DNA from: Vandiemenella viatica
Taxonomy: Eukaryota; Arthropoda; Insecta; Orthoptera; Morabidae
Assembly (NCBI GenBank): GCA_031002005.1
Contig: JARYHS010011408.1
Coordinates: 222,931,473-222,995,472, forward strand
Direction: 5' to 3'
Length of the DNA: 64,000 nucleotides
Made by a program: the position numbers and the translations under genes. Positions within the stretch are counted from its first letter, which is position 1, and each line of letters begins with the position of its first letter. The notes beneath the pieces were generated by a model. That model was not told where the DNA came from, searched no databases, and worked only from the letters and a program-made list of their open reading frames with translations. This document shows, piece by piece, positions 1-64,000 of the stretch.

Positions 1-147
1 ACCAGAAAATGTAAGCATTTGCCGGCATCTTTATTCGTGTGGATCAATTAGTAAGACACATGCTCAGCAACCGACTGAACAAAAAACAAAACAAAACGTT
101 AGAGCATTTAGGCGGATTTACCACCTTTATACTGATTCTACAAGTTA

Positions 148-545
148 TATCGATTTTTAGATGCAATTATATTTTCGATTCTCCAGTGTGTATAAATTTT
201 CCAAGTGCATATCGATTTTCGATTTTTCTAGTGTATATCGATTTTTAGGTACATATTGTTTTTTTAATAGTATGTATCGAATTTTCAAGTGTATATCGAT
301 TGTTTCAAATCTATTTCAACTTTGTGAGCATACATATATTACTCCTCAAGCATTTAAATTTTAGGCAAAAAACGATTTTCGATCTTTCAAGTGTATATAT
401 ATTTTTTAACTGCATATCGATTTTCAATTCTTAAGTGCAAATCGATTTTCGATTTTTCTAATTTTCGATTTTTCTAGTCATCGATTTTTATGCATATAAT
501 TATTTTTATGGTGCATATTGATTTTTCAAATATATTTACATTTTA
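148..545. repeat. AT-rich degenerate minisatellite
   Basis: Diverged repeats of a roughly 30-base unit built around TATCGATTTTCGATTTTT and AAGTGTATA run across this stretch. They lie in the intron after the last visible exon of the host gene. The short open frames here are simple products of the repeat and show no coding character. Confidence 0.75.
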
Positions 546-677
546 TGAGCGTACATATATTATTGGTGAAGTATTTGTGTTCACTATATTATAGATGGTA
601 CAGTATGGACAGGACGATTAATTAAAAACTCCCATGCCCCAGGTTGGAGTGAAACCAGGTTGGGTGATAACGCTTAC

Positions 678-847
678 CGTCAGGTGTTACGGGGACGCCG
701 TCCTTGGCCCAGGTGACAGTGGGCGCTGGCCACCCTACCACCTGGCACGTGAGTCGCACGGGGTAGGTGGCCTGCACGCGTCGGTCTCGGAGCCTCATTG
801 TTAGCTGGGGCGCACACTCCACTCCCTCAGATGACTCCACTGCTTCC
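678..847 (-). CDS. Giant muscle Ig/Fn3 protein, exon with start of second Ig domain
   Basis: Internal exon of the host gene, 170 bp. On the minus strand a pyrimidine-rich tract and acceptor ACAG precede it and the strong donor GTAAGC follows it. The upstream exon ends two bases into a codon (AG) and the first base here completes AGG (Arg), so the phases agree. It encodes about 56 residues. A linker rich in E and S leads into an Ig strand pattern with VRLTCQVVG (first cysteine) and TVTWAKDG (core tryptophan). The second half of this Ig domain must lie in the next exon, left of the window. In titin, twitchin and obscurin relatives such domains bind other sarcomere proteins. The exact paralogue cannot be fixed from these domains; obscurin/Unc-89 is one possibility. 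Confidence 0.88.
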
Positions 848-1035
848 CTGTCACACAAAAAAGATGCGTAATGGTTTTTATGTTAGGATTCACAACGGAC
901 ATACAGAGGAGCGACAGTAATGGAGACACCTAGCTCTATAACAGAATAAGTTATAGGCTGCAAATATGCACATGTTATTTTTTTCGTTGACATAAAACCG
1001 AATTAAAAATATTGTAACGTTATATTCTCGGTGTT

Positions 1036-2071
1036 GCACACAGGGGTATTTGATACAAAAATCCGATCAAAAGTCAAAATGTTTTTTTAGCAAATTCCAA
1101 GTACCCGTATATACCTGACTCGAGGCAAATTTTTACAGAATCACAATCAGCTATATTTTTTAGTTAAGCTTCATTCCCCACCCTGTCAACAGTCATCTTC
1201 TGAGCACATTCCAAGACCCACGTACTGTTACCAAGAAAATACAAGAAAATTATAAGTTGTACCAATTTAATTTGTGAGTGATGTTAAGTGAGTAGTGGTT
1301 TTAATCATGGATATTGTTCAGCCAGGTACCTATAATTGAAATAATTGTAACATACATCCAAAAGTATCGCACAACTTTATTTCTGTACATTTTTGTAAGC
1401 TGACTCATTTTGTACTGATTTTTTTATTACGAAAAGTATTAAAGAGTGATTTTGTTATATTTCCGGACCTTTCCCGAGTCTGATTTCTTGTATGGTATTA
1501 GTGTAGTGTACTATCTTGGTGTTTCATTGAAAATTAGGTGCCAAAAAGTGCCAAACGTCTATTTATTCGAAAAAATTCTACATTATTTACAATGAAACAA
1601 ACCTACTTTTTTCCGTCACATTAATTCATCTAAGATTTTCTTTGTTATGGGCTCTTCTGGTATCATGCTCATGACCCGAAAAGTTATTTATGATATGATT
1701 AAATACGAGAAAGGAAATGATTTCGTGCAAAAGTTGGAATTAGTCAAGGAAAATATTTTAAACCAACCGACATTCACGGTCGAACAAACGCAACAGTTCG
1801 AACAAAAGTTTTCAGGGCTTAAATTTGAAATTAAAAGAAAATGGCAGGCTGCTAAGAGAAATGAGAGTGTGTTTTTAAAGAAATACCATGATTGGTTCAA
1901 AAGATGTATCGAAATCTCCATATAATCCAATCCGACCACTGTGGTCGGCCTAGAAAATCTTTCGATGATTTGACCGATTTTACCAAATGATGTCCGCTGA
2001 GGTAATAGGTATTAACAAAACATTGATTGACAGGTTTTATACTATTATGTGTATGATATATAGTGGGCACA

Positions 2072-2108
<37 letters not shown>

Positions 2109-2733
2109 TCCCCACTGTCACGAAAAATTTAGGATGTAGTGTACACTGAACTGTACTCGTGGCATCCAATGTCACCTATACACGAAGTATTGCTTGAGGG
2201 CCCACTTATTATAGACTATGCACTTTTGCCTATAGGCACCCTGTCAGAAGCAGCAGCAGAAGCTAGAAACAAATATTTTCGACGATTTAGCGAGACACTC
2301 TAGAAAACTTAGTTGGGTTTAGTGCAACACTGATGACATTCATAGGCTTTTATTAACTCAGGATCCGTATTTGAGCTTCATCAGGCACAAAACCCGCAAA
2401 ACATCTAACTCATTCAATCCAGAAACTATTAAAATATTACTTTAATGGGACCCGAGTACTCAAGAAGAGAACGGGCCATAAGGTGAAGGTTCCGACGACG
2501 AAGGATGGGACGGTTCGTCAGAATGATATTCTAGTGTACATGTATGATTATTGTTTAGGTATTCTGTAAATATTAGCTTAATATGTTATAAAGTGTATGA
2601 AAACAGTACGTGTTCTTTATTATTACTCCTACTTCACAGTTATAAGTTCCAATACACAAAAGAAGCGAAACAAAAATAAAAATTACGTAGAAATAATTTT
2701 GATCGACTTTTTGTGTCAAATACCCCTGTGTGC
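1036..2733 (+). mobile_element. Unclassified TIR DNA transposon, 1.7 kb
   Basis: Both ends carry inverted copies of CACACAGGGGTATTTGA followed by ACAAAAA and then CGATCAAAA, with one or two mismatches. GTT directly flanks both ends if the TIR starts with G, giving a possible 3-bp target duplication; a 4-bp GTTG reading is also possible. Inside are decayed plus-strand coding blocks (1647-1922 and about 2220-2460) that look like transposase remains. The superfamily is not recognised with confidence. It sits in the intron between the exons at 4383-4630 and 678-847, opposite to the host gene. Confidence 0.75.
1647..2460 (+). pseudogene. Decayed transposase of the 1036-2733 element
   Basis: The first block, 92 codons, is lysine- and glutamate-rich (for example FSGLKFEIKRKWQAAKRN) and runs in a shifted frame into GRPRKSFDDLTDF, a basic GRP-K motif. 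A second block from about 2220 reads LPIGTLSEAAAEARNKYFRR and continues through RLLLTQDPY-like residues after stops and frameshifts. The pattern resembles the C-terminal part of an arthropod transposase that I cannot name. Between the blocks are a (TA)n tract at about 2075-2102 and non-coding sequence. The gene is clearly broken. Confidence 0.55.
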
Positions 2734-3127
2734 GTTGTATAGAAATTAATCTGGTTGGAAAAAATTTCTACCTCATCATGCATACCACATTAGCATAGTA
2801 TGTTAGTATAAGACTAGTATACGTTTGAAGACATTTGTAACCTTCAATTCGATATAATTTTCGCTACTAGATCTAGCTCAAAATAGAAACTGGAAATTTT
2901 TCTACAATATACCGACCTTATTCACATTTAAACGACAAACATTAGAATTACTTTCACCTAACATTTTTTTAAGTTACCAGATAATGATTTATTTCAGTTA
3001 TTTTTTTTTTCACGTTAAAACTAGTCGGTACTACATAGACTTCAGCTACCTTTTGCACAGGTATTTAGCGTCAATCAATAGGGTGGCAGGCCACTGTCTA
3101 CATTAATACAAATATTGTGGTTTCCAG

Positions 3128-3520
3128 AGAGTGCATTGCACCAAAACAAATTCTGGGATTCCAATCTCGATGAAAGAAAGAACACATATAAGCATCAGTA
3201 TGGAATCTTATTTCTCTAATCTTATTGTCTCCTGTCATTGTGATCTAATTAGGTTGGTGAACGAAGTATTTCACTGTACTCGTAAAAGAAAGAAAAATTT
3301 CGTATATTCGCCAACAAATTCAGACGAAACCGAAGTCGTCTGTCTGCCAAACAATCCCAGCCCAATCTATTTATCAATTATTGACGCTTTCGTAAGGGCA
3401 GTCCTCTGTAGTTTCTCTAAAGCGTCAATCAAACCTTGCAATAAGGATCCGAAACTACACAACAGCAGTCAACAGATAGCTAGCGGCAAAACATACCATC
3501 GTCAATGTCCGTCGAAGAGC
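3128..3520 (-). mobile_element. LINE 3'-end fragment (same family as 60518-61579)
   Basis: The stretch is alignable by eye with the 3' half of the LINE at 60518-61579 and with 46690-47230. Shared landmarks are TTGCACCAAAAC, ATTCCAATCTCGA, CTTATTTCTCTAATCTTAT and TAGGTTGGTG. The minus strand would encode the C-terminal reverse-transcriptase region, but stops and indels interrupt it. The 142-codon plus-strand frame here is an antisense artefact. Confidence 0.8.
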
Positions 3521-3840
3521 TACAAGGCAATGTGCCTAATCATATTACCCTGCGAATAAGAGAAATTTGCTGTGAAGCTAGTCAACAAGCAAGTACTTTC
3601 AGTCACATTTTAGGTAATAATGTAATATGCTCGTATTAGAAACTGTGTGGTAAGAAATGATTGTTTTCCTTTGAATAAGAAATAGTAATAAATTAGTAAA
3701 ACCAAATATGTCTCTTTACTAATTAAGTAACTGAGTGATCGAATTTTGCTCGGCGTCTTTCAATTTTGTTCAATACGCCAGATTTCGTCAAAATCGTAAG
3801 AGACGTTCGCGGTTTGATTAAAGATAAAAGTTTTACTTAA

Positions 3841-4175
3841 AGGCTTCCTAGGCATTTTGAAGTGCACAGTTCGTTGCTCTAACCAAACAGAAACTTAAAT
3901 AACATCAGTAGGCTTACTGGTACCTCAAAATTCCAAGAGATGGACGTTAGAATTTTTTGTGTAAAATTGAGTTCCTCCAAGGATGTCAGTTATGTTATTA
4001 AACTTTTTTAGTTGAGTCTTGGCTGCATTAAGTTTCATGAAAGTTAAATTCTTTTTTTGAAAGCTTCCTAAGTATTTTGAAGTGCACAGTTATTTGCTCT
4101 AACCAGAGAGAAAATTAGGCAACATCAGCAGGCTTACTGATAGCTGAAACGTCTACGAGATAGTGTTAGGGCAAT
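3841..4175. repeat. Diverged direct repeat, about 115 bp, period about 220
   Basis: Two copies start at about 3841 and 4061. They share CTTCCTA, ATTTTGAAGTGCACAGTT, TTGCTCTAACCA and GGCTTACTG in the same order. About 80 bases further on lies AAATTTCATCCAAATC followed by CGTTTACGAGATAA, a phrase common in arthropod repeats. The source element is not identified. Confidence 0.65.
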
Positions 4176-4382
4176 TTCCGAGATGTCACATAAAAGAATT
4201 ACTCGTTATTTGTAAAATCACGCTTTTTTTCAGGAAAGCAAAATGTTATCTAAATATGAAATTTCATCCAAATCATTAGAACCGTTTACGAGATAAGAAA
4301 TATATGAAAGTATTGCTCGTTTAAAGATATAAAATAATTAAATTAGTATTTCCAGCTGACCCTACCATTTTTTGTTACGTAC

Positions 4383-4630
4383 CTCTTGAGCTTGGAATCT
4401 GCCTCGAGCAGCCCGGGGTCGTGTACCACTTGCAGCCTGGCGAACGTGGATACCCTGCCGGCGGTGTTGGCGGCGTCGCACATGTACCGCCCTGTGTCTG
4501 AGTCGGCCACGGCGGCCAGGTGCAAGAAGCACTTGCCGCCTACCTGCTGGAGCCGCAGCCGTGGCGGGCAGTCCACTAGCTCGCGACCGTCCACGTACCA
4601 TCGCACCTCCGGCGCCGGTTCACCACGCAC
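4383..4630 (-). CDS. Giant muscle Ig/Fn3 protein, exon with Ig I-set second half
   Basis: Internal exon of 248 bp. The acceptor TTTATTGCAG precedes it and the donor GTACGT follows AAGAG. It starts in phase 0, matching the end of the exon at 21445-21666, and leaves two bases for the exon at 678-847. The 82 codons give VRGEPAPEVRWYVDGREL, with the Ig core tryptophan, and later DSDTGRYMCDAANTAG, the classic I-set D-x-G-x-Y-x-C signature. Joined to the previous exon, which supplies LECQ, this is one complete I-set Ig domain. The C-terminal end, ADSKLKR, is a linker. GC content is far higher than in the surrounding intron and shows clear third-position bias. Open frames on the other strand and in other frames here are shadows. 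Confidence 0.92.
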
Positions 4631-4659
4631 CTGCAATAAAGACACAACCATAACAGCCC

Positions 4660-5215
4660 TCCACATATGTGCTTGGGTTCGAATATCTGACCCGGTTGAT
4701 GTGTCGCTCAGTTGGGCGCGGTGGAATGAGCACTAAGAACGTGCCCTGATTTGCGCGGGAACCCGTGCTTATCAGTGGTGCCTACGCCCGATGCACCGGT
4801 TAGGCTCGGGGGAATGTGCAATAATAGGTAGTCTTGCGCTGTTCTCGGTCACTGCGGCTTCCGCGCGTGGGAATAGCAAAGGCTCTAGCTATTCGGCCAG
4901 GTTTCATCTTCGGCCTGGTTCGTGGCGGTTTGCTGCGTCCGCGCTGCTCCCCGTGGGCATCCTTAATTAAGTGGCGAAATGCGACTTACCTCACCATCTC
5001 TGCTGTAATGGCGGGTAATTTTGAAGAACCCAGTTCCGCTGTGGGGGCGGAGGTGGATGCCGAGTTCTTGTTACATTGGGGAGCTCAGCATGGGAGGTGG
5101 TGAGTGAGATCTCAGATACGCCCTTTGACCGGAACACGGTAGGCAGCCACTCGGCCTGTGTGGTTTATATGGGTGCATGCTCCTTTACTGCTCAAAGGAT
5201 GATATACACTGCCTG
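4660..5215. other. GC-rich intronic block, origin unknown
   Basis: Directly upstream (on the minus strand) of the 4383-4630 exon is about 550 bases with clearly higher GC and CpG than the intron around it. It holds several frames of up to 89 codons on the plus strand but no recognisable motif. It could be a diverged transposon or a regulatory block. No splice sites make it a convincing exon. Confidence 0.4.
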
Positions 5216-6035
5216 AGAATAATTCACACCTAATTTTTCTCGTTAGAACGATTGGTTCTCTTTTCTATCAACCAGTTTATACGCGATCTGAACCGAGTTT
5301 GACGGTTACCTTAATATGAGACTACAGCAAACATTACTACCAAAAGTTAGGAAAATATTTTTTGCCTCGAAAATGCGAGTGTTTAGAAAACGTCCGCCAC
5401 CTTTGTTAAACCAGAAACTTTACTATCAGACTGAATAATTTAGTAGTCGTAACACTTTTATTTGTCATGATAGACAAAATAAGCCTATATTAGCGATGTA
5501 TTTAATGTATTATAACAATATTAATAATAATTATTATTAATATTAATGTATATTTGAAACAAGGTACTACTCTATAGAACAGCGAGAGAAATAGAGATCA
5601 ACCAACTGCAAGGAATAAAGAGATGAATATAATAAAAGCATGACAAGATGGATGGTAGAGAAGAATTCATGTTGTGAGAAACTGAAGTAAATATAAGGAC
5701 ACTGTAAGATACTACAGATGCAGTGTTGTGTATAATAAAACAATAATTAATATTGTGTGAACGGCTCTGTTATGTTTATACAGTAAAGTTTATAAATTGT
5801 GTATTGAAGTTTCTACAGCGAAAGAAGAAATAGATATTGAGAGATAAGGGAGGCACGCTATCAAGTCTGGGAAGGATAAGTATTCTATATCAGGTTGTAG
5901 GAAGCCGAACTACCTTCTTTTTCTTGCTTATGGCTTTACGCTTTTGCAATTGACCGAAAGAATATGTCGACAACCTGAGGATGACTTTTCAGATCAGACT
6001 AAGACACTTTCGTAATTCTTCAAGCATTCAACCTT
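5216..6035. other. AT-rich intron, nothing recognised
   Basis: Ordinary AT-rich sequence. The only local structure is an AT palindrome near 5518-5545 (TATTAATAATAATTATTATT and continuation). No coding frame or repeat family is recognised. Confidence 0.6.
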
Positions 6036-6037
6036 AG

Positions 6038-6039
<2 letters not shown>

Positions 6040-6115
<76 letters not shown>

Positions 6116-6170
6116 CATATACATATATATATACATATATATACATACATATATATACATATATTCTTGT
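6040..6170. repeat. (TA)n microsatellite with TACA variants
   Basis: About 70 bases of pure TA dinucleotides are followed by about 55 bases of interrupted TACATA/TATATA. The 66-codon minus-strand frame over it is a repeat artefact. Confidence 0.95.
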
Positions 6171-6239
6171 CGACTGATCACGCCGACTCTTAGCTTCCTG
6201 ACACTACTCTCCACGACCAAGCAAACTACTCGTTAATTC

Positions 6240-8490
6240 TAAATTATTTTAATATATAGAAAATTAATAGACTATTAAAACTGTTCAAACTATTCCCATA
6301 GATACTTACATTCATTTTCTTCCTTACGGAAACCAAATTAATTATTAAGAAAATAAAACTAACCAAAATTACGCATCTCTCCAGCTTCATCACCGCCTTA
6401 CTTCACATATCGATTAACTAATAGAAAATCATTAAAAATCGTGTTACAAAATCCCGCATAAAAATATATTGACCGGTTTCAAAACTAACCACTGGTGAAG
6501 TCAGATAAATTCTACCAAGTGTTTTGTTTCCTTCAAAGTCTTTTTAATCTGTTACTTCCAAATCTGTGTACTCTAAGCACTTTTCATCTAGTAAGGTTTC
6601 TCTGTGGATTAATGGACTGCAAGAACAATTTTATTTCAATGCAGTATGAAGTTCATTTACAAAAGAAAGTATCTGAAGACACTAAATCATTCCTCTTATA
6701 TAATCCTTTCCTCCATGAGAAACGGAGGACTCTTGCAAATAGTCATTTAGATATTGATTGTTGCAAAATACTTATAAAATTATTGACCTGCGTTCATTAC
6801 GGAATGTTCTGAAGACTCCAATAGAATCACCAGGAGGTTGTACCTCTGCAGATGACCCTGTATCGTAGCATAATAAAAGGTAGCGTTAAATATCGTCTAG
6901 TATTTGGAAGCAATAACATTATAACCACAAAATTTTGCGAAAATACATAGTTACTGTTTTTACGGGTTTGTCTATAGACTACTGAAATAATTTTTTTGTT
7001 AAGTGTGTGTGTGTGTGTGTTTCCCTTCAGAAACATACATGTCATGCGTGCAACAGGATCATCTCATTGATTTATTGAATGACATGCATATGTTTCTGGA
7101 GAAACCGTAAAATCATTTTCTATAACCGCCTAAGAAACAGACTTATTTCCTGGCCACTTGTTATCCTACAGTTTATAGAACGAAAGCGATATTTATAAAA
7201 CTAATAGTAGCAATGATTGACTAACCTACGGAGATAGCGTAGAAAAGTTCTATTGCCATGCTCCATTCGTAATTACTGTTTTTGCTTTTCATTCTCAATA
7301 ATTATTCACTAAGATCGATGGAACTAATCATTCAAACAGTTACATTTTGATGAACAGGAAATACCGAGATTGAGATACTGGTCTTTGTAGTTCAAAACAC
7401 TATGCAAGTTATTTCAAAAGTAATATAGTAAACGCAGATATTTGAAAATAAGGTCGTATTGTAAATCTTTAAAACGACAATGTCAATACAGATCACAAAA
7501 TAAATTTGTGCTATATTGCTAGTGTTTTTCTCTGAAGGAAATGACAACGAAACATCAATGCTACCAGTTACGTAATGACAACATAATGAAATGCAAGCCC
7601 ACGTAACCGGTTGATTGAAGATTCGAAAGTGTATTGGCAATTAGCGAAATATTGTACGCTAGGTTGAGCAACTCTATTGGCGAGTCACGATGCTATTAAA
7701 TGCCAATTATCAGCCACGTCAATACAGCTAAAAAAATAAGAAGTTGATTCAGTTTGTAATTTACGTTTGGCGTTTCCGAAGTGAAGCGTTTAGAAATGGC
7801 TCCACCGCGAATTAAGTGACCCCAAGTTTAACTTAAATGAGTGAATGCGTGAAAATACCAAATGCATTAATTGTTTTAACTGTCGAAGTTATAATTAAGT
7901 TACAATCAATTGCACACACCTCAAAAATAGTTCAGACTTATGTTGTGCTTTTAACACAGAAATGTGCCAGAATTAGACACATTTATTTTCGTTTAATTAT
8001 TAAACATAACAGCCAACAAAATACTGATATGTAATAGGCTCTTCTACATTCATGTGATGAAGTTTTTTTACAACTATTTTGAATACTATCAACACTACCA
8101 GATACATTCCCAAAGTATATTATTTCTCATATCAAGCAAAGACAAATCTTAATGAAGTTTACCATACATTTTCGTAACACAAATGGAGTAACTGCTTACA
8201 TCAGAAAGTCAGCAAGAACAAATTACTTACAGTTATGCTCCGAATTAGCGCTAGTTTTCCACTGAATTTTCTCAGAGCGGTGTCATCGTCTTTTATTTAT
8301 TTTCAATCTTTGTCTGATGTAACTAACATTTAAAATTACATAGCTAGCTTTACTAACCTTTTTATCTGCACAACATTTTAATATCGCACGCGGTGACATT
8401 ACATTTATTTGATGGGTGCGGACACTTAAATTGTGTTTAATTTAATTCCAGTTGTAATTTCCCTATACTCATATTTTTCACCTTTCCTTT
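6240..8490. other. Intron, no supported feature
   Basis: AT-rich sequence with scattered short frames, the longest about 105 codons at 6495-6812 with no domain or composition bias. A short (GT)n run lies at about 7003-7021. Nothing else is recognised. Confidence 0.55.
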
Positions 8491-8499
8491 TCGCATCTA

Positions 8500-9330
8500 C
8501 TTTTTCCCTCTACTAATTTCAACTTTAAATTCTTTTAGCGTTTTTGGTAAAATAATCATCATTTCACTTGTTAATTTATTCCAATCCCAGACCACCTTAC
8601 CTAAGAAAGAAAATCTACCCACACACTGATGCCTGAAATCGAGTGCCAGTTTGTGATAATGGTAAACTTTTCCCTTCCATCCACTTCTCCAAATTCTTCC
8701 ACCAATACATTTCCAGACCTCATGACCAATATACGCCTTCTACACTCCCATGATTCTTTTCACTATACTCCTGTCTTGCAATGAATCCCATTCCAGCTCC
8801 TTTATCATCTCACTTACTGACTGTATTCTGCAGTAATTTCCAGAGACAAATCTAGCAGCCCTTCTTAGTACACATTCCAACTCCTGTATTTCATACACAA
8901 AATGTGGGTTCCATTCTACACTACCATATTGAAGCAATGGTCTGACCCAAGTTTTTTTAATACAGTTCACTTACTTCTCTGGTACATCTCCTCATCACTC
9001 TCTCCAAGAATTGAAAGATTTTGAAACCTTTTCCTACTACCTTACAACGTTTCTCCCCTCCCCCCCCCTCCCCTCCCCGTTCTGTTATCAAATATTATGC
9101 CAAGGTATTTACATTCCATGTTTTCAACAAGCAATTCCTACCCCCCCCCCCCCCCCCCGCCAATTATAACCATAATCAGTAATTAGTTTTTTATCTGTGT
9201 ACCTTGCATTTATCTTCATCCATGTGGACCTAAGCTGCTATAAATCCTATCCAGATAACCCTGCAGCTGTTTATAGTCTTCTACCTTTTCTACCATCTTT
9301 ACGTAGCACTATACCAAAGTTATTCTTCTA
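8500..9330 (-). mobile_element. LINE fragment, CR1/Jockey-like RT C-terminus
   Basis: The minus strand from 8970 to 8740 encodes WVRPLLQYGSVEWNPH, then LECVLRRAARFVSGNY and ELEWDSLQDRS. These are landmarks of the region after the RT catalytic core in CR1/L2/Jockey-type elements. Sequence to about 9330 aligns with the copy at 49195-49820 (CTTACTTCTCTGGTACATC, CATCACTCTCTCCAA, CCCTGCAGCT). The 3' side, about 8510-8650, is shared with 33830-33965 through GAAATCGAGTGCCAG. Frameshifts and poly-C runs at 9061-9078 and 9140-9158 interrupt it, so it is dead. Confidence 0.82.
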
Positions 9331-9574
9331 GAATTATTAGAGACGGGGCAACAAGTTTTTAAGTCCCAACAAATACAAAGGGGTTCTCAGTATTCGTCTG
9401 CGATATAAATTCAGTGAAACTACATGCCGCTACCGAGACACCGTGAGTCATCTGCCAAAATGCTTTTTTGACTTTCGCTACTCGAATATGCTAATGTGGT
9501 ACCAAAATGAATGTCGAAATAGTATAAGCTCATACTGAATTTTAAAGTGTTAAGGGAGATTCTAAAGTGCACGA

Positions 9575-10060
9575 ACAAGACCCCCATGTTGGCTCAGTTG
9601 GCAGCGGCATCTTGATGGTGTACTCCACTTCGAATCATAGTGGTGCAAAAAATTCTCAACAGGTATTGACCGACAGGGTAGGAGAGGTGATGGAGCAGAT
9701 TGTGCGCCAAAGTCTTGGGTTAAATCCCAAAACTCTCAGCTGTGCTTATGGAGTGAGGCATATGACACTATTGGCTGTAATTCGTCTGTCTCGTTCGGAA
9801 GATAAGTCTGCGGCTACCGTAGGTGTCTTTCGGAAGAGTAGATCTGAATGGACAGCTAACGTGTTTCACCCTCTCCCTTCTTCATCTCTCATTTCATAGA
9901 ACACAAAATCACTATGCTAAACAAACACGCTATCATAATTGTCCACACCTATTATAAAACACATAAACACACTTTGGAAGGCAACTGGATGCCACCCCAG
10001 TTCATTTTCCCGAGAGAGTTCTCTAGGAGGGGTTACATCCTCCGTAACAACCATCTACTC
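9575..10060 (+). mobile_element. tRNA-related SINE-like element
   Basis: The block starts with GGCTCAGTTGGCAGCGGC, an A-box-like tRNA head. It continues through AAATCCCAAAACTCTCAG, a weak B-box region, and a GC-richer body ending near TTCTCTAGGAGGGGTTACATC. No second copy is visible here, so the family and exact ends are uncertain. Confidence 0.5.
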
Positions 10061-11690
10061 CCAGAATCGGCTGTGGTATCAAAAAAAGAATTTACAAATG
10101 ATATTAAATAGTGTTGGTATTACTGGAGCTAGTTATAAAATTAATTATTTGTAGAGTGGAATGAATTAAAAGACAAAATATACCTGTATAGTCTAATTGA
10201 TTATTATCATCTTAAATTTTACAGCGATTTACGCAATGGTTTATCGATTCTATTTCGTATCTATAAAACGAAAATCGTGAGTATTAAAACCAGTAAAACT
10301 AAAAGACAACTGCGCATATATCGATGGGATTTTCACCGTTTTAAAGATTATAATCTGAATTCAGCCGTTTAGTATATCTTATAGTTCAACGTAACATAAA
10401 ACCGGAACAGTAAGTGCAAATCTGAACGTATAGCGTGGAACACCAAAGACGAAATACCAACTGGATGTATTCGTCACACTTCGTAAAGAATAATTTTAAT
10501 ATTATCAAGTGTAATATTTCCTTCCTTAAATTTTAGTTTTTAGTTTTTAACTCCATAGATGGCCGTATTTAATCCTAATAGGAAACTGCGTAATGAAGAA
10601 CATATGTGAATTAATTTTATTAATATAATGCAAAAAAACCATCAGAGAGCATGTTTGCTTCTTGGAGTTATGATACCAGGAAGTGAAATTATTTGATGGG
10701 TTTGAACATGAAAGGGAACTATTTAAAATCTTAGGCGTAGAATCTTCCTAGAGCTTCTCTGCTTCTTTAAGTTGCGATCTCTGGTCGCACAGTTATCTCT
10801 GGTGTTTGTATGTGAAATTATATTCGCTGTTAATCGTAAGTAACGAATATCTAATGGATTTTAACATAAAAGTGAACTGTTTAAAAACATTAGTGTTAGA
10901 AGTTCCGGTATTTTTATGATTTATTATTGAACGATTCGGTCTTTTCCTCATTTCCTGAAAAAAATCATTGTTTCTATTGATACTGTGGTTATGTTGATGA
11001 AACTTGGTACACATGTTGTTGATAGGGCGGCTAAAATATTGCACGAATAAATCAACCCCAACTTCATCTCTATTCTGCTACACCGCGGGTTAGTAGTTCA
11101 AATACCTATAAAAAACAAGAATCGACTGACGTGAAATTTGATCCACAAGTGTAGAAAAATGACCTCTGTTATGAACTTTAATATATACTGTAGGGGCAAA
11201 TCGACCTAGATCATACTTGGCAACGCAGAGAACTCAACTAGTAAGTAAACAAGTTGATTACTTTGAATGCAGTTAGCCTTAGGTGAAGTTATCAATTAAT
11301 GAGAGATTACTAAGTGATTATAAGTCAGAAAGGCGGGTAGATATCATAGTCTTAAAGATGTGTCAGGTGTTGTTTTGTGTCTGTAGATCGTTATGGTTTG
11401 GGACCTTAATGACGTGAGCATTTTCTTGCCTTTTTTCTATTTTATTCTAGAACACTTCGCACTGGAGAACAATTATCGTTGTTCTATTTCCCTGCTTCGA
11501 AGGACATTTATCCATTTAACCACTGGAATAACGGCGAAGATGAAAGCGTATACCTCTGGGATAACCTTTGGTGGCTGTATTACAGTGTTGTCTGCAGCAC
11601 TGAGAGATATCTTTGGTTGAGATACTTAACACTCTAACTGCCATTTACTCAAACTGTATCCACGTACTTACATTTTATTTCAGAACCGGA
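10060..11690. other. Intron with one short direct repeat
   Basis: AT-rich, with no coding signal. Two diverged direct copies of about 55 bases lie at about 10695-10750 and 10855-10915 (GGTTTGAACATGAAAGGG in one, GATTTTAACATAAAAGTG in the other). Nothing else is recognised. Confidence 0.5.
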
Positions 11691-11849
11691 TCCAAGTAAT
11701 TACCAAGTTTCAGGTGTAAACGAAAACCTGTTACGTATACAGCGAAAAGTCTTGCTCTCAGGCACCTCGTTGACAGGCCGGAACGCCAGCTATTTAACGG
11801 TTGTTAACCTAAACGAAAAGAAACTTAAACGCCCCTTACATATAACGGA

Positions 11850-12250
11850 GGATATTTCTAGCAGTTGGTCGGGTTATTGCAGTATACGGGCATATCGACT
11901 ACGCCGTGGACGCGAAAACCGGTGATTACCGCCTGTTAAATTACTGCGATAAGCGGTATGATTGCCACCTCACGACTGATCACCATGACGTCATAGGCGT
12001 CTCGGGTTAATTAGCGCACTGGCCGCTAGGAGGCAGGTCGTCACTCGCTATAAATACGCTCGTGGCGATTCGTCCTTTTCTTCTTCTTTTTTCTTATTTG
12101 CTTAGAGGCGATGTCAGGCTCGCTAATTAGGCAACGCGCTCGCTGCCAGTGATTTGCTAATCGAATTAACTTCTCGTCAGCAGGTCAACCAGCACATTAA
12201 CTCGGCCGTTCGGAGACGACAATACGCGTCACTAGATGGTCACTACGTAA
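11850..12250. promoter_or_regulatory. Candidate cis-regulatory block in the 16.8 kb intron
   Basis: GC and CpG content rise sharply here and no transposon signature is found. Homeodomain core sites cluster: TTAATTAG near 12008, GCTAATTAGG near 12122 and CTAATCGAATTAAC near 12157. A good TATA box, TATAAATA, lies at 12049-12056. The block directly precedes the left inverted-repeat arm. Enhancer or cryptic promoter function is inference only. Confidence 0.35.
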
Positions 12251-12544
12251 GATGCGGCGTTTCACATTACAGGATACATCTAATGTCAAAGCAGAGTTTT
12301 TGAAAGGTGAAAACTACAATTCCAAAGAAAGTGGTCCTGTTGGACTAACTACTACATAAATGCTCTACGTACTTTCTATCTCCTCCAAAAAGGGCATCTA
12401 GACGATTACATGTTCATCTTGAATGTTACACTTTTAAAATCTGTCAAATGTTTCTTGCTATTTTTTTGCTGTTGTTGTATTTATGCCTATAGTTTGTAGT
12501 AGTATGTCTATAATTTTGTATTCATGTCTTTTTTGTATTTATGC

Positions 12545-12596
12545 CTATAGTTTGGCCAAAAAAACGTCTATACGACATTTTTTGTCCAAACTATAG
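12545..12596. repeat. Short near-perfect hairpin
   Basis: CTATAGTTTGGCCAAAAA (from 12545) pairs with TTTTTGTCCAAACTATAG (ending 12596), giving 23-base arms and a loop of about 6 bases. The phrase TATTTATGCCTATAGTTT also occurs as a direct repeat at about 12478. It may be a MITE end or a small foldback. Confidence 0.7.
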
Positions 12597-12659
12597 TCTA
12601 TCATACTCTATATAAGTAATCCCCAAATTGTAACAAATGAAGTAGCAACAGAACATATG

Positions 12660-12893
12660 GATTTTCTTTTTTTTTTCTTTTTTGCTTTTGGCTTTATTCC
12701 TCATCGACGTCGAAGTCCTTAGATGTGGCATAGGACTGGGGGACAAAGAACGGTAAGGAATTCTGCCATGGGCTTCTGAAGCAACCATCATTTGGGGAAC
12801 CCATGGAAAAACAAATCTGGATGGTCGGATGATGATTCGAACCTGCATCCATCTGAATCCAAGGTCACAGCGTTACCACTCACCAATCACGTG
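12660..12893 (-). mobile_element. SINE family A (tRNA-derived), diverged copy
   Basis: Read on the minus strand, the tRNA-like head has a B box (GGTTCGAATCA), followed by the CCATGGG and GCCATGGCAGAATTCC body landmarks of family A. The 3' end is a GCC-AAAAGCAAAAA tail. Most of this copy is duplicated at 63850-64000. Confidence 0.85.
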
Positions 12894-12934
12894 ATTTTTT
12901 AGTTAAAAAATATATCCGAAATCAATCTTTCTTA

Positions 12935-13185
12935 AATTAAGTGGAAGGGTCAAGTATAAAATGGAGGTTTTCAGAAATGACGCGTGAGCGAAAAAGTTTG
13001 TGAAGACTCTCACAGAAAGAAAAGACAGGAAGGTGTATTACTTATTGAGGTATGGGGGAATGGTTAATTTGTAACTGGAGAGAACAGTTTTAGATGGATT
13101 TGTAAAGGAAGAAGAAGATTATAGTATGAAGCAGATAATTGAGAATGTAGGTCTTCATTTGTATGCCGAAATAAAGAGATTTATT
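12935..13185 (+). mobile_element. RTE/BovB-like LINE C-terminal fragment
   Basis: The sequence matches 19873-20126 in direct orientation and 63550-63815 in inverted orientation. The frame gives KEEEDYSMKQIIENVG and then YAEIKRF, the C-terminal tail typical of endonuclease/reverse transcriptase LINEs of the RTE/BovB type. Truncated at both ends and frameshifted. Confidence 0.72.
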
Positions 13186-13199
13186 GATGACTCATATAA

Positions 13200-14395
13200 A
13201 CATTTCTTGTGATAAATATTATCTTTGAAACATAGAAAAATCTCAGGTCCAATATTAATTTCTCCTATTAATTTGCGGTTACTCTGTCTATCATTCCACA
13301 ACCAACAAAATACACTGTCATAATTCTATGGGCAGGGGCTACACGTTGAAACGGTGTCATGATATCGTCTTTATCATATTGAGAGAATGGTAGCCACAGC
13401 GGGTGGTATAGGCGAGAAATCATGCCCGATGGCAGCACCTCCGGAAATTCGAAAGCTGTGGTATACCTTTGCCTTCGCTAGCGTGTCATATGTTACGAAA
13501 CGCTACTTCAGGTATGACTCGTTAACTGTATGTCAAGCCACGATACAGGTGAACTCCAAATGAATGGAAACTTTATCACTTGGCGGTTGAACTACTCGTC
13601 GGAATCAGTATCTACTTTGCTGTATATTGGATAACTCTTATGGTGTTTGTTGTATGAAACGTGAAGTAAAGGAAAGGATTAAAGCATTTGTGGCCTATTC
13701 GAGCCAACTTCTCCGAAAGAGACCAATATGCCGACAAGTTAAGGGCTCCAATGCGACAGACGAATTACCATGAACGGTGAATGTTCTCATTCCAATCGCA
13801 TTGTGGGAAGATATGGGATTCAATCCAAGCCTTTGCTACAGAATCTGGCAAATATGAGCTGTCATCAACTACTTGTTTCTAGATATTTTCTTTTATTTCG
13901 GAGATTCCCCCAGTTCTCTGATAGGTTCATATCGCATTTTTTTTCAATATTTTAACGGAGTATAACTCAGCATCACCGTAGAGCAAAAAATTAGGTCAGG
14001 ATTTTATCTACGGTGTGTAAAATATCTTCACAACAATCAACGCAGTTCGTATATGCAATCGATATGCGTTTATCGCTAATTCTTTGAGGCAAAAAAATTT
14101 CCACCATCAGAGGCGGATAAATATTCATGGCAGAAGTTGACGGGACATATTTTAAGTAAAATCCTAAACTTTTCAACATAGAAAATTCCAAATAAATTCC
14201 TCAAACAATGAATAGCTTTACAATAAATTAATACATTAATTACAGCTGTAAATTCTTCAGTCTCACTTATTATAAATTCAAAAAGGCATGTACACAATTC
14301 GCAGGTGTAAAGAAAACTAAATTTCGTGAAGTCGCAAACGTTTTTTTTATGTAAAAAATAAGGAATAGTGGCAGGAAAAATTATCTGCTTTATGT
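13200..14395. other. Arm interior without recognised element
   Basis: AT-rich to neutral sequence duplicated almost intact at 62350-63545. Short frames such as 13770-13955 are broken differently in the two arms and show no domain. Nothing is recognised. Confidence 0.5.
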
Positions 14396-14399
14396 TGTT

Positions 14400-14651
14400 G
14401 GCTTGGTTTTTTGTTTTTGTTTTTGGCTTTACGCCTCGTCGACGTCGTGGTCATTAGAGGCGGGAAATGACTGGGACAAGGAACAGGAAGGAATTCTGCC
14501 ATAGCCTTTTGAAGGAAGCATCCCGGCATTCGCCTGGAGTGATTTGGGGAAACCACGGAAAACCCAAATCTGGATGCCGGACGGTGATTCGAACACGTGT
14601 CCTCCCGAAAACGAGGCCAGAACGTGAATCGTTCAAACACCACGCTCGGTT
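14400..14651 (-). mobile_element. SINE family A, full-length copy
   Basis: The minus strand reads CCGAGCGTGGTGTTTGAACG, a B box (GGTTCGAATC-like, here with TGTTCGAATCA), GGGTTTTCC, GGCGAATGCCGGGATG, then CGTCGACGAGGCGTAAAGCC and an A-rich tail. The counterpart is at 62100-62345. Confidence 0.9.
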
Positions 14652-14832
14652 TATTGGCTTGGAACGTGAAGAAATTCGATCATGGCGTTTTGGAGTAACC
14701 ATCCTGGCATTCGCCTAGAGAAATTTCTGACGACCATAGAAAACAAAAATCTGGATGGATGTACCGGGATTCGTACCCACGCGTCCTGAATGCTAAGCCC
14801 GAGCGTTACCGCTCACACACCAGGTTCGGTGA
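14652..14832 (-). mobile_element. SINE family A-like, second tandem copy, diverged
   Basis: Immediately next to the preceding SINE, the minus strand again shows a tRNA-like head (GGTAACGCTCGGGCTTAGCA, with GGGTACGAATCCCGG as B box) and a shortened body. The same pair recurs at 61918-62100, so the two were adjacent before the duplication. Confidence 0.78.
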
Positions 14833-15190
14833 AATGGTGTAAAATCTATCCCGAAGTCTAGATAATTGTTCAGTTAATTTTTAATTGCTGTTGACAAAAG
14901 AGAACTATCAATTATAACTTTTTTAGTGCGAGAGTAAAGTTACAATCTGTAGGTTTTATGCTTCATTTTCAGATGTTTTTACATGGTAGACATTGCTTGC
15001 TGTCAGCTGAATGCACACTCAAGACGCCCAGTTAAATTTCAATCCGATGGGCGACAATCTCTATACTATGTTGTCATTCACCAACATATAGGGTGATAAA
15101 AAAAAATTAAAATATTGTAGGAGCTGGTAGTTTGCATCAAAAAAGGCAAAAATGTCCAATAAACAATGGGTCGCAGACTCATAGTTTCTG

Positions 15191-16263
15191 TTTTTAGTTT
15201 TTCGGAAAGCCATTGATTCTGTGCCACACAACTGCCTTTTAGGGAAGCTTTGAGCGTACGGTATATCGGATCAGCTTTATGAATGGATAAAGGTTTTTCT
15301 AATTGGTCGGTTGTAAGTATGTCGTCGTTGAAGGAGAAAGCTCTTCTAATCTAAATGTTACATCAGGTGTACCCCAAGGAAGTGTAATAAGACCACTTCT
15401 TTTCTTAATTTTTGTAAACGATCTCGGAGAAAAAGTGAAAAACTTTTTTAGATTGTTTGCTTATGATGCGGTTATTTATAGGGAAGTAAGGAATTTGGCC
15501 GATTGTTTAGAAATTCAGCGTGATCTGGATGATATTTTGGCATGGTACGCTGAGTGGCAATTTACGCAAAATTGTAAAAAGTGCGAGACAATGAGCATAA
15601 CTTACAAAAAGAATCCGATTGTTCAGAAATACTAGGTAAACAGTTCAGTTACTGATATGGTAGATTCTATGAAATATTTGGGAATAACAGTACAAAGGAA
15701 CATGAAATGAGACTTACATATTAATTTGTTAGTAGGTAGAGCTAATTCTAGGTTGCGATTCCTAGTCTTGAAAAATTGTAATGAACAAACAAAGGAGATA
15801 GCGTACAAATCTCTTGTGCGTCCACATTTGGACTACTGTTGTGCCGTTTGTGATCCGTTTCGTAAGAGGCTGATTGACAGTATAGAGAAAGTACAGAGAA
15901 GAGCCGCTCGATTCGTGACCGCTTGCTATAGTCCTTATAAAAGCGTCACCTAACTGATTAGTAGACCTGGCTGGGAGTCTCTGGTAGATAGACGACGCAC
16001 GTTTCGTTTAAACTTATTGGTAAACATGCGTACTCCCACTTTCACTTACGAGTGTAGTGAAATACTTCACCCACCAACCTATTTGAGTCGGAATGACAGG
16101 AAAGATAAGATTAGAGAAATAATGAGCCGCACTGATTCTTACATGAATTGTTTTTCCCTTGTATTATTCGGGATTGGAATTCACAGCAAAGAGATTAGCT
16201 TTGGTGCTTAGCACCCTCTGCCACCCACAATTTTGTGAACTGCAGAGTATATATGTAGATGTA
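15191..16263 (+). pseudogene. 5'-truncated LINE reverse transcriptase (left arm)
   Basis: The sequence encodes, with frameshifts and stops, RT motifs from block A onward: GVPQGSVIRPLLFLIFVNDL, then a damaged catalytic box (FAYDAVIY where family members have FADDAVIY), KSLVRPHLDYCCAVCDPF and QRRAARFVTACYSPY. The 3' end is the non-coding CACCCTCTGCCACCCACAA region and a TGTAGATGTAGAT tail. The clade is CR1/L2/Jockey-like; a single name is not safe. Loss of the first catalytic aspartate plus in-frame stops make it inactive. Confidence 0.88.
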
Positions 16264-16489
16264 GATAATAACAAGGCCCCCAATGTGACGCCCTCCTACG
16301 GCAATGCATGACTCAGCCCTTTGGCATAAGGAATCACGCATTTTTTGAAACTGTCTTGCTTTGTCCTGTACGTAGTCAATGCACGTCATCACATACAGGA
16401 CCAACCAAAACAGTGCGTGATTTCTTATGCCAAAGGGCTGATCCATTCATTGTTGTGGGCGGACGTCACATTGCGGATCCGTTATTATC
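16264..16489. repeat. Central palindrome of the foldback MITE
   Basis: GATAATAAC at the left end pairs with GTTATTATC at the right. In between, CAATGTGACG pairs with CGTCACATTG, CAGCCCTTTGGCATAAG with CTTATGCCAAAGGGCTG, and CAGGACC-like centres match. The arms are about 110 bases with a very short loop near 16380. The counterpart is at 60292-60517. Confidence 0.88.
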
Positions 16490-16594
16490 ACAGAAAGTAT
16501 GCGTTTGCGACCCAATGTTTATTAGTCACTTTCGTCTTTTTTCATGCATACTATCACCTGCTAAAATATTTTACACTTTTTTAAACACCCCGTA

Positions 16595-16870
16595 CAGAGG
16601 TATACTTCCTCAGTAAGCGGCCGGATCGTGACGGTGAGTGGAGCTGAACGTATAACTGATCGTGTGACTGCGGCAGCTCTATGACCCGCTGGCTCTGACA
16701 TTAAGAAGACAACAGGTTGGTGTGACAGGCGATCGCTCAGCCTCTCTGCCACCGAAAGTCGCTTACGTGGGTTCCGCTGACATTTGCTAGATTTCTCCAT
16801 GTACTCACGTAACCCCGTCGATAGCTATTTCTGGACGCTGGTGTAACGACACCAATACGTGACTCATCAG
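16595..16870 (-). other. Unrecognised reading frame shared by both arms
   Basis: The minus strand encodes YMEKSSKCQRNPRKRLSVAE and continues through LSHQPVVFLMSEPAGH to about 16561. In the right arm (59916-60173) the same frame is longer and begins LHQRPEIAIDELREYMEK. The residues are basic and helix-prone, but no family is recognised. The frame is GC-richer than its surroundings. It may be a remnant of a transposon protein. Confidence 0.4.
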
Positions 16871-16984
16871 GGCAGTGAACAGTCAATAATTTATCAAAAG
16901 AACAGCTATGTAGCCCACGCGTGTCAATGAACTTCCCCTAATGCAAAACGCATTTAACATTCCGTCCATGACATAATTGTATTT

Positions 16985-17193
16985 GTTTTTTTTTTTTTCG
17001 GGCTTTACATCTCGTAGACCTCTAGGTCGTTCGAAGCAGGAAATTATTAGGGGCTAGGAACGGGAAAGAATTCGGCCATAAGCTCTTTGGAGTGATTTGG
17101 GGAAACCATGGAAAATCCAAATCTGGATGGCAGGACGGAGATTCGAACCCACGTCCTCTAGAATGCGACGCTAGATCGTTATCACTCATCCTA
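16985..17193 (-). mobile_element. SINE family A, internally deleted copy
   Basis: The minus strand shows a B box (GGTTCGAATCTCC), CCAGATTTGG, TTTCCCCAAATCACTCCA, then a jump straight to GAGCTTATGGCCGAATTC, lacking the GGCGAATGCCGGGATG block. It ends in GTAAAGCCCG and poly-A. The counterpart at 59585-59795 has the same deletion, so the deletion predates the arm duplication. Confidence 0.88.
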
Positions 17194-17199
17194 TTCTCG

Positions 17200-18250
17200 G
17201 TATATAAGTTTATTATCATTTCCCATTTATTACAGCCCATTTAGAGAATTGAGTTTTAACTTTACTCTTCGTCCCATAATTGTAAGAAAATCCAGCTTGC
17301 TTTAGAAATAAAAATTTATTTTATTTTGCTGCACTTGATTATACAATTAATTTATACATCAATAAATGCTATTTTATCTTCACATCATAATAAAATAAAT
17401 CATTGATGGACTGGCTCATATTTTTATGTGTATCTGACTGCAGTTCAGTGCTTGTAACCTCTCTGTCGCACATCCAAAAATTCTTCTTAACCAAAGTTAG
17501 TACGACCCATGGAGGAAGGAATATAAGGAGACGAAATAACGCTAAATCTTTGAAACTTCATATAAAATCTCGTCTCCTACTGCGCATGCACGGTGATCAT
17601 AGGAATCGGCCCAAAACATTGGGCTGTTTGTACTGTGTCTGCTGATGACAATATTTCATTTTCTAATATTCAAAAGTTTTATATAATGCCAAGTTGAGTT
17701 GCATATGGTTGCACATACAGACAAGAGAGGAAACAACCTGGAATAACGTTTCATAATTAAGTCATATTGTAATTATTCTTGAAGTTTCTGATAGGTAACT
17801 GCAACATTAGGGCCTATCCTTATAAATATATTCATTACAGGGTAATTTTGTTCTCAAATATTTGTTGGTGTAGTGTAGACAATTAGCACATGTTACTACT
17901 TTGCACCTGAAAAGCTAGCCTTATTGTAGACAAGTGTTGAAAGTTTAATTTAAGATGGTCAAGTTTATGGTACATCGCGAAACAGTGAATGAGGTACTCT
18001 GCTTGCTTTACTCCAGTTTCAGTTTACACTTACAGTGTACTATGAAATTAATTGTGATAATTTGTGCTGTGCGAACTGCTAAATGTGATTAAACAAACGT
18101 TGTTGCCCGAAATGTAGTTCGCGATGCATTTCATTGTTTAATGTACCATATATGCTATGACTGTACATTTACTGGTGTACGTATTATTTTGTTATGCAAC
18201 TGTTTATTTGTAAATTGACAACTTCTCACATCCCACAGAGCCAGTCTATT
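17200..18250. other. Arm interior, nothing recognised
   Basis: AT-rich sequence duplicated at about 58500-59560. It holds one notable phrase, CATGGAGGAAGGAATATA, at about 17508, which recurs inverted near 19030-19050. No gene or known repeat is recognised. Confidence 0.5.
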
Positions 18251-18259
18251 ATACTGGGA

Positions 18260-18469
18260 TCAATGGAAAATGAATGTATTGTATTTTATGTATTTAGGTG
18301 TGTCTACATCGTTTGATTTAGTAGCGACAATATTAATGGAAAGGTGGGTAGGTTGAAAGCAGCCTGTACCAGAAGGGACAAACAATTTATTATTAGTTGT
18401 TAGTAATTTCATAAGCACCATGTCAGTGACACAACGTGTATCACGTATCGCAATGTATACTACTCCCAT
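18260..18469 (-). other. 69-codon ORF preserved in both arms
   Basis: The frame encodes MGVVYIAIRDTRCVTDMVLM and ends YNTFIFH. The right-arm version (58288-58497) differs by one residue (K to Q near the end). No domain, signal peptide or family is recognised. Preservation is expected from the overall high arm identity, so it is weak evidence for a gene. Confidence 0.25.
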
Positions 18470-18487
18470 TTAAGCTTCTGACTTTTG

Positions 18488-18890
18488 GAGACAGCATATC
18501 TCGAGAACTAAACGAGATATCGAAAAATTTTAATTTTTTCTTTCAATTTCTCTCGCCGTGTTACATAAGAATCTATTATCAAATTTGACTTTGGGGATAT
18601 TTTTCTTCAGTATTTCAACCTAAAACACCTCTTTTGAGACAGTATATCTCGAGAACCAAGCGATATTTTGAAATTTTTTATTATTTATTTTCGAGTTGGC
18701 TCGTCGTGTTACATAAGAATCTAACACCAAATTTGACCTTGGGGAAATGTTTCTTCCGAATTTCAACCTAAAGCACCTCTCTTTTGAGACAGTGTATCTG
18801 GACAACTAAGCAGGATATCAAAAAAAGTTATTCATTTTTGGTCTATCTCGTCGAGTTACATAATGACCCATGATCAAATTGCGGTGCCAC
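18488..18890. repeat. About 150-bp tandem repeat, 2.7 copies, at arm breakpoint
   Basis: The unit carries GAGACAG-ATATCTCGAGAAC, TCTCGCCGTGTTACATAAGAA, CAAATTTGACTTTGGGG and TTTCAACCTAAA. Copies start at about 18488, 18636 and 18786. The inverted duplication ends within the second unit. The right arm keeps about two units (58017-58280). Confidence 0.88.
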
Positions 18891-19872
18891 GGTTGTCGTA
18901 TGATTTCCTTGAGGTTTTTGTACCTATTCCCCGTGTTTCTACGGCCGACCAATATGGCTGCCTCCCCACCCCACTCCTCTCTACCCGGTTTCACACCAGT
19001 GCGTGGTGAAGGTTCCTTGCGTCGTCTCCATATATTCCTTCCTCCATGGTACGACCAACCATAACCTTTGGTTCCACAGACAACGCGTGGCTGCCTTCTA
19101 CTCAAAATAAAATATGTTGTTCCAATGTTATAAATATTCAGTATAAAACAACAGTCAGATATACGGTGTTATCTTATAGGGTCTGTTAGATTTATAGAAA
19201 ATGATTGATCTACTATGATTACATGAAATTGTTTCGCTAATATGCAATATTTTGATTTGCACATAGTGCAAAACTACAAAGTGCATAGGTAGGTTAACTG
19301 GATTGTGATGCTTGGAGTTCCAAACAAAGAATTTTAATTTCATACATTGTGGCAGACAACATATATGAATATTTTTTCCATGTTTATCGTGGTCGAGACC
19401 AAATTAGAAACTTGTACATACTTCATAAATTAATTTAAATATATTTTCATATTGATCGCAATTATTTTTATGTATGTTTTAATTGTTTCTAATACTTGCA
19501 GATTGTTGGCATTCTGGAAAGGGTGGCGGTGAGTTTTGATCGCTTCGAGAATTTTCTCTGTTACTTATAAAATGTTGGTGTGTTAACAACTGGTAGATTC
19601 GCTCGTAATAATGCTATCAAAAATGTATGTAAATTTGTTATATAATGTGCCTTGGAAAATGTGTTTCTGTAATAAAAATGAAGTTAAATGTGTTCATTTG
19701 GTTTCTTATTTGAAGTAGCCTTATTACCACTGTTGAGAAAGCTAATCTCTCCTGTGTGGAGTAATACTTAGTTCAAGATCAATTTGATCTGCAATTTTCA
19801 AATATATAAAATTTCGACCCATTAAAATTCCTATTTACATCATATTTCCATTATAACATTTCCTTAAAAATT

Positions 19873-20185
19873 CTTTTAAATTAAGTGGAAGGGTCAAGTA
19901 TAAAATAGGAGGTTTTCAGAAATGACGCGTGAGGGAAAAAGTTTGTGAAGACTCTCACAGTAAGAAAAGACAGGATGTTGGGTTACGTATTGAGGAATGG
20001 GGGATTGGTTAATTTGTAAGTGGAGAAAACAGTTGTAGGTGGAAGTATAAAGGAAGAAGAAGATTATAGTATGAAGCAGATAATTGAGGACGCAGGTCGT
20101 CATGTGTATGCCGAAATAAAGAGATTAGTTCAAGAGATGAAGAGATGGGGGATTGTTGCAGAAAACCAGTCGAAACAGTGATGAA
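19873..20185 (+). mobile_element. RTE/BovB-like LINE C-terminal fragment
   Basis: A direct, somewhat diverged copy of 12935-13185 that extends further at the 3' side. The frame from about 20050 reads EEEDYSMKQIIEDAGRH, then YAEIKRLVQEMKRWGIVAEN, which resembles the C-terminal end of RTE/BovB LINE polyproteins. Upstream frameshifts kill it. Confidence 0.78.
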
Positions 20186-20334
20186 GAAAAACAACTGACA
20201 GTTGGGGACTGCCGACAGAAGTGAAAACTTAAAACTATGAATATCATACGCGCAACACGTCATACTTATAGCTACAGATATACTAAATAATAATAATTCA
20301 GTGTGGTCGTAATGACCTGTTGACAGGATTTCTA

Positions 20335-20565
20335 TTGGCTGCGCATTTCGCCCCATTAACCAAACCCGGTAGTGCTACCACATACACGGGACCTACAGTT
20401 TAACGTGGAATCCGAACCACGGAAACGTTCTGGCGTAGTTCACATTCCACAGTAAGCTGTGATAGAGGTGCAGATCGATTTAAGGGTCCACGAAAATCCC
20501 CTCCAATTCAAACCGGGGACCTTTCGTTCCCCAGTAAGAGACCTTAACCACTGAACCACCATCCC
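20335..20565 (-). mobile_element. SINE family B (tRNA-derived)
   Basis: The minus strand reads GGTGGTTCAGTGGTTAAGG (A box), then GAACGAAAGGTCCCCGGTTT (B-box area), later GTTAAACTGTAGGTCCCG and CTACCGGGTTTGGTTAA. The same order of landmarks occurs at 28362-28650. This family differs from A in head and body. Confidence 0.82.
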
Positions 20566-20744
20566 GATACAAATTTCCTGTTAACATTAGCATGACGGTG
20601 ACACTAACTCATAAGATTTTACCCATCCAAAAATCACCCAACGCGCCTAAAGAAGTTTTCACTTCATAGGCTAAACTTAGTTGACAATCCGAAGGTTGGT
20701 CGAATCTTTCCGAAGGAGATATACCAACCTATTGTGTCATAGGC

Positions 20745-20850
20745 AGGAAGGCCAAATCTTTACTCAGGGGCCTACTGTTTAACTCGGAATCAGAACGACC
20801 AAAAACGTCCCGGCGCGGCGTAGCTCATATTATCAAATACAACTCCTAAC
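20745..20850 (-). mobile_element. SINE family B fragment
   Basis: The minus strand shares GAGTTAAACAGTAGG, the CCGGGACG-like block and GATAATATGAGCTACGCC with other family B middles, especially 47320-47505. No head is preserved. Confidence 0.6.
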
Positions 20851-21039
20851 CTTAGAACAGAGAATAATCACTGTCTTCAGGAAAACGTTAAAAAATATGC
20901 GCTCAGTTTCGTCATGTGGAAGGAAAACTGTTCTCCTTTTTAATGCTGAATACAATCAATGCGAGTGACTGTAATACTGGTAGCCAACAATGTGTAGCTT
21001 AATTTTCCTTTGGGAGCATTCATAAACTACGTGGCTTGG

Positions 21040-21110
21040 TCAAGGGGGGGGGGAGGAGGGGTTGGCTGGAAGGAAACGTTTCGCTGCATGGGGGGGGGGG
21101 GCTTTACGAG
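21040..21110. repeat. G-run low-complexity tracts
   Basis: Runs of nine or more G at about 21043-21060 and 21090-21100. A further run lies at 21296-21311, just downstream of the exon donor in transcript sense, where the runs are C-rich. Confidence 0.85.
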
Positions 21111-21444
21111 TCAGGCCACATAGCTTTCCATTCATATCAGTTTTCACAGTTGAAATGAGTTGCAGAAAACACATCAGCATGTGAATATTCATTTCCTTAA
21201 TTTAATTATCTCCGCATGTAATTTACAATAGTGTGACAAGAGAAAACAGTACAAAAGTCTTCTGGAATCAAAAGAGAAAAAAGCTACGTGCTACGCGGGG
21301 GGGGAGGGGTGGGAGTTGAGACAAAAGCCACGTCGGGGTACATGGGGGTGGAGGAGAGGGTTTCACAGGAGGCCAAAATGGAGCTACCTTTACAACGCGG
21401 AAGCACAGAGTTTTGCTGAATGTTAGACTAAGCAGGAGAGTTAC

Positions 21445-21666
21445 CTGGCACTCCAGAGCGACGTCTGACCCGGCCAGCACCTTGAGCTGCCCGGGCAGGA
21501 TGCTGACGAACTCGGGGAGCTCTGCGGGCTTGCCGACCGTCACAGGCGCAGACGTCGTCACGGACTCGCCCCAGCCGTAGCGGTTGCGAGGCGTCACCCG
21601 AAACCGGTACTCCGTGCCCGGCTTCAGGTTGAACGCGTCGAAGCTGTTGATTGGCGACACTCCAAG
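21445..21666 (-). CDS. Giant muscle Ig/Fn3 protein, exon with Fn3 end and Ig start
   Basis: Internal exon of 222 bp, exactly 74 codons, phase 0 at both ends. The acceptor GCTTCCAG precedes it and the donor GTAACT follows. The first part completes the Fn3 domain begun in the upstream exon: FNLKPGTEYRFRVTPRNRYG, then WGES, matching the conserved L-P-x-T-x-Y-x-F-R-V and N-x-x-G-x-G-x-x-S pattern. A short linker (KPAELPEF) then opens the Ig domain, ending at GSDVALECQ with the first Ig cysteine. The next exon (4383-4630) supplies the rest after a 16.8 kb intron. The bias and GC content are exon-like. Confidence 0.93.
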
Positions 21667-21669
21667 CTG

Positions 21670-24010
21670 GAAGCGACACCAACTAGTTTAATCACTAACA
21701 CTCCAACGAACACTGCCAGAGTAATTTACGATGCCTGAGCAAGTGTGCTGCATCAGAAAATTCAATAATCACAACGAACCGAAGAGATTATAAGGCACTC
21801 AGGAAGTTTCTTTGAAACTCTGAGAAAAGAGGAAGCGTTATGAGAACACCAATGGAATACGTATTACTTATGTTTAGTTCTACCTGAAGAACTTTTCCCG
21901 TAAATTAAAGATAAACATATTCATTGCTTTCTTTGTCATTAATTCAGCCAAAATAAAGATAAAAATATGGAAGCTGAATATAAATTAAATTCTTCCCAAA
22001 TATTAAGAGAAAACGCAAAATTTTTAATGATGAAAACCGAAAAAAGCTGAAATTTGAGTGAATCTTGCTAACGAGTAAAAGATCATTTAAGTTGTGAGAA
22101 TTTGAAGAAATTTGTAAAAGTAATATTCAAAAGTGGAAGATATGTAGGCAGAAAAGAACTAAATAAACATGGATATATCATAACCGTCCTTCAATGCTAC
22201 ACTATTCAAAACGTTTTTTTATATATGATATAAAAAACATTTCAAACTTTTCTACAGAATTCGCTATTTAGACGGTGAAAAAGAAATTCAGATGATTTTC
22301 TTGATGTTATTTGAAACTGTAGTCCCACTTATTATTAATTTTCTGAAACTTTATTTAGTTCTTGCTGTTAACATCTGGAATTGACAGTTAAAATTCATTA
22401 ACAGTTTACGTATACAAGTTTTGGGTGTGATACTGTTGGTTACATGAAAATCTATCTTCTGGATCTGATTATTTCATGATAGGTTTTGGACAGTGTGATC
22501 TACTAACTTCAGCTCATATTTATCTCGGAGCAATTAACAAACGGAAGATCAAGAAACAATTAAATGAGGTAGTGTCATATCGAGATTAAAATGGAGGTCT
22601 GCTATCAACAACATTAAAGGGGAAACAAATAAGAAGGTGTAGACACTATTATCATACACTAAATAAACATCTACCGTATGATTTCGTAAGGTCACTAATT
22701 CACTTACCTCGATAGCTATTGGCCGGAGAACCGTGTCACGTGTCAGCCTTCACTCGCAAAAGAGCGACCAGAGATACCATTAGAAGAAATTCGTTATTAC
22801 GTCAATAACTTAATAGCTGAGGAACTACTACCAAATTAATTGCCATAATACATTACTTAAGTTTGTTTTTCGTAGCGTTTCACAGTTAAAATATTTCTGA
22901 TAAATTTTTCGGCTGAAAAATCGTGGATCTGCTTTTAATTAACATGTAGCTAATTAAAAAACTTAAATAACTTTAAAAAATTAAATTACTCATGGTCTCT
23001 CTTGTAACCACGAATGGCAATTGCCATTCCGGCTTAGGATAAATTTCAATTTAATTAAAACTTTCACTAATGTTGTTTCTTGACCAAAGTTTATGCATTA
23101 CGGTTTATTTGCTTTTTAGGCATTTAACTGACCACTTTCGTTATTTGTCTTTATTAATGTTCACTGTACGTGAGTTATTAGGTTATTTTAAGTGGACATC
23201 AGACCAAATATGTTACCGAATCGACTATTCTGGCAATTCATTTCTTTGTAGTTGCTCAAGCTTAACTGTTTAATAATATGGAATGGTGTATTAAGTTCTC
23301 TGGCCGTTACAGATACTATAACAAATGATTACATTATTAATGTTTGCCCAGTCTCGATTAAAAAAAGAGATGCTTTCGAAGCAAACAGGATTTTTTTTTT
23401 TTTTTAAATGCAGTGTGAACTTTAACGGCCAAATAAAAGTCAAGTTTGTATTTAAGCAAGTTCGAGTTTATGACCTTTGAAACAATTATACTATTGCGCC
23501 ATCGTCCCGGTTCGTGTTTAATACCTACCTCTATTAATACTTCTGAGTTCTTCAAGCTCAAGAGATTTCATTCAACCTGAAACGCGTGTCAAGTTTATAT
23601 TTGTTCAAATCAGGTCAACCTGTCATGTTTCATCCTAAAACCTGGAACTATACTAAATCCGTGATTATACACAAAAAAAGGTCACGGGCTTACACTAGTT
23701 GTTAATAATGTCGTTTTATTTCATAAGTATTCAGTTATAGCATAATATTTACAGCATAGCATTTCAGTTAAAAGATTGTTTGATATCTTCTTTGAGACGA
23801 ACAGAAATGTTTAACGGTTCAGTGAGGACTATAAAAGTACAAAGAGGATACAACTGAATCTTGGTTGTAATATCTGACTGGTTGAATAGTATCAACAAAG
23901 AGTGTGGATGGGCTTAAGAATTCTGGAAACTTACAATTATCGTTTGTGTAAGCATACGTCCTCATGATAAACAATTGGCTAGAATCTCTGTATGTGTCGA
24001 TGATATCGCA
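21670..24010. other. Intron between Fn3 exons, nothing recognised
   Basis: A 2.35 kb AT-rich intron with no repeat family that I can support. Short frames (for example 23070-23273) lack coding features. Confidence 0.6.
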
Positions 24011-24015
24011 CTGAC

Positions 24016-24176
24016 CTCTGTCCATCCTGCGGCGTCTCCTCCGAGCTTCCAGGCCTCGACGCGGTAAGCGAGCACCGGGACGCCTCCACGAGCCTCGCAC
24101 TTGGGCCACGACAGCGTCAGCCAGTTGCGGCCCTGGTCCGAAACCACGGGCTCAGAGGCGATCGCCACCGGTACAT
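24016..24176 (-). CDS. Giant muscle Ig/Fn3 protein, exon with Fn3 first half
   Basis: Internal exon of 161 bp. The acceptor TTATCAG precedes it and the donor GTCAGT follows ACAGAG. It takes one base from an exon further upstream (G plus AT gives Asp) and ends in phase 0. The encoded VPVAIASEPVVSDQG, WLTLSWPK, then PVLAYRVEAWKLGG and WTE is the A-to-D strand half of an Fn3 domain: initial prolines, the LSWP tryptophan, and Y-x-V-E. It joins in frame to the exon at 21445-21666 to make a complete Fn3 domain. No further upstream exon is visible before the right window edge, so this intron exceeds 39.8 kb unless an exon was missed or lies in the N gap. Confidence 0.92.
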
Positions 24177-24465
24177 CTGATAACAAGCAACATGAGGTGA
24201 GCTTCAGCACAAAACACCTGCTTGCAGTCTACTACTAATGCACTGAAATCCCAAACCTAACGTCATCTGTATCCCAACCTCTACCAAAATTCATTGCATT
24301 TCCTGTTTTGCATGATAAGAAAACATTCATTCGAGGGAGTATTCTTACATATACAACTGTCATTTACTGCTATCGTCTGGTATATCGAAGATATTCAAAG
24401 GATAATTTTCTAAATAGACGTGAATGACGTTTTAGCTTTGTCAGGATAAGACAGAAACTAACGAA

Positions 24466-25370
24466 CGAACATCTCCTTTATCTGGGTAAAGGCACATTCT
24501 GGGCTTCCTGGCAACGAGAGAGTAGGTTCTCTAGCAAAAGTAGCTGCCCAAACAGGTAACCCAGTGGAAATATTAATAGGAAGTGATATAATTACAATAA
24601 TACGCCAGAATACAAGTGAGGCCTGGAACGATATGTGGAAATTCACTGACCAACACAAGGGAGGACACTATAGGCTGATACATTCGCAAATACCAACAAC
24701 ACAGTGGTATCTTAAAAAATATGCCACAAAAAGCTGTATCCATAATATCGAGGTTAAAATTCAGAATTCACTTGCACAAAATACATTTAGCAAACTCCCC
24801 GCTGTGTCAGTGCGACGGAGAATCGAAGGCTGATACAAACCACCTCTTTATCAGATGTAGGAAATTCATAGAAGAGTCAGACAAGCTCTGGAAAGATTTA
24901 AAACAATGGGATACAAGATTCCTAGTAAATGTAAGTCATCTCCTTGTCCTAGGAAAAGTCTCACTATATTAGATAATGGTGCGCTTCGTCAAAAGGAATA
25001 ACATAGAAATGTAACTGGGTACAACATATGCTACTTATCGATATTGTAAACAGTTATCATTTACAGAACATTAGGTTTTTACTATTCTATTTATAAAAAT
25101 TTAATTGAAGTGATTTATTCAAAGTACTGGATTATAATATTTTTACTGTTAAATCTCTGACATCATTCTTTTGTAACGTTGTTTGAGCTTTTAATGTTAA
25201 AATAACTATGAAGTAAACTTGTAATATGAACAGCGACTTATGTATATGCTTATTAGGTAAGCTTCAATGTAAATGTGTGTATGTATTTATGTGTGTAACG
25301 AAGTAGCACTAAGTGTAACGTCCCATCACTGTTTCGCCAACAGGCAAAGTGGTAAGAAATTAAAAAAAAG
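24466..25370 (+). mobile_element. LINE fragment with RNase H end and C-terminal cysteine motif
   Basis: The plus strand reads FIWVKAHSGLPGNERVGSLA at about 24477, the C-terminal RNase H signature W-x-x-x-H-x-G-x-x-G-N. Then come a linker (24564-24720) and, after a frameshift, LCQCDGESKADTNHLFIRCR, a Cys/His motif typical of the C terminus of Jockey/R1-type LINE proteins. The tail to about 25370 is non-coding and ends A-rich. Truncated at the 5' side and frameshifted; inactive. Confidence 0.85.
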
Positions 25371-25454
25371 ATTCTTCTGGAATTCGTTCACCATGTAGCA
25401 AGAATTCTTCTTTAGCGAATTGTACATTTATGAAAGTTAATTCCGAGTCAGTTG

Positions 25455-25625
25455 TGTAATCGGTAACGCTGTGGCCTCGTGTTCCGGAGAACGCGGTTTC
25501 ATATCCCCATTCAGCCTTACAGGTTTCGGTTTTCCATGGTTTCCCAAAGTCACTACACATTAATTCCGAGATTGTTCGTTTCTCATCTCTAATACCTCGA
25601 TGCTGACTAGGTGAAAAGCCACATG
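25455..25625 (+). mobile_element. SINE family A, diverged copy
   Basis: The head CGGTAACGCTGTGGCCTCG, a damaged B box (GGTTTCATATCCCC), GTTTTCCATGGTTTCCC and a GGTGAAAAGCC tail keep the order of family A. The tail loses much of the body. Confidence 0.7.
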
Positions 25626-25639
25626 AAAAAAGTAACCAA

Positions 25640-27690
25640 GAATGCAAGGATTCTTTTCCCATGTTTCTAATTCAATAGTACGACGTCTAGGGACGCTGAA
25701 AAATGTCCTATAGCTCTAAAAAACAAAACAAAAAACTCTTTAATTTCGAAGGTAACATGTGAGTTGGACGATGGACTGTATAGCTTCTTCTAGTCTACTC
25801 CAACACCTTTTCTCCATGTCGTCTGGAGAAATTACGGATTTCTCTGTTGGGCTACCGACCGTCTATTTACAAAACTGATTGAAAATAGTATGAACAAGAA
25901 AACAGAAGGTTGCATTTCACAAAGCCAGAATAGAAATGATTAATACTGTGATAGAGATAACGTGGAATCAACTGTTAGGGACAGACAGTTGGAACTGGTA
26001 CGGGTACGTCCACTAATGACTAGGGTTGAAATAGGGGGCGAGGAGGGGGGGGGGGGGGGTCCGGAGAAATCCCATCAAGGGCGTAGGGTTCGACAGAAAT
26101 CTCACGACATCCTTTCGATTCCTTGAAGAACAGGAGAGCTAAAAAAAGTCTTCAAACTACTTGCGACGTCAATCCTAACGTTTGGGGGAGGGGGGGTAGA
26201 AGTCGTCTTACCGCCCTAGAAAACTAAAAAATAGCTAAAACAAAGTGGTCTCCAAAATTACGGGGTCGCTCCTCACCACGAGGGAAAGGGGGCGGGGAGA
26301 TCCAGATTTCCAGTTTCCGAAAAAAAAAAAACCTCACGTAATTAATGGATGCCCCCTAAGTGCGGTGCGGAGCACTACTGCACTCTGCAATCACAATGTT
26401 GTAGCTGAAGAATGCTTGTAAGCGACACTGGACGTACCTGAACACATGTACCTTGAATAAATCTTTAGCAATTTAGTGGCGACAATCGACATGGGATACC
26501 ATTACAAACCGATATGAGAATCGGAATCCAACTCGCAAATTGCTTTCGTGAAAGCAATCCAACATCGGTGACTCGAAATAAGTTCAGGTCAGTGTCGGAA
26601 TGGTATCTTCATATGGAGCATAGCCGATTGCTTTTCTGTTCCTTTTAGATAGTTCTATACCTGTACTAAGATTGACGAACCGCAAACACATTTTATGTTT
26701 TTAAAAAAGTAGACTTCACAAGCAGCATCGTTTTCGATGTAGCTAGACCTAGATAAAGGTTTAGCGAAAGCTTCAAGACGTTGTTATAAGCCGCAAGGAA
26801 CTAATCAAAACTTCGACTCTCTTCTATTACTAACTGGCAGAATTTTTCGGTTAAAAGGATCCTTATGATAGTAGGAATATTCTATAACTCAACCTTGAAG
26901 CAGAACTGATAGTTTAATAAAAGCTTAAAATCCGTTCGTTCACTGAGAGAAATTCATTTAAGATAAAATATTAGATTAAGAAATCTTATACAAATACATT
27001 ACATTAAAAATTACAATACAAAGAAAGAAAGCATTAGAATCAACGGGATTTTGCAAGTTCTGGGATGTGATTTATCGACTGAGTGGTTGGTAGAGATACT
27101 GTTTTGATTGGTAACTTGGATTAATTGATGAATACGCTTGGAATGGAAATGGAAAATCGGTTGGAAATTTCAGCACGTTTAGTGGCATATAAAACACAGT
27201 TTTTAGCCTTGTCACATTTCGCCGACAATTTAGTTAGAACTCAGCCATCGGGTTTGTCTTTTTTTTTTTATTGCAAAGCAAAATATTTCTTGTAAATCAG
27301 TTGAATTTTCAATCCCCTATTTTACTTTGATAAGTTGCGCCATGTTATTTAGAGGTCAGTTCGAGACTGACATCATTGTTATTGTTGAAATTATTCATAT
27401 GCGAAAATTCTTGTCAGCAAACATTGATACATAGCTTCCTCATTTGATAAGTTAAATATGAATTATTTGGATCACTCATCCATTGATTGTTAATTATCTC
27501 GTATCAAATATATTCAACGTTTATATAGTTATTACTCTCCTAGTGTACTTTGATGCTAACTGTTACAAATTTAACATTCCCTCGTCATGAAAAAAGAAAG
27601 GTGTACAAATACTCAACTTTCAGCTGGTAAATAGTAATGAAGTAATGTATTTTGAAAGGCAACAGTGTTTCCATATAAATTTTACAACAT
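25640..27690. other. Intron with purine-rich G tracts
   Basis: No coding signal or known element. G-rich low-complexity tracts occur at about 26030-26061 (including a run of about 18 G), 26183-26200 and 26285-26300. The rest is AT-rich. Confidence 0.5.
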
Positions 27691-27699
27691 AACAATTAA

Positions 27700-27780
27700 A
27701 ATTTGCAACACTCAAGACCAGTCTCGAACCTGCGATCCTCAGGACACGAAGATCCAACACTCCAATCGGCCGGCTGCAGA
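27700..27780 (-). mobile_element. tRNA-like SINE head fragment
   Basis: The minus strand reads GGCCGATTGGAGTGTTGG (A-box-like) and GATCGCAGGTTCGAGACTGG (B box). Only the head is present. It is too mispaired for a working tRNA. Confidence 0.5.
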
Positions 27781-28361
27781 TATATTTGGCTCATATTCCA
27801 GTTAAAGAAGATGCAGAGAGAGTAAACTGTAACTCAGTAATATATTCTTTATGATGGTTTTTGGTTTTGTGAGAGAGTTTATTTTTAGTATAAAACCATC
27901 AAATAATCACAGAGACACCAAAATTGATTCTTACATTCATAAAAATTACTGCGTAGTCTCACTAACTCCATTGAGAGCGTACAGTGAGAGGTTACAAAAA
28001 ACAGCCTTTTTATACATGTCTCTAAATACCATCACTGTTTCAACAACAATGTCAATGCTGTTATTTCAGTAGCAAACGTGCGTACAAAATTTGTTAAATT
28101 CGCAGCCATATTCAATGGAAGAGGGTGAATAAGGAATGCCTGAAGGATTACTGAATGTTCAGTAAAGTAATTGTGTTTTAACTTTCCTGAAATAATTTTG
28201 TCTTTTAAAGAAGCAGATGGATGTATCATATAAACAAAATGTGAAAGGCTATCCATTGCGAAGTCAATAACATGAATTCTAGAGTAGAAATAATGCTTAA
28301 AATTAATTGTAACTCGGTATAGATTTATAATTTCTGTACAAAGGAAGATGCAGCGAGCTCT

Positions 28362-28650
28362 AAAATGGCTCAGCGGTTAAAACGTTTGACTGGAGAGCGA
28401 AAGGTCCGCAGTTCGAATTCCTGTATCGAAGGAGATTCTTCCTTCAACTTCGGCACAGGTGGCTGTGTCAAATAGGCCAAAGCATTTCTGTGGTTGGAAT
28501 TAAAAGTTAAACTGTAGGTCCCTTATACCTGGTAGGATTACCGGGTTAGGTTAAGGCGGCTCCTACAGAGGTGGATTACACATACAGTAAAAACCCTGTC
28601 ACCAGGTCACGAGCCTTTACTGTTAGCTAGTTACAATTATTGTTGTCTCA
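28362..28650 (+). mobile_element. SINE family B (tRNA-derived)
   Basis: The A box TGGCTCAGCGGTTAAAACG and B box GCAGTTCGAATTCC are well placed for a tRNA-like head. The body has GTTAAACTGTAGGTCCC and GATTACCGGGTTAGGTTAA, as in 20335-20565. Confidence 0.83.
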
Positions 28651-28659
28651 TAGACAGTA

Positions 28660-29740
28660 CATCACTTTATCAAATCGTGTTTTGATCTACAAGTGGTCAC
28701 ATACATTGCTTTGCACTAATGGACAATTAGTTCAATTATTACTTTAACGAAGTTGAAGTATAAAAGTAACAGAATATATTTCGATTCTATAAAAAAAATA
28801 TTCCTTGCCGAAATTTCAGATGAAGTAGAAGAAAGACACAGCGAAATTGGTGCAGGATACACCTTGTCATTACACTACGAGAGGCATAGTCCACTTGCAA
28901 AATTATGGCATATCGTGTGGCGTGCCTGCGATTCCATCGCAAACCATAATCCTGGTTTAATATGTTCCCTGAATTTACTTTATCCAAATGCTGGGAAGGT
29001 CTTGGGAAGTGATTCATAGTCTATTTCGTACCCATTCTTTGCAACGTTCTTCACGCAGCACTAATGACAACAGTGTCAACCACCCTGTGTGGATGGCCAG
29101 AAGAGTTCTGGGCGTTGACCATTGGTGACGATGGATATTATTCTGTATTGCAACAGTAAGTAAATTTACCTAGCGTCATAAGAAACATACAGTCATTTGC
29201 AATGAGTAATGAACACTGTAACTTTGTAAAAGGTTAAACAGTTTTCACAGCCGTCATAATTTAATCGATTATTTTGCGAGATGTATTCCGCATCGAATTT
29301 GAGCTCCGTTCCATCGAATGTTCCGACCTAGGCGTACGGTTTATATCAGTACTCTATAAACATAACAGTTGGATTGACTCAAGAAAGCGAATATAGGTTT
29401 CACGGAGCATAAATCTTTCAAAGTGACTGATAATCGTAATTTCGTGTTATGCACATGACGATGGCGTAAAGATTTACTGATCGGAGCGACCCTTGTAAAA
29501 ACCATTGAGAAAATGCAAAATGTATTTTTCAGCCTGACGGTTGGACGTAATCCTTCTTTTGTTACACTATGGGCAGTTAAAATACTTTTTTTTGAATGCG
29601 GTCGTATGTACAGAGTGTATAGAGTAGTGAAGTGAAGTTCTCTGTGGTAATATCATGAAGAATGTTTTGAGGTAGTTTTCATTAAAGATGAATAAGTCGT
29701 ATCTCCGTGTCCTTACTTGTCGAGGTTATGCTTCTATAGT
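28660..29740. other. Intron, nothing recognised
   Basis: Mixed-composition sequence. Overlapping frames at 28753-29019 on both strands show no domain. No repeat family is recognised. Confidence 0.5.
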
Positions 29741-29754
29741 TCCCCTAACCCAAC

Positions 29755-29803
29755 GCAAGGCCAGAGCGTTAACCGCTCACCTTTTACGCTCGGTGTGTTG
29801 TCA
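29755..29803 (-). mobile_element. SINE family A head fragment
   Basis: The plus strand AAGGCCAGAGCGTTAACCGC and TCACC-ACGCTCGGTG is the reverse complement of the first 45 or so bases of the family A head. The rest is missing. Confidence 0.6.
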
Positions 29804-30104
29804 TTTGAGCTTTCCTTAATGGGAGTGGATAATTAGCTTTCATTTCCACTCTATAAGGAAATACAGCGTGTTATGGATGAGAAGGCCCATCTCATCAAGT
29901 ATCCTTTTATAGCTGCTACTGATTTATTTTTGAGGTTTGAAATTGTTAATTACTGTAATCAGCCAAAAATGATGGGATCTGTTAATCATTTATGGTATAT
30001 TGGCCATCCTTCCGCAGTTGCTTGTTACACAATTGTAAATGAAAACACCGTCAATTAGCAACTGGTTTTATTCATATAGGCTCAGACGCGTTTCGCCCTT
30101 GTGG

Positions 30105-30647
30105 AAACACACTCACAGAATAAGTAACATATTCAAAAAACAAGGGCTAAAAATTGCATTTCAGACAAACAACACAGTACAGAAACACCTAAGCAACCAT
30201 AATGAAATAGATCAGTACCAGCAATCAGGGATAAATGAACTGATTTGCCAACAATGTAAAGCGAAATACATAGGACAGACAACCAGGAACTTTACTACAA
30301 GATACAAAGAACACATCAGAGCCATTACATGTACAAATCACTCAACATTTGCAAAACATTTGTTAGATCACAACCACCAACCCACCACGATTCAAACAGA
30401 CATGAAAATACTGACCGAGCGTGGTGGTGTAACGGATAGCGTTCTGGCCTCGCATTCGGGAGGACGGCGGTTCGAATCCCCGTCCGGGCATCCAGATTTG
30501 GGTTTTCCATGGTTTCCCCAAATCACTCCAGGCGAATGCCGGGATGCTTCCTTCAAAAGGCCATGGCCAAATTCCTTCCCATTCCTTGCCCCCATCCTTT
30601 CCCGTCTCTAAAGACCACGTTGTTAAAAAGGGACGTTAAACTGTTAC

Positions 30648-30678
<31 letters not shown>

Positions 30679-30840
30679 TGAAACTAAATAATCACAAGAA
30701 ACACCTACTTACAGTACAGGAAAGTTACCATATTCACAAAGCCATTGCATCAAAGCAAACTGTACTTAATGAATTCACTCATTTAACAAATGAGACCTTG
30801 TTTAAAACATTGAAGAATAACCAAGATACAGGATTATAAT
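30105..30840 (+). pseudogene. Penelope GIY-YIG endonuclease region, split by SINE
   Basis: The frame reads THRISNIFKKQGLKIAFQTN, then GINELICQQCKAKYIGQTTR and NFTTRYKEHIRA, with HLLDHNHQPT later. GIY-YIG is seen as the G-I-N-E-L...K-Y-I-G-Q-T form with the R-x-x-E/H helix (TRYKEH) that holds catalytic residues. After the SINE, TKLNNHKKHLLTVQESYHIH and NETLFKTLKNNQD continue to a stop near 30838. In Penelope elements this domain nicks target DNA for reverse transcription. Here it lacks the RT and is broken by the SINE, so it is not functional. Confidence 0.85.
30415..30671 (+). mobile_element. SINE family A, tail type 2, with TSD AAAATACTGA
   Basis: Complete SINE: CCGAGCGTGGTGGTGTAACG, B box GGTTCGAATCC, the CCATGGTTTCCCCAAATC body, then the tail AAGACCACGTTGTTAAAAAG, GGACGTTAAACTG and poly-A. 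Perfect 10-bp direct repeats AAAATACTGA at 30405-30414 and 30672-30681 mark the insertion in the Penelope element. The tail differs from the CGTCGACGAGGCGTAAAGCC tail of most other copies. Confidence 0.95.
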
Positions 30841-31255
30841 ACACATAAAATGTAAATTACAACACTGACACCACTGCACAAACAGAGACATATTTTAATA
30901 ATACATAGACACAGACGTTACATCAGAAGGAAAAAAAAAACATTAGGTTGGCATCACTGTAAACGAATGTAAACAACAAGGTTTTGTTGTTCGTCAGACA
31001 AAAAAGTGTCAATATCAATAGATTTTGAAAACAGTGGTAGGGTTACCTCCAAAAACAGGATAACAATAGCTATTCTCATAGTTATGTGGAACCATAACTA
31101 CAGTTTACGTCACAAAAAAGTGCAAATGGAGCTATTCCTGACCACCATGAAACTGCCTCAACCATAAGTCGTAAGTAGAATGTAGTTTATTATTAGTTAG
31201 TTATGTATAGTAATATTGTAATTTTGTCAACACCAACATGTATATACATCCACAG

Positions 31256-31300
31256 TCACTGACGATGCCCCATTCCACAAGGGCGAAACGCGTCTGAGCC
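31256..31300 (+). ncRNA. Hammerhead-ribozyme-like motif in Penelope terminus
   Basis: TCACTGACGATGCCCC, then a loop, GGGCGAAAC and GCGTCTGAG give the order of a minimal hammerhead: CTGANGA core, short stem II (GCCC with GGGC, one unpaired T), GAAA, a very short stem III and the GTC cleavage triplet. The 3 bp next to the core (TCA with TGA) could start stem I. Hammerheads with weak stem III are known in Penelope terminal repeats. The inverted copy at 30040-30110 lacks the CTGANGA half. Activity is unproven. Confidence 0.55.
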
Positions 31301-31695
31301 TATATCAATAAAACCAGTTGCTAATAGACGGTGTTTTCATTTACAATTCTGTTAATCATTGTTTCCGAATGAATAACTGAGTTTATTGTGCACTGAATCG
31401 GTTAGCAAAACTAACATTTAAACATTCGCAACAGCATATCTTGAAATACCACAAACACAAATTACACATACGTTACAATCTCCGCACTGAGGAACTCCAG
31501 ACACGGGTCCGTGCGCAATGACAGTGTGGTGCCAACAAGCCTACGTGCTCCCAGCTGTTCATCTTGGCCCACCGCCAAAGATTATTAACACTAGTTTACG
31601 TTACTAAACTTATGCTTCCCCAAAGACTATAGATACTACGGTTTGTTGAAATCCTACTATACACAGATTAATTTACATAAATTAATACAATTATA

Positions 31696-31905
31696 TTAAC
31701 GCTTACATTCGGGAGGACCCGATTCGAATCTCTATCCGGACATCCAGATTCGGGTTTTCCATGGTTTCCCCAAATCACTCCAGGCGAATGCCGGGATGCT
31801 TCCTTCAAAGGGCCATGGCCGAATTCCTTTCCGTTCCTTGACCCCAGTCCTATCCCGCCTCTAATGACCCCGATGTCGGCGAGGCGTAAAGCCACAAGTA
31901 AATAA
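31696..31905 (+). mobile_element. SINE family A, 5'-truncated
   Basis: Starts within the tRNA-like head (TTACATTCGGGAGGACC), has GATTCGAATCTC as B box, the complete body, and ends GTCGGCGAGGCGTAAAGCCA with an A/T-rich AATAAAAATAATAAT tail. Confidence 0.9.
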
Positions 31906-31919
31906 TAAAAATAATAATA

Positions 31920-33170
31920 TCTATACAATTATTCATAAATACATAGAATTATAAATAAAGATAATTGGTGGGGTGTGATATTGTCACATGGTAACATAAT
32001 TTAGAAGAATTTACTAAAAACAGAAATTATTTGGTAAAAGTTGACTTCAATATACAACAATAATAGGCTTTTCATATTTCTTTACAAAGAAATTAAACAA
32101 AATTTTGTAATTTGTATGTTCTAAAAACAAATATCACTGGGATGAATGTTACACAAGAATTGTTTTTAGAAAAAAAATTGTGATGAAATCATCTGATCTC
32201 TCTAGGTCCTGATAAAGTAGAAAGGAATTCGTCGTAATGAGTATTAAAAAAAGTACCTACTATACGGGCAAGCCACCTTACTACAGAGATTATGTTCAAA
32301 AAATATTTAAGAATAAACGGATATACCGTATACAGTATTTCACACGCTGCTGTTAAACAATGTTATTTCTTACAACTGCTATCCTCGTATTCTCCTTTGA
32401 GTGACTTTTGTTCCGCTAAAGTTATTGATATAATCAACCTAGAATTACAGTCCATAATAGACTGAAAAATTATCAGATGTTTCCGCCGGTGCGAAAATTT
32501 GAATTTGAGCGCATTGAACCCAACTTGTCCAAGAAGCTATAATATCAATGATTAAGTAACACAATCAGTAACAAGACATTTGGTCTTATGAAAAGTGGTA
32601 GCTTAATTTTGACGAAGTTCTTTTATTAATATCTCGTATATTCAGTTTTAAATACAGTTTGCACGAACAACCTACAGTTAAGCTATCAAGAAGAAAATTA
32701 ACGAAACCTGTTTGCTGGACGATTAACTTTCTCGGCCGTCTAGAAGTTTCGATGAAGCATTAAATGATTTTTTTTTGCTTTGAGAGAAAAGACTACCCAG
32801 CAATTTTGCTGAGGTTATTAAGAGAAGTCCTAAGGACTTTCTGGTATTCAACGAAGAGATATTAAATCTCTTAACCGCAGCGCCAGCTATTCTGATTGCG
32901 GTAGTTAGATTACCATCTATCATCTACTATTATGTCATCGGCTCAGGAACACACGTTTCATGAAAAGGAGAAAACAAAACCATATGCGTAAACCACACAT
33001 ACTCAGTTTATTGACCTCTAGGAAGAAAAGTGAAGTGAAAGATTTGTAAAACGGATATGTAATCACACGCTACAGAAAGACATCACTATTTTGCCAGCAC
33101 GTTTAGTAAGGAATTCTGTTCCTGTATGTGGATAAGTACTTGAATCAGGGTACTGTAACTAACCTATAAC
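31920..33170. other. Intron, nothing recognised
   Basis: AT-rich sequence with no supported coding region or repeat family. Confidence 0.55.
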
Positions 33171-33174
33171 TCTA

Positions 33175-33420
33175 TTTTTTTTACTATGGCTTTACGCCTC
33201 GTCGACGGCTCTGGTCATTAGAGGCGGGATGGGACTGGGGACAAGGAACGGGAAGGAATTCGGCCATGGCCTTTTTGAAGGAAGCATACCGGCATTCGCC
33301 TGGAGTGATTTGGGGAAACCATGGAAAACAAAAGTCTGGATGCCCGCACGGGGATTCGAACCGGCGTCCTCCCGAATGCGAGGCCAGAACGTTAACCGTT
33401 CACCCACCACTCTCAGTTTC
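33175..33420 (-). mobile_element. SINE family A, full-length, tail type 1
   Basis: On the minus strand: ACTGAGAGTGGTGGGTGAAC, GGTTCGAATCCCCG, the body with GCCGGTATGCTTCC, and the tail CGTCGACGAGGCGTAAAGCC. The plus-strand frame across it is an artefact. Confidence 0.92.
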
Positions 33421-33829
33421 TTGTTGTTAAAACTTGAATTTATTCACGATAGAAACACATACGTTCCTCTACTAGACATGACATATATTTCATCACAGTG
33501 TAAACAACTCCCAAGCATATTAACTATTAACTGAACACTTAAAGGATTATGCAGCGCAGGACACAAAGCATGCTACAGAAGACGTGATCTTGTCTCACGC
33601 AAGGTCGAAGTTGAAGTCCACTCTTTCCTTCTAGGAGACTGAGGGCGAAGTTGTTGCGGAGATCGAATAGAATGAAATCGAAGTCAAAAGATTCCATCAT
33701 AAATAGTATGAGTTTACACCACACTTTTTCTCGTGTACTTGTTGCAAGAATCGTTTGTAAATTCTTTCCGGTGTAAACAACTCCATAGCAGCGATTTCGA
33801 TGACAATTGTTAACAGTTTGGAGGTCCTG

Positions 33830-33965
33830 ACTTTAATATTTAGAACAATCTTAAATTCTTTCAGCACTTTCGGTAAATTATTCATCACTGGTAATTTATT
33901 CAGATCCTTCATTGAAATAAAATTTTCCCACCCCCTTATACCTGAAATCGAGTGCCAGAGATAGG
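33830..33965 (-). mobile_element. LINE 3' fragment (family of 8500-9330)
   Basis: The plus strand shares TTC-TTCAGC-CTTT-GGTAAA, ACTGGTAATTTATTC and CTGAAATCGAGTGCCAG with 8515-8655. Only the 3' portion is left. Confidence 0.65.
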
Positions 33966-33999
33966 AATCAGAGGGTTGTGTGATTAGAACAATGAATTA

Positions 34000-35100
34000 T
34001 TTAAAAGACTATTGTGTATTGTTATGAAGGTACGGCAGAGAAATATACTTAGAAAGTGGTAATTAGTTGACTAGAAATATTTCCACCGCAGCATGGACTT
34101 CATCGCAATTAATCATTCAAATCAATTAAATCTGACAAAAACCACCCGTAAAATAATGGTCCCATATCTCTATTTAAATATAAATTTTGATAAGAATTAC
34201 AAAGGATCAACAATATATGGCCTGCTGTTAACTTTTTTGTCCATATTATTGCTAATTGGTATTTACGAGTTCTTTTAGTCATTTAGGTATTACGTGTGTA
34301 TATTTTTAAGATTTATACGTATTATTAACTTTATATGTAAAAATCATACATTGTCGTTACTGTTTTGCTAGTAAATTGTATAGTTGATAAAAGCAGTGTT
34401 TAATAATATTATATCTTGTAAAGCATCTTTAATCTCCTATTTAGGGCGTTTAATTTCACTTTTGGAGTAAACGTTTGAATATATTCGATCTTCTGAGAAG
34501 AATCCGTAAATAAAATAATGGAGCACCAAGACATACATGAGCAAAGTTATTACATTTGCTCTTATCTGAATATTACTTTCAAAATCCCTATTATGATTAT
34601 TCTTTCAATTTTTCAGGAGCATAAGAGTTTACATGATAGGAGGAATTTATTGTGCTGCATTGGTACAAACAACAACTCTTATCGGGTAACGAAATGGATC
34701 GAAACTTTTTTTTATGCTCGGTTAACCTACGGATACGTAGTTACCTTACTGTTTATCATTCCTATGAGACAGTCAAGGACGAACAGCCAATGCCCAGAAA
34801 ATCGGTGGTTAGCCGGGAGCTGACTCAGCCTCTATTCCTGCCGCTCTCACGCCCACTTCGAGCTAACCTTACACGGGCGGCATCGGGAGCACTCACACAA
34901 GCTGCCACCCTGCAAGACTACCAACTCCAGTAGAGAAAATAATTCGCTGATGACCAGCGCCAATTTCGCTAGTTACCACATTACTTCAGAAGCAGTGAAA
35001 ATCGCAAAATTCAACTCTGCCAAGGTTTCTCATTTCTATACATAAAAATCCAGAAAAAAAACACGTTATACAGTTTACAAACTTACATATAGAAGAAGGG
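34000..35100. other. Intron with an unassigned GC-richer patch
   Basis: Mostly AT-rich. At about 34765-34935 GC rises (GGTTAGCCGGGAGCTGACTC and continuation), perhaps a diverged repeat. Reading frames here have no domain. Confidence 0.45.
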
Positions 35101-35123
35101 CCTATGTTTCTGACGCAGAGCAT

Positions 35124-35191
35124 AAAACAGACAATTCCAGAAAACAGACAATTCCAGAAAACAGACAATTCCAGAAAACAGACAATTCCAG
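35124..35191. repeat. 17-bp tandem repeat, 4 copies
   Basis: AAAACAGACAATTCCAG is repeated four times head to tail without mismatch (35124, 35141, 35158, 35175), followed by a partial fifth copy. Confidence 0.97.
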
Positions 35192-35286
35192 AAAACTCCT
35201 TGCAATCGAGCAGAGAAAACAAGTAGGCCTATAACAAATCAGTTTTTTAAGTGAAACTTCTTTGGGCGCTGTAGGGAGAAATTTGC

Positions 35287-35385
35287 TTGCGTTAAGTGCG
35301 TATGCGCCGCGGCGTTAAGTGCGCATGCGCAGAACGTAGCGGTGCATGCGCACTTAACGTTCTGCGCATGCGCACTTAGAATGAT
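35287..35385. promoter_or_regulatory. Palindromic cluster of NRF-1/EWG-type sites
   Basis: TGCGCATGCGCA and close variants occur four times (about 35295, 35318, 35343, 35363) inside an inverted repeat: TAAGTGCGCATGCGCAGAAC pairs with GTTCTGCGCATGCGCACTTA. TGCGCATGCGCA is the consensus for NRF-1 and its insect orthologue Erect wing. The block is CpG-rich in an AT-rich intron. It could be a regulatory site or a foldback repeat that happens to contain the motif. Confidence 0.6.
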
Positions 35386-36000
35386 AAAATTTAAATTGCT
35401 TTAACATTCACTGAGAATCACGTGACGAAGTCAGACGGTATATTTACATCCAGAGGAGTCGCCATTACACTGATACATGCAACAGTATGTTTCGTTGCTT
35501 TTTATGTATCTGTATTCGTTTTATGTCAGTGGTTTCATTACATTATCTATCGCTGTTGTAGTAAGCGAAGAAGTACTGAATCACGTTTATATCGCGATAC
35601 AGTGAAAGTGTTAATGCGCGTGTGATAAAGCTTTTATTTTCATGCAGAAGTGTTTGAATTGGTCTTCACCAAATTGGGAATGAGATATTTAAGCTTTAAA
35701 AAATTATTTAAGTCATGAGACAGAAATTTTAGTTCAACTCGCGATTTTTGACAGGCTTAGAAGATACTTACTTTAACTAAATGTTTGCACACTGATACAT
35801 GCACCAGAATTTTTAGTTGTGAGCCAGAAATTTGTATTTGAACCATCATTTACACGGGCTTTGAAACCAGTTATTAACGAAAAGGAAACCAGTTATTAAC
35901 GAAAATTGATTGTAACAACGATTAGCAGATAATTTTTACTAGATTTTCTGGGTATACCATGTCGTTGTCTAATCTTTCGGCTGCCGTTCTACAGCCTTCG

Positions 36001-36036
36001 TCAGAGATACTATTTATAGTAAAATAGTATCTCTGA
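36001..36036. repeat. Short perfect hairpin
   Basis: TCAGAGATACTATTT pairs with AAATAGTATCTCTGA, with a loop of about 6 bases. Possibly a minimal MITE end. Confidence 0.85.
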
Positions 36037-36226
36037 TTAAGGCTCTAAACACAATATTCAGACTAAGGCTAGATTAAATAGCGATAGCGCTTTAAATTTT
36101 TAATAATTTATATTTGTTTACGAGAATAACGTGGACGAAATTTCTATTTATTGTACAAAAGCAATATAGTGCTGTTTGTCTACTCGACTGCTAAGCAAAT
36201 TATAAAAAATACACATTAAAATACAT

Positions 36227-36607
36227 AATTAAACAAAGGAAAAACGAAACGGCTTTAGGCAATATAAATCACAGGGAAAGGGTAAATGGCTCATCACTCA
36301 CCAAAGTTGAAGGCAGCGACGGGAGAAGCACATATATCACGAACACAAAAAATACACTATATTTTGGTCTCAAACCTTCTTCATCTTAAAGAGAATGAGT
36401 CATGTGGTTCGGGAGGTGTGCACACGCCGAAGTATCCTACATGACTGAGTGGATTATCAACATGGCGATGCGACTAAGATGTTAAGGTGAAGAAGGTTTA
36501 AGACCAAAATATAGTGTATTTTTTTGTGTTCGTGATATATGTGTCTCTCCCGTCGCTGCCTTCAGCTTTGGTGAGTGATGAGTCATTTTCCCTTTCCTTG
36601 TGATTTG
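36227..36607. mobile_element. Foldback MITE with 13-bp flanking direct repeat
   Basis: 36264-36390 and 36484-36607 are inverted copies of about 120 bases (ATCACAGGGAAAGGG, CATCACTCACCAAAG, CGACGGGAGA, CACTATATTTTGGTCT), separated by about 95 bases of unique sequence. CATTAAAATACAT flanks it exactly at 36214-36226 and 36608-36620. No coding part. Confidence 0.85.
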
Positions 36608-36659
36608 CATTAAAATACATGGAAGTTTCAATCCTCGTTCGTGTACACACTAATACACG

Positions 36660-36850
36660 CACCGATTTTTTTTTTTTTTGTACCCCTTTATGCCTCATCG
36701 ACGTCGAGGTCATCAGTGGGGGGAAAGATTTCGTCCTTGGCCTTTTGAAGGATCCGTACCGACATACTTCTGGAGTAATTTCGGAAAAACCTTGGAAAAC
36801 CAATGTTTGGATGGCTGGACGTGGATATGGATCCTCGTATTACCAAAGGT
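36660..36850 (-). mobile_element. SINE family A, diverged
   Basis: The poly-T start, TGCCTCATCGACGTCGAGGTC, GGCCTTTTGAAGGATCCG, GGAGTAATTTCGG and AACCTTGGAAAACC keep the family A order in reverse. The head is largely lost. Confidence 0.8.
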
Positions 36851-36859
36851 GAAACCAAA

Positions 36860-38150
36860 ACCAGTTACCTCGTCGACTTATTGAAATGAGATTTATAATT
36901 TAGTTTCAAAAGTAGTAACTAACTTAACAAATTGTTGTTAATATTCAGCATTAACAATATTTTTTTCGTATTACTTAATTAAAATATAGAAATACACAAG
37001 ATTCGACTGCGTTAGCGATAAATTTATGTAGTCTTGTTTTCGACATCTGTACTTTTACTTTCTCACTGTATCAATCAATGTTTGAATTATCGCTCCTGTC
37101 ATGATTGGCTGTTCTTATGCCAGATGTTTTGATAACACTACACAACTCTATTTATTTTAGGTTGGCAGGTGCACAGAACGCAACGCGTATTCATTTATTT
37201 CCAGTTGTGAAGTAACATATCTCTTAGCCATCTTACTGTCTGTTAGTTATAACATACGATTATCTTCACTTTTATGGTCTGGAAAGAAATGGCTGGTATT
37301 AAACAGACAGTGTAATGATATATTGCATTGATCTGACACTTCCTGTATCGCCTTATAAGGTACTGGATAGGCAGTGGGGATACTCTACGCTGCAAAGACA
37401 ATGCAGCGCGCTCGAGCAATTCCACCTGTCGCACGGACCAGAGATTTTATCTGTCTCGTGGCAGTCAGGTGCAAGAGCCCGTTTGGATCGGATCTGATAT
37501 ATTAAGATAAGTATTCGGTTCAACCTTACGATTAAAGAATAACTGTGTATTACTCGTATTAGATTCTATACATTGTCGTAACCAATTAATTAGTTTATCA
37601 ACTTGTGGAAACTTTTAAATGCAACTGAAGTGTTCATATTCCTTCGTTTTAAGGTAAATAACTATTTCCTTTAAGATCTGGTCTTCGGGTCGGGCGTTCG
37701 GAATGGCGCATGCTCCATTCCCAGTTCGGAATGTACATTTCTGCTTTCTATTGTTCCAGGTGATTCAGAGATATTTCTTTAAATCCACGTTCAAATTACT
37801 CGTACTTCTCTTTCCTTACTTTCAATCTCGATCGATGTTGATTAGATGTGATGTCCTGATTCAAAAGAAAATGTTGACGAACGAAGCTACAAGAGTTATC
37901 AAATACTTCCAGGGATTTTTTGGGTCTCAACTTCAAATTGGTTCTATTACGTTGAAAATATTAATGTAACACAGTATTTTCATTCCTCAGTATTGCAGAA
38001 ATATTATTATTCAGTTATTTTTTATTGATTATTTTTTATTTCTTTTCCTAAGCTTCTCACACTTGACGTATGAACTAAATATGATTAATTATCATGCTCG
38101 TATATTATTTGTAAGACCGAGATAGGAGGAGGACAAATTTGCTCTCCTAC
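36860..38150. other. Intron, nothing recognised
   Basis: AT-rich with a few GC-richer bases near 37370-37500. No supported coding region or repeat family. Confidence 0.5.
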
Positions 38151-38159
38151 CTACCATCC

Positions 38160-38350
38160 TACTTACCATCCCGACAAGGTTTTTCCGTGTGTTCCCCCAG
38201 TCACTCAAGGCGAATGCTGGGATAGTTCCCTATAAGGCCACGGCCGACTTCCATCCACCCTCCCTCCCCTTTAGGTTAGTCGTCTGAAAAGAGCCTTCGA
38301 GACCCTCCAGCAGTCCACCTCCCAGGCTTTATTTGGGAGGAATGAAAATA
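38160..38350 (+). mobile_element. SINE family A-related variant, 5'-truncated
   Basis: Contains CCCAGTCACTCAAGGCGAAT, GCTGGGATAGTTCC and GGCCACGGCCGACTTCC, the body landmarks of a family A relative with a different 3' region. No tRNA head is left. Confidence 0.65.
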
Positions 38351-38371
38351 GTAAAAAAAGAATTGTTATTT

Positions 38372-38850
38372 CTAAAAGGTGTTTTTATGTCACAAGCAAT
38401 TATCTTCCTTCATACCTAATCGAAGTCGACAATGACGTATGATTCTATAGATTAAGGTCTCCGCTTTGGTCACATCATTATGTTATATTTTTTTTAAAAG
38501 TATTTTTTTTCGGAATTCTACCCTAAAGGGGCAAAACTATCATCATTTACGTAACGTGTATATATTTTATGAGGAGCCATTTATCTTCCATGATACCTAA
38601 CCGAAATCGCGAGAAATGAGGAAGCATTTTAAGATTAAGGTCTCCTATCTGGAAAAGAATTTATCGGAATTATACCCTTAGAACGCGAAAGTGTCAATAT
38701 TTCAACAATGTGCTTTGTTTTTTGACACGAATCTTTTATCTCCCTTAGTACCTAACCGAAAACCATAAATGACATCTTCGCTTTAGCAACATAACATATT
38801 AAGAAAGCAATAGTTTGGAATTCGATCCTTAAATGTCAAAAGTGTTATCC
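38372..38850. repeat. Decayed tandem repeat, about 155-180 bp, 3 units
   Basis: The phrase ATCTTCC-T-ATACCTAA-CGAA recurs at about 38401, 38581 and 38731, followed each time by an AT-rich block and GGAATT-TA/GATCC. The units are strongly diverged. Confidence 0.7.
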
Positions 38851-40175
38851 ATCAAGGTCAGGCTTAGGAAACAGTACAGAACCAAGGAGTTAGGTTTCGC
38901 TGGCGGCAAAGGATTGATCGCGTTACAAAGATAACAATAATTGATTGATTTCTAACCGCTAGATAGCAGCAGCACTTATTACGTAAATATTAATAAACTG
39001 CTTCCCTGGCGTTGACAAGGATTTGATTCATACAGCACCATAGACTTATATCACAGAGATATCAAATCTGAGTTTTTTTTTATACAACGAAAGAACTTCT
39101 TAAACCAGCATATGGTCAATTACAGTTCGATTTAAGAAAGATTTTAGAAATATTAATAATATAACAGCCACTTAATAAATCCGTAGACCCATACTAAAAA
39201 TAGTTTTAGAGTGTCTCCCACCCTAAATAAAAATGTGGTAGATGGAAGTCGGGGTTCCTGCCACCAGTTCTCTTTGTCAAGATAGCCAGTAAAACAATAA
39301 AAAAAAATTATTATTTTATCGTTTAGCAGCTAAGAAGCACGTGGAACCATTAATTTGCATTGTCCTTCTTATTCTTCTTGTTTCTTCTTATCTTCCCAAA
39401 ACCTTCTCATTCATTCGCTGCTGGCTTGACGTCTCTCTTGTGCCCAGGCATTTCTGAGTTTCAGATTTTTTGCTGTTGGAATCTTAGAGGCAAAATTATG
39501 AGAAGTGATTAACCGTCTATATATACTTCGTTTAGATGTCCCACTGTCTAGGTTGACTTGTGCAAGGTTAAACTGGGTTTCTAAAAGCCAGCGTACTTTG
39601 GTTTGTCGAGGTCCGTTGACGATGCGGAAGATTTTCTTCGTCAGTCGCGTCATCGATTCGTGCTCTATGTCCGTAGAATTTCATGCGTCTTTTCCGTGCA
39701 AGTGGTGTGAATCGTTCGGTCAGTGAATACAGTTCTTCTGAGCTTTTGCGCATCCAGATACCGTCTTGGATCTTGGGACGGAATATTTTTCTCAGTATCT
39801 GTTTTTCTACTTTTTCAATTCCTTTGGCATTTACAGTTAAAGATGATGTCTCCGTCGCATACAGCGCTCCTGGAAGAACGAGGGTGCGGTAGTGATGGAG
39901 TTTGGCTATGGTGGAAAGTGATTTCTTATAGCAAGTATTCCAAGTAATTGTTAATGCTTTTCGCAGTTTTTCTGCGTTGGTTTTGTGGACCGCTTTCTCA
40001 GTTCCAGTAGTTTCTCCTACGTACTTTAAGTGTTTAACTTGTTTGATAATGCTATACTTGATAACGAGTGGCTCCAGGTTTGTGCTTTTGGAATCCATAT
40101 ATTGCGTTTTCTCATAAGAGATTAGCAGGCCGGTTTTGATGGCTATCTCATGAAGCTTTTCAACAACATGTCACT

Positions 40176-40325
40176 CCAAGATCCTCAGCAGTTCGTGTAG
40201 TTACTGTTAAATCATCCTCAAAAGCAAGACATTTTATGTATATTTGTTCAGTCCAAGATCCTCAGCAGTTCGTGTAGTTACTGTTAAATCATCCTCAAAA
40301 GCAAGACATTTTATGTAGATTTGTT
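40176..40325. repeat. 77-bp tandem duplication inside the LINE
   Basis: CCAAGATCCTCAGCAGTTCG and the following bases up to GACATTTTATGTA occur at 40176 and again at 40253 with a single mismatch near the end. The near identity shows a recent duplication in an old element, or an assembly artefact. Confidence 0.92.
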
Positions 40326-41179
40326 TATCCTTTCTTCCCATATATATTCCAGATATTTATTATTTCCATATGCTATTGATCTTGTCTAGTACCAGGTTGA
40401 ACAAAGGTAGTTATAACCCATCCCCTTGTCTTATACCAGTTTTAATTTCAAATGGTTCAGAGATTTCACCAATAATTTTCAGTTTTGAAGTTGCATTTGT
40501 TGAATTAACATAGTGGATTTATTATCTACTCCATATTCACGCAGTATATTGAACAGTGTGGTGCGGTCAACCGAATCGTATGCTTTCGTAAAGTCACCAA
40601 AAGTTACCACTGTGCGGTTTTACTGACGATGTTGGAGCATCATCTTGAGGTTCCAGATCTGTTCTATGCATGATCGGTGTGGTCGGAATCATGCTTGGTA
40701 TTCACCAATCCTATGTTCTGTCTGTTTCTCCAACCTTGACCGGAGGGCACAAGAAAATAATTTGTAGGAAATTGGCAGGAGTGAAATCCCTAGAAAATTG
40801 TTTGGATCTGTTCTGTCACCTTTTTTATGTAGGGGGTGAAATAATGCAAATTTCCAGTCTGCAGGTATGACGTCGGTCTCCCATATATTTGAAATGATAA
40901 CGTGCAGCCACTCAATCAGTATTTCGTCCCAGATTTTGAGCATCTCGCCTATACTCCGTCTTCCCCTTGTGATTTGTTATTTTTCAACTGAAACATGATG
41001 TTTCGGACCTCAACCAGCGTTGGTGGAGCTGATACGTGATTTGGGGAGGGTATCTGGAAATGGCGTTTCTCGGTAAGTGGTTCATATTTGTACATCTTCT
41101 CCAAGAACTGCTTCAGAATGTCACTATTAACCTTTGTGTTGGTTTCAAGCGTACCATTAGATCGACGGGAGCAAAGACA

Positions 41180-41423
41180 CCGAGCGTGATGGGTGAATGG
41201 TTAACGTTTTGGCCTCGCATTCGGGAGGACATGGGTTCGAATCCCCGCCCGGACACCCAGATTTGGGTTTTCCATGGTTTCCCCAAATCACTCCAGGGGA
41301 ATGCCGGGATGCTTCCTTCAAAAAGGCCATGGCTGAATTCCTCCCCGTTCCTTGACCCCAGTCCTATCCCACCTCTAATGACCTTAGCCGTCGACGAGGC
41401 GTAAAGCAATAAGGGGGAAAAAA
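41180..41423 (+). mobile_element. SINE family A, tail type 1, with 13-bp TSD
   Basis: Complete SINE (CCGAGCGTGATGGGTGAATG, B box GGTTCGAATCCCCG, tail CCGTCGACGAGGCGTAAAGC). Flanks GGGAGCAAAGACA (41167-41179) and GGAAGCAAAGACA (41424-41436) are the target-site duplication within the LINE. Confidence 0.95.
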
Positions 41424-41627
41424 GGAAGCAAAGACAAAGAGGCTTAAAGGAAGACAGTTCTTCCTTGAAAGTTTTGAAAAATAATTTTTGTGTTGTTTCT
41501 TTTGAAGTCATTGTGCTTTCAGAGGTTCACTTTCAGAGTATAGCAGTTATTCGAAATTATCTCTTAAACCGGAAACACATTGTCAGCGAGAAAATTAGTA
41601 ATCTATCAGAATTCAGGTCTAAATGAA

Positions 41628-42235
41628 ATACATGGTGGTCCAGGAGATATTATAAACATTGGAGCAGATGGTAGTATGAACAATATTGAGTGAACAAATT
41701 CATATAAACGTGTCCGATCTCCATTCGTTTTAGAGATGCAAGTGGTGGAATGTTATGCATAAAATAAACCTCAGAAAGTGATCAAGAGCGCACAAATAAT
41801 TTATTGAAGTACTTTATTCATGAAAAAAACACTCATATTTTACGACACTTTAAATTAAATGCTCGAAAATCCTACCGACTTCATTACACTAATTGAAGCA
41901 CTTTGTTGATGCTTGAAGTTGACACGTACAGTACCGATGCCGATGCGAGCTGCAAAATGTACTGAAGTAGATGGTGGGATTTTTCCAATATTAAATTTAA
42001 ACTATTATAAAACAAGCATTTGTAATTTCATGAATAAAGTACTTCAATAAGTTATTTATATGTTTTTGTTTCCTTTCTGAGATTTATTTTATGCATAATA
42101 TTCTAGTACCTGTATCTCCAAACAAATAGAAATCAGACACACGTCTATATGAACTTTTTTACTCCATATTTTTCATACTGCCACCTCCGTCAATATTTAC
42201 CATTCCTCATGAATCACTCTGTATGTTGCATTTTA
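41628..42235. mobile_element. Foldback MITE, about 200-bp inverted arms
   Basis: The left arm (GGAGATATTATAAACATTGG, then AGTATGAACAATAT, ATTATGCATAAAATAAA-like, TTATTGAAGTACTTTATTCA) matches the reverse complement of 42030-42232. The arms differ by roughly 20%, so it is old. The centre is unique AT-rich sequence. No transposase is present. Confidence 0.83.
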
Positions 42236-42239
42236 CCCC

Positions 42240-42640
42240 TAGTAATACGGTTGGTACATTATTGAAAAGCACATAAATATGCAACCAGTAGTTACAGCAT
42301 GAAACGCGTTCGACAAAAGAAAAGGATACTAATTTGTGAACGCTTTTATCTTAAATTTCTCACCTTTCCGAGTTTACATCAAAATGGAGCATACCATATT
42401 TCGAAGCCAGGACCATGACTCAAATTCTCACAGAAAACCATCAACCAGAAACACAGAATAACGGTCAACGAAACGTAAATTCCTTCTCGCAGACAAATTG
42501 TTACGCCAGAAGATATACATAAAACAAGAATGCTTGCCTATTATACATAAAAATTTTGTTTAAAACTTTTTGTAGTATTTATCAGAAACGGTTTTAAATT
42601 AACTGCTCGAATGTATTTACTATAACAAAAAACAGAGACT
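42240..42640. other. Intergenic/intron spacer, nothing recognised
   Basis: AT-rich sequence between the foldback MITE and the hAT element. No feature is supported. Confidence 0.5.
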
Positions 42641-42910
42641 AAAAAGCAGTTACCAGTGATGTGCCGAATCGTTAAAAATGTATATCCGCGGATGATTAGT
42701 GTCTAGATCCGCGAATACGGATACGGGTCTCCACTTGCTCAACTTGGACCGACTGTCCACTACGATCTATTATCGACGAACGACCAGCTTATGCGACGTG
42801 TTTTAACATTGCACTGTGCTTGTTTATGTTTATATTTTAGGATGACATAGGATAGCGTAGATTATATAAGTTTGTGTTTTTTTTGGGAAGTTGTAAGTTA
42901 AATAAAAACA

Positions 42911-43100
42911 ATGTCTACAAAAAAGTATAGTCGTGTAATATGGAAATATTTTACGACAGTAAATGACGAATCTGCTAAATACAAAATCTGTGAAGGAATG
43001 TATTAACATAAAGGTACAACTTCGTTAAATAATCACCTTCAGACGAAATACCCACAAGAATATGAGTTATTCTTAAAAGAAGACTCCGTTAAGAAGATTG
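42911..43100 (+). pseudogene. hAT transposase BED zinc-finger region, broken
   Basis: The frame starts MSTKKYSRVIWKYFTTVND, then AKYKICEGMY, a stop, and GTTSLNNHLQTKYPQEY. This has the BED-finger order: W-x-x-F, C-x-x-C (the second C lost in KICEG) and L-x-x-H-L-x-x-x-H with Y replacing H. The domain binds transposon ends. The stop after GMY and the altered ligand residues show decay. Confidence 0.78.
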
Positions 43101-43204
43101 CCGGCCAAAACATTCTGCAGGTAACATCTTTAAAAACGATAAAAAGAGAATTTATAAAAACACTAGCTGGTGCCCTCGACTTCGTTCGTGTATGTAAAGA
43201 ATTT

Positions 43205-43884
43205 GGATTGACAGCCACCGACACCTAACCAACATACTGCACGGTGGGAGACTCGATGCTATTACCACCCACAAACACCAGTCATCTGCACTATGTAGTT
43301 CAGGCAGCAAAGTAAAATATACGAACACACATGTCTTTGGTCGAAATACGAAATTATCCTTGATCGATCACTTTCAACCACCATATTTCACACACTCCCA
43401 CAGTTACCGAAATTCGGCCAACGTTGTGATCGATGGGTGACTCTGTGCTACTACCACACACAAACACCAGTGATCTGCGCAATATACTTTTGGTTGAAAA
43501 GTGATACACCATGACACATACGTGTTTTGTAGAAATATGAAAGAGTCGCAGGTCGACCAATTTCAACCATCATATCTCCAACGTCCCCATAGCTACCAAC
43601 ATCTAATCACCATAGTACACGATACCACACACAAACACCACTGATCTACGCTATGTAGTTATGGCAGCAAAGTGACATACAGGGAGACACATGTCTTTGG
43701 TCGAAATATGAAAATGCCCTGCATCGACCACATTTAACCATCATGTCTCCAACATCCCCACAGCTATCGGCATTCGGCCAACGTTGTGCACGATAGGAAA
43801 CTCCATGCTACTTTCAGACACAAACACTAGTGATCTGTGCTAGGTAGTGGTGGCTGAAAAGTGAAACATAGGGAATCACATGTC
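43205..43884. repeat. Satellite-like tandem repeat, 171-189 bp, 3.7 units
   Basis: ACAAACACCA-T-ATCTGC anchors the units at 43271, 43460, 43631 and 43820. Each carries GTAGTT-GGCAGCAAAGT or GGCTGAAAAGTG, CACATGTCTTTGGTCGAAAT and ACCATCATATCTCC blocks. It separates the BED-finger part from the transposase core of the hAT element. Confidence 0.9.
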
Positions 43885-43888
43885 TATA

Positions 43889-44334
43889 CAGGGTGTTACA
43901 AAAAGGTACGGCCAAACTTTCAGGAAACATTCCTCACACACAAACAAAGAAAATATGTTATGTGGACATGTGTCCGGAAACGCTTACTTTCCATGTTAGA
44001 GCTCATTTTATTACTTCTCTTCAAATCACATTAAACATGGAATGGAAACACACAGCAACAGAACGTACCAGCGTGACTTCAAACACTTTGTTACAGGAAA
44101 TGTTCAAAATGTCCTCCATTAGCGAGGATACATGCATCCACCCTCCGTCGCATGGAATCCCTGATGCGCTGATGCAGCCCTGGAGAATGGCGTATTGTAT
44201 CACAGCCGTCCACAATATGAGTTCTAACATGGAAAGTAAGCGTTTCCGGACACATGTCCACATAACATATTTTCTTTGTTTGTGTGTGAGGAATGTTTCC
44301 TGAAAGTTTGGCCGTACCTTTTTGTAACACCCTG
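43889..44334. mobile_element. Tc1/mariner-type MITE with about 110-bp TIRs
   Basis: CAGGGTGTTACAAAAAGGTA at the left is exactly inverted at the right, and the arms match for about 110 bases (to GAAAGTAAGCG-type sequence). TA flanks both ends, the standard Tc1/mariner target duplication. The middle, on the minus strand, encodes RIRDSMRRRVDACILANGGH and FEHFL, like the C terminus of a Tc1/mariner (IS630-type) transposase. It seems to be a deletion derivative of an autonomous element, inserted in the hAT. Confidence 0.87.
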
Positions 44335-44409
44335 TATATATGGAAGATTTTTAACGAATAAATAGAAAAAGTCGAAATGTGGAATAATACAAAATAAAAA
44401 TTAAAACTA

Positions 44410-44940
44410 TTTAATTGCAGAAATTATAGCTTTATCTCATTTACCTTTCCAAGATTTAGAAGATTTCGTGTTTCGACGATTGATGGCTAATGTTGTTGCA
44501 AATTATGTTCTAAAAACAGGAAATATTTTATGGAACGTATTGGCAGCGAATTTTACGATCGAAAATAAAGAACGTATTAAAAGATTTTGAGAAAGTTTCC
44601 TTCACATCAGATATCTGGTCGGATTTTTGATCAGGTGTTTAATTATTATCCTTAATATTACAAACGATTTTATAAAGAAAATATCGTTTTAAAAGCGGGA
44701 ATTCTTGAAGAACGCCAAATGGGCGATTACATTTCGGTAATATTCCAAAGTATGTTTGAAGGATGGGGAATCCCGAAACAGAATGTGCACTGCATGGTAA
44801 GAGATGGGGGATCCAACATGAAGCGTGCCTGCACTTTATCTGACGTAGATAATATTGAGTGTACAGTACATCAGCTGCATCTGGTTGTTAAAAACTTGAT
44901 TCAATCTCCATATTACATAAACACTTTAGCGGTATCTTAA
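44410..44940 (+). pseudogene. hAT transposase core fragments
   Basis: The plus strand reads LPFQDLEDFVFRRLMANVVA, a frameshift and stops, then MGDYISVIFQSMFEGWGIPK, VHCMVRDGGSNMKRAC and IECTVHQLHLVVKN. The D-G-G-S-N-M-x-R-A and C-T-x-H-x-L-H-L-V-V patterns mark the second catalytic aspartate and the C-x-x-H region of hAT transposases. The C-terminal dimerisation part is absent after the stop at 44940. Not functional. Confidence 0.87.
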
Positions 44941-45296
44941 TAATAATTTCAGTTAGCAAACAATCTGATCTCACTATAAATATAATTGAAATTTACTAAG
45001 TGGTAAGTTATCAGTTACCTTTGGTAACTTAGTATGTTTAAAAAAATAATTTTTTCAATATAAATGGACCAGATATAAGATTTTAAGAAATATAAAGTAA
45101 TTGGAATTGAAGTTAATAGTATTTTTTTGCTACCTATCTTTAGAATTTTATATACGTGCTTAGTGAAATTATTTACAAAAGATCCGTTAACGATCCACTA
45201 AAAAAGTAACTGATACGGATACGGGTAAGAATCTTTTTACCCCCTCGGATATCCGCGGATACGGATAAGGATATCGGGCACATCACTAGTAGTTAC

Positions 45297-46190
45297 GAGT
45301 TATGTGACCAAGCAGCAGTTTCCGCTTGAGACATTTTTATTTCCTTATCGACGCCTGGACCAATTGGGAGGACCCACAGTTTTTGCTAGCTCGGCTTTCT
45401 TGCTCAATCTGTGGAGCCGTCACCTTTCCACAGTTCCAAAGGGGTTTTTCTTACAGTAAGCTTTGAGTTTTTCAGTTGCAAAGTATCACAATGTTTAGAA
45501 ATTCACATCTCTCGATCTTGGAACGGTCTTAAATTGTACGCCGTAATGTAATTAATATGAAATAGCATTATTTTGTCCCAGTTCAAGTGAAAAACGAGTG
45601 GCGTTCTCTCTCGTAGGACACTGCGCGTGCACTAATTCGCCGTTTCGTTAAGCGACCAATCGCGTCTTTTCCTTGCCTTAAGCAAGGTACGGGAGACGTG
45701 CCAGGTAATGTATGCCTCTCAAGCTTTCTCTGTCGAACGATGTCTATCCCTCTGTTCGATCGTGTTCGTGTTCTAGTCGTTTCAGACTGGGCAGTTTTTA
45801 AGTCATTCGTAAGCAGGGGATGCCATCGAACATAAAACACGTATTCAATTATCCATGAATAGGTATTTTTATGTGTAATCCTTGCTGTTTAACTAGAGTT
45901 TTAGTTAGTTATGTGTTTCCGGAAATATCACAATTTTCCAATACATACGACCAAAAAATCTGAAATAATTCAAGATAGAGGTACTTACATATAATTAGGA
46001 CTTTCAAAAAAATTCTTCCTGAAAAACAGACGGGCAGAAAAAATAGTTAAAATTTTTGTTGCGCACACGAAAAATGGATATAAAATATCTTCCATTGTAT
46101 AAAAACACGTACTATCCTTTTAACAGTTGACAAGAGACTAAACATCCAATATAGCTCAAAATATAGCGATTAGGGAGTGGAATAGAAAAA
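45297..46190. other. Intron, GC-richer patch at 45560-45840, unassigned
   Basis: No known element is recognised. The 45560-45840 part is GC-richer, with an 85-codon minus frame lacking any domain. Confidence 0.4.
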
Positions 46191-46234
46191 TGATTTACCG
46201 TGTGACTAAACATAAAATCCGACAGGAGTAGCTT

Positions 46235-46450
46235 TCGATAAAGTACTCCGGCCATCCTGACCTGGATTTTCCATGGTTTTTCCCAGATAGCTCCATGCGA
46301 ATGCTGGGATTGTTCCTCAAAATAGCCCATGGGCGCCACCTGCCATATCCCGTATATCCCTTCCAAAATAATTACCTTCCCGGATAGGTGCAATGCACCC
46401 TCCGCCACACAGTTTTAGTGAATCGCGGAGTAATAGTAATAGTATAGATA
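46235..46450 (+). mobile_element. SINE-like body with LINE-type 3' tail
   Basis: GGATTTTCCATGGTTTTTCC and GCGAATGCTGGGATTGTTCC are family A body landmarks. They run into GTGCAATGCACCCTCCGCCA and GCGGAGTAATAG, a tail like the 3' end of the LINE at 60518-61579. It suggests a SINE whose 3' end derives from, and is mobilised by, that LINE type. Confidence 0.65.
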
Positions 46451-46689
46451 TTTTCAAGACATGTTTGCCAACACAACAATGAAAAAATCTTGTGAATCGG
46501 ACTAATAATGTAGCCCCCAAAATTTCAATATTCCCGTTACTTTTTGAACAAATCTCATATATAACAGAGGGAAGCATTAATTATTTATTTTTTTCCGTAC
46601 GACAACGATTCCTGTATCGTTGAACGTGTGTTTAAAAATGCAATCAATGTAGTTTTTGGACATTTTTTTTAGTTGTTTGCGTCGCGATA

Positions 46690-47230
46690 TATTTACATCT
46701 ACATACCCTGCAATTCACAAATTTAGTGGATGGCAGAGGTTGCTTTGCACCAAAACTAACTCTGGGCATTCCAATCTCGAATAGCCCGAGGAAAGAAAGA
46801 ATACATATGAGCATCAGTGCGGCATCTTATTTCTCTAATCTTATCTCATCTGTCATTAAGACCTAAATAGGTTGGTGGACGAAGTATTTCATTGTACTCG
46901 TAAATGAAAGAAGAATTTTGACGTTCTTCAACAAATTCAGACGAAACCGACGTCGTCTGTCTGCCAGACAATTCCAGCCCAATCTATGTATCAATGCTGT
47001 GACGTTTTCGTAAAGGATATAGCAAGCAGCCACAAATCCACAAATCGAGCACCTCTCATCTATACTTTCTCTAACGCGTTAATCAATTCGTGGCAATAAG
47101 GTTCCTTAACTTCACAACAATAGACCAAGTGTAGACGCACGAGTGTTTTATAAGCTATTTCCTTAGTATTTGTAATTCTTCAAAATACGACCTATGAATC
47201 TTAACTTAGAATTAGCTTCACTCTCAGCGG
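46690..47230 (-). mobile_element. LINE 3' fragment (family of 60518-61579)
   Basis: Begins with the 3' tail in reverse (ATTTACATCTACATACCCTG), then CACCAAAACTAACTCTGGGC, ATCTCGAATAGCCCGAGG and TAGGTTGGTGGACGAAGTAT. It aligns throughout with the right-arm LINE. Coding frames are destroyed. Confidence 0.87.
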
Positions 47231-47319
47231 AAGTTATGTGGTGGCTGTGTGCAGGCTATCTAAAAGCTAAGTTAGTCCACAACTCGAAGGAGGCATATTA
47301 GACCTCGTCAGAGGTAGGA

Positions 47320-47505
47320 CAGCCAGTTCCTTTCCTCTGGGATCTGCAGTTTAACGTGGAATCCGAACCTAGACACGTATTGGCGTGGCTCATACCATCA
47401 AACACAACTCTTAAAAATTACTACCCCCCCAGCATCTGAACCTGGGACCAGTCTCCGAACTTTTGAAGGCAAGCACCTTAACCATTGAGCTACCACACCG
47501 CGCAT
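47320..47505 (-). mobile_element. SINE family B
   Basis: The minus strand shows GTGGTAGCTCAATGGTTAAG (A box), CCAGGTTCAGATGC (B box) and GGATTCCACGTTAAACTGCA, as in the other family B copies. Confidence 0.8.
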
Positions 47506-47589
47506 GAACTACCTCATATTGTTAAAACGAGTATCCCAAATCTAATTATCCAATCAAATGACCCAAAAATTAAATATTATTCCTTTTTG

Positions 47590-47822
47590 TTTTACTTGTG
47601 ACATTACGCCTCGTCGACGTCGAGGTCATTAGAGGCGGGATGGATCTGTGGACAAGGAACGGGAAGGAATTCGGCCATGGCCTCTTGATGGAAGAATCCT
47701 AGCATTGGCCTGGAGTGATTTGGGGAAACCATGGAAAACCCAAATCTGGATGCCCGGACGGGGATTCGAACCGGCGTCCTCCCGAATGCGAGGGAAGAGC
47801 GTTAAGCGCTCACCCATCACGC
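47590..47822 (-). mobile_element. SINE family A, full-length, tail type 1
   Basis: The minus strand reads AGCGTGATGGGTGAGCGC, GGTTCGAATCCCCGTCCGGG, the full body, then CTCGACGTCGACGAGGCGTA and tail. Confidence 0.93.
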
Positions 47823-47829
47823 TGTTCTT

Positions 47830-48660
47830 AAGATTTTCAAGAGAATTTGCTTTAGATGACTTACATTTAATGGTTTTGTTGCATTTTTACATTTTTGTAC
47901 TGCTAACAAAGTAATATGCGGTACATGAAATAAGTTTTAAACCAGCGGTCAGGAAGCTCGATGCGTTCTGGATCTTCGCTTCGTATTATAGGTTGGGGAG
48001 GAATTTTTCTGGGCTTTTAACCCAGCGTCACCTGGCAATGATTTTCTTTCTTCGTGTGAAGCATCGTAGGCGGACATTTGCCGCACAATTCACGTTATTC
48101 TGTAGAGGCAACGGCAATAGAGGCAGAACTCACGGTAATGTATACTCTAACAGCACACTGTAAGGCCACACGAATTTACGTTGTTTATTTAATTAAGGTA
48201 TGCCAAGAGCCAGTTACAAATTTTATAATCAAAGAGAACCGAAACTGATATAAGCTGCGGAATCATATGGTATATACATGTCCGTCAGGCATTGCTGGTT
48301 ATTTTCCTCTCTCTTTAGAAATAATTAAGCTAACAGATGCATTAACCCGTGCATTATAGGATGACTATACTGTAAAAAAAGTTCAAACTTTTTGTTTTAA
48401 GTAAATTTTTCAATAAAAGATTAGTTATCATATTTAATTGAACAGTATTTCTGACTATAATTTTATGTAAGCCGAAGTCAATGTAGTCTCTAATACATAG
48501 AGCGTAATATGTGTTAATGTTCATGTTACATGCCATCTTAAAATGTATTTGTATTAAATAAAAGATCCTCAACTATACGACTAAAAATAATAGTGTTCGC
48601 ATTTAAATAATAAAATTATTTAATTACTTTCAAATAAAATTAGTCTACGTTTTGAGAATA
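47830..48660. other. Intron, nothing recognised
   Basis: AT-rich sequence without supported features. Confidence 0.55.
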
Positions 48661-48664
48661 AGAT

Positions 48665-48897
48665 TTTTTCCCCTTTTTGCTCTACCCACTTCGACGTTAT
48701 TAGAGACGGGAAAGGATTGAAGGCAAGGAACGGGAAGGTAGTGGCCATTACCTTTTCAAGGAACCATCTCGGCATTCGTCTGGAGTGATTTAAAGAAACC
48801 AGAGAAAACTCTAAATCTGGATGGCCGGACGGGGATTAGAACCCGCATCATCCGAAATGCGAGGCGAGAGCGTTACTGCTCACTCAACACGCTCAGT
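48665..48897 (-). mobile_element. SINE family A, diverged full-length
   Basis: The minus strand keeps GAGCGTGTTGAGTGAGCAGT, GGTTCTAATCCCCGTCCGG (B box with one change), and the body. The tail region, CGAAGTGGGTAGAGC, is altered. Confidence 0.88.
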
Positions 48898-48899
48898 GT

Positions 48900-49190
48900 T
48901 CTCTCTGGAATAACACGGCCGAGTTTGACCACTTATGCACCTGGGTTCAGTATGAAATCAGGCAAGGAATATATGAATAATATTGAACATTTCAATTAGA
49001 CGCTATGGTACTGGCCATAAAATTATTGCTGTGCAAAATATTACAAATATTTTCTAGATATCGATACACTGTTGAGTGTTTTGATAATCATCGAACAATT
49101 TAATGGATATGAATTGAATATTTCTTTGTTATTTTCATGACAAAAAGAAGGAAGTCATAGCAGTTATTGACTGTGTTCTGAAGTAACTTG
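48900..49190. other. Spacer, nothing recognised
   Basis: AT-rich sequence between repeats. No feature is supported. Confidence 0.5.
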
Positions 49191-49194
49191 AAAT

Positions 49195-49820
49195 GACAAA
49201 TCTAACATCCCTTCCTTTTACTCCCTACCAACTCCTGTATTTTATACACAAAAAAATAAAAAATAAATAAATAAATGTGAGTCCCATCCTACACTATCAT
49301 TTTCAAGCAATGGTATGACCTAAGTTTTATAACCCAATACCCTTACTTCTCTGGTACATCCGCTCATCACTCTCTCCAACAACTCTCCAACAAATGAAGA
49401 ATTTTGAAACATTTTCCTATTACCTGTTCTACATATCCTGCCCTGTTGAGTTTGTTATCGAATGTTTTGCCAAGCTAAATACATTACACGACTTCAAAAA
49501 ACTATTCTTCCCCACCCTATAATCATAATCAATCTTTTGTTCCTATCTCTGCCACTAATAAGCTGATTCCTCTTTGCAATTATTTCCATCCCATGTTGAC
49601 CTACCCGGTTAGATATCCTGCCCAGAACACCCTGCAGCTATATTCATTCCTCCCAGGTAAAGCCTTCTGTCGTTTTGATCCTTTTATATAGCATTATGCT
49701 ATCTGCAAACAACCTAACTTCTGATAGTAAACCATCAACACAATCAGTCATTAGAATAACGAATAGCAATGGTCCAATACGCTACCCTGTGGCATACCCA
49801 TTTTAACTTCCGCTTCTTTG
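49195..49820 (-). mobile_element. LINE fragment (family of 8500-9330)
   Basis: Shares CTTACTTCTCTGGTACATC, CATCACTCTCTCCAAC and CACCCTGCAGCT with 8900-9270 and extends further upstream into the RT domain, in reverse (GCTATCTGCAAACAACCT, the region coding for the catalytic box, and CGCTACCCTGTGGCATACCC, the GxPQG-type block). Frames are broken. Confidence 0.83.
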
Positions 49821-49959
49821 TGTTTCAACTGTATATATATATTTTTTAAATTTCATGTCAATTTACAGATAATGTTTACTTTCTGTTGCGAAGACGGTGG
49901 AATTAATTTCGGCATCATTTACTGTATTTGATACTATTATAAAAAAAAAATACGGCTAG

Positions 49960-50300
49960 TTCTTAATTTATCGAAAAGATCGCCGGTATCGAGAACGAAG
50001 TGATTTAGATCGGTATCGATGAAGGGGTGGCTGGTAATTAGTTCGCACATACCAAGACGAGTGAAGGTCTTGGCGAGAGAGCTCTCTAAATGCGGAGGCC
50101 GTGTGACGCAACACCAGCAGAGGACGCCGTGCCAAGTGGGAGAGATGCCTCACACCGAGTTCGTCAACGATACCATCGCGTTGAAACAGTTGGCACCACC
50201 TCGGCAAGTGGTACTACCTTCACTTCAACGAGTTCACGTTCATCTGCATTATCCCACTTACTGCATATCGTAGAAGTAACAACTTCAGGATTAAACGAAA
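49960..50300. other. GC-richer block, unassigned
   Basis: Open frames on both strands run through 49968-50305, with higher GC than the surroundings, but no domain, splice pattern or repeat family is recognised. It could be an old transposon coding piece. Confidence 0.35.
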
Positions 50301-50359
50301 AATAGCAGTGAGAAAATTTCGTTAATGAGATGCTAGAAATAGCGAGGTTGACGATTAAT

Positions 50360-50790
50360 AGCAGGATGAAAGAAGAACCGGCTCCTTTGTAGCAATTATT
50401 AATTTGTGAACTGAAATAGGTACGTAGCAAAATACAGTGCCTTAAGAAATAATTAGAAATGATGAAATATTTTCCTAACAGAAACAAAAATATCAGAAAA
50501 GCTCCTATCTCAAGAAAACGCACACAGAATATCCATATATCTGTGGATTGCCATGCTACTATCTAGCGGTACTGCAATCACTACTTATCGAAGCACCCGC
50601 GAAGGCTAGCAGCTTGGCTCTGAATGGTGTAATTTTGTAGCAACAATTGTTTATTTGCCAACTGAAACATCTAGCAGAAATGCGATCATTGCCATTGTGA
50701 AAACGTGGATATGTTGTGCTGCAATATAGTGGTATACGAACCACTCCTAATCGAAGCCAGCGAAGGTTATCAGCTTGGCTCTGAACTACA
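50360..50790. repeat. Diverged tandem repeat, about 165 bp
   Basis: TTATCGAAGCACCCGCGAAG followed by CAGCTTGGCTCTGAA at about 50586 recurs as TAATCGAAGCCAGCGAAGG and CAGCTTGGCTCTGAA at about 50747. The TTTGTAGCAA-ATT-TTTGT/GCC-AACTGAAA block occurs at about 50384 and 50633. Confidence 0.7.
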
Positions 50791-50799
50791 CGTGACCTT

Positions 50800-53769
50800 C
50801 ATTCTTCATAATTTTGCCATTTACGTGCTGAATTTTTTTAAAAGGTTTCTTTTAATTAATGATGTTACCAAAGCGGAGAACTTAACAATTAAAATGATAC
50901 CTCATGTATTTATTGTGGTTTTGTATGAAGAGAGAAAGATGGTTCGTCAAAATAAGATACTTTTGGAAATAATATAATGATAGTGGATACAGACAAAGCA
51001 AGGTTTGTAAATGCGCACTAATTAAGTAATTCTGTGGTAAAAGTATTTCGTTTTTGCATGCTGTGCACAACCGTGTATTAGTAACTTACCGATTGCCTCT
51101 CAACTATGATGGATATAGCAACTTGATGTAATCTAGCCTGTAGTTAATTTACCACGATATTGTACTCCTGAAGATGACCCCAGATCCTGATCGAAACGAT
51201 AAAGGAAAGTGTAATTGATGGATAATGAACGCAGTGTAATATATCGTGAAATGTTTACCAACAATGATTTCAGGCCTTTGATCACGGATATTACTTGTTT
51301 TGTTTTGTTTTGGATTTGTCTCGTCAGTTATGCAGCGCACAAGAGACTCAGACCACTAGTAATATCTTTTTACAGGTCAGCAAAGTTCTATTAGATACAA
51401 TAACCAACATAACTGAAATTCTTATTTTATCCTTGGTTTAGAATATTTATTCTCCTTTCCATTTCTTAACCGAGACGGCTAAAGCATCTACCATGAGATC
51501 TCGGCTTATCACGTCCAATCCCAGAGTTTTTAATTTATCGTCCCGTACTTTGATACTTGTAGTACACCATAAACATTACACTTTTAGTCGTCATTGTCTT
51601 GTACATGTGCCAACAATAGTCACGTGGACAAATCTAAGTGAACATCTTCACTTTAAGGGATGGTAGACCCACTTTTCAACAGTAGCCAGTTCGACTCCAA
51701 GTTAGGAAGTAGATGGTTTTATTTGAGTATTTTGTTCATCATATATTGTTTACACTTTGTCGAACAATTATGATAGCGATAAAGTAGTATGTCCGTGACT
51801 GGAAAGACCAAATTCACCTCTTTTATAAAAAATAAAATTAGCAGACCACACACTTAGACTTTGTGGGTTATCTTACGCTATCGACAGACATCCTACATAT
51901 AATTTACCTACTCAGTTCGTTCAAGCTTAATAGCGGATTGGTAAAAAAATTTCTGCAACAATCTTTAAAGATGAACAGTTAATATTCAGTTATTGTGCAG
52001 ATGGTACAGTAACATCAAATGAAACTATTATTTTATGTTTTTTGGAAAACATGTTATTATGATACGAGAAGTGCACTGTACTAGAAATAGATAGCGTTTT
52101 TGAATGTACGGGGTCTTATTAACCACACTCTTCTATTCTAGCTCCCTGGCTGCATGTAGTGAATCATAGGAGACTAAGCTATCCTTCCACGCACACGCAA
52201 TAGTGAAAATAACTTCTCTGTTGCTGAATTCAGTGCCAGAAGACAAACAAAACAACAGTGAAATACAGGCCAAACTAATAAAGCTTAGGTTCATTTTGAA
52301 TAAGCGGATGCCAAAATCAGTTCGACCTTTCAGTACTAGTAATGTATTAAGGAGCATTAATCCATGATAGCTTACTTGAAGTGCATCTGATTTGCTAGTT
52401 AGACGTGTACAGGAAAACGAATAAGTAAAATATAACTTTCCTAGCAAACACTTGGTTGCAAACTCCTTATAAATACAAATCTAATTTGCGCAGGATGTCA
52501 AGTTTTGGTACATGAATAAAAAATAGGAAATTATTACTTGATGATAATATTTGAGACGTTTACTCTTTTGAAACAAAAAATTGTACAGAAGTATGAAATG
52601 CTAAAAACAGAAGTTTCTTTAATTTATATTAAAATTATTTTGGTATCCAATAAACAGCCATTAATTCCATTTCCCAAAACCTTTTAAACAGGCACTATAA
52701 AGTATTTAACAATTTTTGCATTACAGTCAAATTAAAGAAATTAACACACTACTTTTTGTGCTTTACATCTTGCTTTATGTTGAGAAGCATTGTTAAAACA
52801 AGAAAGATTCGAAACACTGCCGAGACTTTAAAGGATTAAGTGGTATCTAGAGCGTAATATGATAAAAAAAACTCTCTGAAGGCAGTCGATTATTCTGTTT
52901 GGATAGACAAGGCTGGTTTCTACAGGAAATGTATTGCACTGCAAGATGTGAGGCAGTTCTGCTACTTATATATAAAAATTACAACTGATGGCAGAAACAA
53001 ACAGAGTACAATAGCTCTAGCAAATAAAAATAGTTTTCATCCAAAACAGAAACATCAAATTGAACACTGACCTAGTTCTGAAAATAACCTTCCTAAACTA
53101 TAAGAACGGAGAACAGCACTACATGAAAGGGAAACTTGCTCAGTGAAGAGAAATAATAATAACAAATGTCAAAAACGAAGCAGACCAAAATTTTCTCAAA
53201 TAGGATTTAGTTTCGAGCTTATTAGTTTGACAGGAAATTGCAAGGTACCACAGACTAGTCTGTCTGTCGTAAAGTTAACATTCTATGCTGACGAAAACAT
53301 GAAACAATCCGCACGGAAACGAAAGTAGAAATCATGCAGAATTTGACACAGCATAACTGCCTGAAATTTTTGAATTAACTAATATTCAGCGAAACTTTGA
53401 CTACATATTTTTTAAAAGTAGACTTACAACTTAACAGCTTCCTGAGTTTACTTTGTTTACTTCCTCTAGGCATTACAGATATACTTTTTTGCAGATTCCG
53501 TATGTGTGTGTAGTCGAGTATGCGAGGTGATTGTTTTGGTGTTTCAAGAATTACGGACTACTACACCACGTAGCTGATTACACATGAGATCACTACAGTC
53601 AACACATAAAAACTGTACACTCACAGCAAAAGAACTTTTCTCGTTAAATGGAGATTTAGAAATCACCATCGCTAAGTTTGAAGCGACCATAAATAACGTT
53701 TCAAATCCATACTAGTTGTTAAATATTTTTGATTCACTGTTTGAGTGGTGTCTTTACACTTGACTCGTG
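50800..53769. other. AT-rich region, nothing recognised
   Basis: About 3 kb with no supported gene, SINE or LINE piece. Short frames (52133-52447, 53143-53328 and others) have no domain. Confidence 0.5.
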
Positions 53770-54769
53770 NNNNNNNNNNNNNNNNNNNNNNNNNNNNNNN
53801 NNNNNNNNNNNNNNNNNNNNNNNNNNNNNNNNNNNNNNNNNNNNNNNNNNNNNNNNNNNNNNNNNNNNNNNNNNNNNNNNNNNNNNNNNNNNNNNNNNNN
53901 NNNNNNNNNNNNNNNNNNNNNNNNNNNNNNNNNNNNNNNNNNNNNNNNNNNNNNNNNNNNNNNNNNNNNNNNNNNNNNNNNNNNNNNNNNNNNNNNNNNN
54001 NNNNNNNNNNNNNNNNNNNNNNNNNNNNNNNNNNNNNNNNNNNNNNNNNNNNNNNNNNNNNNNNNNNNNNNNNNNNNNNNNNNNNNNNNNNNNNNNNNNN
54101 NNNNNNNNNNNNNNNNNNNNNNNNNNNNNNNNNNNNNNNNNNNNNNNNNNNNNNNNNNNNNNNNNNNNNNNNNNNNNNNNNNNNNNNNNNNNNNNNNNNN
54201 NNNNNNNNNNNNNNNNNNNNNNNNNNNNNNNNNNNNNNNNNNNNNNNNNNNNNNNNNNNNNNNNNNNNNNNNNNNNNNNNNNNNNNNNNNNNNNNNNNNN
54301 NNNNNNNNNNNNNNNNNNNNNNNNNNNNNNNNNNNNNNNNNNNNNNNNNNNNNNNNNNNNNNNNNNNNNNNNNNNNNNNNNNNNNNNNNNNNNNNNNNNN
54401 NNNNNNNNNNNNNNNNNNNNNNNNNNNNNNNNNNNNNNNNNNNNNNNNNNNNNNNNNNNNNNNNNNNNNNNNNNNNNNNNNNNNNNNNNNNNNNNNNNNN
54501 NNNNNNNNNNNNNNNNNNNNNNNNNNNNNNNNNNNNNNNNNNNNNNNNNNNNNNNNNNNNNNNNNNNNNNNNNNNNNNNNNNNNNNNNNNNNNNNNNNNN
54601 NNNNNNNNNNNNNNNNNNNNNNNNNNNNNNNNNNNNNNNNNNNNNNNNNNNNNNNNNNNNNNNNNNNNNNNNNNNNNNNNNNNNNNNNNNNNNNNNNNNN
54701 NNNNNNNNNNNNNNNNNNNNNNNNNNNNNNNNNNNNNNNNNNNNNNNNNNNNNNNNNNNNNNNNNNNNN
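53770..54769. other. Assembly gap of exactly 1000 N
   Basis: Only N between 53770 and 54769. A round 1000 indicates a gap of unknown size, so distances across it are not reliable. All long frames that cross it are artefacts. Confidence 0.99.
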
Positions 54770-54989
54770 CTTTGTGCATGTAAGTGTAAGTATGGTGATA
54801 CCTCGTCTGTCTGATGATTTTGGTAACGATAGTTCTGTCCAGTTAATCAGTGGTAACGACAATTCTGCCCCCACTTCATCGTTTCCATGATGCTTGCTGT
54901 TAGTTCTGTCGACCTCGCTGTATGTATGTACAAGTGTGTGCGTGTGTCTACTTCCTCTGTTAATTTGAGTCTAAAATATATGGTTATAT

Positions 54990-55240
54990 TTTTTTTTTTT
55001 TTTGTAACAGTTTAACGTCCCTTTTTAACAACGTGGTCTTTAGAGACGGGAAAGGATGGGGGCAAGGAATGGGAAGGAATTCGGCCATGGCCTTTTGATG
55101 GAAGCATCCCGGCATTCACCTGGAGTGATTTGGGGAAACCATGGAAAACCGAAATCTGGATGCCCGGACGGGGATTCGAACCGCCGTCCTCCCGAATGCG
55201 AGGCCAGAACGCTATCCGTTACACCACCACGCTCGGTTAT
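54990..55240 (-). mobile_element. SINE family A, tail type 2
   Basis: In reverse: poly-T, TTGTAACAGTTTAACGTCCC, TTTTTAACAACGTGGTCTTT, the body, GGTTCGAATCCCCG, and CCGAGCGTGGTGGTGTAACG. Nearly identical to 30415-30671, making these the youngest-looking copies. Confidence 0.95.
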
Positions 55241-55489
55241 ATGGTTATAGAATTATGCTCACCATCAACGTGTGCTTCTAACCATTGCTTCAGGGCTTAG
55301 GCAATCTCCCATTTGACTGTACTCTTTACAGTTTACTGCCGGTTGTGTTGGCATACGAATTGTGTTTCTCACGTTTTTCACTACATAAAAATCATTTAAC
55401 AGAGAGGGTGATGAGGGAATGTACCAGAGAAGCGAAGGACTTGGATACAAACCCACAATCAGACCATTGTTTGTAAATAGTGTAGTATG

Positions 55490-55690
55490 GAGTCCACATT
55501 TTTAGTACATCAAATGCATGGTGCAAAATATGGCAGCTAGATTTATTAGTGGAAAATATTCAACAAGTGCCTTAATAAAGGAACTGGACTGGATGTCATT
55601 GGGAGATTGGAAGAGTGTCAGGGGCTGTATGTGGTGTATAATGCTGTTAGAATGGATATTGGAGGAATAATTCTGAGTGGTGTATGGAGC
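55490..55690 (+). mobile_element. LINE RT C-terminal fragment
   Basis: The plus strand gives VWSPHF, then MAARFISGKYSTSALIKELD and WMSLGDWKS, matching the order (VEWNPH, AARFVSGNY, IKELEWDSL) of the 8740-8970 copy in diverged form. Confidence 0.75.
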
Positions 55691-55699
55691 CTAAGTTGG

Positions 55700-56650
55700 C
55701 AATTACCACAATCTGGCATTAGACTTTAGATGATGAGGCCTGAGTGGATAAAATATCCAAACACCCACTTTGATCTAACAATTTACGACAATTCAAGCGT
55801 GGGTACTATCTTCGGCGCAATAGAACTAGTGTCTGCACCTATTGTGACGTTTAGGATACTTGTCGATGTGTGGGGGTCTTCTATGAAAATGTGAGTTATG
55901 ATGTCTGTTTGATGACCAAGTTAGCTAAGGGCATTATGTCACTTTTATCGTGGTTAGTTGGATGAAGCATGCAATTATAAATCAAATGTCACACTTGGTC
56001 CTGAATCCGAAGGTTGGCGTTAGATGGGAACATTTTAAACCGAATGGAGAACTCCCCTGGGTCCTGATTTATTGAAAAATAATTTCCTGGAAAAGGGGAG
56101 AATTTTCCTGGAAAACTGCAGTAGAACCACCTTAAGTGAACATTTTGGTCCCTGCTACTGATTAGGAGAAGACTTTGCGAAAGCACTGCCTTAGCGTGAC
56201 TCGATTTTTTATCACATAGGACTGGCGTACTTCGATTCGACAGGGGTGAAATTAGTAAGATTAACAGACGGTATTTCGTTCCTGGAACATACGTGCTGTG
56301 CTGTAAAATACAGTTAAAGGTGTCAATCACTGATGTGTCACAAGGGATTGATTGGAATTTTAGACAAAGTACAGCTAAGGACACTCAATTTGGGTGGGTA
56401 AATAGTTGTGGCAATGAGAAAATGACATATAAGTAGATTACACGGGCGAGAACTTAATGTTTTCTTTTCGCCTAGCACACCCCTCGGATCGAATTCCCGA
56501 GTGCTGAAGTTACTCACATCATTATTATTAAGTATTTGCATGAGAATGAATTTATTCTAGCTAATTAGACACACCAACAGGACGGACATTCACATCCACA
56601 GACACACAATTTCATTACCCCTAATTTGAAATTTGTCCTGGTGGAGGAAC
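55700..56650. other. Intron, nothing recognised
   Basis: Mixed-composition sequence. The 131-codon minus frame at 55989-56384 shows no domain. No repeat family is recognised. Confidence 0.45.
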
Positions 56651-56659
56651 ATCAAAGAG

Positions 56660-57010
56660 GCACCGGCTGCGGGATGTAATCAGCCATAATGCTATATGGA
56701 AGGCTCTAACAGACCTAAGAACTGAAGTGTCCCGATGTAAATATAATATTAAAAAATGGGGGTACACTAATGACAACGATCTATGTGAATGTGGCGAGCT
56801 TCAGAACCCACAACATCTTCTGATATGCAGGAATCTCCCTGAAACCTGCAATATCGACGACCTTTACAGGGCAAACGAGAAGGCCATCAAGATTGCGGAA
56901 TTCTGGTCACATTCTATATAATTGTGTTTATAGTTAATATTAATTAATTAATGTTATTGTTTATTCAACTTGTTATGTCCTGGACACGAGAAATATAAAT
57001 AAAAATATAA
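56660..57010 (+). mobile_element. LINE C-terminal fragment with Cys motif
   Basis: The frame from 56727 reads KKWGYTNDNDLCECGELQNP, HLLICRNLPETC and YRANEKAIKIAEFWSHSI, the classic C-terminal end (C-x-C-G...H-L-L-x-C...A-x-F-W) of Jockey/RTE-type LINE polyproteins. The 3' UTR ends AATATAAATAAAAATATAAA. The upstream part is missing. Confidence 0.87.
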
Positions 57011-57164
57011 ATACCCCTAATTTAATACATCCTTTAAAATACACGGACTGTAGGTGACACTCGTGAGTTATATTATATTGTTCATAATGAAAAAGTGAGT
57101 TTGTTTCCCGTCTCTTCGTCGGTGAATTAATTTTTAATGTCTGCCTGCTTCGATGAACGGAATT

Positions 57165-57325
57165 TATGTTAACAGCGAGGTCTTAGAGACGGGAAAGGAT
57201 GGGAAGGAATTCGGCCATGGTCTTTTAAAGGAAGCATCCCCGGCATTCACTTGGAGTGATTTTGGGAAACCATGGATGCCCTGGAACCTCCGTCCTCCCG
57301 AATGCGAGGCAAGAACGCTAAATAA
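57165..57325 (-). mobile_element. SINE family A fragment
   Basis: AACAGCGAGGTCTTAGAGAC, the body in reverse with GGAATTCGGCCATGGTC and a shortened B-box region (CCTCCGTCCTCCCGAATGCG). Internal deletions remove the GGTTCGAATCC box. Confidence 0.83.
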
Positions 57326-57521
57326 TTTCATGAAAACAGGTACACATAGAATTCTTCCTCGGTTTTATATCTGGAGTTTATGACGCTTTTTTTTCCCCAT
57401 ATAGAACGTTAAAAGGAAAACATTTATGCTTTTTTTTATTCAAGGCAGGTATCCTCTCTAGGTATGGAAACTAAATTTTGAAATTGACGAGTTGGAACGG
57501 CTTTTTTCAATAAAAACACCG

Positions 57522-57585
57522 CGGGCCGGACTCGAACCGGCGACCTTCGGCACTCTAACCCCTACGCTACCGATGTCTGTTCACG
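57522..57585 (-). mobile_element. tRNA-like SINE head or tRNA remnant
   Basis: The minus strand reads GGTAGCGTAGGGGTTAGAG (A box), then GCCGGTTCGAGTCCGGC, a perfect T arm. The piece between is too short for an anticodon arm of normal size and the acceptor stem does not close, so it is not a functional tRNA. A run of A follows. Confidence 0.6.
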
Positions 57586-57759
57586 TAAAAAAATCGCTTA
57601 AGTATTTTTCACGATACAAAATATTTTACTGTGTGTCGATAGTAGCCAAGATGTTCAGTGCTTGCTTAACAGGACGCTAGGAATACATATTTCGTCACGC
57701 TTAGTAAACAGAGATAACAGTCGTTGAAACAGTGTACACATTTCGCAAAGCGCGCCGGA

Positions 57760-58010
57760 AATAATGCCACCGAACGCCATCTAGCCGCCACCAAATGAAC
57801 TAGAAATTAAGCCCTTGGGAGATGCCGCCATCTGTGCGGGCGGTTGAGGAACTAACGGCGGCCATCTTGGTCACACCAAACGGGGGGCGGCAATCTTGAC
57901 CGGGCGGTGCGCTCGGCGGCCATCTTGGTCACACCAAACGGGGGCGGCCATGTTGTGACGTCACGCGACCGTGCTGCCACCTGGCGGTGTTTTTGAACTC
58001 TTATTATCTT
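57760..58010. promoter_or_regulatory. GC-rich block with repeated YY1/Pho-type and CRE sites
   Basis: A 29-base unit with GGCGGCCATCTTGGTCACAC is repeated at 57857 and 57914. GCCATCT or GCCATGTT occurs five times in about 180 bases, and GTGACGTCACG (CRE) lies at about 57955. GC and CpG content are far above the neighbourhood. The block abuts the inner end of the right inverted-repeat arm. Regulatory function is inference; it may be part of a transposon terminus. Confidence 0.5.
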
Positions 58011-58016
58011 CCTACT

Positions 58017-58280
58017 AAGGACAAATTTGGTGTTAGATTCTTATGTAACACGACGAGCCAACTCGAAAATAAATAATAAAAATTTTCAAAATATCGCTTG
58101 GTTCTCGAGATATACTGTCTCAAAAGAGGTGTTTTAGGTTGAAATACTGAAGAAAAACATCCCCAAAGTCAAATTTGATAATAGATTCTTATGTAACACG
58201 GCGAGAGAAATTGAAAGTAAAAATTAAAAGTTTTCGATATCTCGTTTAGTTCTCGAGATATGCTGTCTCCAAAAGTCAGA
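58017..58280. repeat. About 150-bp tandem repeat, about 2 copies (right arm)
   Basis: Inverted counterpart of 18488-18739. It has two TCTCGAGATATACTGTCTC / TCTCGAGATATGCTGTCTC units. Confidence 0.88.
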
Positions 58281-58287
58281 AGCTTAA

Positions 58288-58497
58288 ATGGGAGTAGTAT
58301 ACATTGCGATACGTGATACACGTTGTGTCACTGACATGGTGCTTATGAAATTACTAACAACTAATAATAAATTGTTTGTCCCTTCTGGTACAGGCTGCTT
58401 TCAACCTACCCACCTTTCCATTAATATTGTCGCTACTAAATCAAACGATGTAGACACACCTAAATACATACAATACAATACATTCATTTTCCATTGA
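58288..58497 (+). other. 69-codon ORF, right-arm copy
   Basis: Same frame as 18469-18260 with a single K/Q difference. No function is recognised. Confidence 0.25.
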
Positions 58498-58499
58498 TC

Positions 58500-59580
58500 C
58501 AATATAATAGACTGGCTCTGTGGGATGTGAGAAGTTGTCAATTTACAAATAAACAGTTGCATAACAAAATAATACGTACACCAGTAGATGTACAGTCATA
58601 GCATATATGGTACATTAAACAATGAAATGCATCGCGAACTACATTTCGGGCAACAACGTTTGCTTAATCACGTTTAGCAGTTCGCACAGCACAAATTATC
58701 ACAATTAATTTCATAGTACTCTTTAAGTGTAAACTGAAACTGGTGTAAAGCAAGCAGAGTACCGCATTCACTGTTTCGCGATGTACCATAAAATTGACCA
58801 TCTTAAATTAAACTTTCAACACTTGTCTACAATAAGGCTAGCTGTTCAGGTGCAAAGTAGTAACATGTGCTAATTGTCTACACTACACCAACAAATATTT
58901 TAGAACAAAATTACCCTGTAATGAATATATTTATAAGGATAGGCCCTAATGTTGCAGTTACCTATCAGACACTTCAAGAACAATAATTACAATATGACTT
59001 AATTATGAAACGTTATTCCAGGTTGTTTCCTCTCTTGTCAGTATGTGCAACCATATGCAACTCAACTTGGCATTATAGAAAACTTTTGAATATTAGAAAA
59101 TGAAATATTCTCATCAGCAGACACAGTACAAACAGACCAATGTTTAGGGCCGATTCCTATGATCGCCGCGCATGCGCAGTAGGAGACGAGATTTTATGAG
59201 GTTTCAAAGATTTAGCGTTATTTCGTCTCCATATATTCCTTCCTCCATGGGTCGTACTAACTTTGGTTAAGAAGAATTTTTGGATTTGCGACAGAGAGGT
59301 TACAAGCACTGAACTTCAGTCAGATACACATAAAAATATGAGCCAGTCCATCAATGATTTATTTTATTATAATGTGAAAATAAAATAGCATTTATTGATG
59401 TATAAATTGACGCTGTCAAAGTAATTGTATAATCTCAATTCTGAATTATTAAGAGGAAAATAAAATAAATTTTTATTTCTAAAGCAAGCTGGATTTTCTT
59501 ACAATTATGGGACGAAGAGTAAAGTTAAAACTCAATTCTCTAAATGGGCTGTAATAAATGGGAAATGATAATACACTTAT
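58500..59580. other. Arm interior, nothing recognised
   Basis: Mirror of 17200-18250. It contains the phrase TATATTCCTTCCTCCATGG at about 59231. Confidence 0.5.
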
Positions 59581-59584
59581 ATAC

Positions 59585-59795
59585 CGAGAATAGGATGAGT
59601 GATAACGCTCTAGCGTCGCATTCTAGAGGACGTGGGTTCGAATCTCCGTCCTGCCATCCAGATTTGGGTTTTCCATGGTTTCCCCAAATCACTCCAAAGA
59701 GCTTATGGCCGAATTCTTTCCCGTTCCTAGCCCCTAATAATTTCCTGCTTCGAACGACCTAGAGGTCTACGAGGTGTAAAGCCCGAAAAAAAAAA
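59585..59795 (+). mobile_element. SINE family A, internally deleted (right-arm copy)
   Basis: GGATGAGTGATAACGCTCTA, GGTTCGAATCTCCGTCC, CAAATCACTCCAAAGAGCTT and a GTAAAGCCCG poly-A tail. Shares the internal deletion with 16985-17193. Confidence 0.9.
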
Positions 59796-59915
59796 AACAA
59801 ATACAATTATGTCATGTACGTAATGTTAAAAGCGTTTTGAATTAGGGGAAGTTCATTGACACGCGTGGGCTACATAGCTGTTCATTTGAGAAATTATTGA
59901 CTGTTCACTGCCCTG

Positions 59916-60173
59916 ATGAGTCACGTATTGGTGTCGTTACACCAGCGTCCAGAAATAGCTATCGACGAGTTACGTGAGTACATGGAGAAATCTAGCAAAT
60001 GTCAGCGGAACCCACGTAAGCGACTTTCGGTGGCAGAGAGGCTGAGCGATCGCCTGTCACACCAACCTGTTGTCTTCTTAATGTCAGAGCCAGCGGGTCA
60101 TAGAGCTGCCGCAGTCACACGATCAGTTATACATTCACCTCCACTCACCGTCACGATCCGGCCCCTTACTTAG
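59916..60173 (+). other. 85-codon unrecognised frame, right-arm copy
   Basis: Reads VSLHQRPEIAIDELREYMEK, then SKCQRNPRKRLSVAERLSDR and LSHQPVVFLMSEPAGHRAAA. It is longer than the left copy. Charged and helix-prone, without a recognised domain. Confidence 0.4.
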
Positions 60174-60191
60174 GAAGTATACCTCTGTACG

Positions 60192-61678
60192 GGGTGTTTA
60201 AAAAAGTGTAAAATATTTTAGCAGGTGATAGTATGCATCAAAAAGACGAAAGTGACTAATAAACATTGGGTCGCAAACGCATACTTTCTGTGATAATAAC
60301 AGATCCGCAATGTGACGTCCGCACACAGCAATGAATGGATCAGCCCTTTGACATAAGGAATCACGCACTGTTTTGGTTGGTCCTGTATGTGATGACGTGC
60401 ATTGACGACGTACAGGACAAAGCAAGACAGTTTCAAAAAATGCGTGATTCCTTATGCCAAAGGGCTGAGTCATGCATTGCCGTAGGAGGGCGTCACATTG
60501 GGGGCCTTGTTATTATCTACATCTACATATATACTCTGCAGTTCACAAAATTGTGGGTGGCAGAGGGTGCTAAGCACCAAAGCTAATCTCTTTGCTGTGA
60601 ATTCCAATCCCGAATAATACGAGGGAAAAAACAATTCATGTATGAATCAGTGCGGCTCATTATTTCTCTAATCTTATCTTTCCTGTCATTCCGACTCAAA
60701 TAGGTTGGTGGAAGAAGTATTTCACTACACTCAAAAGTGAAAGTGGGAGTACGCATGTTTACCAATAAGTTTAAACGAAACGTGCGTCGTCTATCTACCA
60801 GAGACTCCCAGCCCAGTCTACTAATCAGTTCTGTGACGCTTTCATAAGGACTATAGCAAACGGTCACGAATCGAGCGGCTCTTTTCTGTACTTTCTCTAT
60901 ACTGTCAATCAACCCATTACGAAACGGAGCACAAATGGCACAACAGTAGTTCAAATGTGGACGCACAAGAGATTTGTACGCTATCTCCTTTGTTTGTTCA
61001 TTACAAGTTTTCAAGACTCGACGTAGGAATCGCAACCTAGAATTAGTTCTACCTACCTAATGTGTAAGTCCCATTTCATGTTCCTTTGTACTGTTACTCC
61101 CAAATATTTCATAGAATCGACCGTATCAATAATTGAACTGTTTACCTCGTATTTCTGAACAATCGGATTCTTTTTGTTAGTTATGCTCATTGTCTTGCAC
61201 TTTTTACAATTTAGTGTAAGTGGCCATTCAGCGCACCATGCCAAAATGACATCCAGATCACGCTGAATTTTTAAGCAATCGGCCGAATTCCTTACTTCCC
61301 AATAAATAACCGCGTCATCAGCAAACAATTTAAAAATGCTTTTCACTTTGTCTCCGAGATCGTTTACAAAAATTAAGAAAAGAAGTGGTCCTATTACACT
61401 TCCTTGAGGTACACCCGGTGTAACATCTAAATTAGAAGAACTTCCTCCTTCAACGACGACCGACCAGTTAGAAAATCCTTTATCCATTCACAAAGCTGAT
61501 CCGATATACCGTACGCTCGAAACTTCGCTAAAAGGCGGTTGTGTGGCACAGAGTCAAAGGCTTTCTGAAAATCTAAAAACAGAAAGTATGCGTCTGCGAC
61601 CCATCGTTTATTAGACATTTTTGTCCTTTTTTGATCAAACTATCAGCTCCTAAACTATTTTACACTTTTTTATCACCC
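60192..61678. mobile_element. Long foldback MITE, split by a LINE (right arm copy)
   Basis: GGGTGTTTAAAAAAGTG at the left end and its inverse at 61678 (CACTTTTTTATCACCC) bound the element. The palindrome at 60292-60517 and the LINE at 60518-61579 have the same arrangement as in the left arm, mirrored. Confidence 0.83.
60518..61579 (-). pseudogene. 5'-truncated LINE reverse transcriptase (right arm)
   Basis: Better preserved than the left copy. In order on the minus strand: YFLFLDFQKAFDSVPHNRLL (block A with the catalytic D), a frameshift, GVPQGSVIGPLLFLIFVNDL (block B), FADDAVIYWE (catalytic DD intact), KYLGVTVQRNMKWD, a stop, KSLVRPHLNYCCAICAPF, KVQKRAARFVTVCYSPY and FFPRIIRDWNSQQ. The 3' tail is the ATCTACATCTACAT repeat. 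Fingers, endonuclease and ORF1 are absent, so it cannot move itself. Clade CR1/L2/Jockey-like. Confidence 0.9.
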
Positions 61679-61917
61679 AAATGTTGGTTTGTGACAAAAT
61701 AGTATGGCGATTGTCGCCCATTGGATTGTAATTTAATTGGGCGTCTTCAACGTGCATTCAGTTGACATAGAGCAATTTCTAAAAACATTTGGAAACGAAG
61801 CATAAAACCTACAGATTGGAGCTTTACTCTCGCATTAAAAAAGTTATAATTCATGGTTCTTTTTGTCAACAGCATTTAAAAGTAATCTGAACAATTAGCT
61901 ACACTTCGGGATCACGG

Positions 61918-62100
61918 AACCTGGTGTGTGAGCGGTAACGCTCGGGGCTAGCATTCAGGACGCGCGGGTTCGAATCCCCGTCCATTCCCGTCCTCCAGAT
62001 TTTTGTTTTCCATGGTCGTCAGAAATTTCTCATGGCGAACGCCGGGATGGTTACTCAAAAACACCATCACCGAATTTCTTCACGTTCCAAGCCAATAAAC
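61918..62100 (+). mobile_element. SINE family A-like, diverged (right arm)
   Basis: Head GGTGTGTGAGCGGTAACGCT, B box GGTTCGAATCCCCG, then a shortened body. Counterpart of 14652-14832. Confidence 0.82.
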
Positions 62101-62345
62101 CGAGCGTGGTGGGTGAACGATTCACTTTCTGGCCTCGCTTTCGGGAGGACACGGGTTCGAATCCCCGTCCGGGCATCCAGATTTGGGCTTTCCATGGTTT
62201 CCACAAATCACTCCAGGCGAATGCCGGGATGTTTCCTTCAAAAGGCTATGGCAGAATTCCTTCCTGTTCCTTGTCCCAGTCATTTCCAGCCTCTAATGAC
62301 CACGACGTCGACAAGGCGTAAAGCCAAAATCAAAATCCAAGCCAA
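62100..62345 (+). mobile_element. SINE family A, full-length (right arm)
   Basis: CCGAGCGTGGTGGGTGAACG, GGTTCGAATCCCCGTCC, the full body, GACGTCGACAAGGCGTAAAG and A-rich tail. Counterpart of 14400-14651. Confidence 0.92.
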
Positions 62346-62349
62346 CAAC

Positions 62350-63545
62350 ATAACGCAGATAATTTTTCCTGACACTATTTCTTATTTTTTACATAAAAAA
62401 AACGTTTGCCACTTCACGAAATTTAGTTTTCTTTACACCTGCGAATTGTGAACATGCCTTTTTGAATTTATAATAAGTGAGACTGAAGAATTTACAGCTG
62501 TAATTAATGTATTTATTTATTGTAAAGCTATTCATTGTTTGAGGAATTTCTTTGGAATTTTCTATGTTTAGGATTTTATTTAAAATATGTCCCGCCAACT
62601 TCTGACATGAATATTTATCCGCCTCTGATGGTGGAAATTTTTTTGCCTCAAAGAATTAGCGATAAACGCATATAGATTGCATATACGAACTACGTTGATT
62701 GTCGTGAAGATGTTATTTTACACACCGTAGATAAAATCCTGACCTTATTTTCTGCTCTACGGTGATGCTGAGTTATACTCCGTTAAAATATTGAAAAAAT
62801 GCGATATGAACCTATCAGAGAACTGGGGGGAATCTCCGAAATAAAAGAAAATATCTAGAAACAAGTAGTTGATGACAGCTCATATTTGCCAGATTCTGTA
62901 GCAAAGGCTTGGATTGAATCCCATATCTTCCCACAATGCTATTGGAATGAGAACATTCACCGTTCATGGTAATTCGTCTGTCGCATTGGAGCCCTTAACT
63001 TGTCGGCATATTGGTCTCTTTCGGAGAAGTTGGCTCGAATAGGCCACAAATGCTTTAATCCTTTCCTTTACTTTACGTATCATACAACATACACCATAAG
63101 AGTTATCCAATATACAGCAAAGTAGATACTGATACCGACGAGTAGTTCAACCGCCAAGTGATAAAGTTTCCATTCATTTGGAGTTCACCTGTATCGTGGC
63201 TTGACATACAGTTAACGATTCATACCTAAAGTAGCGTTTCGTAACATATGACACGCTAGCGAAGGCAAAGGTATACCACAGCTTTCGAATTTCCGGAGGT
63301 GCTGCCATCGGGCATGATTTCTCACCTATAACATCCGCTGTGGCTACCATTCTGTCAATATGATAAATACGATATCATGACACCGTTTCAACGTGTAGCC
63401 CCTGCCCATAGAGTTATGACAGTGTATTTTGTTGGTTGTGGAATGATAGACAGAGTAACCGCAAATTAATAGGAGAAATTAATATTGAACCTGAGATTTT
63501 TCTATGTTTCAAAGACAATATTTATCACAAGAAATGTTTATATGA
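62350..63545. other. Arm interior without recognised element
   Basis: Mirror of 13200-14395. No feature is supported. Confidence 0.5.
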
Positions 63546-63549
63546 GTCA

Positions 63550-63815
63550 TCAATAAATCTCTTTATTTCGGCATACAAATGAAGACCTACATTCTCAATT
63601 ATCTGCTTCATACTATAATCGTCTTCTTCCTTTACAAATCCATCTAAAACTGTTCTCTCCACTTACAAATTAACCATTCCCCCATACCTCAATAAGTAAC
63701 GCACCTTCCTGTCTTTTCTTTCTGTGAGAGTCTTCACAAACTTTTTCGCTCACGCGTCATTTCTGAAAACCTCCATTTTATACTTGACCCTTCCACTTAA
63801 TTTAAGAAAGATTGA
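63550..63815 (-). mobile_element. RTE/BovB-like LINE C-terminal fragment (right arm)
   Basis: Inverted counterpart of 12935-13185, with GAAGCAGATAATTGAGAATG on the minus strand. Dead fragment. Confidence 0.75.
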
Positions 63816-63849
63816 TTTCGGATATATTTTTTAACTAAAAAATCACGTG

Positions 63850-64000
63850 ATTGGTGAGTGGTAACGCTGTGACCTTGGATTCAGATGGATGCAGGTTCGA
63901 ATCATCATCCGACCATCCAGATTTTGTTTTCCCATGGGTTCCCATAATGATGGTTGCTTCAGAAGCCCATGGCAGAATTCCTTACCGTTCTTTGTCCCCC
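63850..64000 (+). mobile_element. SINE family A, diverged, cut by window end
   Basis: GGTGAGTGGTAACGCTGTGA, B box GGTTCGAATCATC, CCATCCAGATTTTG and CATGGCAGAATTCC. Mirror of 12660-12893. Confidence 0.87.

Follow-up and report, generated by a model that had tools for sequence, protein, structure and literature searches.

A long inverted repeat at an Unc-89/obscurin-like muscle gene of Vandiemenella viatica is probably a misplaced second haplotype

Is the pair of inverted repeats found at a giant muscle gene of the grasshopper Vandiemenella viatica a feature of its chromosome or of its assembly? The stretch analysed here, hereafter the window, comprises 64,000 nucleotides (assembly GCA_031002005.1, contig JARYHS010011408.1, positions 222,931,473 to 222,995,472); for this window, the original prediction had described two reverse-complementary arms of 6 kb, about 39 kb apart and situated in introns of one gene, and had read them as a composite segment duplicated in inverted orientation. 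The match itself (12738-18739 with 58017-64000) is real: BLAST aligns 12738-18740 to 64000-58017 in inverted orientation with 94.2% identity (gaps counted), a global alignment of the same stretches gives 5691 identical columns among 5936 aligned (95.9%), and the inner arm ends lie 39.3 kb apart, bearing out the spacing. The predicted identity of about 95% holds overall; its uniformity does not, as the values along the 6 kb pair are 97.7%, 90.0% and 97.7%, and the central patch of higher divergence contains SINE parts, a fragment of a LINE reverse transcriptase, one end of an inverted repeat, and spacer. Coordinates of these and the other features are collected in Table 1.

Both arms carry an internally deleted SINE (16975-17195 and 59590-59810) without a stretch that is found in four fuller copies, so that the shared internal deletion noted earlier is genuine, and both arms are descendants of one composite sequence rather than independent transposon insertions. 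Two arm probes, one of them 1 kb long, each found just two full-length copies among 40 scored candidates in the host assembly. Reverse-transcriptase matches to Pfam RVT_1 cover 15303-15635 and 61053-61487, the remaining LINE extent being placed through a second copy at 46690-47217; Rfam and tRNA searches of the sequence found nothing. The 148-bp minisatellite belongs to a dispersed repeat with roughly 88-92% identity among the loci compared, and is interrupted in the right copy by the transposon listed in Table 1.

Table 1. Features of the locus, in window coordinates
Feature	Position	Strand	Remark
Exon e4, I-set Ig	678..847	-	both copies; right copy ~77.3-77.5 kb
Exon e3, I-set Ig	4383..4630	-	both copies; right copy ~75.8-76.1 kb
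Left arm, window part	12738..18740	+	part of longer left copy
Higher-divergence patch between arms	14545..15969	+	10.0% vs 2.35% on both sides
LINE (non-LTR) reverse transcriptase, 3' part	15303..16267	+	left copy, frame broken
148-bp minisatellite	18482..18863	+	inner end of left arm
Empty target site GACCTT	18735..18740	+	left copy; right copy has transposon here
Left-copy sequence beyond arm	18741..20276	+	94.5% counterpart on scaffold C1
Exon e2, second fn3 half and Ig domain start	21445..21666	-	seen in left copy only
Exon e1, first half of fn3 domain	24016..24176	-	seen in left copy only
Scaffold gap, 1000 N	53770..54769	.	lies between contig A, with the left copy, and contig B, with the right
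Young high-copy transposon end, terminus AGTAGGAAG...	54770..58016	-	contig B ends inside
SINE inside transposon end	54989-55237
Target-site duplication GTCCTT	58017..58022	-	right copy, immediately ahead of transposon
Right arm, window part	58017..64000	-	contig B, inverted copy
LINE counterpart in right copy	60583-61487	-	open in two overlapping frames

The arm length of 6 kb proved to be wrong. The match ends at 12738 because its partner there reaches the end of the window at 64000, and the stretch 1-12737 continues the homology with the right copy beyond that point. With flanking DNA from the 3.72-Gb host assembly (window coordinates run negative leftward and above 64000 rightward), the left copy reaches from 18740 out to -81471 or beyond and the right copy, free of N runs throughout, from 58017 out to 173536 or beyond; the arms are collinear for at least 100 kb. 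Nor are they purely intronic, as five or more exons present in each copy lie within the extended arms. That the right arm is situated in an intron of the same gene, as predicted earlier, cannot be read from the window, in which queries taken only from the part of the gene found here detected no exon rightward of 24.2 kb.

The gene appears to be an Unc-89/obscurin-like insect muscle gene, an assignment for which a piece of 267 residues was compared. This piece matches best a hypothetical protein of Diploptera punctata (65%); among named relatives is “Muscle M-line assembly protein unc-89, partial” of Eumeta japonica (54%), and in PDB titin gives the best match. The fn3-Ig-Ig exon series and a close named relative are both present, and the series is one that the locus has in common with Unc-89/obscurin and titin-like giant muscle proteins, although the comparison covers the 267-residue piece and Ig and fn3 domains are common to many families. 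RhoGEF and kinase domains, expected in an Unc-89/obscurin gene, would fall beyond the stretch analysed. No second copy of e1 or e2 was found among 40 scored candidates for each. In each copy, every one of the five shared exons examined is intact and keeps its AG acceptor (the statement on splice sites covers acceptors; the donors of e1, e5 and e6 were left out).

At the inner end of the homology the right arm runs into a transposon, and contig B terminates inside it. No duplication breakpoint was found at the inner arm end, where there is instead a transposon with its target-site duplication; the repeated GTCCTT carries a SNP of the second copy, with T in place of A. Scaffold C1, by far the best match to the element, matches 54770-58016 throughout at about 99% at what is presumably the opposite flank of the insertion, and there the element is followed by GTCCTT with the same diagnostic SNP and then by the counterpart of 18741-20276 (C1, ~107.1921-107.1936 Mb), which thus adjoins the transposon at its other end. 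Some 1.35 kb separate this counterpart from a further 1000-N gap (C1:107189771-107190770). Since the C1 flank continues past the insertion with the same SNP, the second copy probably does not end at 18740, and the inner arm edge, which coincides to the base with a transposon insertion in that copy, is not the breakpoint of a duplication. The 6-bp repeat, the single SNP and the 99% element match suggest that the flanks on C1 and contig B belong to one insertion. The original prediction was right to set independent insertions aside and to derive the arms, with their shared nested insertions, from one composite; its inverted intronic duplication of about 6 kb is not supported: the relation spans 100 kb or more and includes exons, a transposon insertion and a contig end stand at its inner edge, and the second copy lies behind a scaffold gap.

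Hallmarks of Polinton/Maverick elements are a 6-bp target-site duplication, AG...CT termini and long terminal inverted repeats, together with genes for a protein-primed DNA polymerase, an integrase and a capsid. The inserted element resembles these in its 6-bp target-site duplication and AG...CT ends, and one and the same 3.2-kb sequence is reached from the two flanks, each end on a separate contig; if both flanks come from one insertion, its terminal inverted repeats would be at least 3.2 kb long, although the element is known here from its ends alone.

Divergence between the copies amounts to 4.8% of aligned sites and is uneven, ranging from 0 to 18% per kb with a coefficient of variation of 0.78 (calculated from 55 of 63 one-kb windows, the eight with fewer than 500 aligned sites being dropped), and one-sided insertions are present on both copies. 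The five shared exons differ by 32 synonymous and four non-synonymous changes (dS 0.126; dN/dS 0.04; binomial p = 3e-15); the coding changes being mostly synonymous, purifying selection has acted on both copies. Polarisation of the 6 kb by other SINE and LINE copies placed 25 changes in the left arm, 27 in the right and five in neither; as the usable sites are divided about equally, no one-sided conversion can be claimed. Conserved reverse-transcriptase sites favour the right copy by 20 to 6, which shows merely that the left one is more decayed. Gene conversion from arm to arm was considered as the main account of the three-step identity profile and dropped, the same unevenness being present all along the arms.

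Second copies in flipped orientation were also seen for two of five further probes on the same scaffold, 150-165 kb away, whereas for the other three the scored candidates contained none, and the same holds for both of two probes on other scaffolds. The probe at 223.150 Mb (window coordinate ~218.5 kb) pairs with 223.311 Mb and not with the left, and the order of the flipped pairs requires at least two separately flipped blocks.

We consider it probable that contig B is an alternative haplotype of the Unc-89/obscurin-like locus on contig A that was placed wrongly in scaffolding, and that the duplication seen as an inverted repeat is false; we infer that the two copies are alleles, not paralogues. 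A mis-join behind the 1000-N gap, which the original prediction had itself named as a way to fail, is the better supported outcome. The haplotypes would have been so different that contig B was retained as a separate contig from 54770 rightwards; haplotype 2 would carry, at the point 18740/58017, a young transposon that is large and has inverted ends, and the assembler, having broken inside it, would have left contig B ending in the element and the piece beyond it (the allele of 18741-20276) stranded on another scaffold. Contig B would then have been flipped and joined tail-to-tail after contig A across the gap, presumably because cross-mapping contact reads drew together the same ends of allelic contigs.

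An assembly gap does lie between the two copies on their one scaffold, and this gap (53770-54769) is the sole run of five or more N from -69999 to 174000. In a study of such errors, a gap beside the second copy is a mark of heterotype false duplication, which can divide the exons of a gene between copies and is tied to stretches of greater haplotype divergence (Genome Biol 2022, PMC9516828); as there, a divergent second genic copy is found on the same scaffold across a gap, but here it is flipped, and the word “inverted” is absent from the main text of that paper. Palindromic chimeric-read artefacts are mentioned in the same source, with cases of 7-17 kb (PMC9516828), and were ruled out here, since the arms differ in sequence and carry different insertions. 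Five intact exons under selection, unexpected for a fragment severed from its 5' exons, are expected of an allele; the uneven divergence matches the varying coalescence times of alleles, and the patchy doubling of probes fits retention of the most divergent stretches of a haplotype. Against a misplaced haplotype stand a divergence that is high for alleles, both overall and at synonymous sites, and the orientation of the pairs, all three of those seen being inverted where random orientation would also yield direct ones. The probe at ~218.5 kb, which pairs with 223.311 Mb and not with the left, also counts against it, as homology would be predicted to run on to the next gap. Misplacement also implies that haplotype 2 is collapsed or missing at e1 and e2, given the lack of second copies among the scored candidates, and it needs a second misplacement for the transposon flank on the different scaffold.

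A genuine inverted segmental duplication, head-to-head beside the original, 100 kb or more in length and covering the 3' part of the gene with both copies functional, would suit the high divergence, the lack of a second e1 or e2 among the candidates scored and a doubling that is not general (0/2 probes on other scaffolds, 2/5 on this one); the mosaic identity is what conversion between paralogues would give, and long inverted arms with such a mosaic are familiar from palindromes. The assembly as given does hold a pair of copies that are 1 kb or longer, at least 90% identical and opposite in orientation, although some blocks fall below 90%, and the second copy could perhaps yield a shorter product through an internal promoter. 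We nevertheless regard such a duplication as unlikely: unlike in known palindromes, the arms are linked by a scaffold gap only, have independent insertions and end inwardly at a transposon whose other flank carries the copy past 18740; strong purifying selection would have acted on a copy without 5' exons, and the nearby flipped pairs would demand several independent inverted duplications. Homeologues from different subgenomes of a hybrid or long-term asexual lineage, flipped by scaffolding, would suit a divergence higher than alleles in a large insect would be expected to show. In an unpurged hybrid assembly, however, doubling should be widespread, and of the seven probes outside the arms five have one copy among the scored candidates, which makes this origin very improbable. 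Collapse or purging could hide wide doubling in a hybrid assembly. The length of about 6 kb in the window and the abundant transposon content might suggest a single large transposable element present twice, a proposal of negligible probability that is refuted by the extent of the arms and by their exons; copy number (only two full copies of the 1-kb probe among 40 scored) also led to the rejection of a 6-kb transposon as the whole arm.

As a biological feature, then, the inverted repeat is most likely not real. Taken at face value, the locus would pass for a giant muscle gene enclosed by a large palindrome, or for a partial Unc-89 duplication; it is better taken as a warning, contig B being a candidate for re-placement or purging, and calls of copy number or structural variants in its region are unsafe, as are gene models. 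The interesting residue of the case is the high divergence (dS 0.13). We suggest, very tentatively and as something more doubtful than probable, that an unusually old pair of haplotypes surrounds this sarcomere gene, with the two copies as its alleles, in a block of perhaps several hundred kb; the haplotypes might have been kept apart, for instance, by a balanced inversion or introgression. The copies differ at 4.8% of aligned sites and 12.6% of synonymous sites, while five of seven outside probes look single copy. If reads bear out the high allelic divergence, the region is a candidate for an old balanced haplotype.

The inverted match that the original prediction described inside the window is real: in a BLAST comparison within the window, 12738-18740 pairs with 64000-58017 in reverse complement (94.2%, with gaps), a global alignment gives 5691 identical columns among the 5936 aligned, and the nested repeats of one arm recur in the other, down to a SINE with an identical internal deletion. 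The length of 6 kb assigned to the arms, however, was set by the window; the match stops at 12738 only because the partner arm there meets the window's final base. The window occupies positions 222931473-222995472 of the 306-Mb scaffold C6490 in a 3.72-Gb assembly, and once flanks were added the match carried on collinearly (see table; negative numbers are flanking DNA). A single 1000-N run, at 53770-54769, lies between the arms, and it is the only N run from -69999 to 174000.

Extent of the two copies and sequence at the inner arm boundary
Sequence	Window coordinates	Feature
Left copy	18740 to at least -81471	Inverted match with flanks
Right copy	58017 to at least 173536	Inverted match with flanks
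Left copy	18735-18740	GACCTT
Right copy		GTCCTT, then element (58016 inwards)
Scaffold C1		Element end in opposite sense, then GTCCTT, then 18741 sequence

Over one aligned stretch of the extended arms the copies differ by 2511 substitutions in 52656 sites (4.77%); the aligned sites take in 77% of the left stretch and 62% of the right one. Divergence per kb ranges from 0 (an interval with 49 aligned sites) to 18%, with a coefficient of variation of 0.78 across the 55 of 63 intervals with at least 500 aligned sites. Along the 6 kb in the window, differences run at 2.35%, then 10.0% over 14545-15969, then 2.35% again; the likelihood gain for this three-segment profile was 65, and none of 100 permutations exceeded 10.3. 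Inverted repeats of ~100 bp (15091-15191 and 16490-16590, 80%) surround a fragment of LINE reverse transcriptase, an arrangement that would suit a DNA transposon containing, or invaded by, LINE sequence. Two close pairs of short inverted repeats, 43885-44009/44214-44338 (98.4%) and 36266-36389/36482-36606 (92.8%), are probably small DNA transposons.

Four minus-strand exons form an fn3-Ig-Ig series. Joined and translated, they give 267 residues, for which the closest match is a hypothetical protein from the cockroach Diploptera punctata (65%); a further match is named unc-89 (54%), and titin is the closest solved structure. We call the gene putatively Unc-89/obscurin-like. Exons of copy 1 (left) placed from homologues, at 678-847, 4383-4630 and three sites further left, all have counterparts in copy 2 (5/5). 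These are open in both copies with AG acceptors retained, and show 32 synonymous versus 4 non-synonymous changes (dS 0.126, dN 0.005, ratio 0.04). Ten one-sided insertions were listed, six right and four left, with edges overlapping by 2-18 bp (at least 11 bp in 5/10), the pattern expected of target-site duplications; SINE-like or inverted ends occur in several of them, and one consists of an AT microsatellite. Each copy is genuine, old and in use. One SINE subfamily (30414-30662, 54989-55237, and about 90301-90553 in the right copy) was probably recently active, given its 95-98% identity and a member found only in copy 2.

Directly past the right arm, 54770-58016 belongs to a repeat that is young: many scaffolds carry parts of 55250-58016 at identities reaching 99%, and one full-length 99% match lies on another scaffold, C1, near 107.194 Mb; the adjoining stretch matches C1 (99.4%) up to 54770, the last base of contig B, which carries the right arm. 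Next to the element on C1 comes a 94.5% counterpart of 18741-20276, and a SNP is common to the right copy and C1 and absent from the left. We read the two flanks as a single insertion bearing a 6-bp target-site duplication; on this reading the arm boundary is a transposon insertion in copy 2, and contig B ends inside this transposon. At its other side the C1 piece meets sequence that has a similar AGTAGGAAG terminus, and ~1.35 kb past this lies a 1000-N gap. The element, seen at 54770-58016 and at C1:107190764-107193922, is young and high-copy, with AGTAGGAAG termini and a 6-bp target-site duplication; judged from its two flanks, the ends would be inverted, 3.2 kb or longer, each containing a SINE. 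It looks Polinton/Maverick-like.

The arms were the two full-length copies found with a 1-kb arm probe (40 of 1675 candidates scored), and a 1.2-kb probe gave two full copies and many partial repeat matches (40 of 7444 scored); these counts are lower bounds, but a full copy should rank ahead of the short repeat hits with which the lists are filled. Five further probes were answered on C6490 and two on other scaffolds. That at 223.150 Mb (C6490:223150001-223153000) has an inverted second copy at 223310993-223314003, in two pieces (98% and 87%) over 274-3000 of 3000, and that at 223.250 Mb (C6490:223250001-223253000) has one at 223401699-223404682 (96%), both pairs lying within 500 kb of the window. 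Among the matches listed, the 222.500, 222.700 and 223.500 Mb probes had no second copy and the two on other scaffolds no full-length one; the second of these ends in 0.9 kb of a dispersed repeat (98-100%). The pairing partner changes between 174 and 218.5 kb (window coordinates), and the two extra pairs, each inverted but in unchanged order, require at least two separately flipped blocks.

A retained alternative haplotype fits a copy of more than 100 kb that sits behind a gap, has functional exons, and is edged by a transposon, the far flank of which was left near a different gap. The copies would then be alleles, and the flip would have been produced by scaffolding. Such false duplications are marked, according to PMC9516828, by gaps between copies, half depth, discordant linked reads and one-copy k-mers; of these marks the gap was the one tested here, and the 1000-N run is present.

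A true inverted duplication is a less likely alternative. Three observations speak against a retained haplotype: the size of the divergence, the inversion of all three pairs seen (3/3), and the lack of a second copy of two window exons among scored candidates. For exon e2 (21445-21666) this holds with probes 20900-24300 and 20900-22600, and for exon e1 (24016-24176) with 20900-24300, the only one spanning it (40 scored candidates each); both probes matched themselves and partial repeats. The divergence is the most interesting residue: if the copies are alleles, the block would be unusually old.
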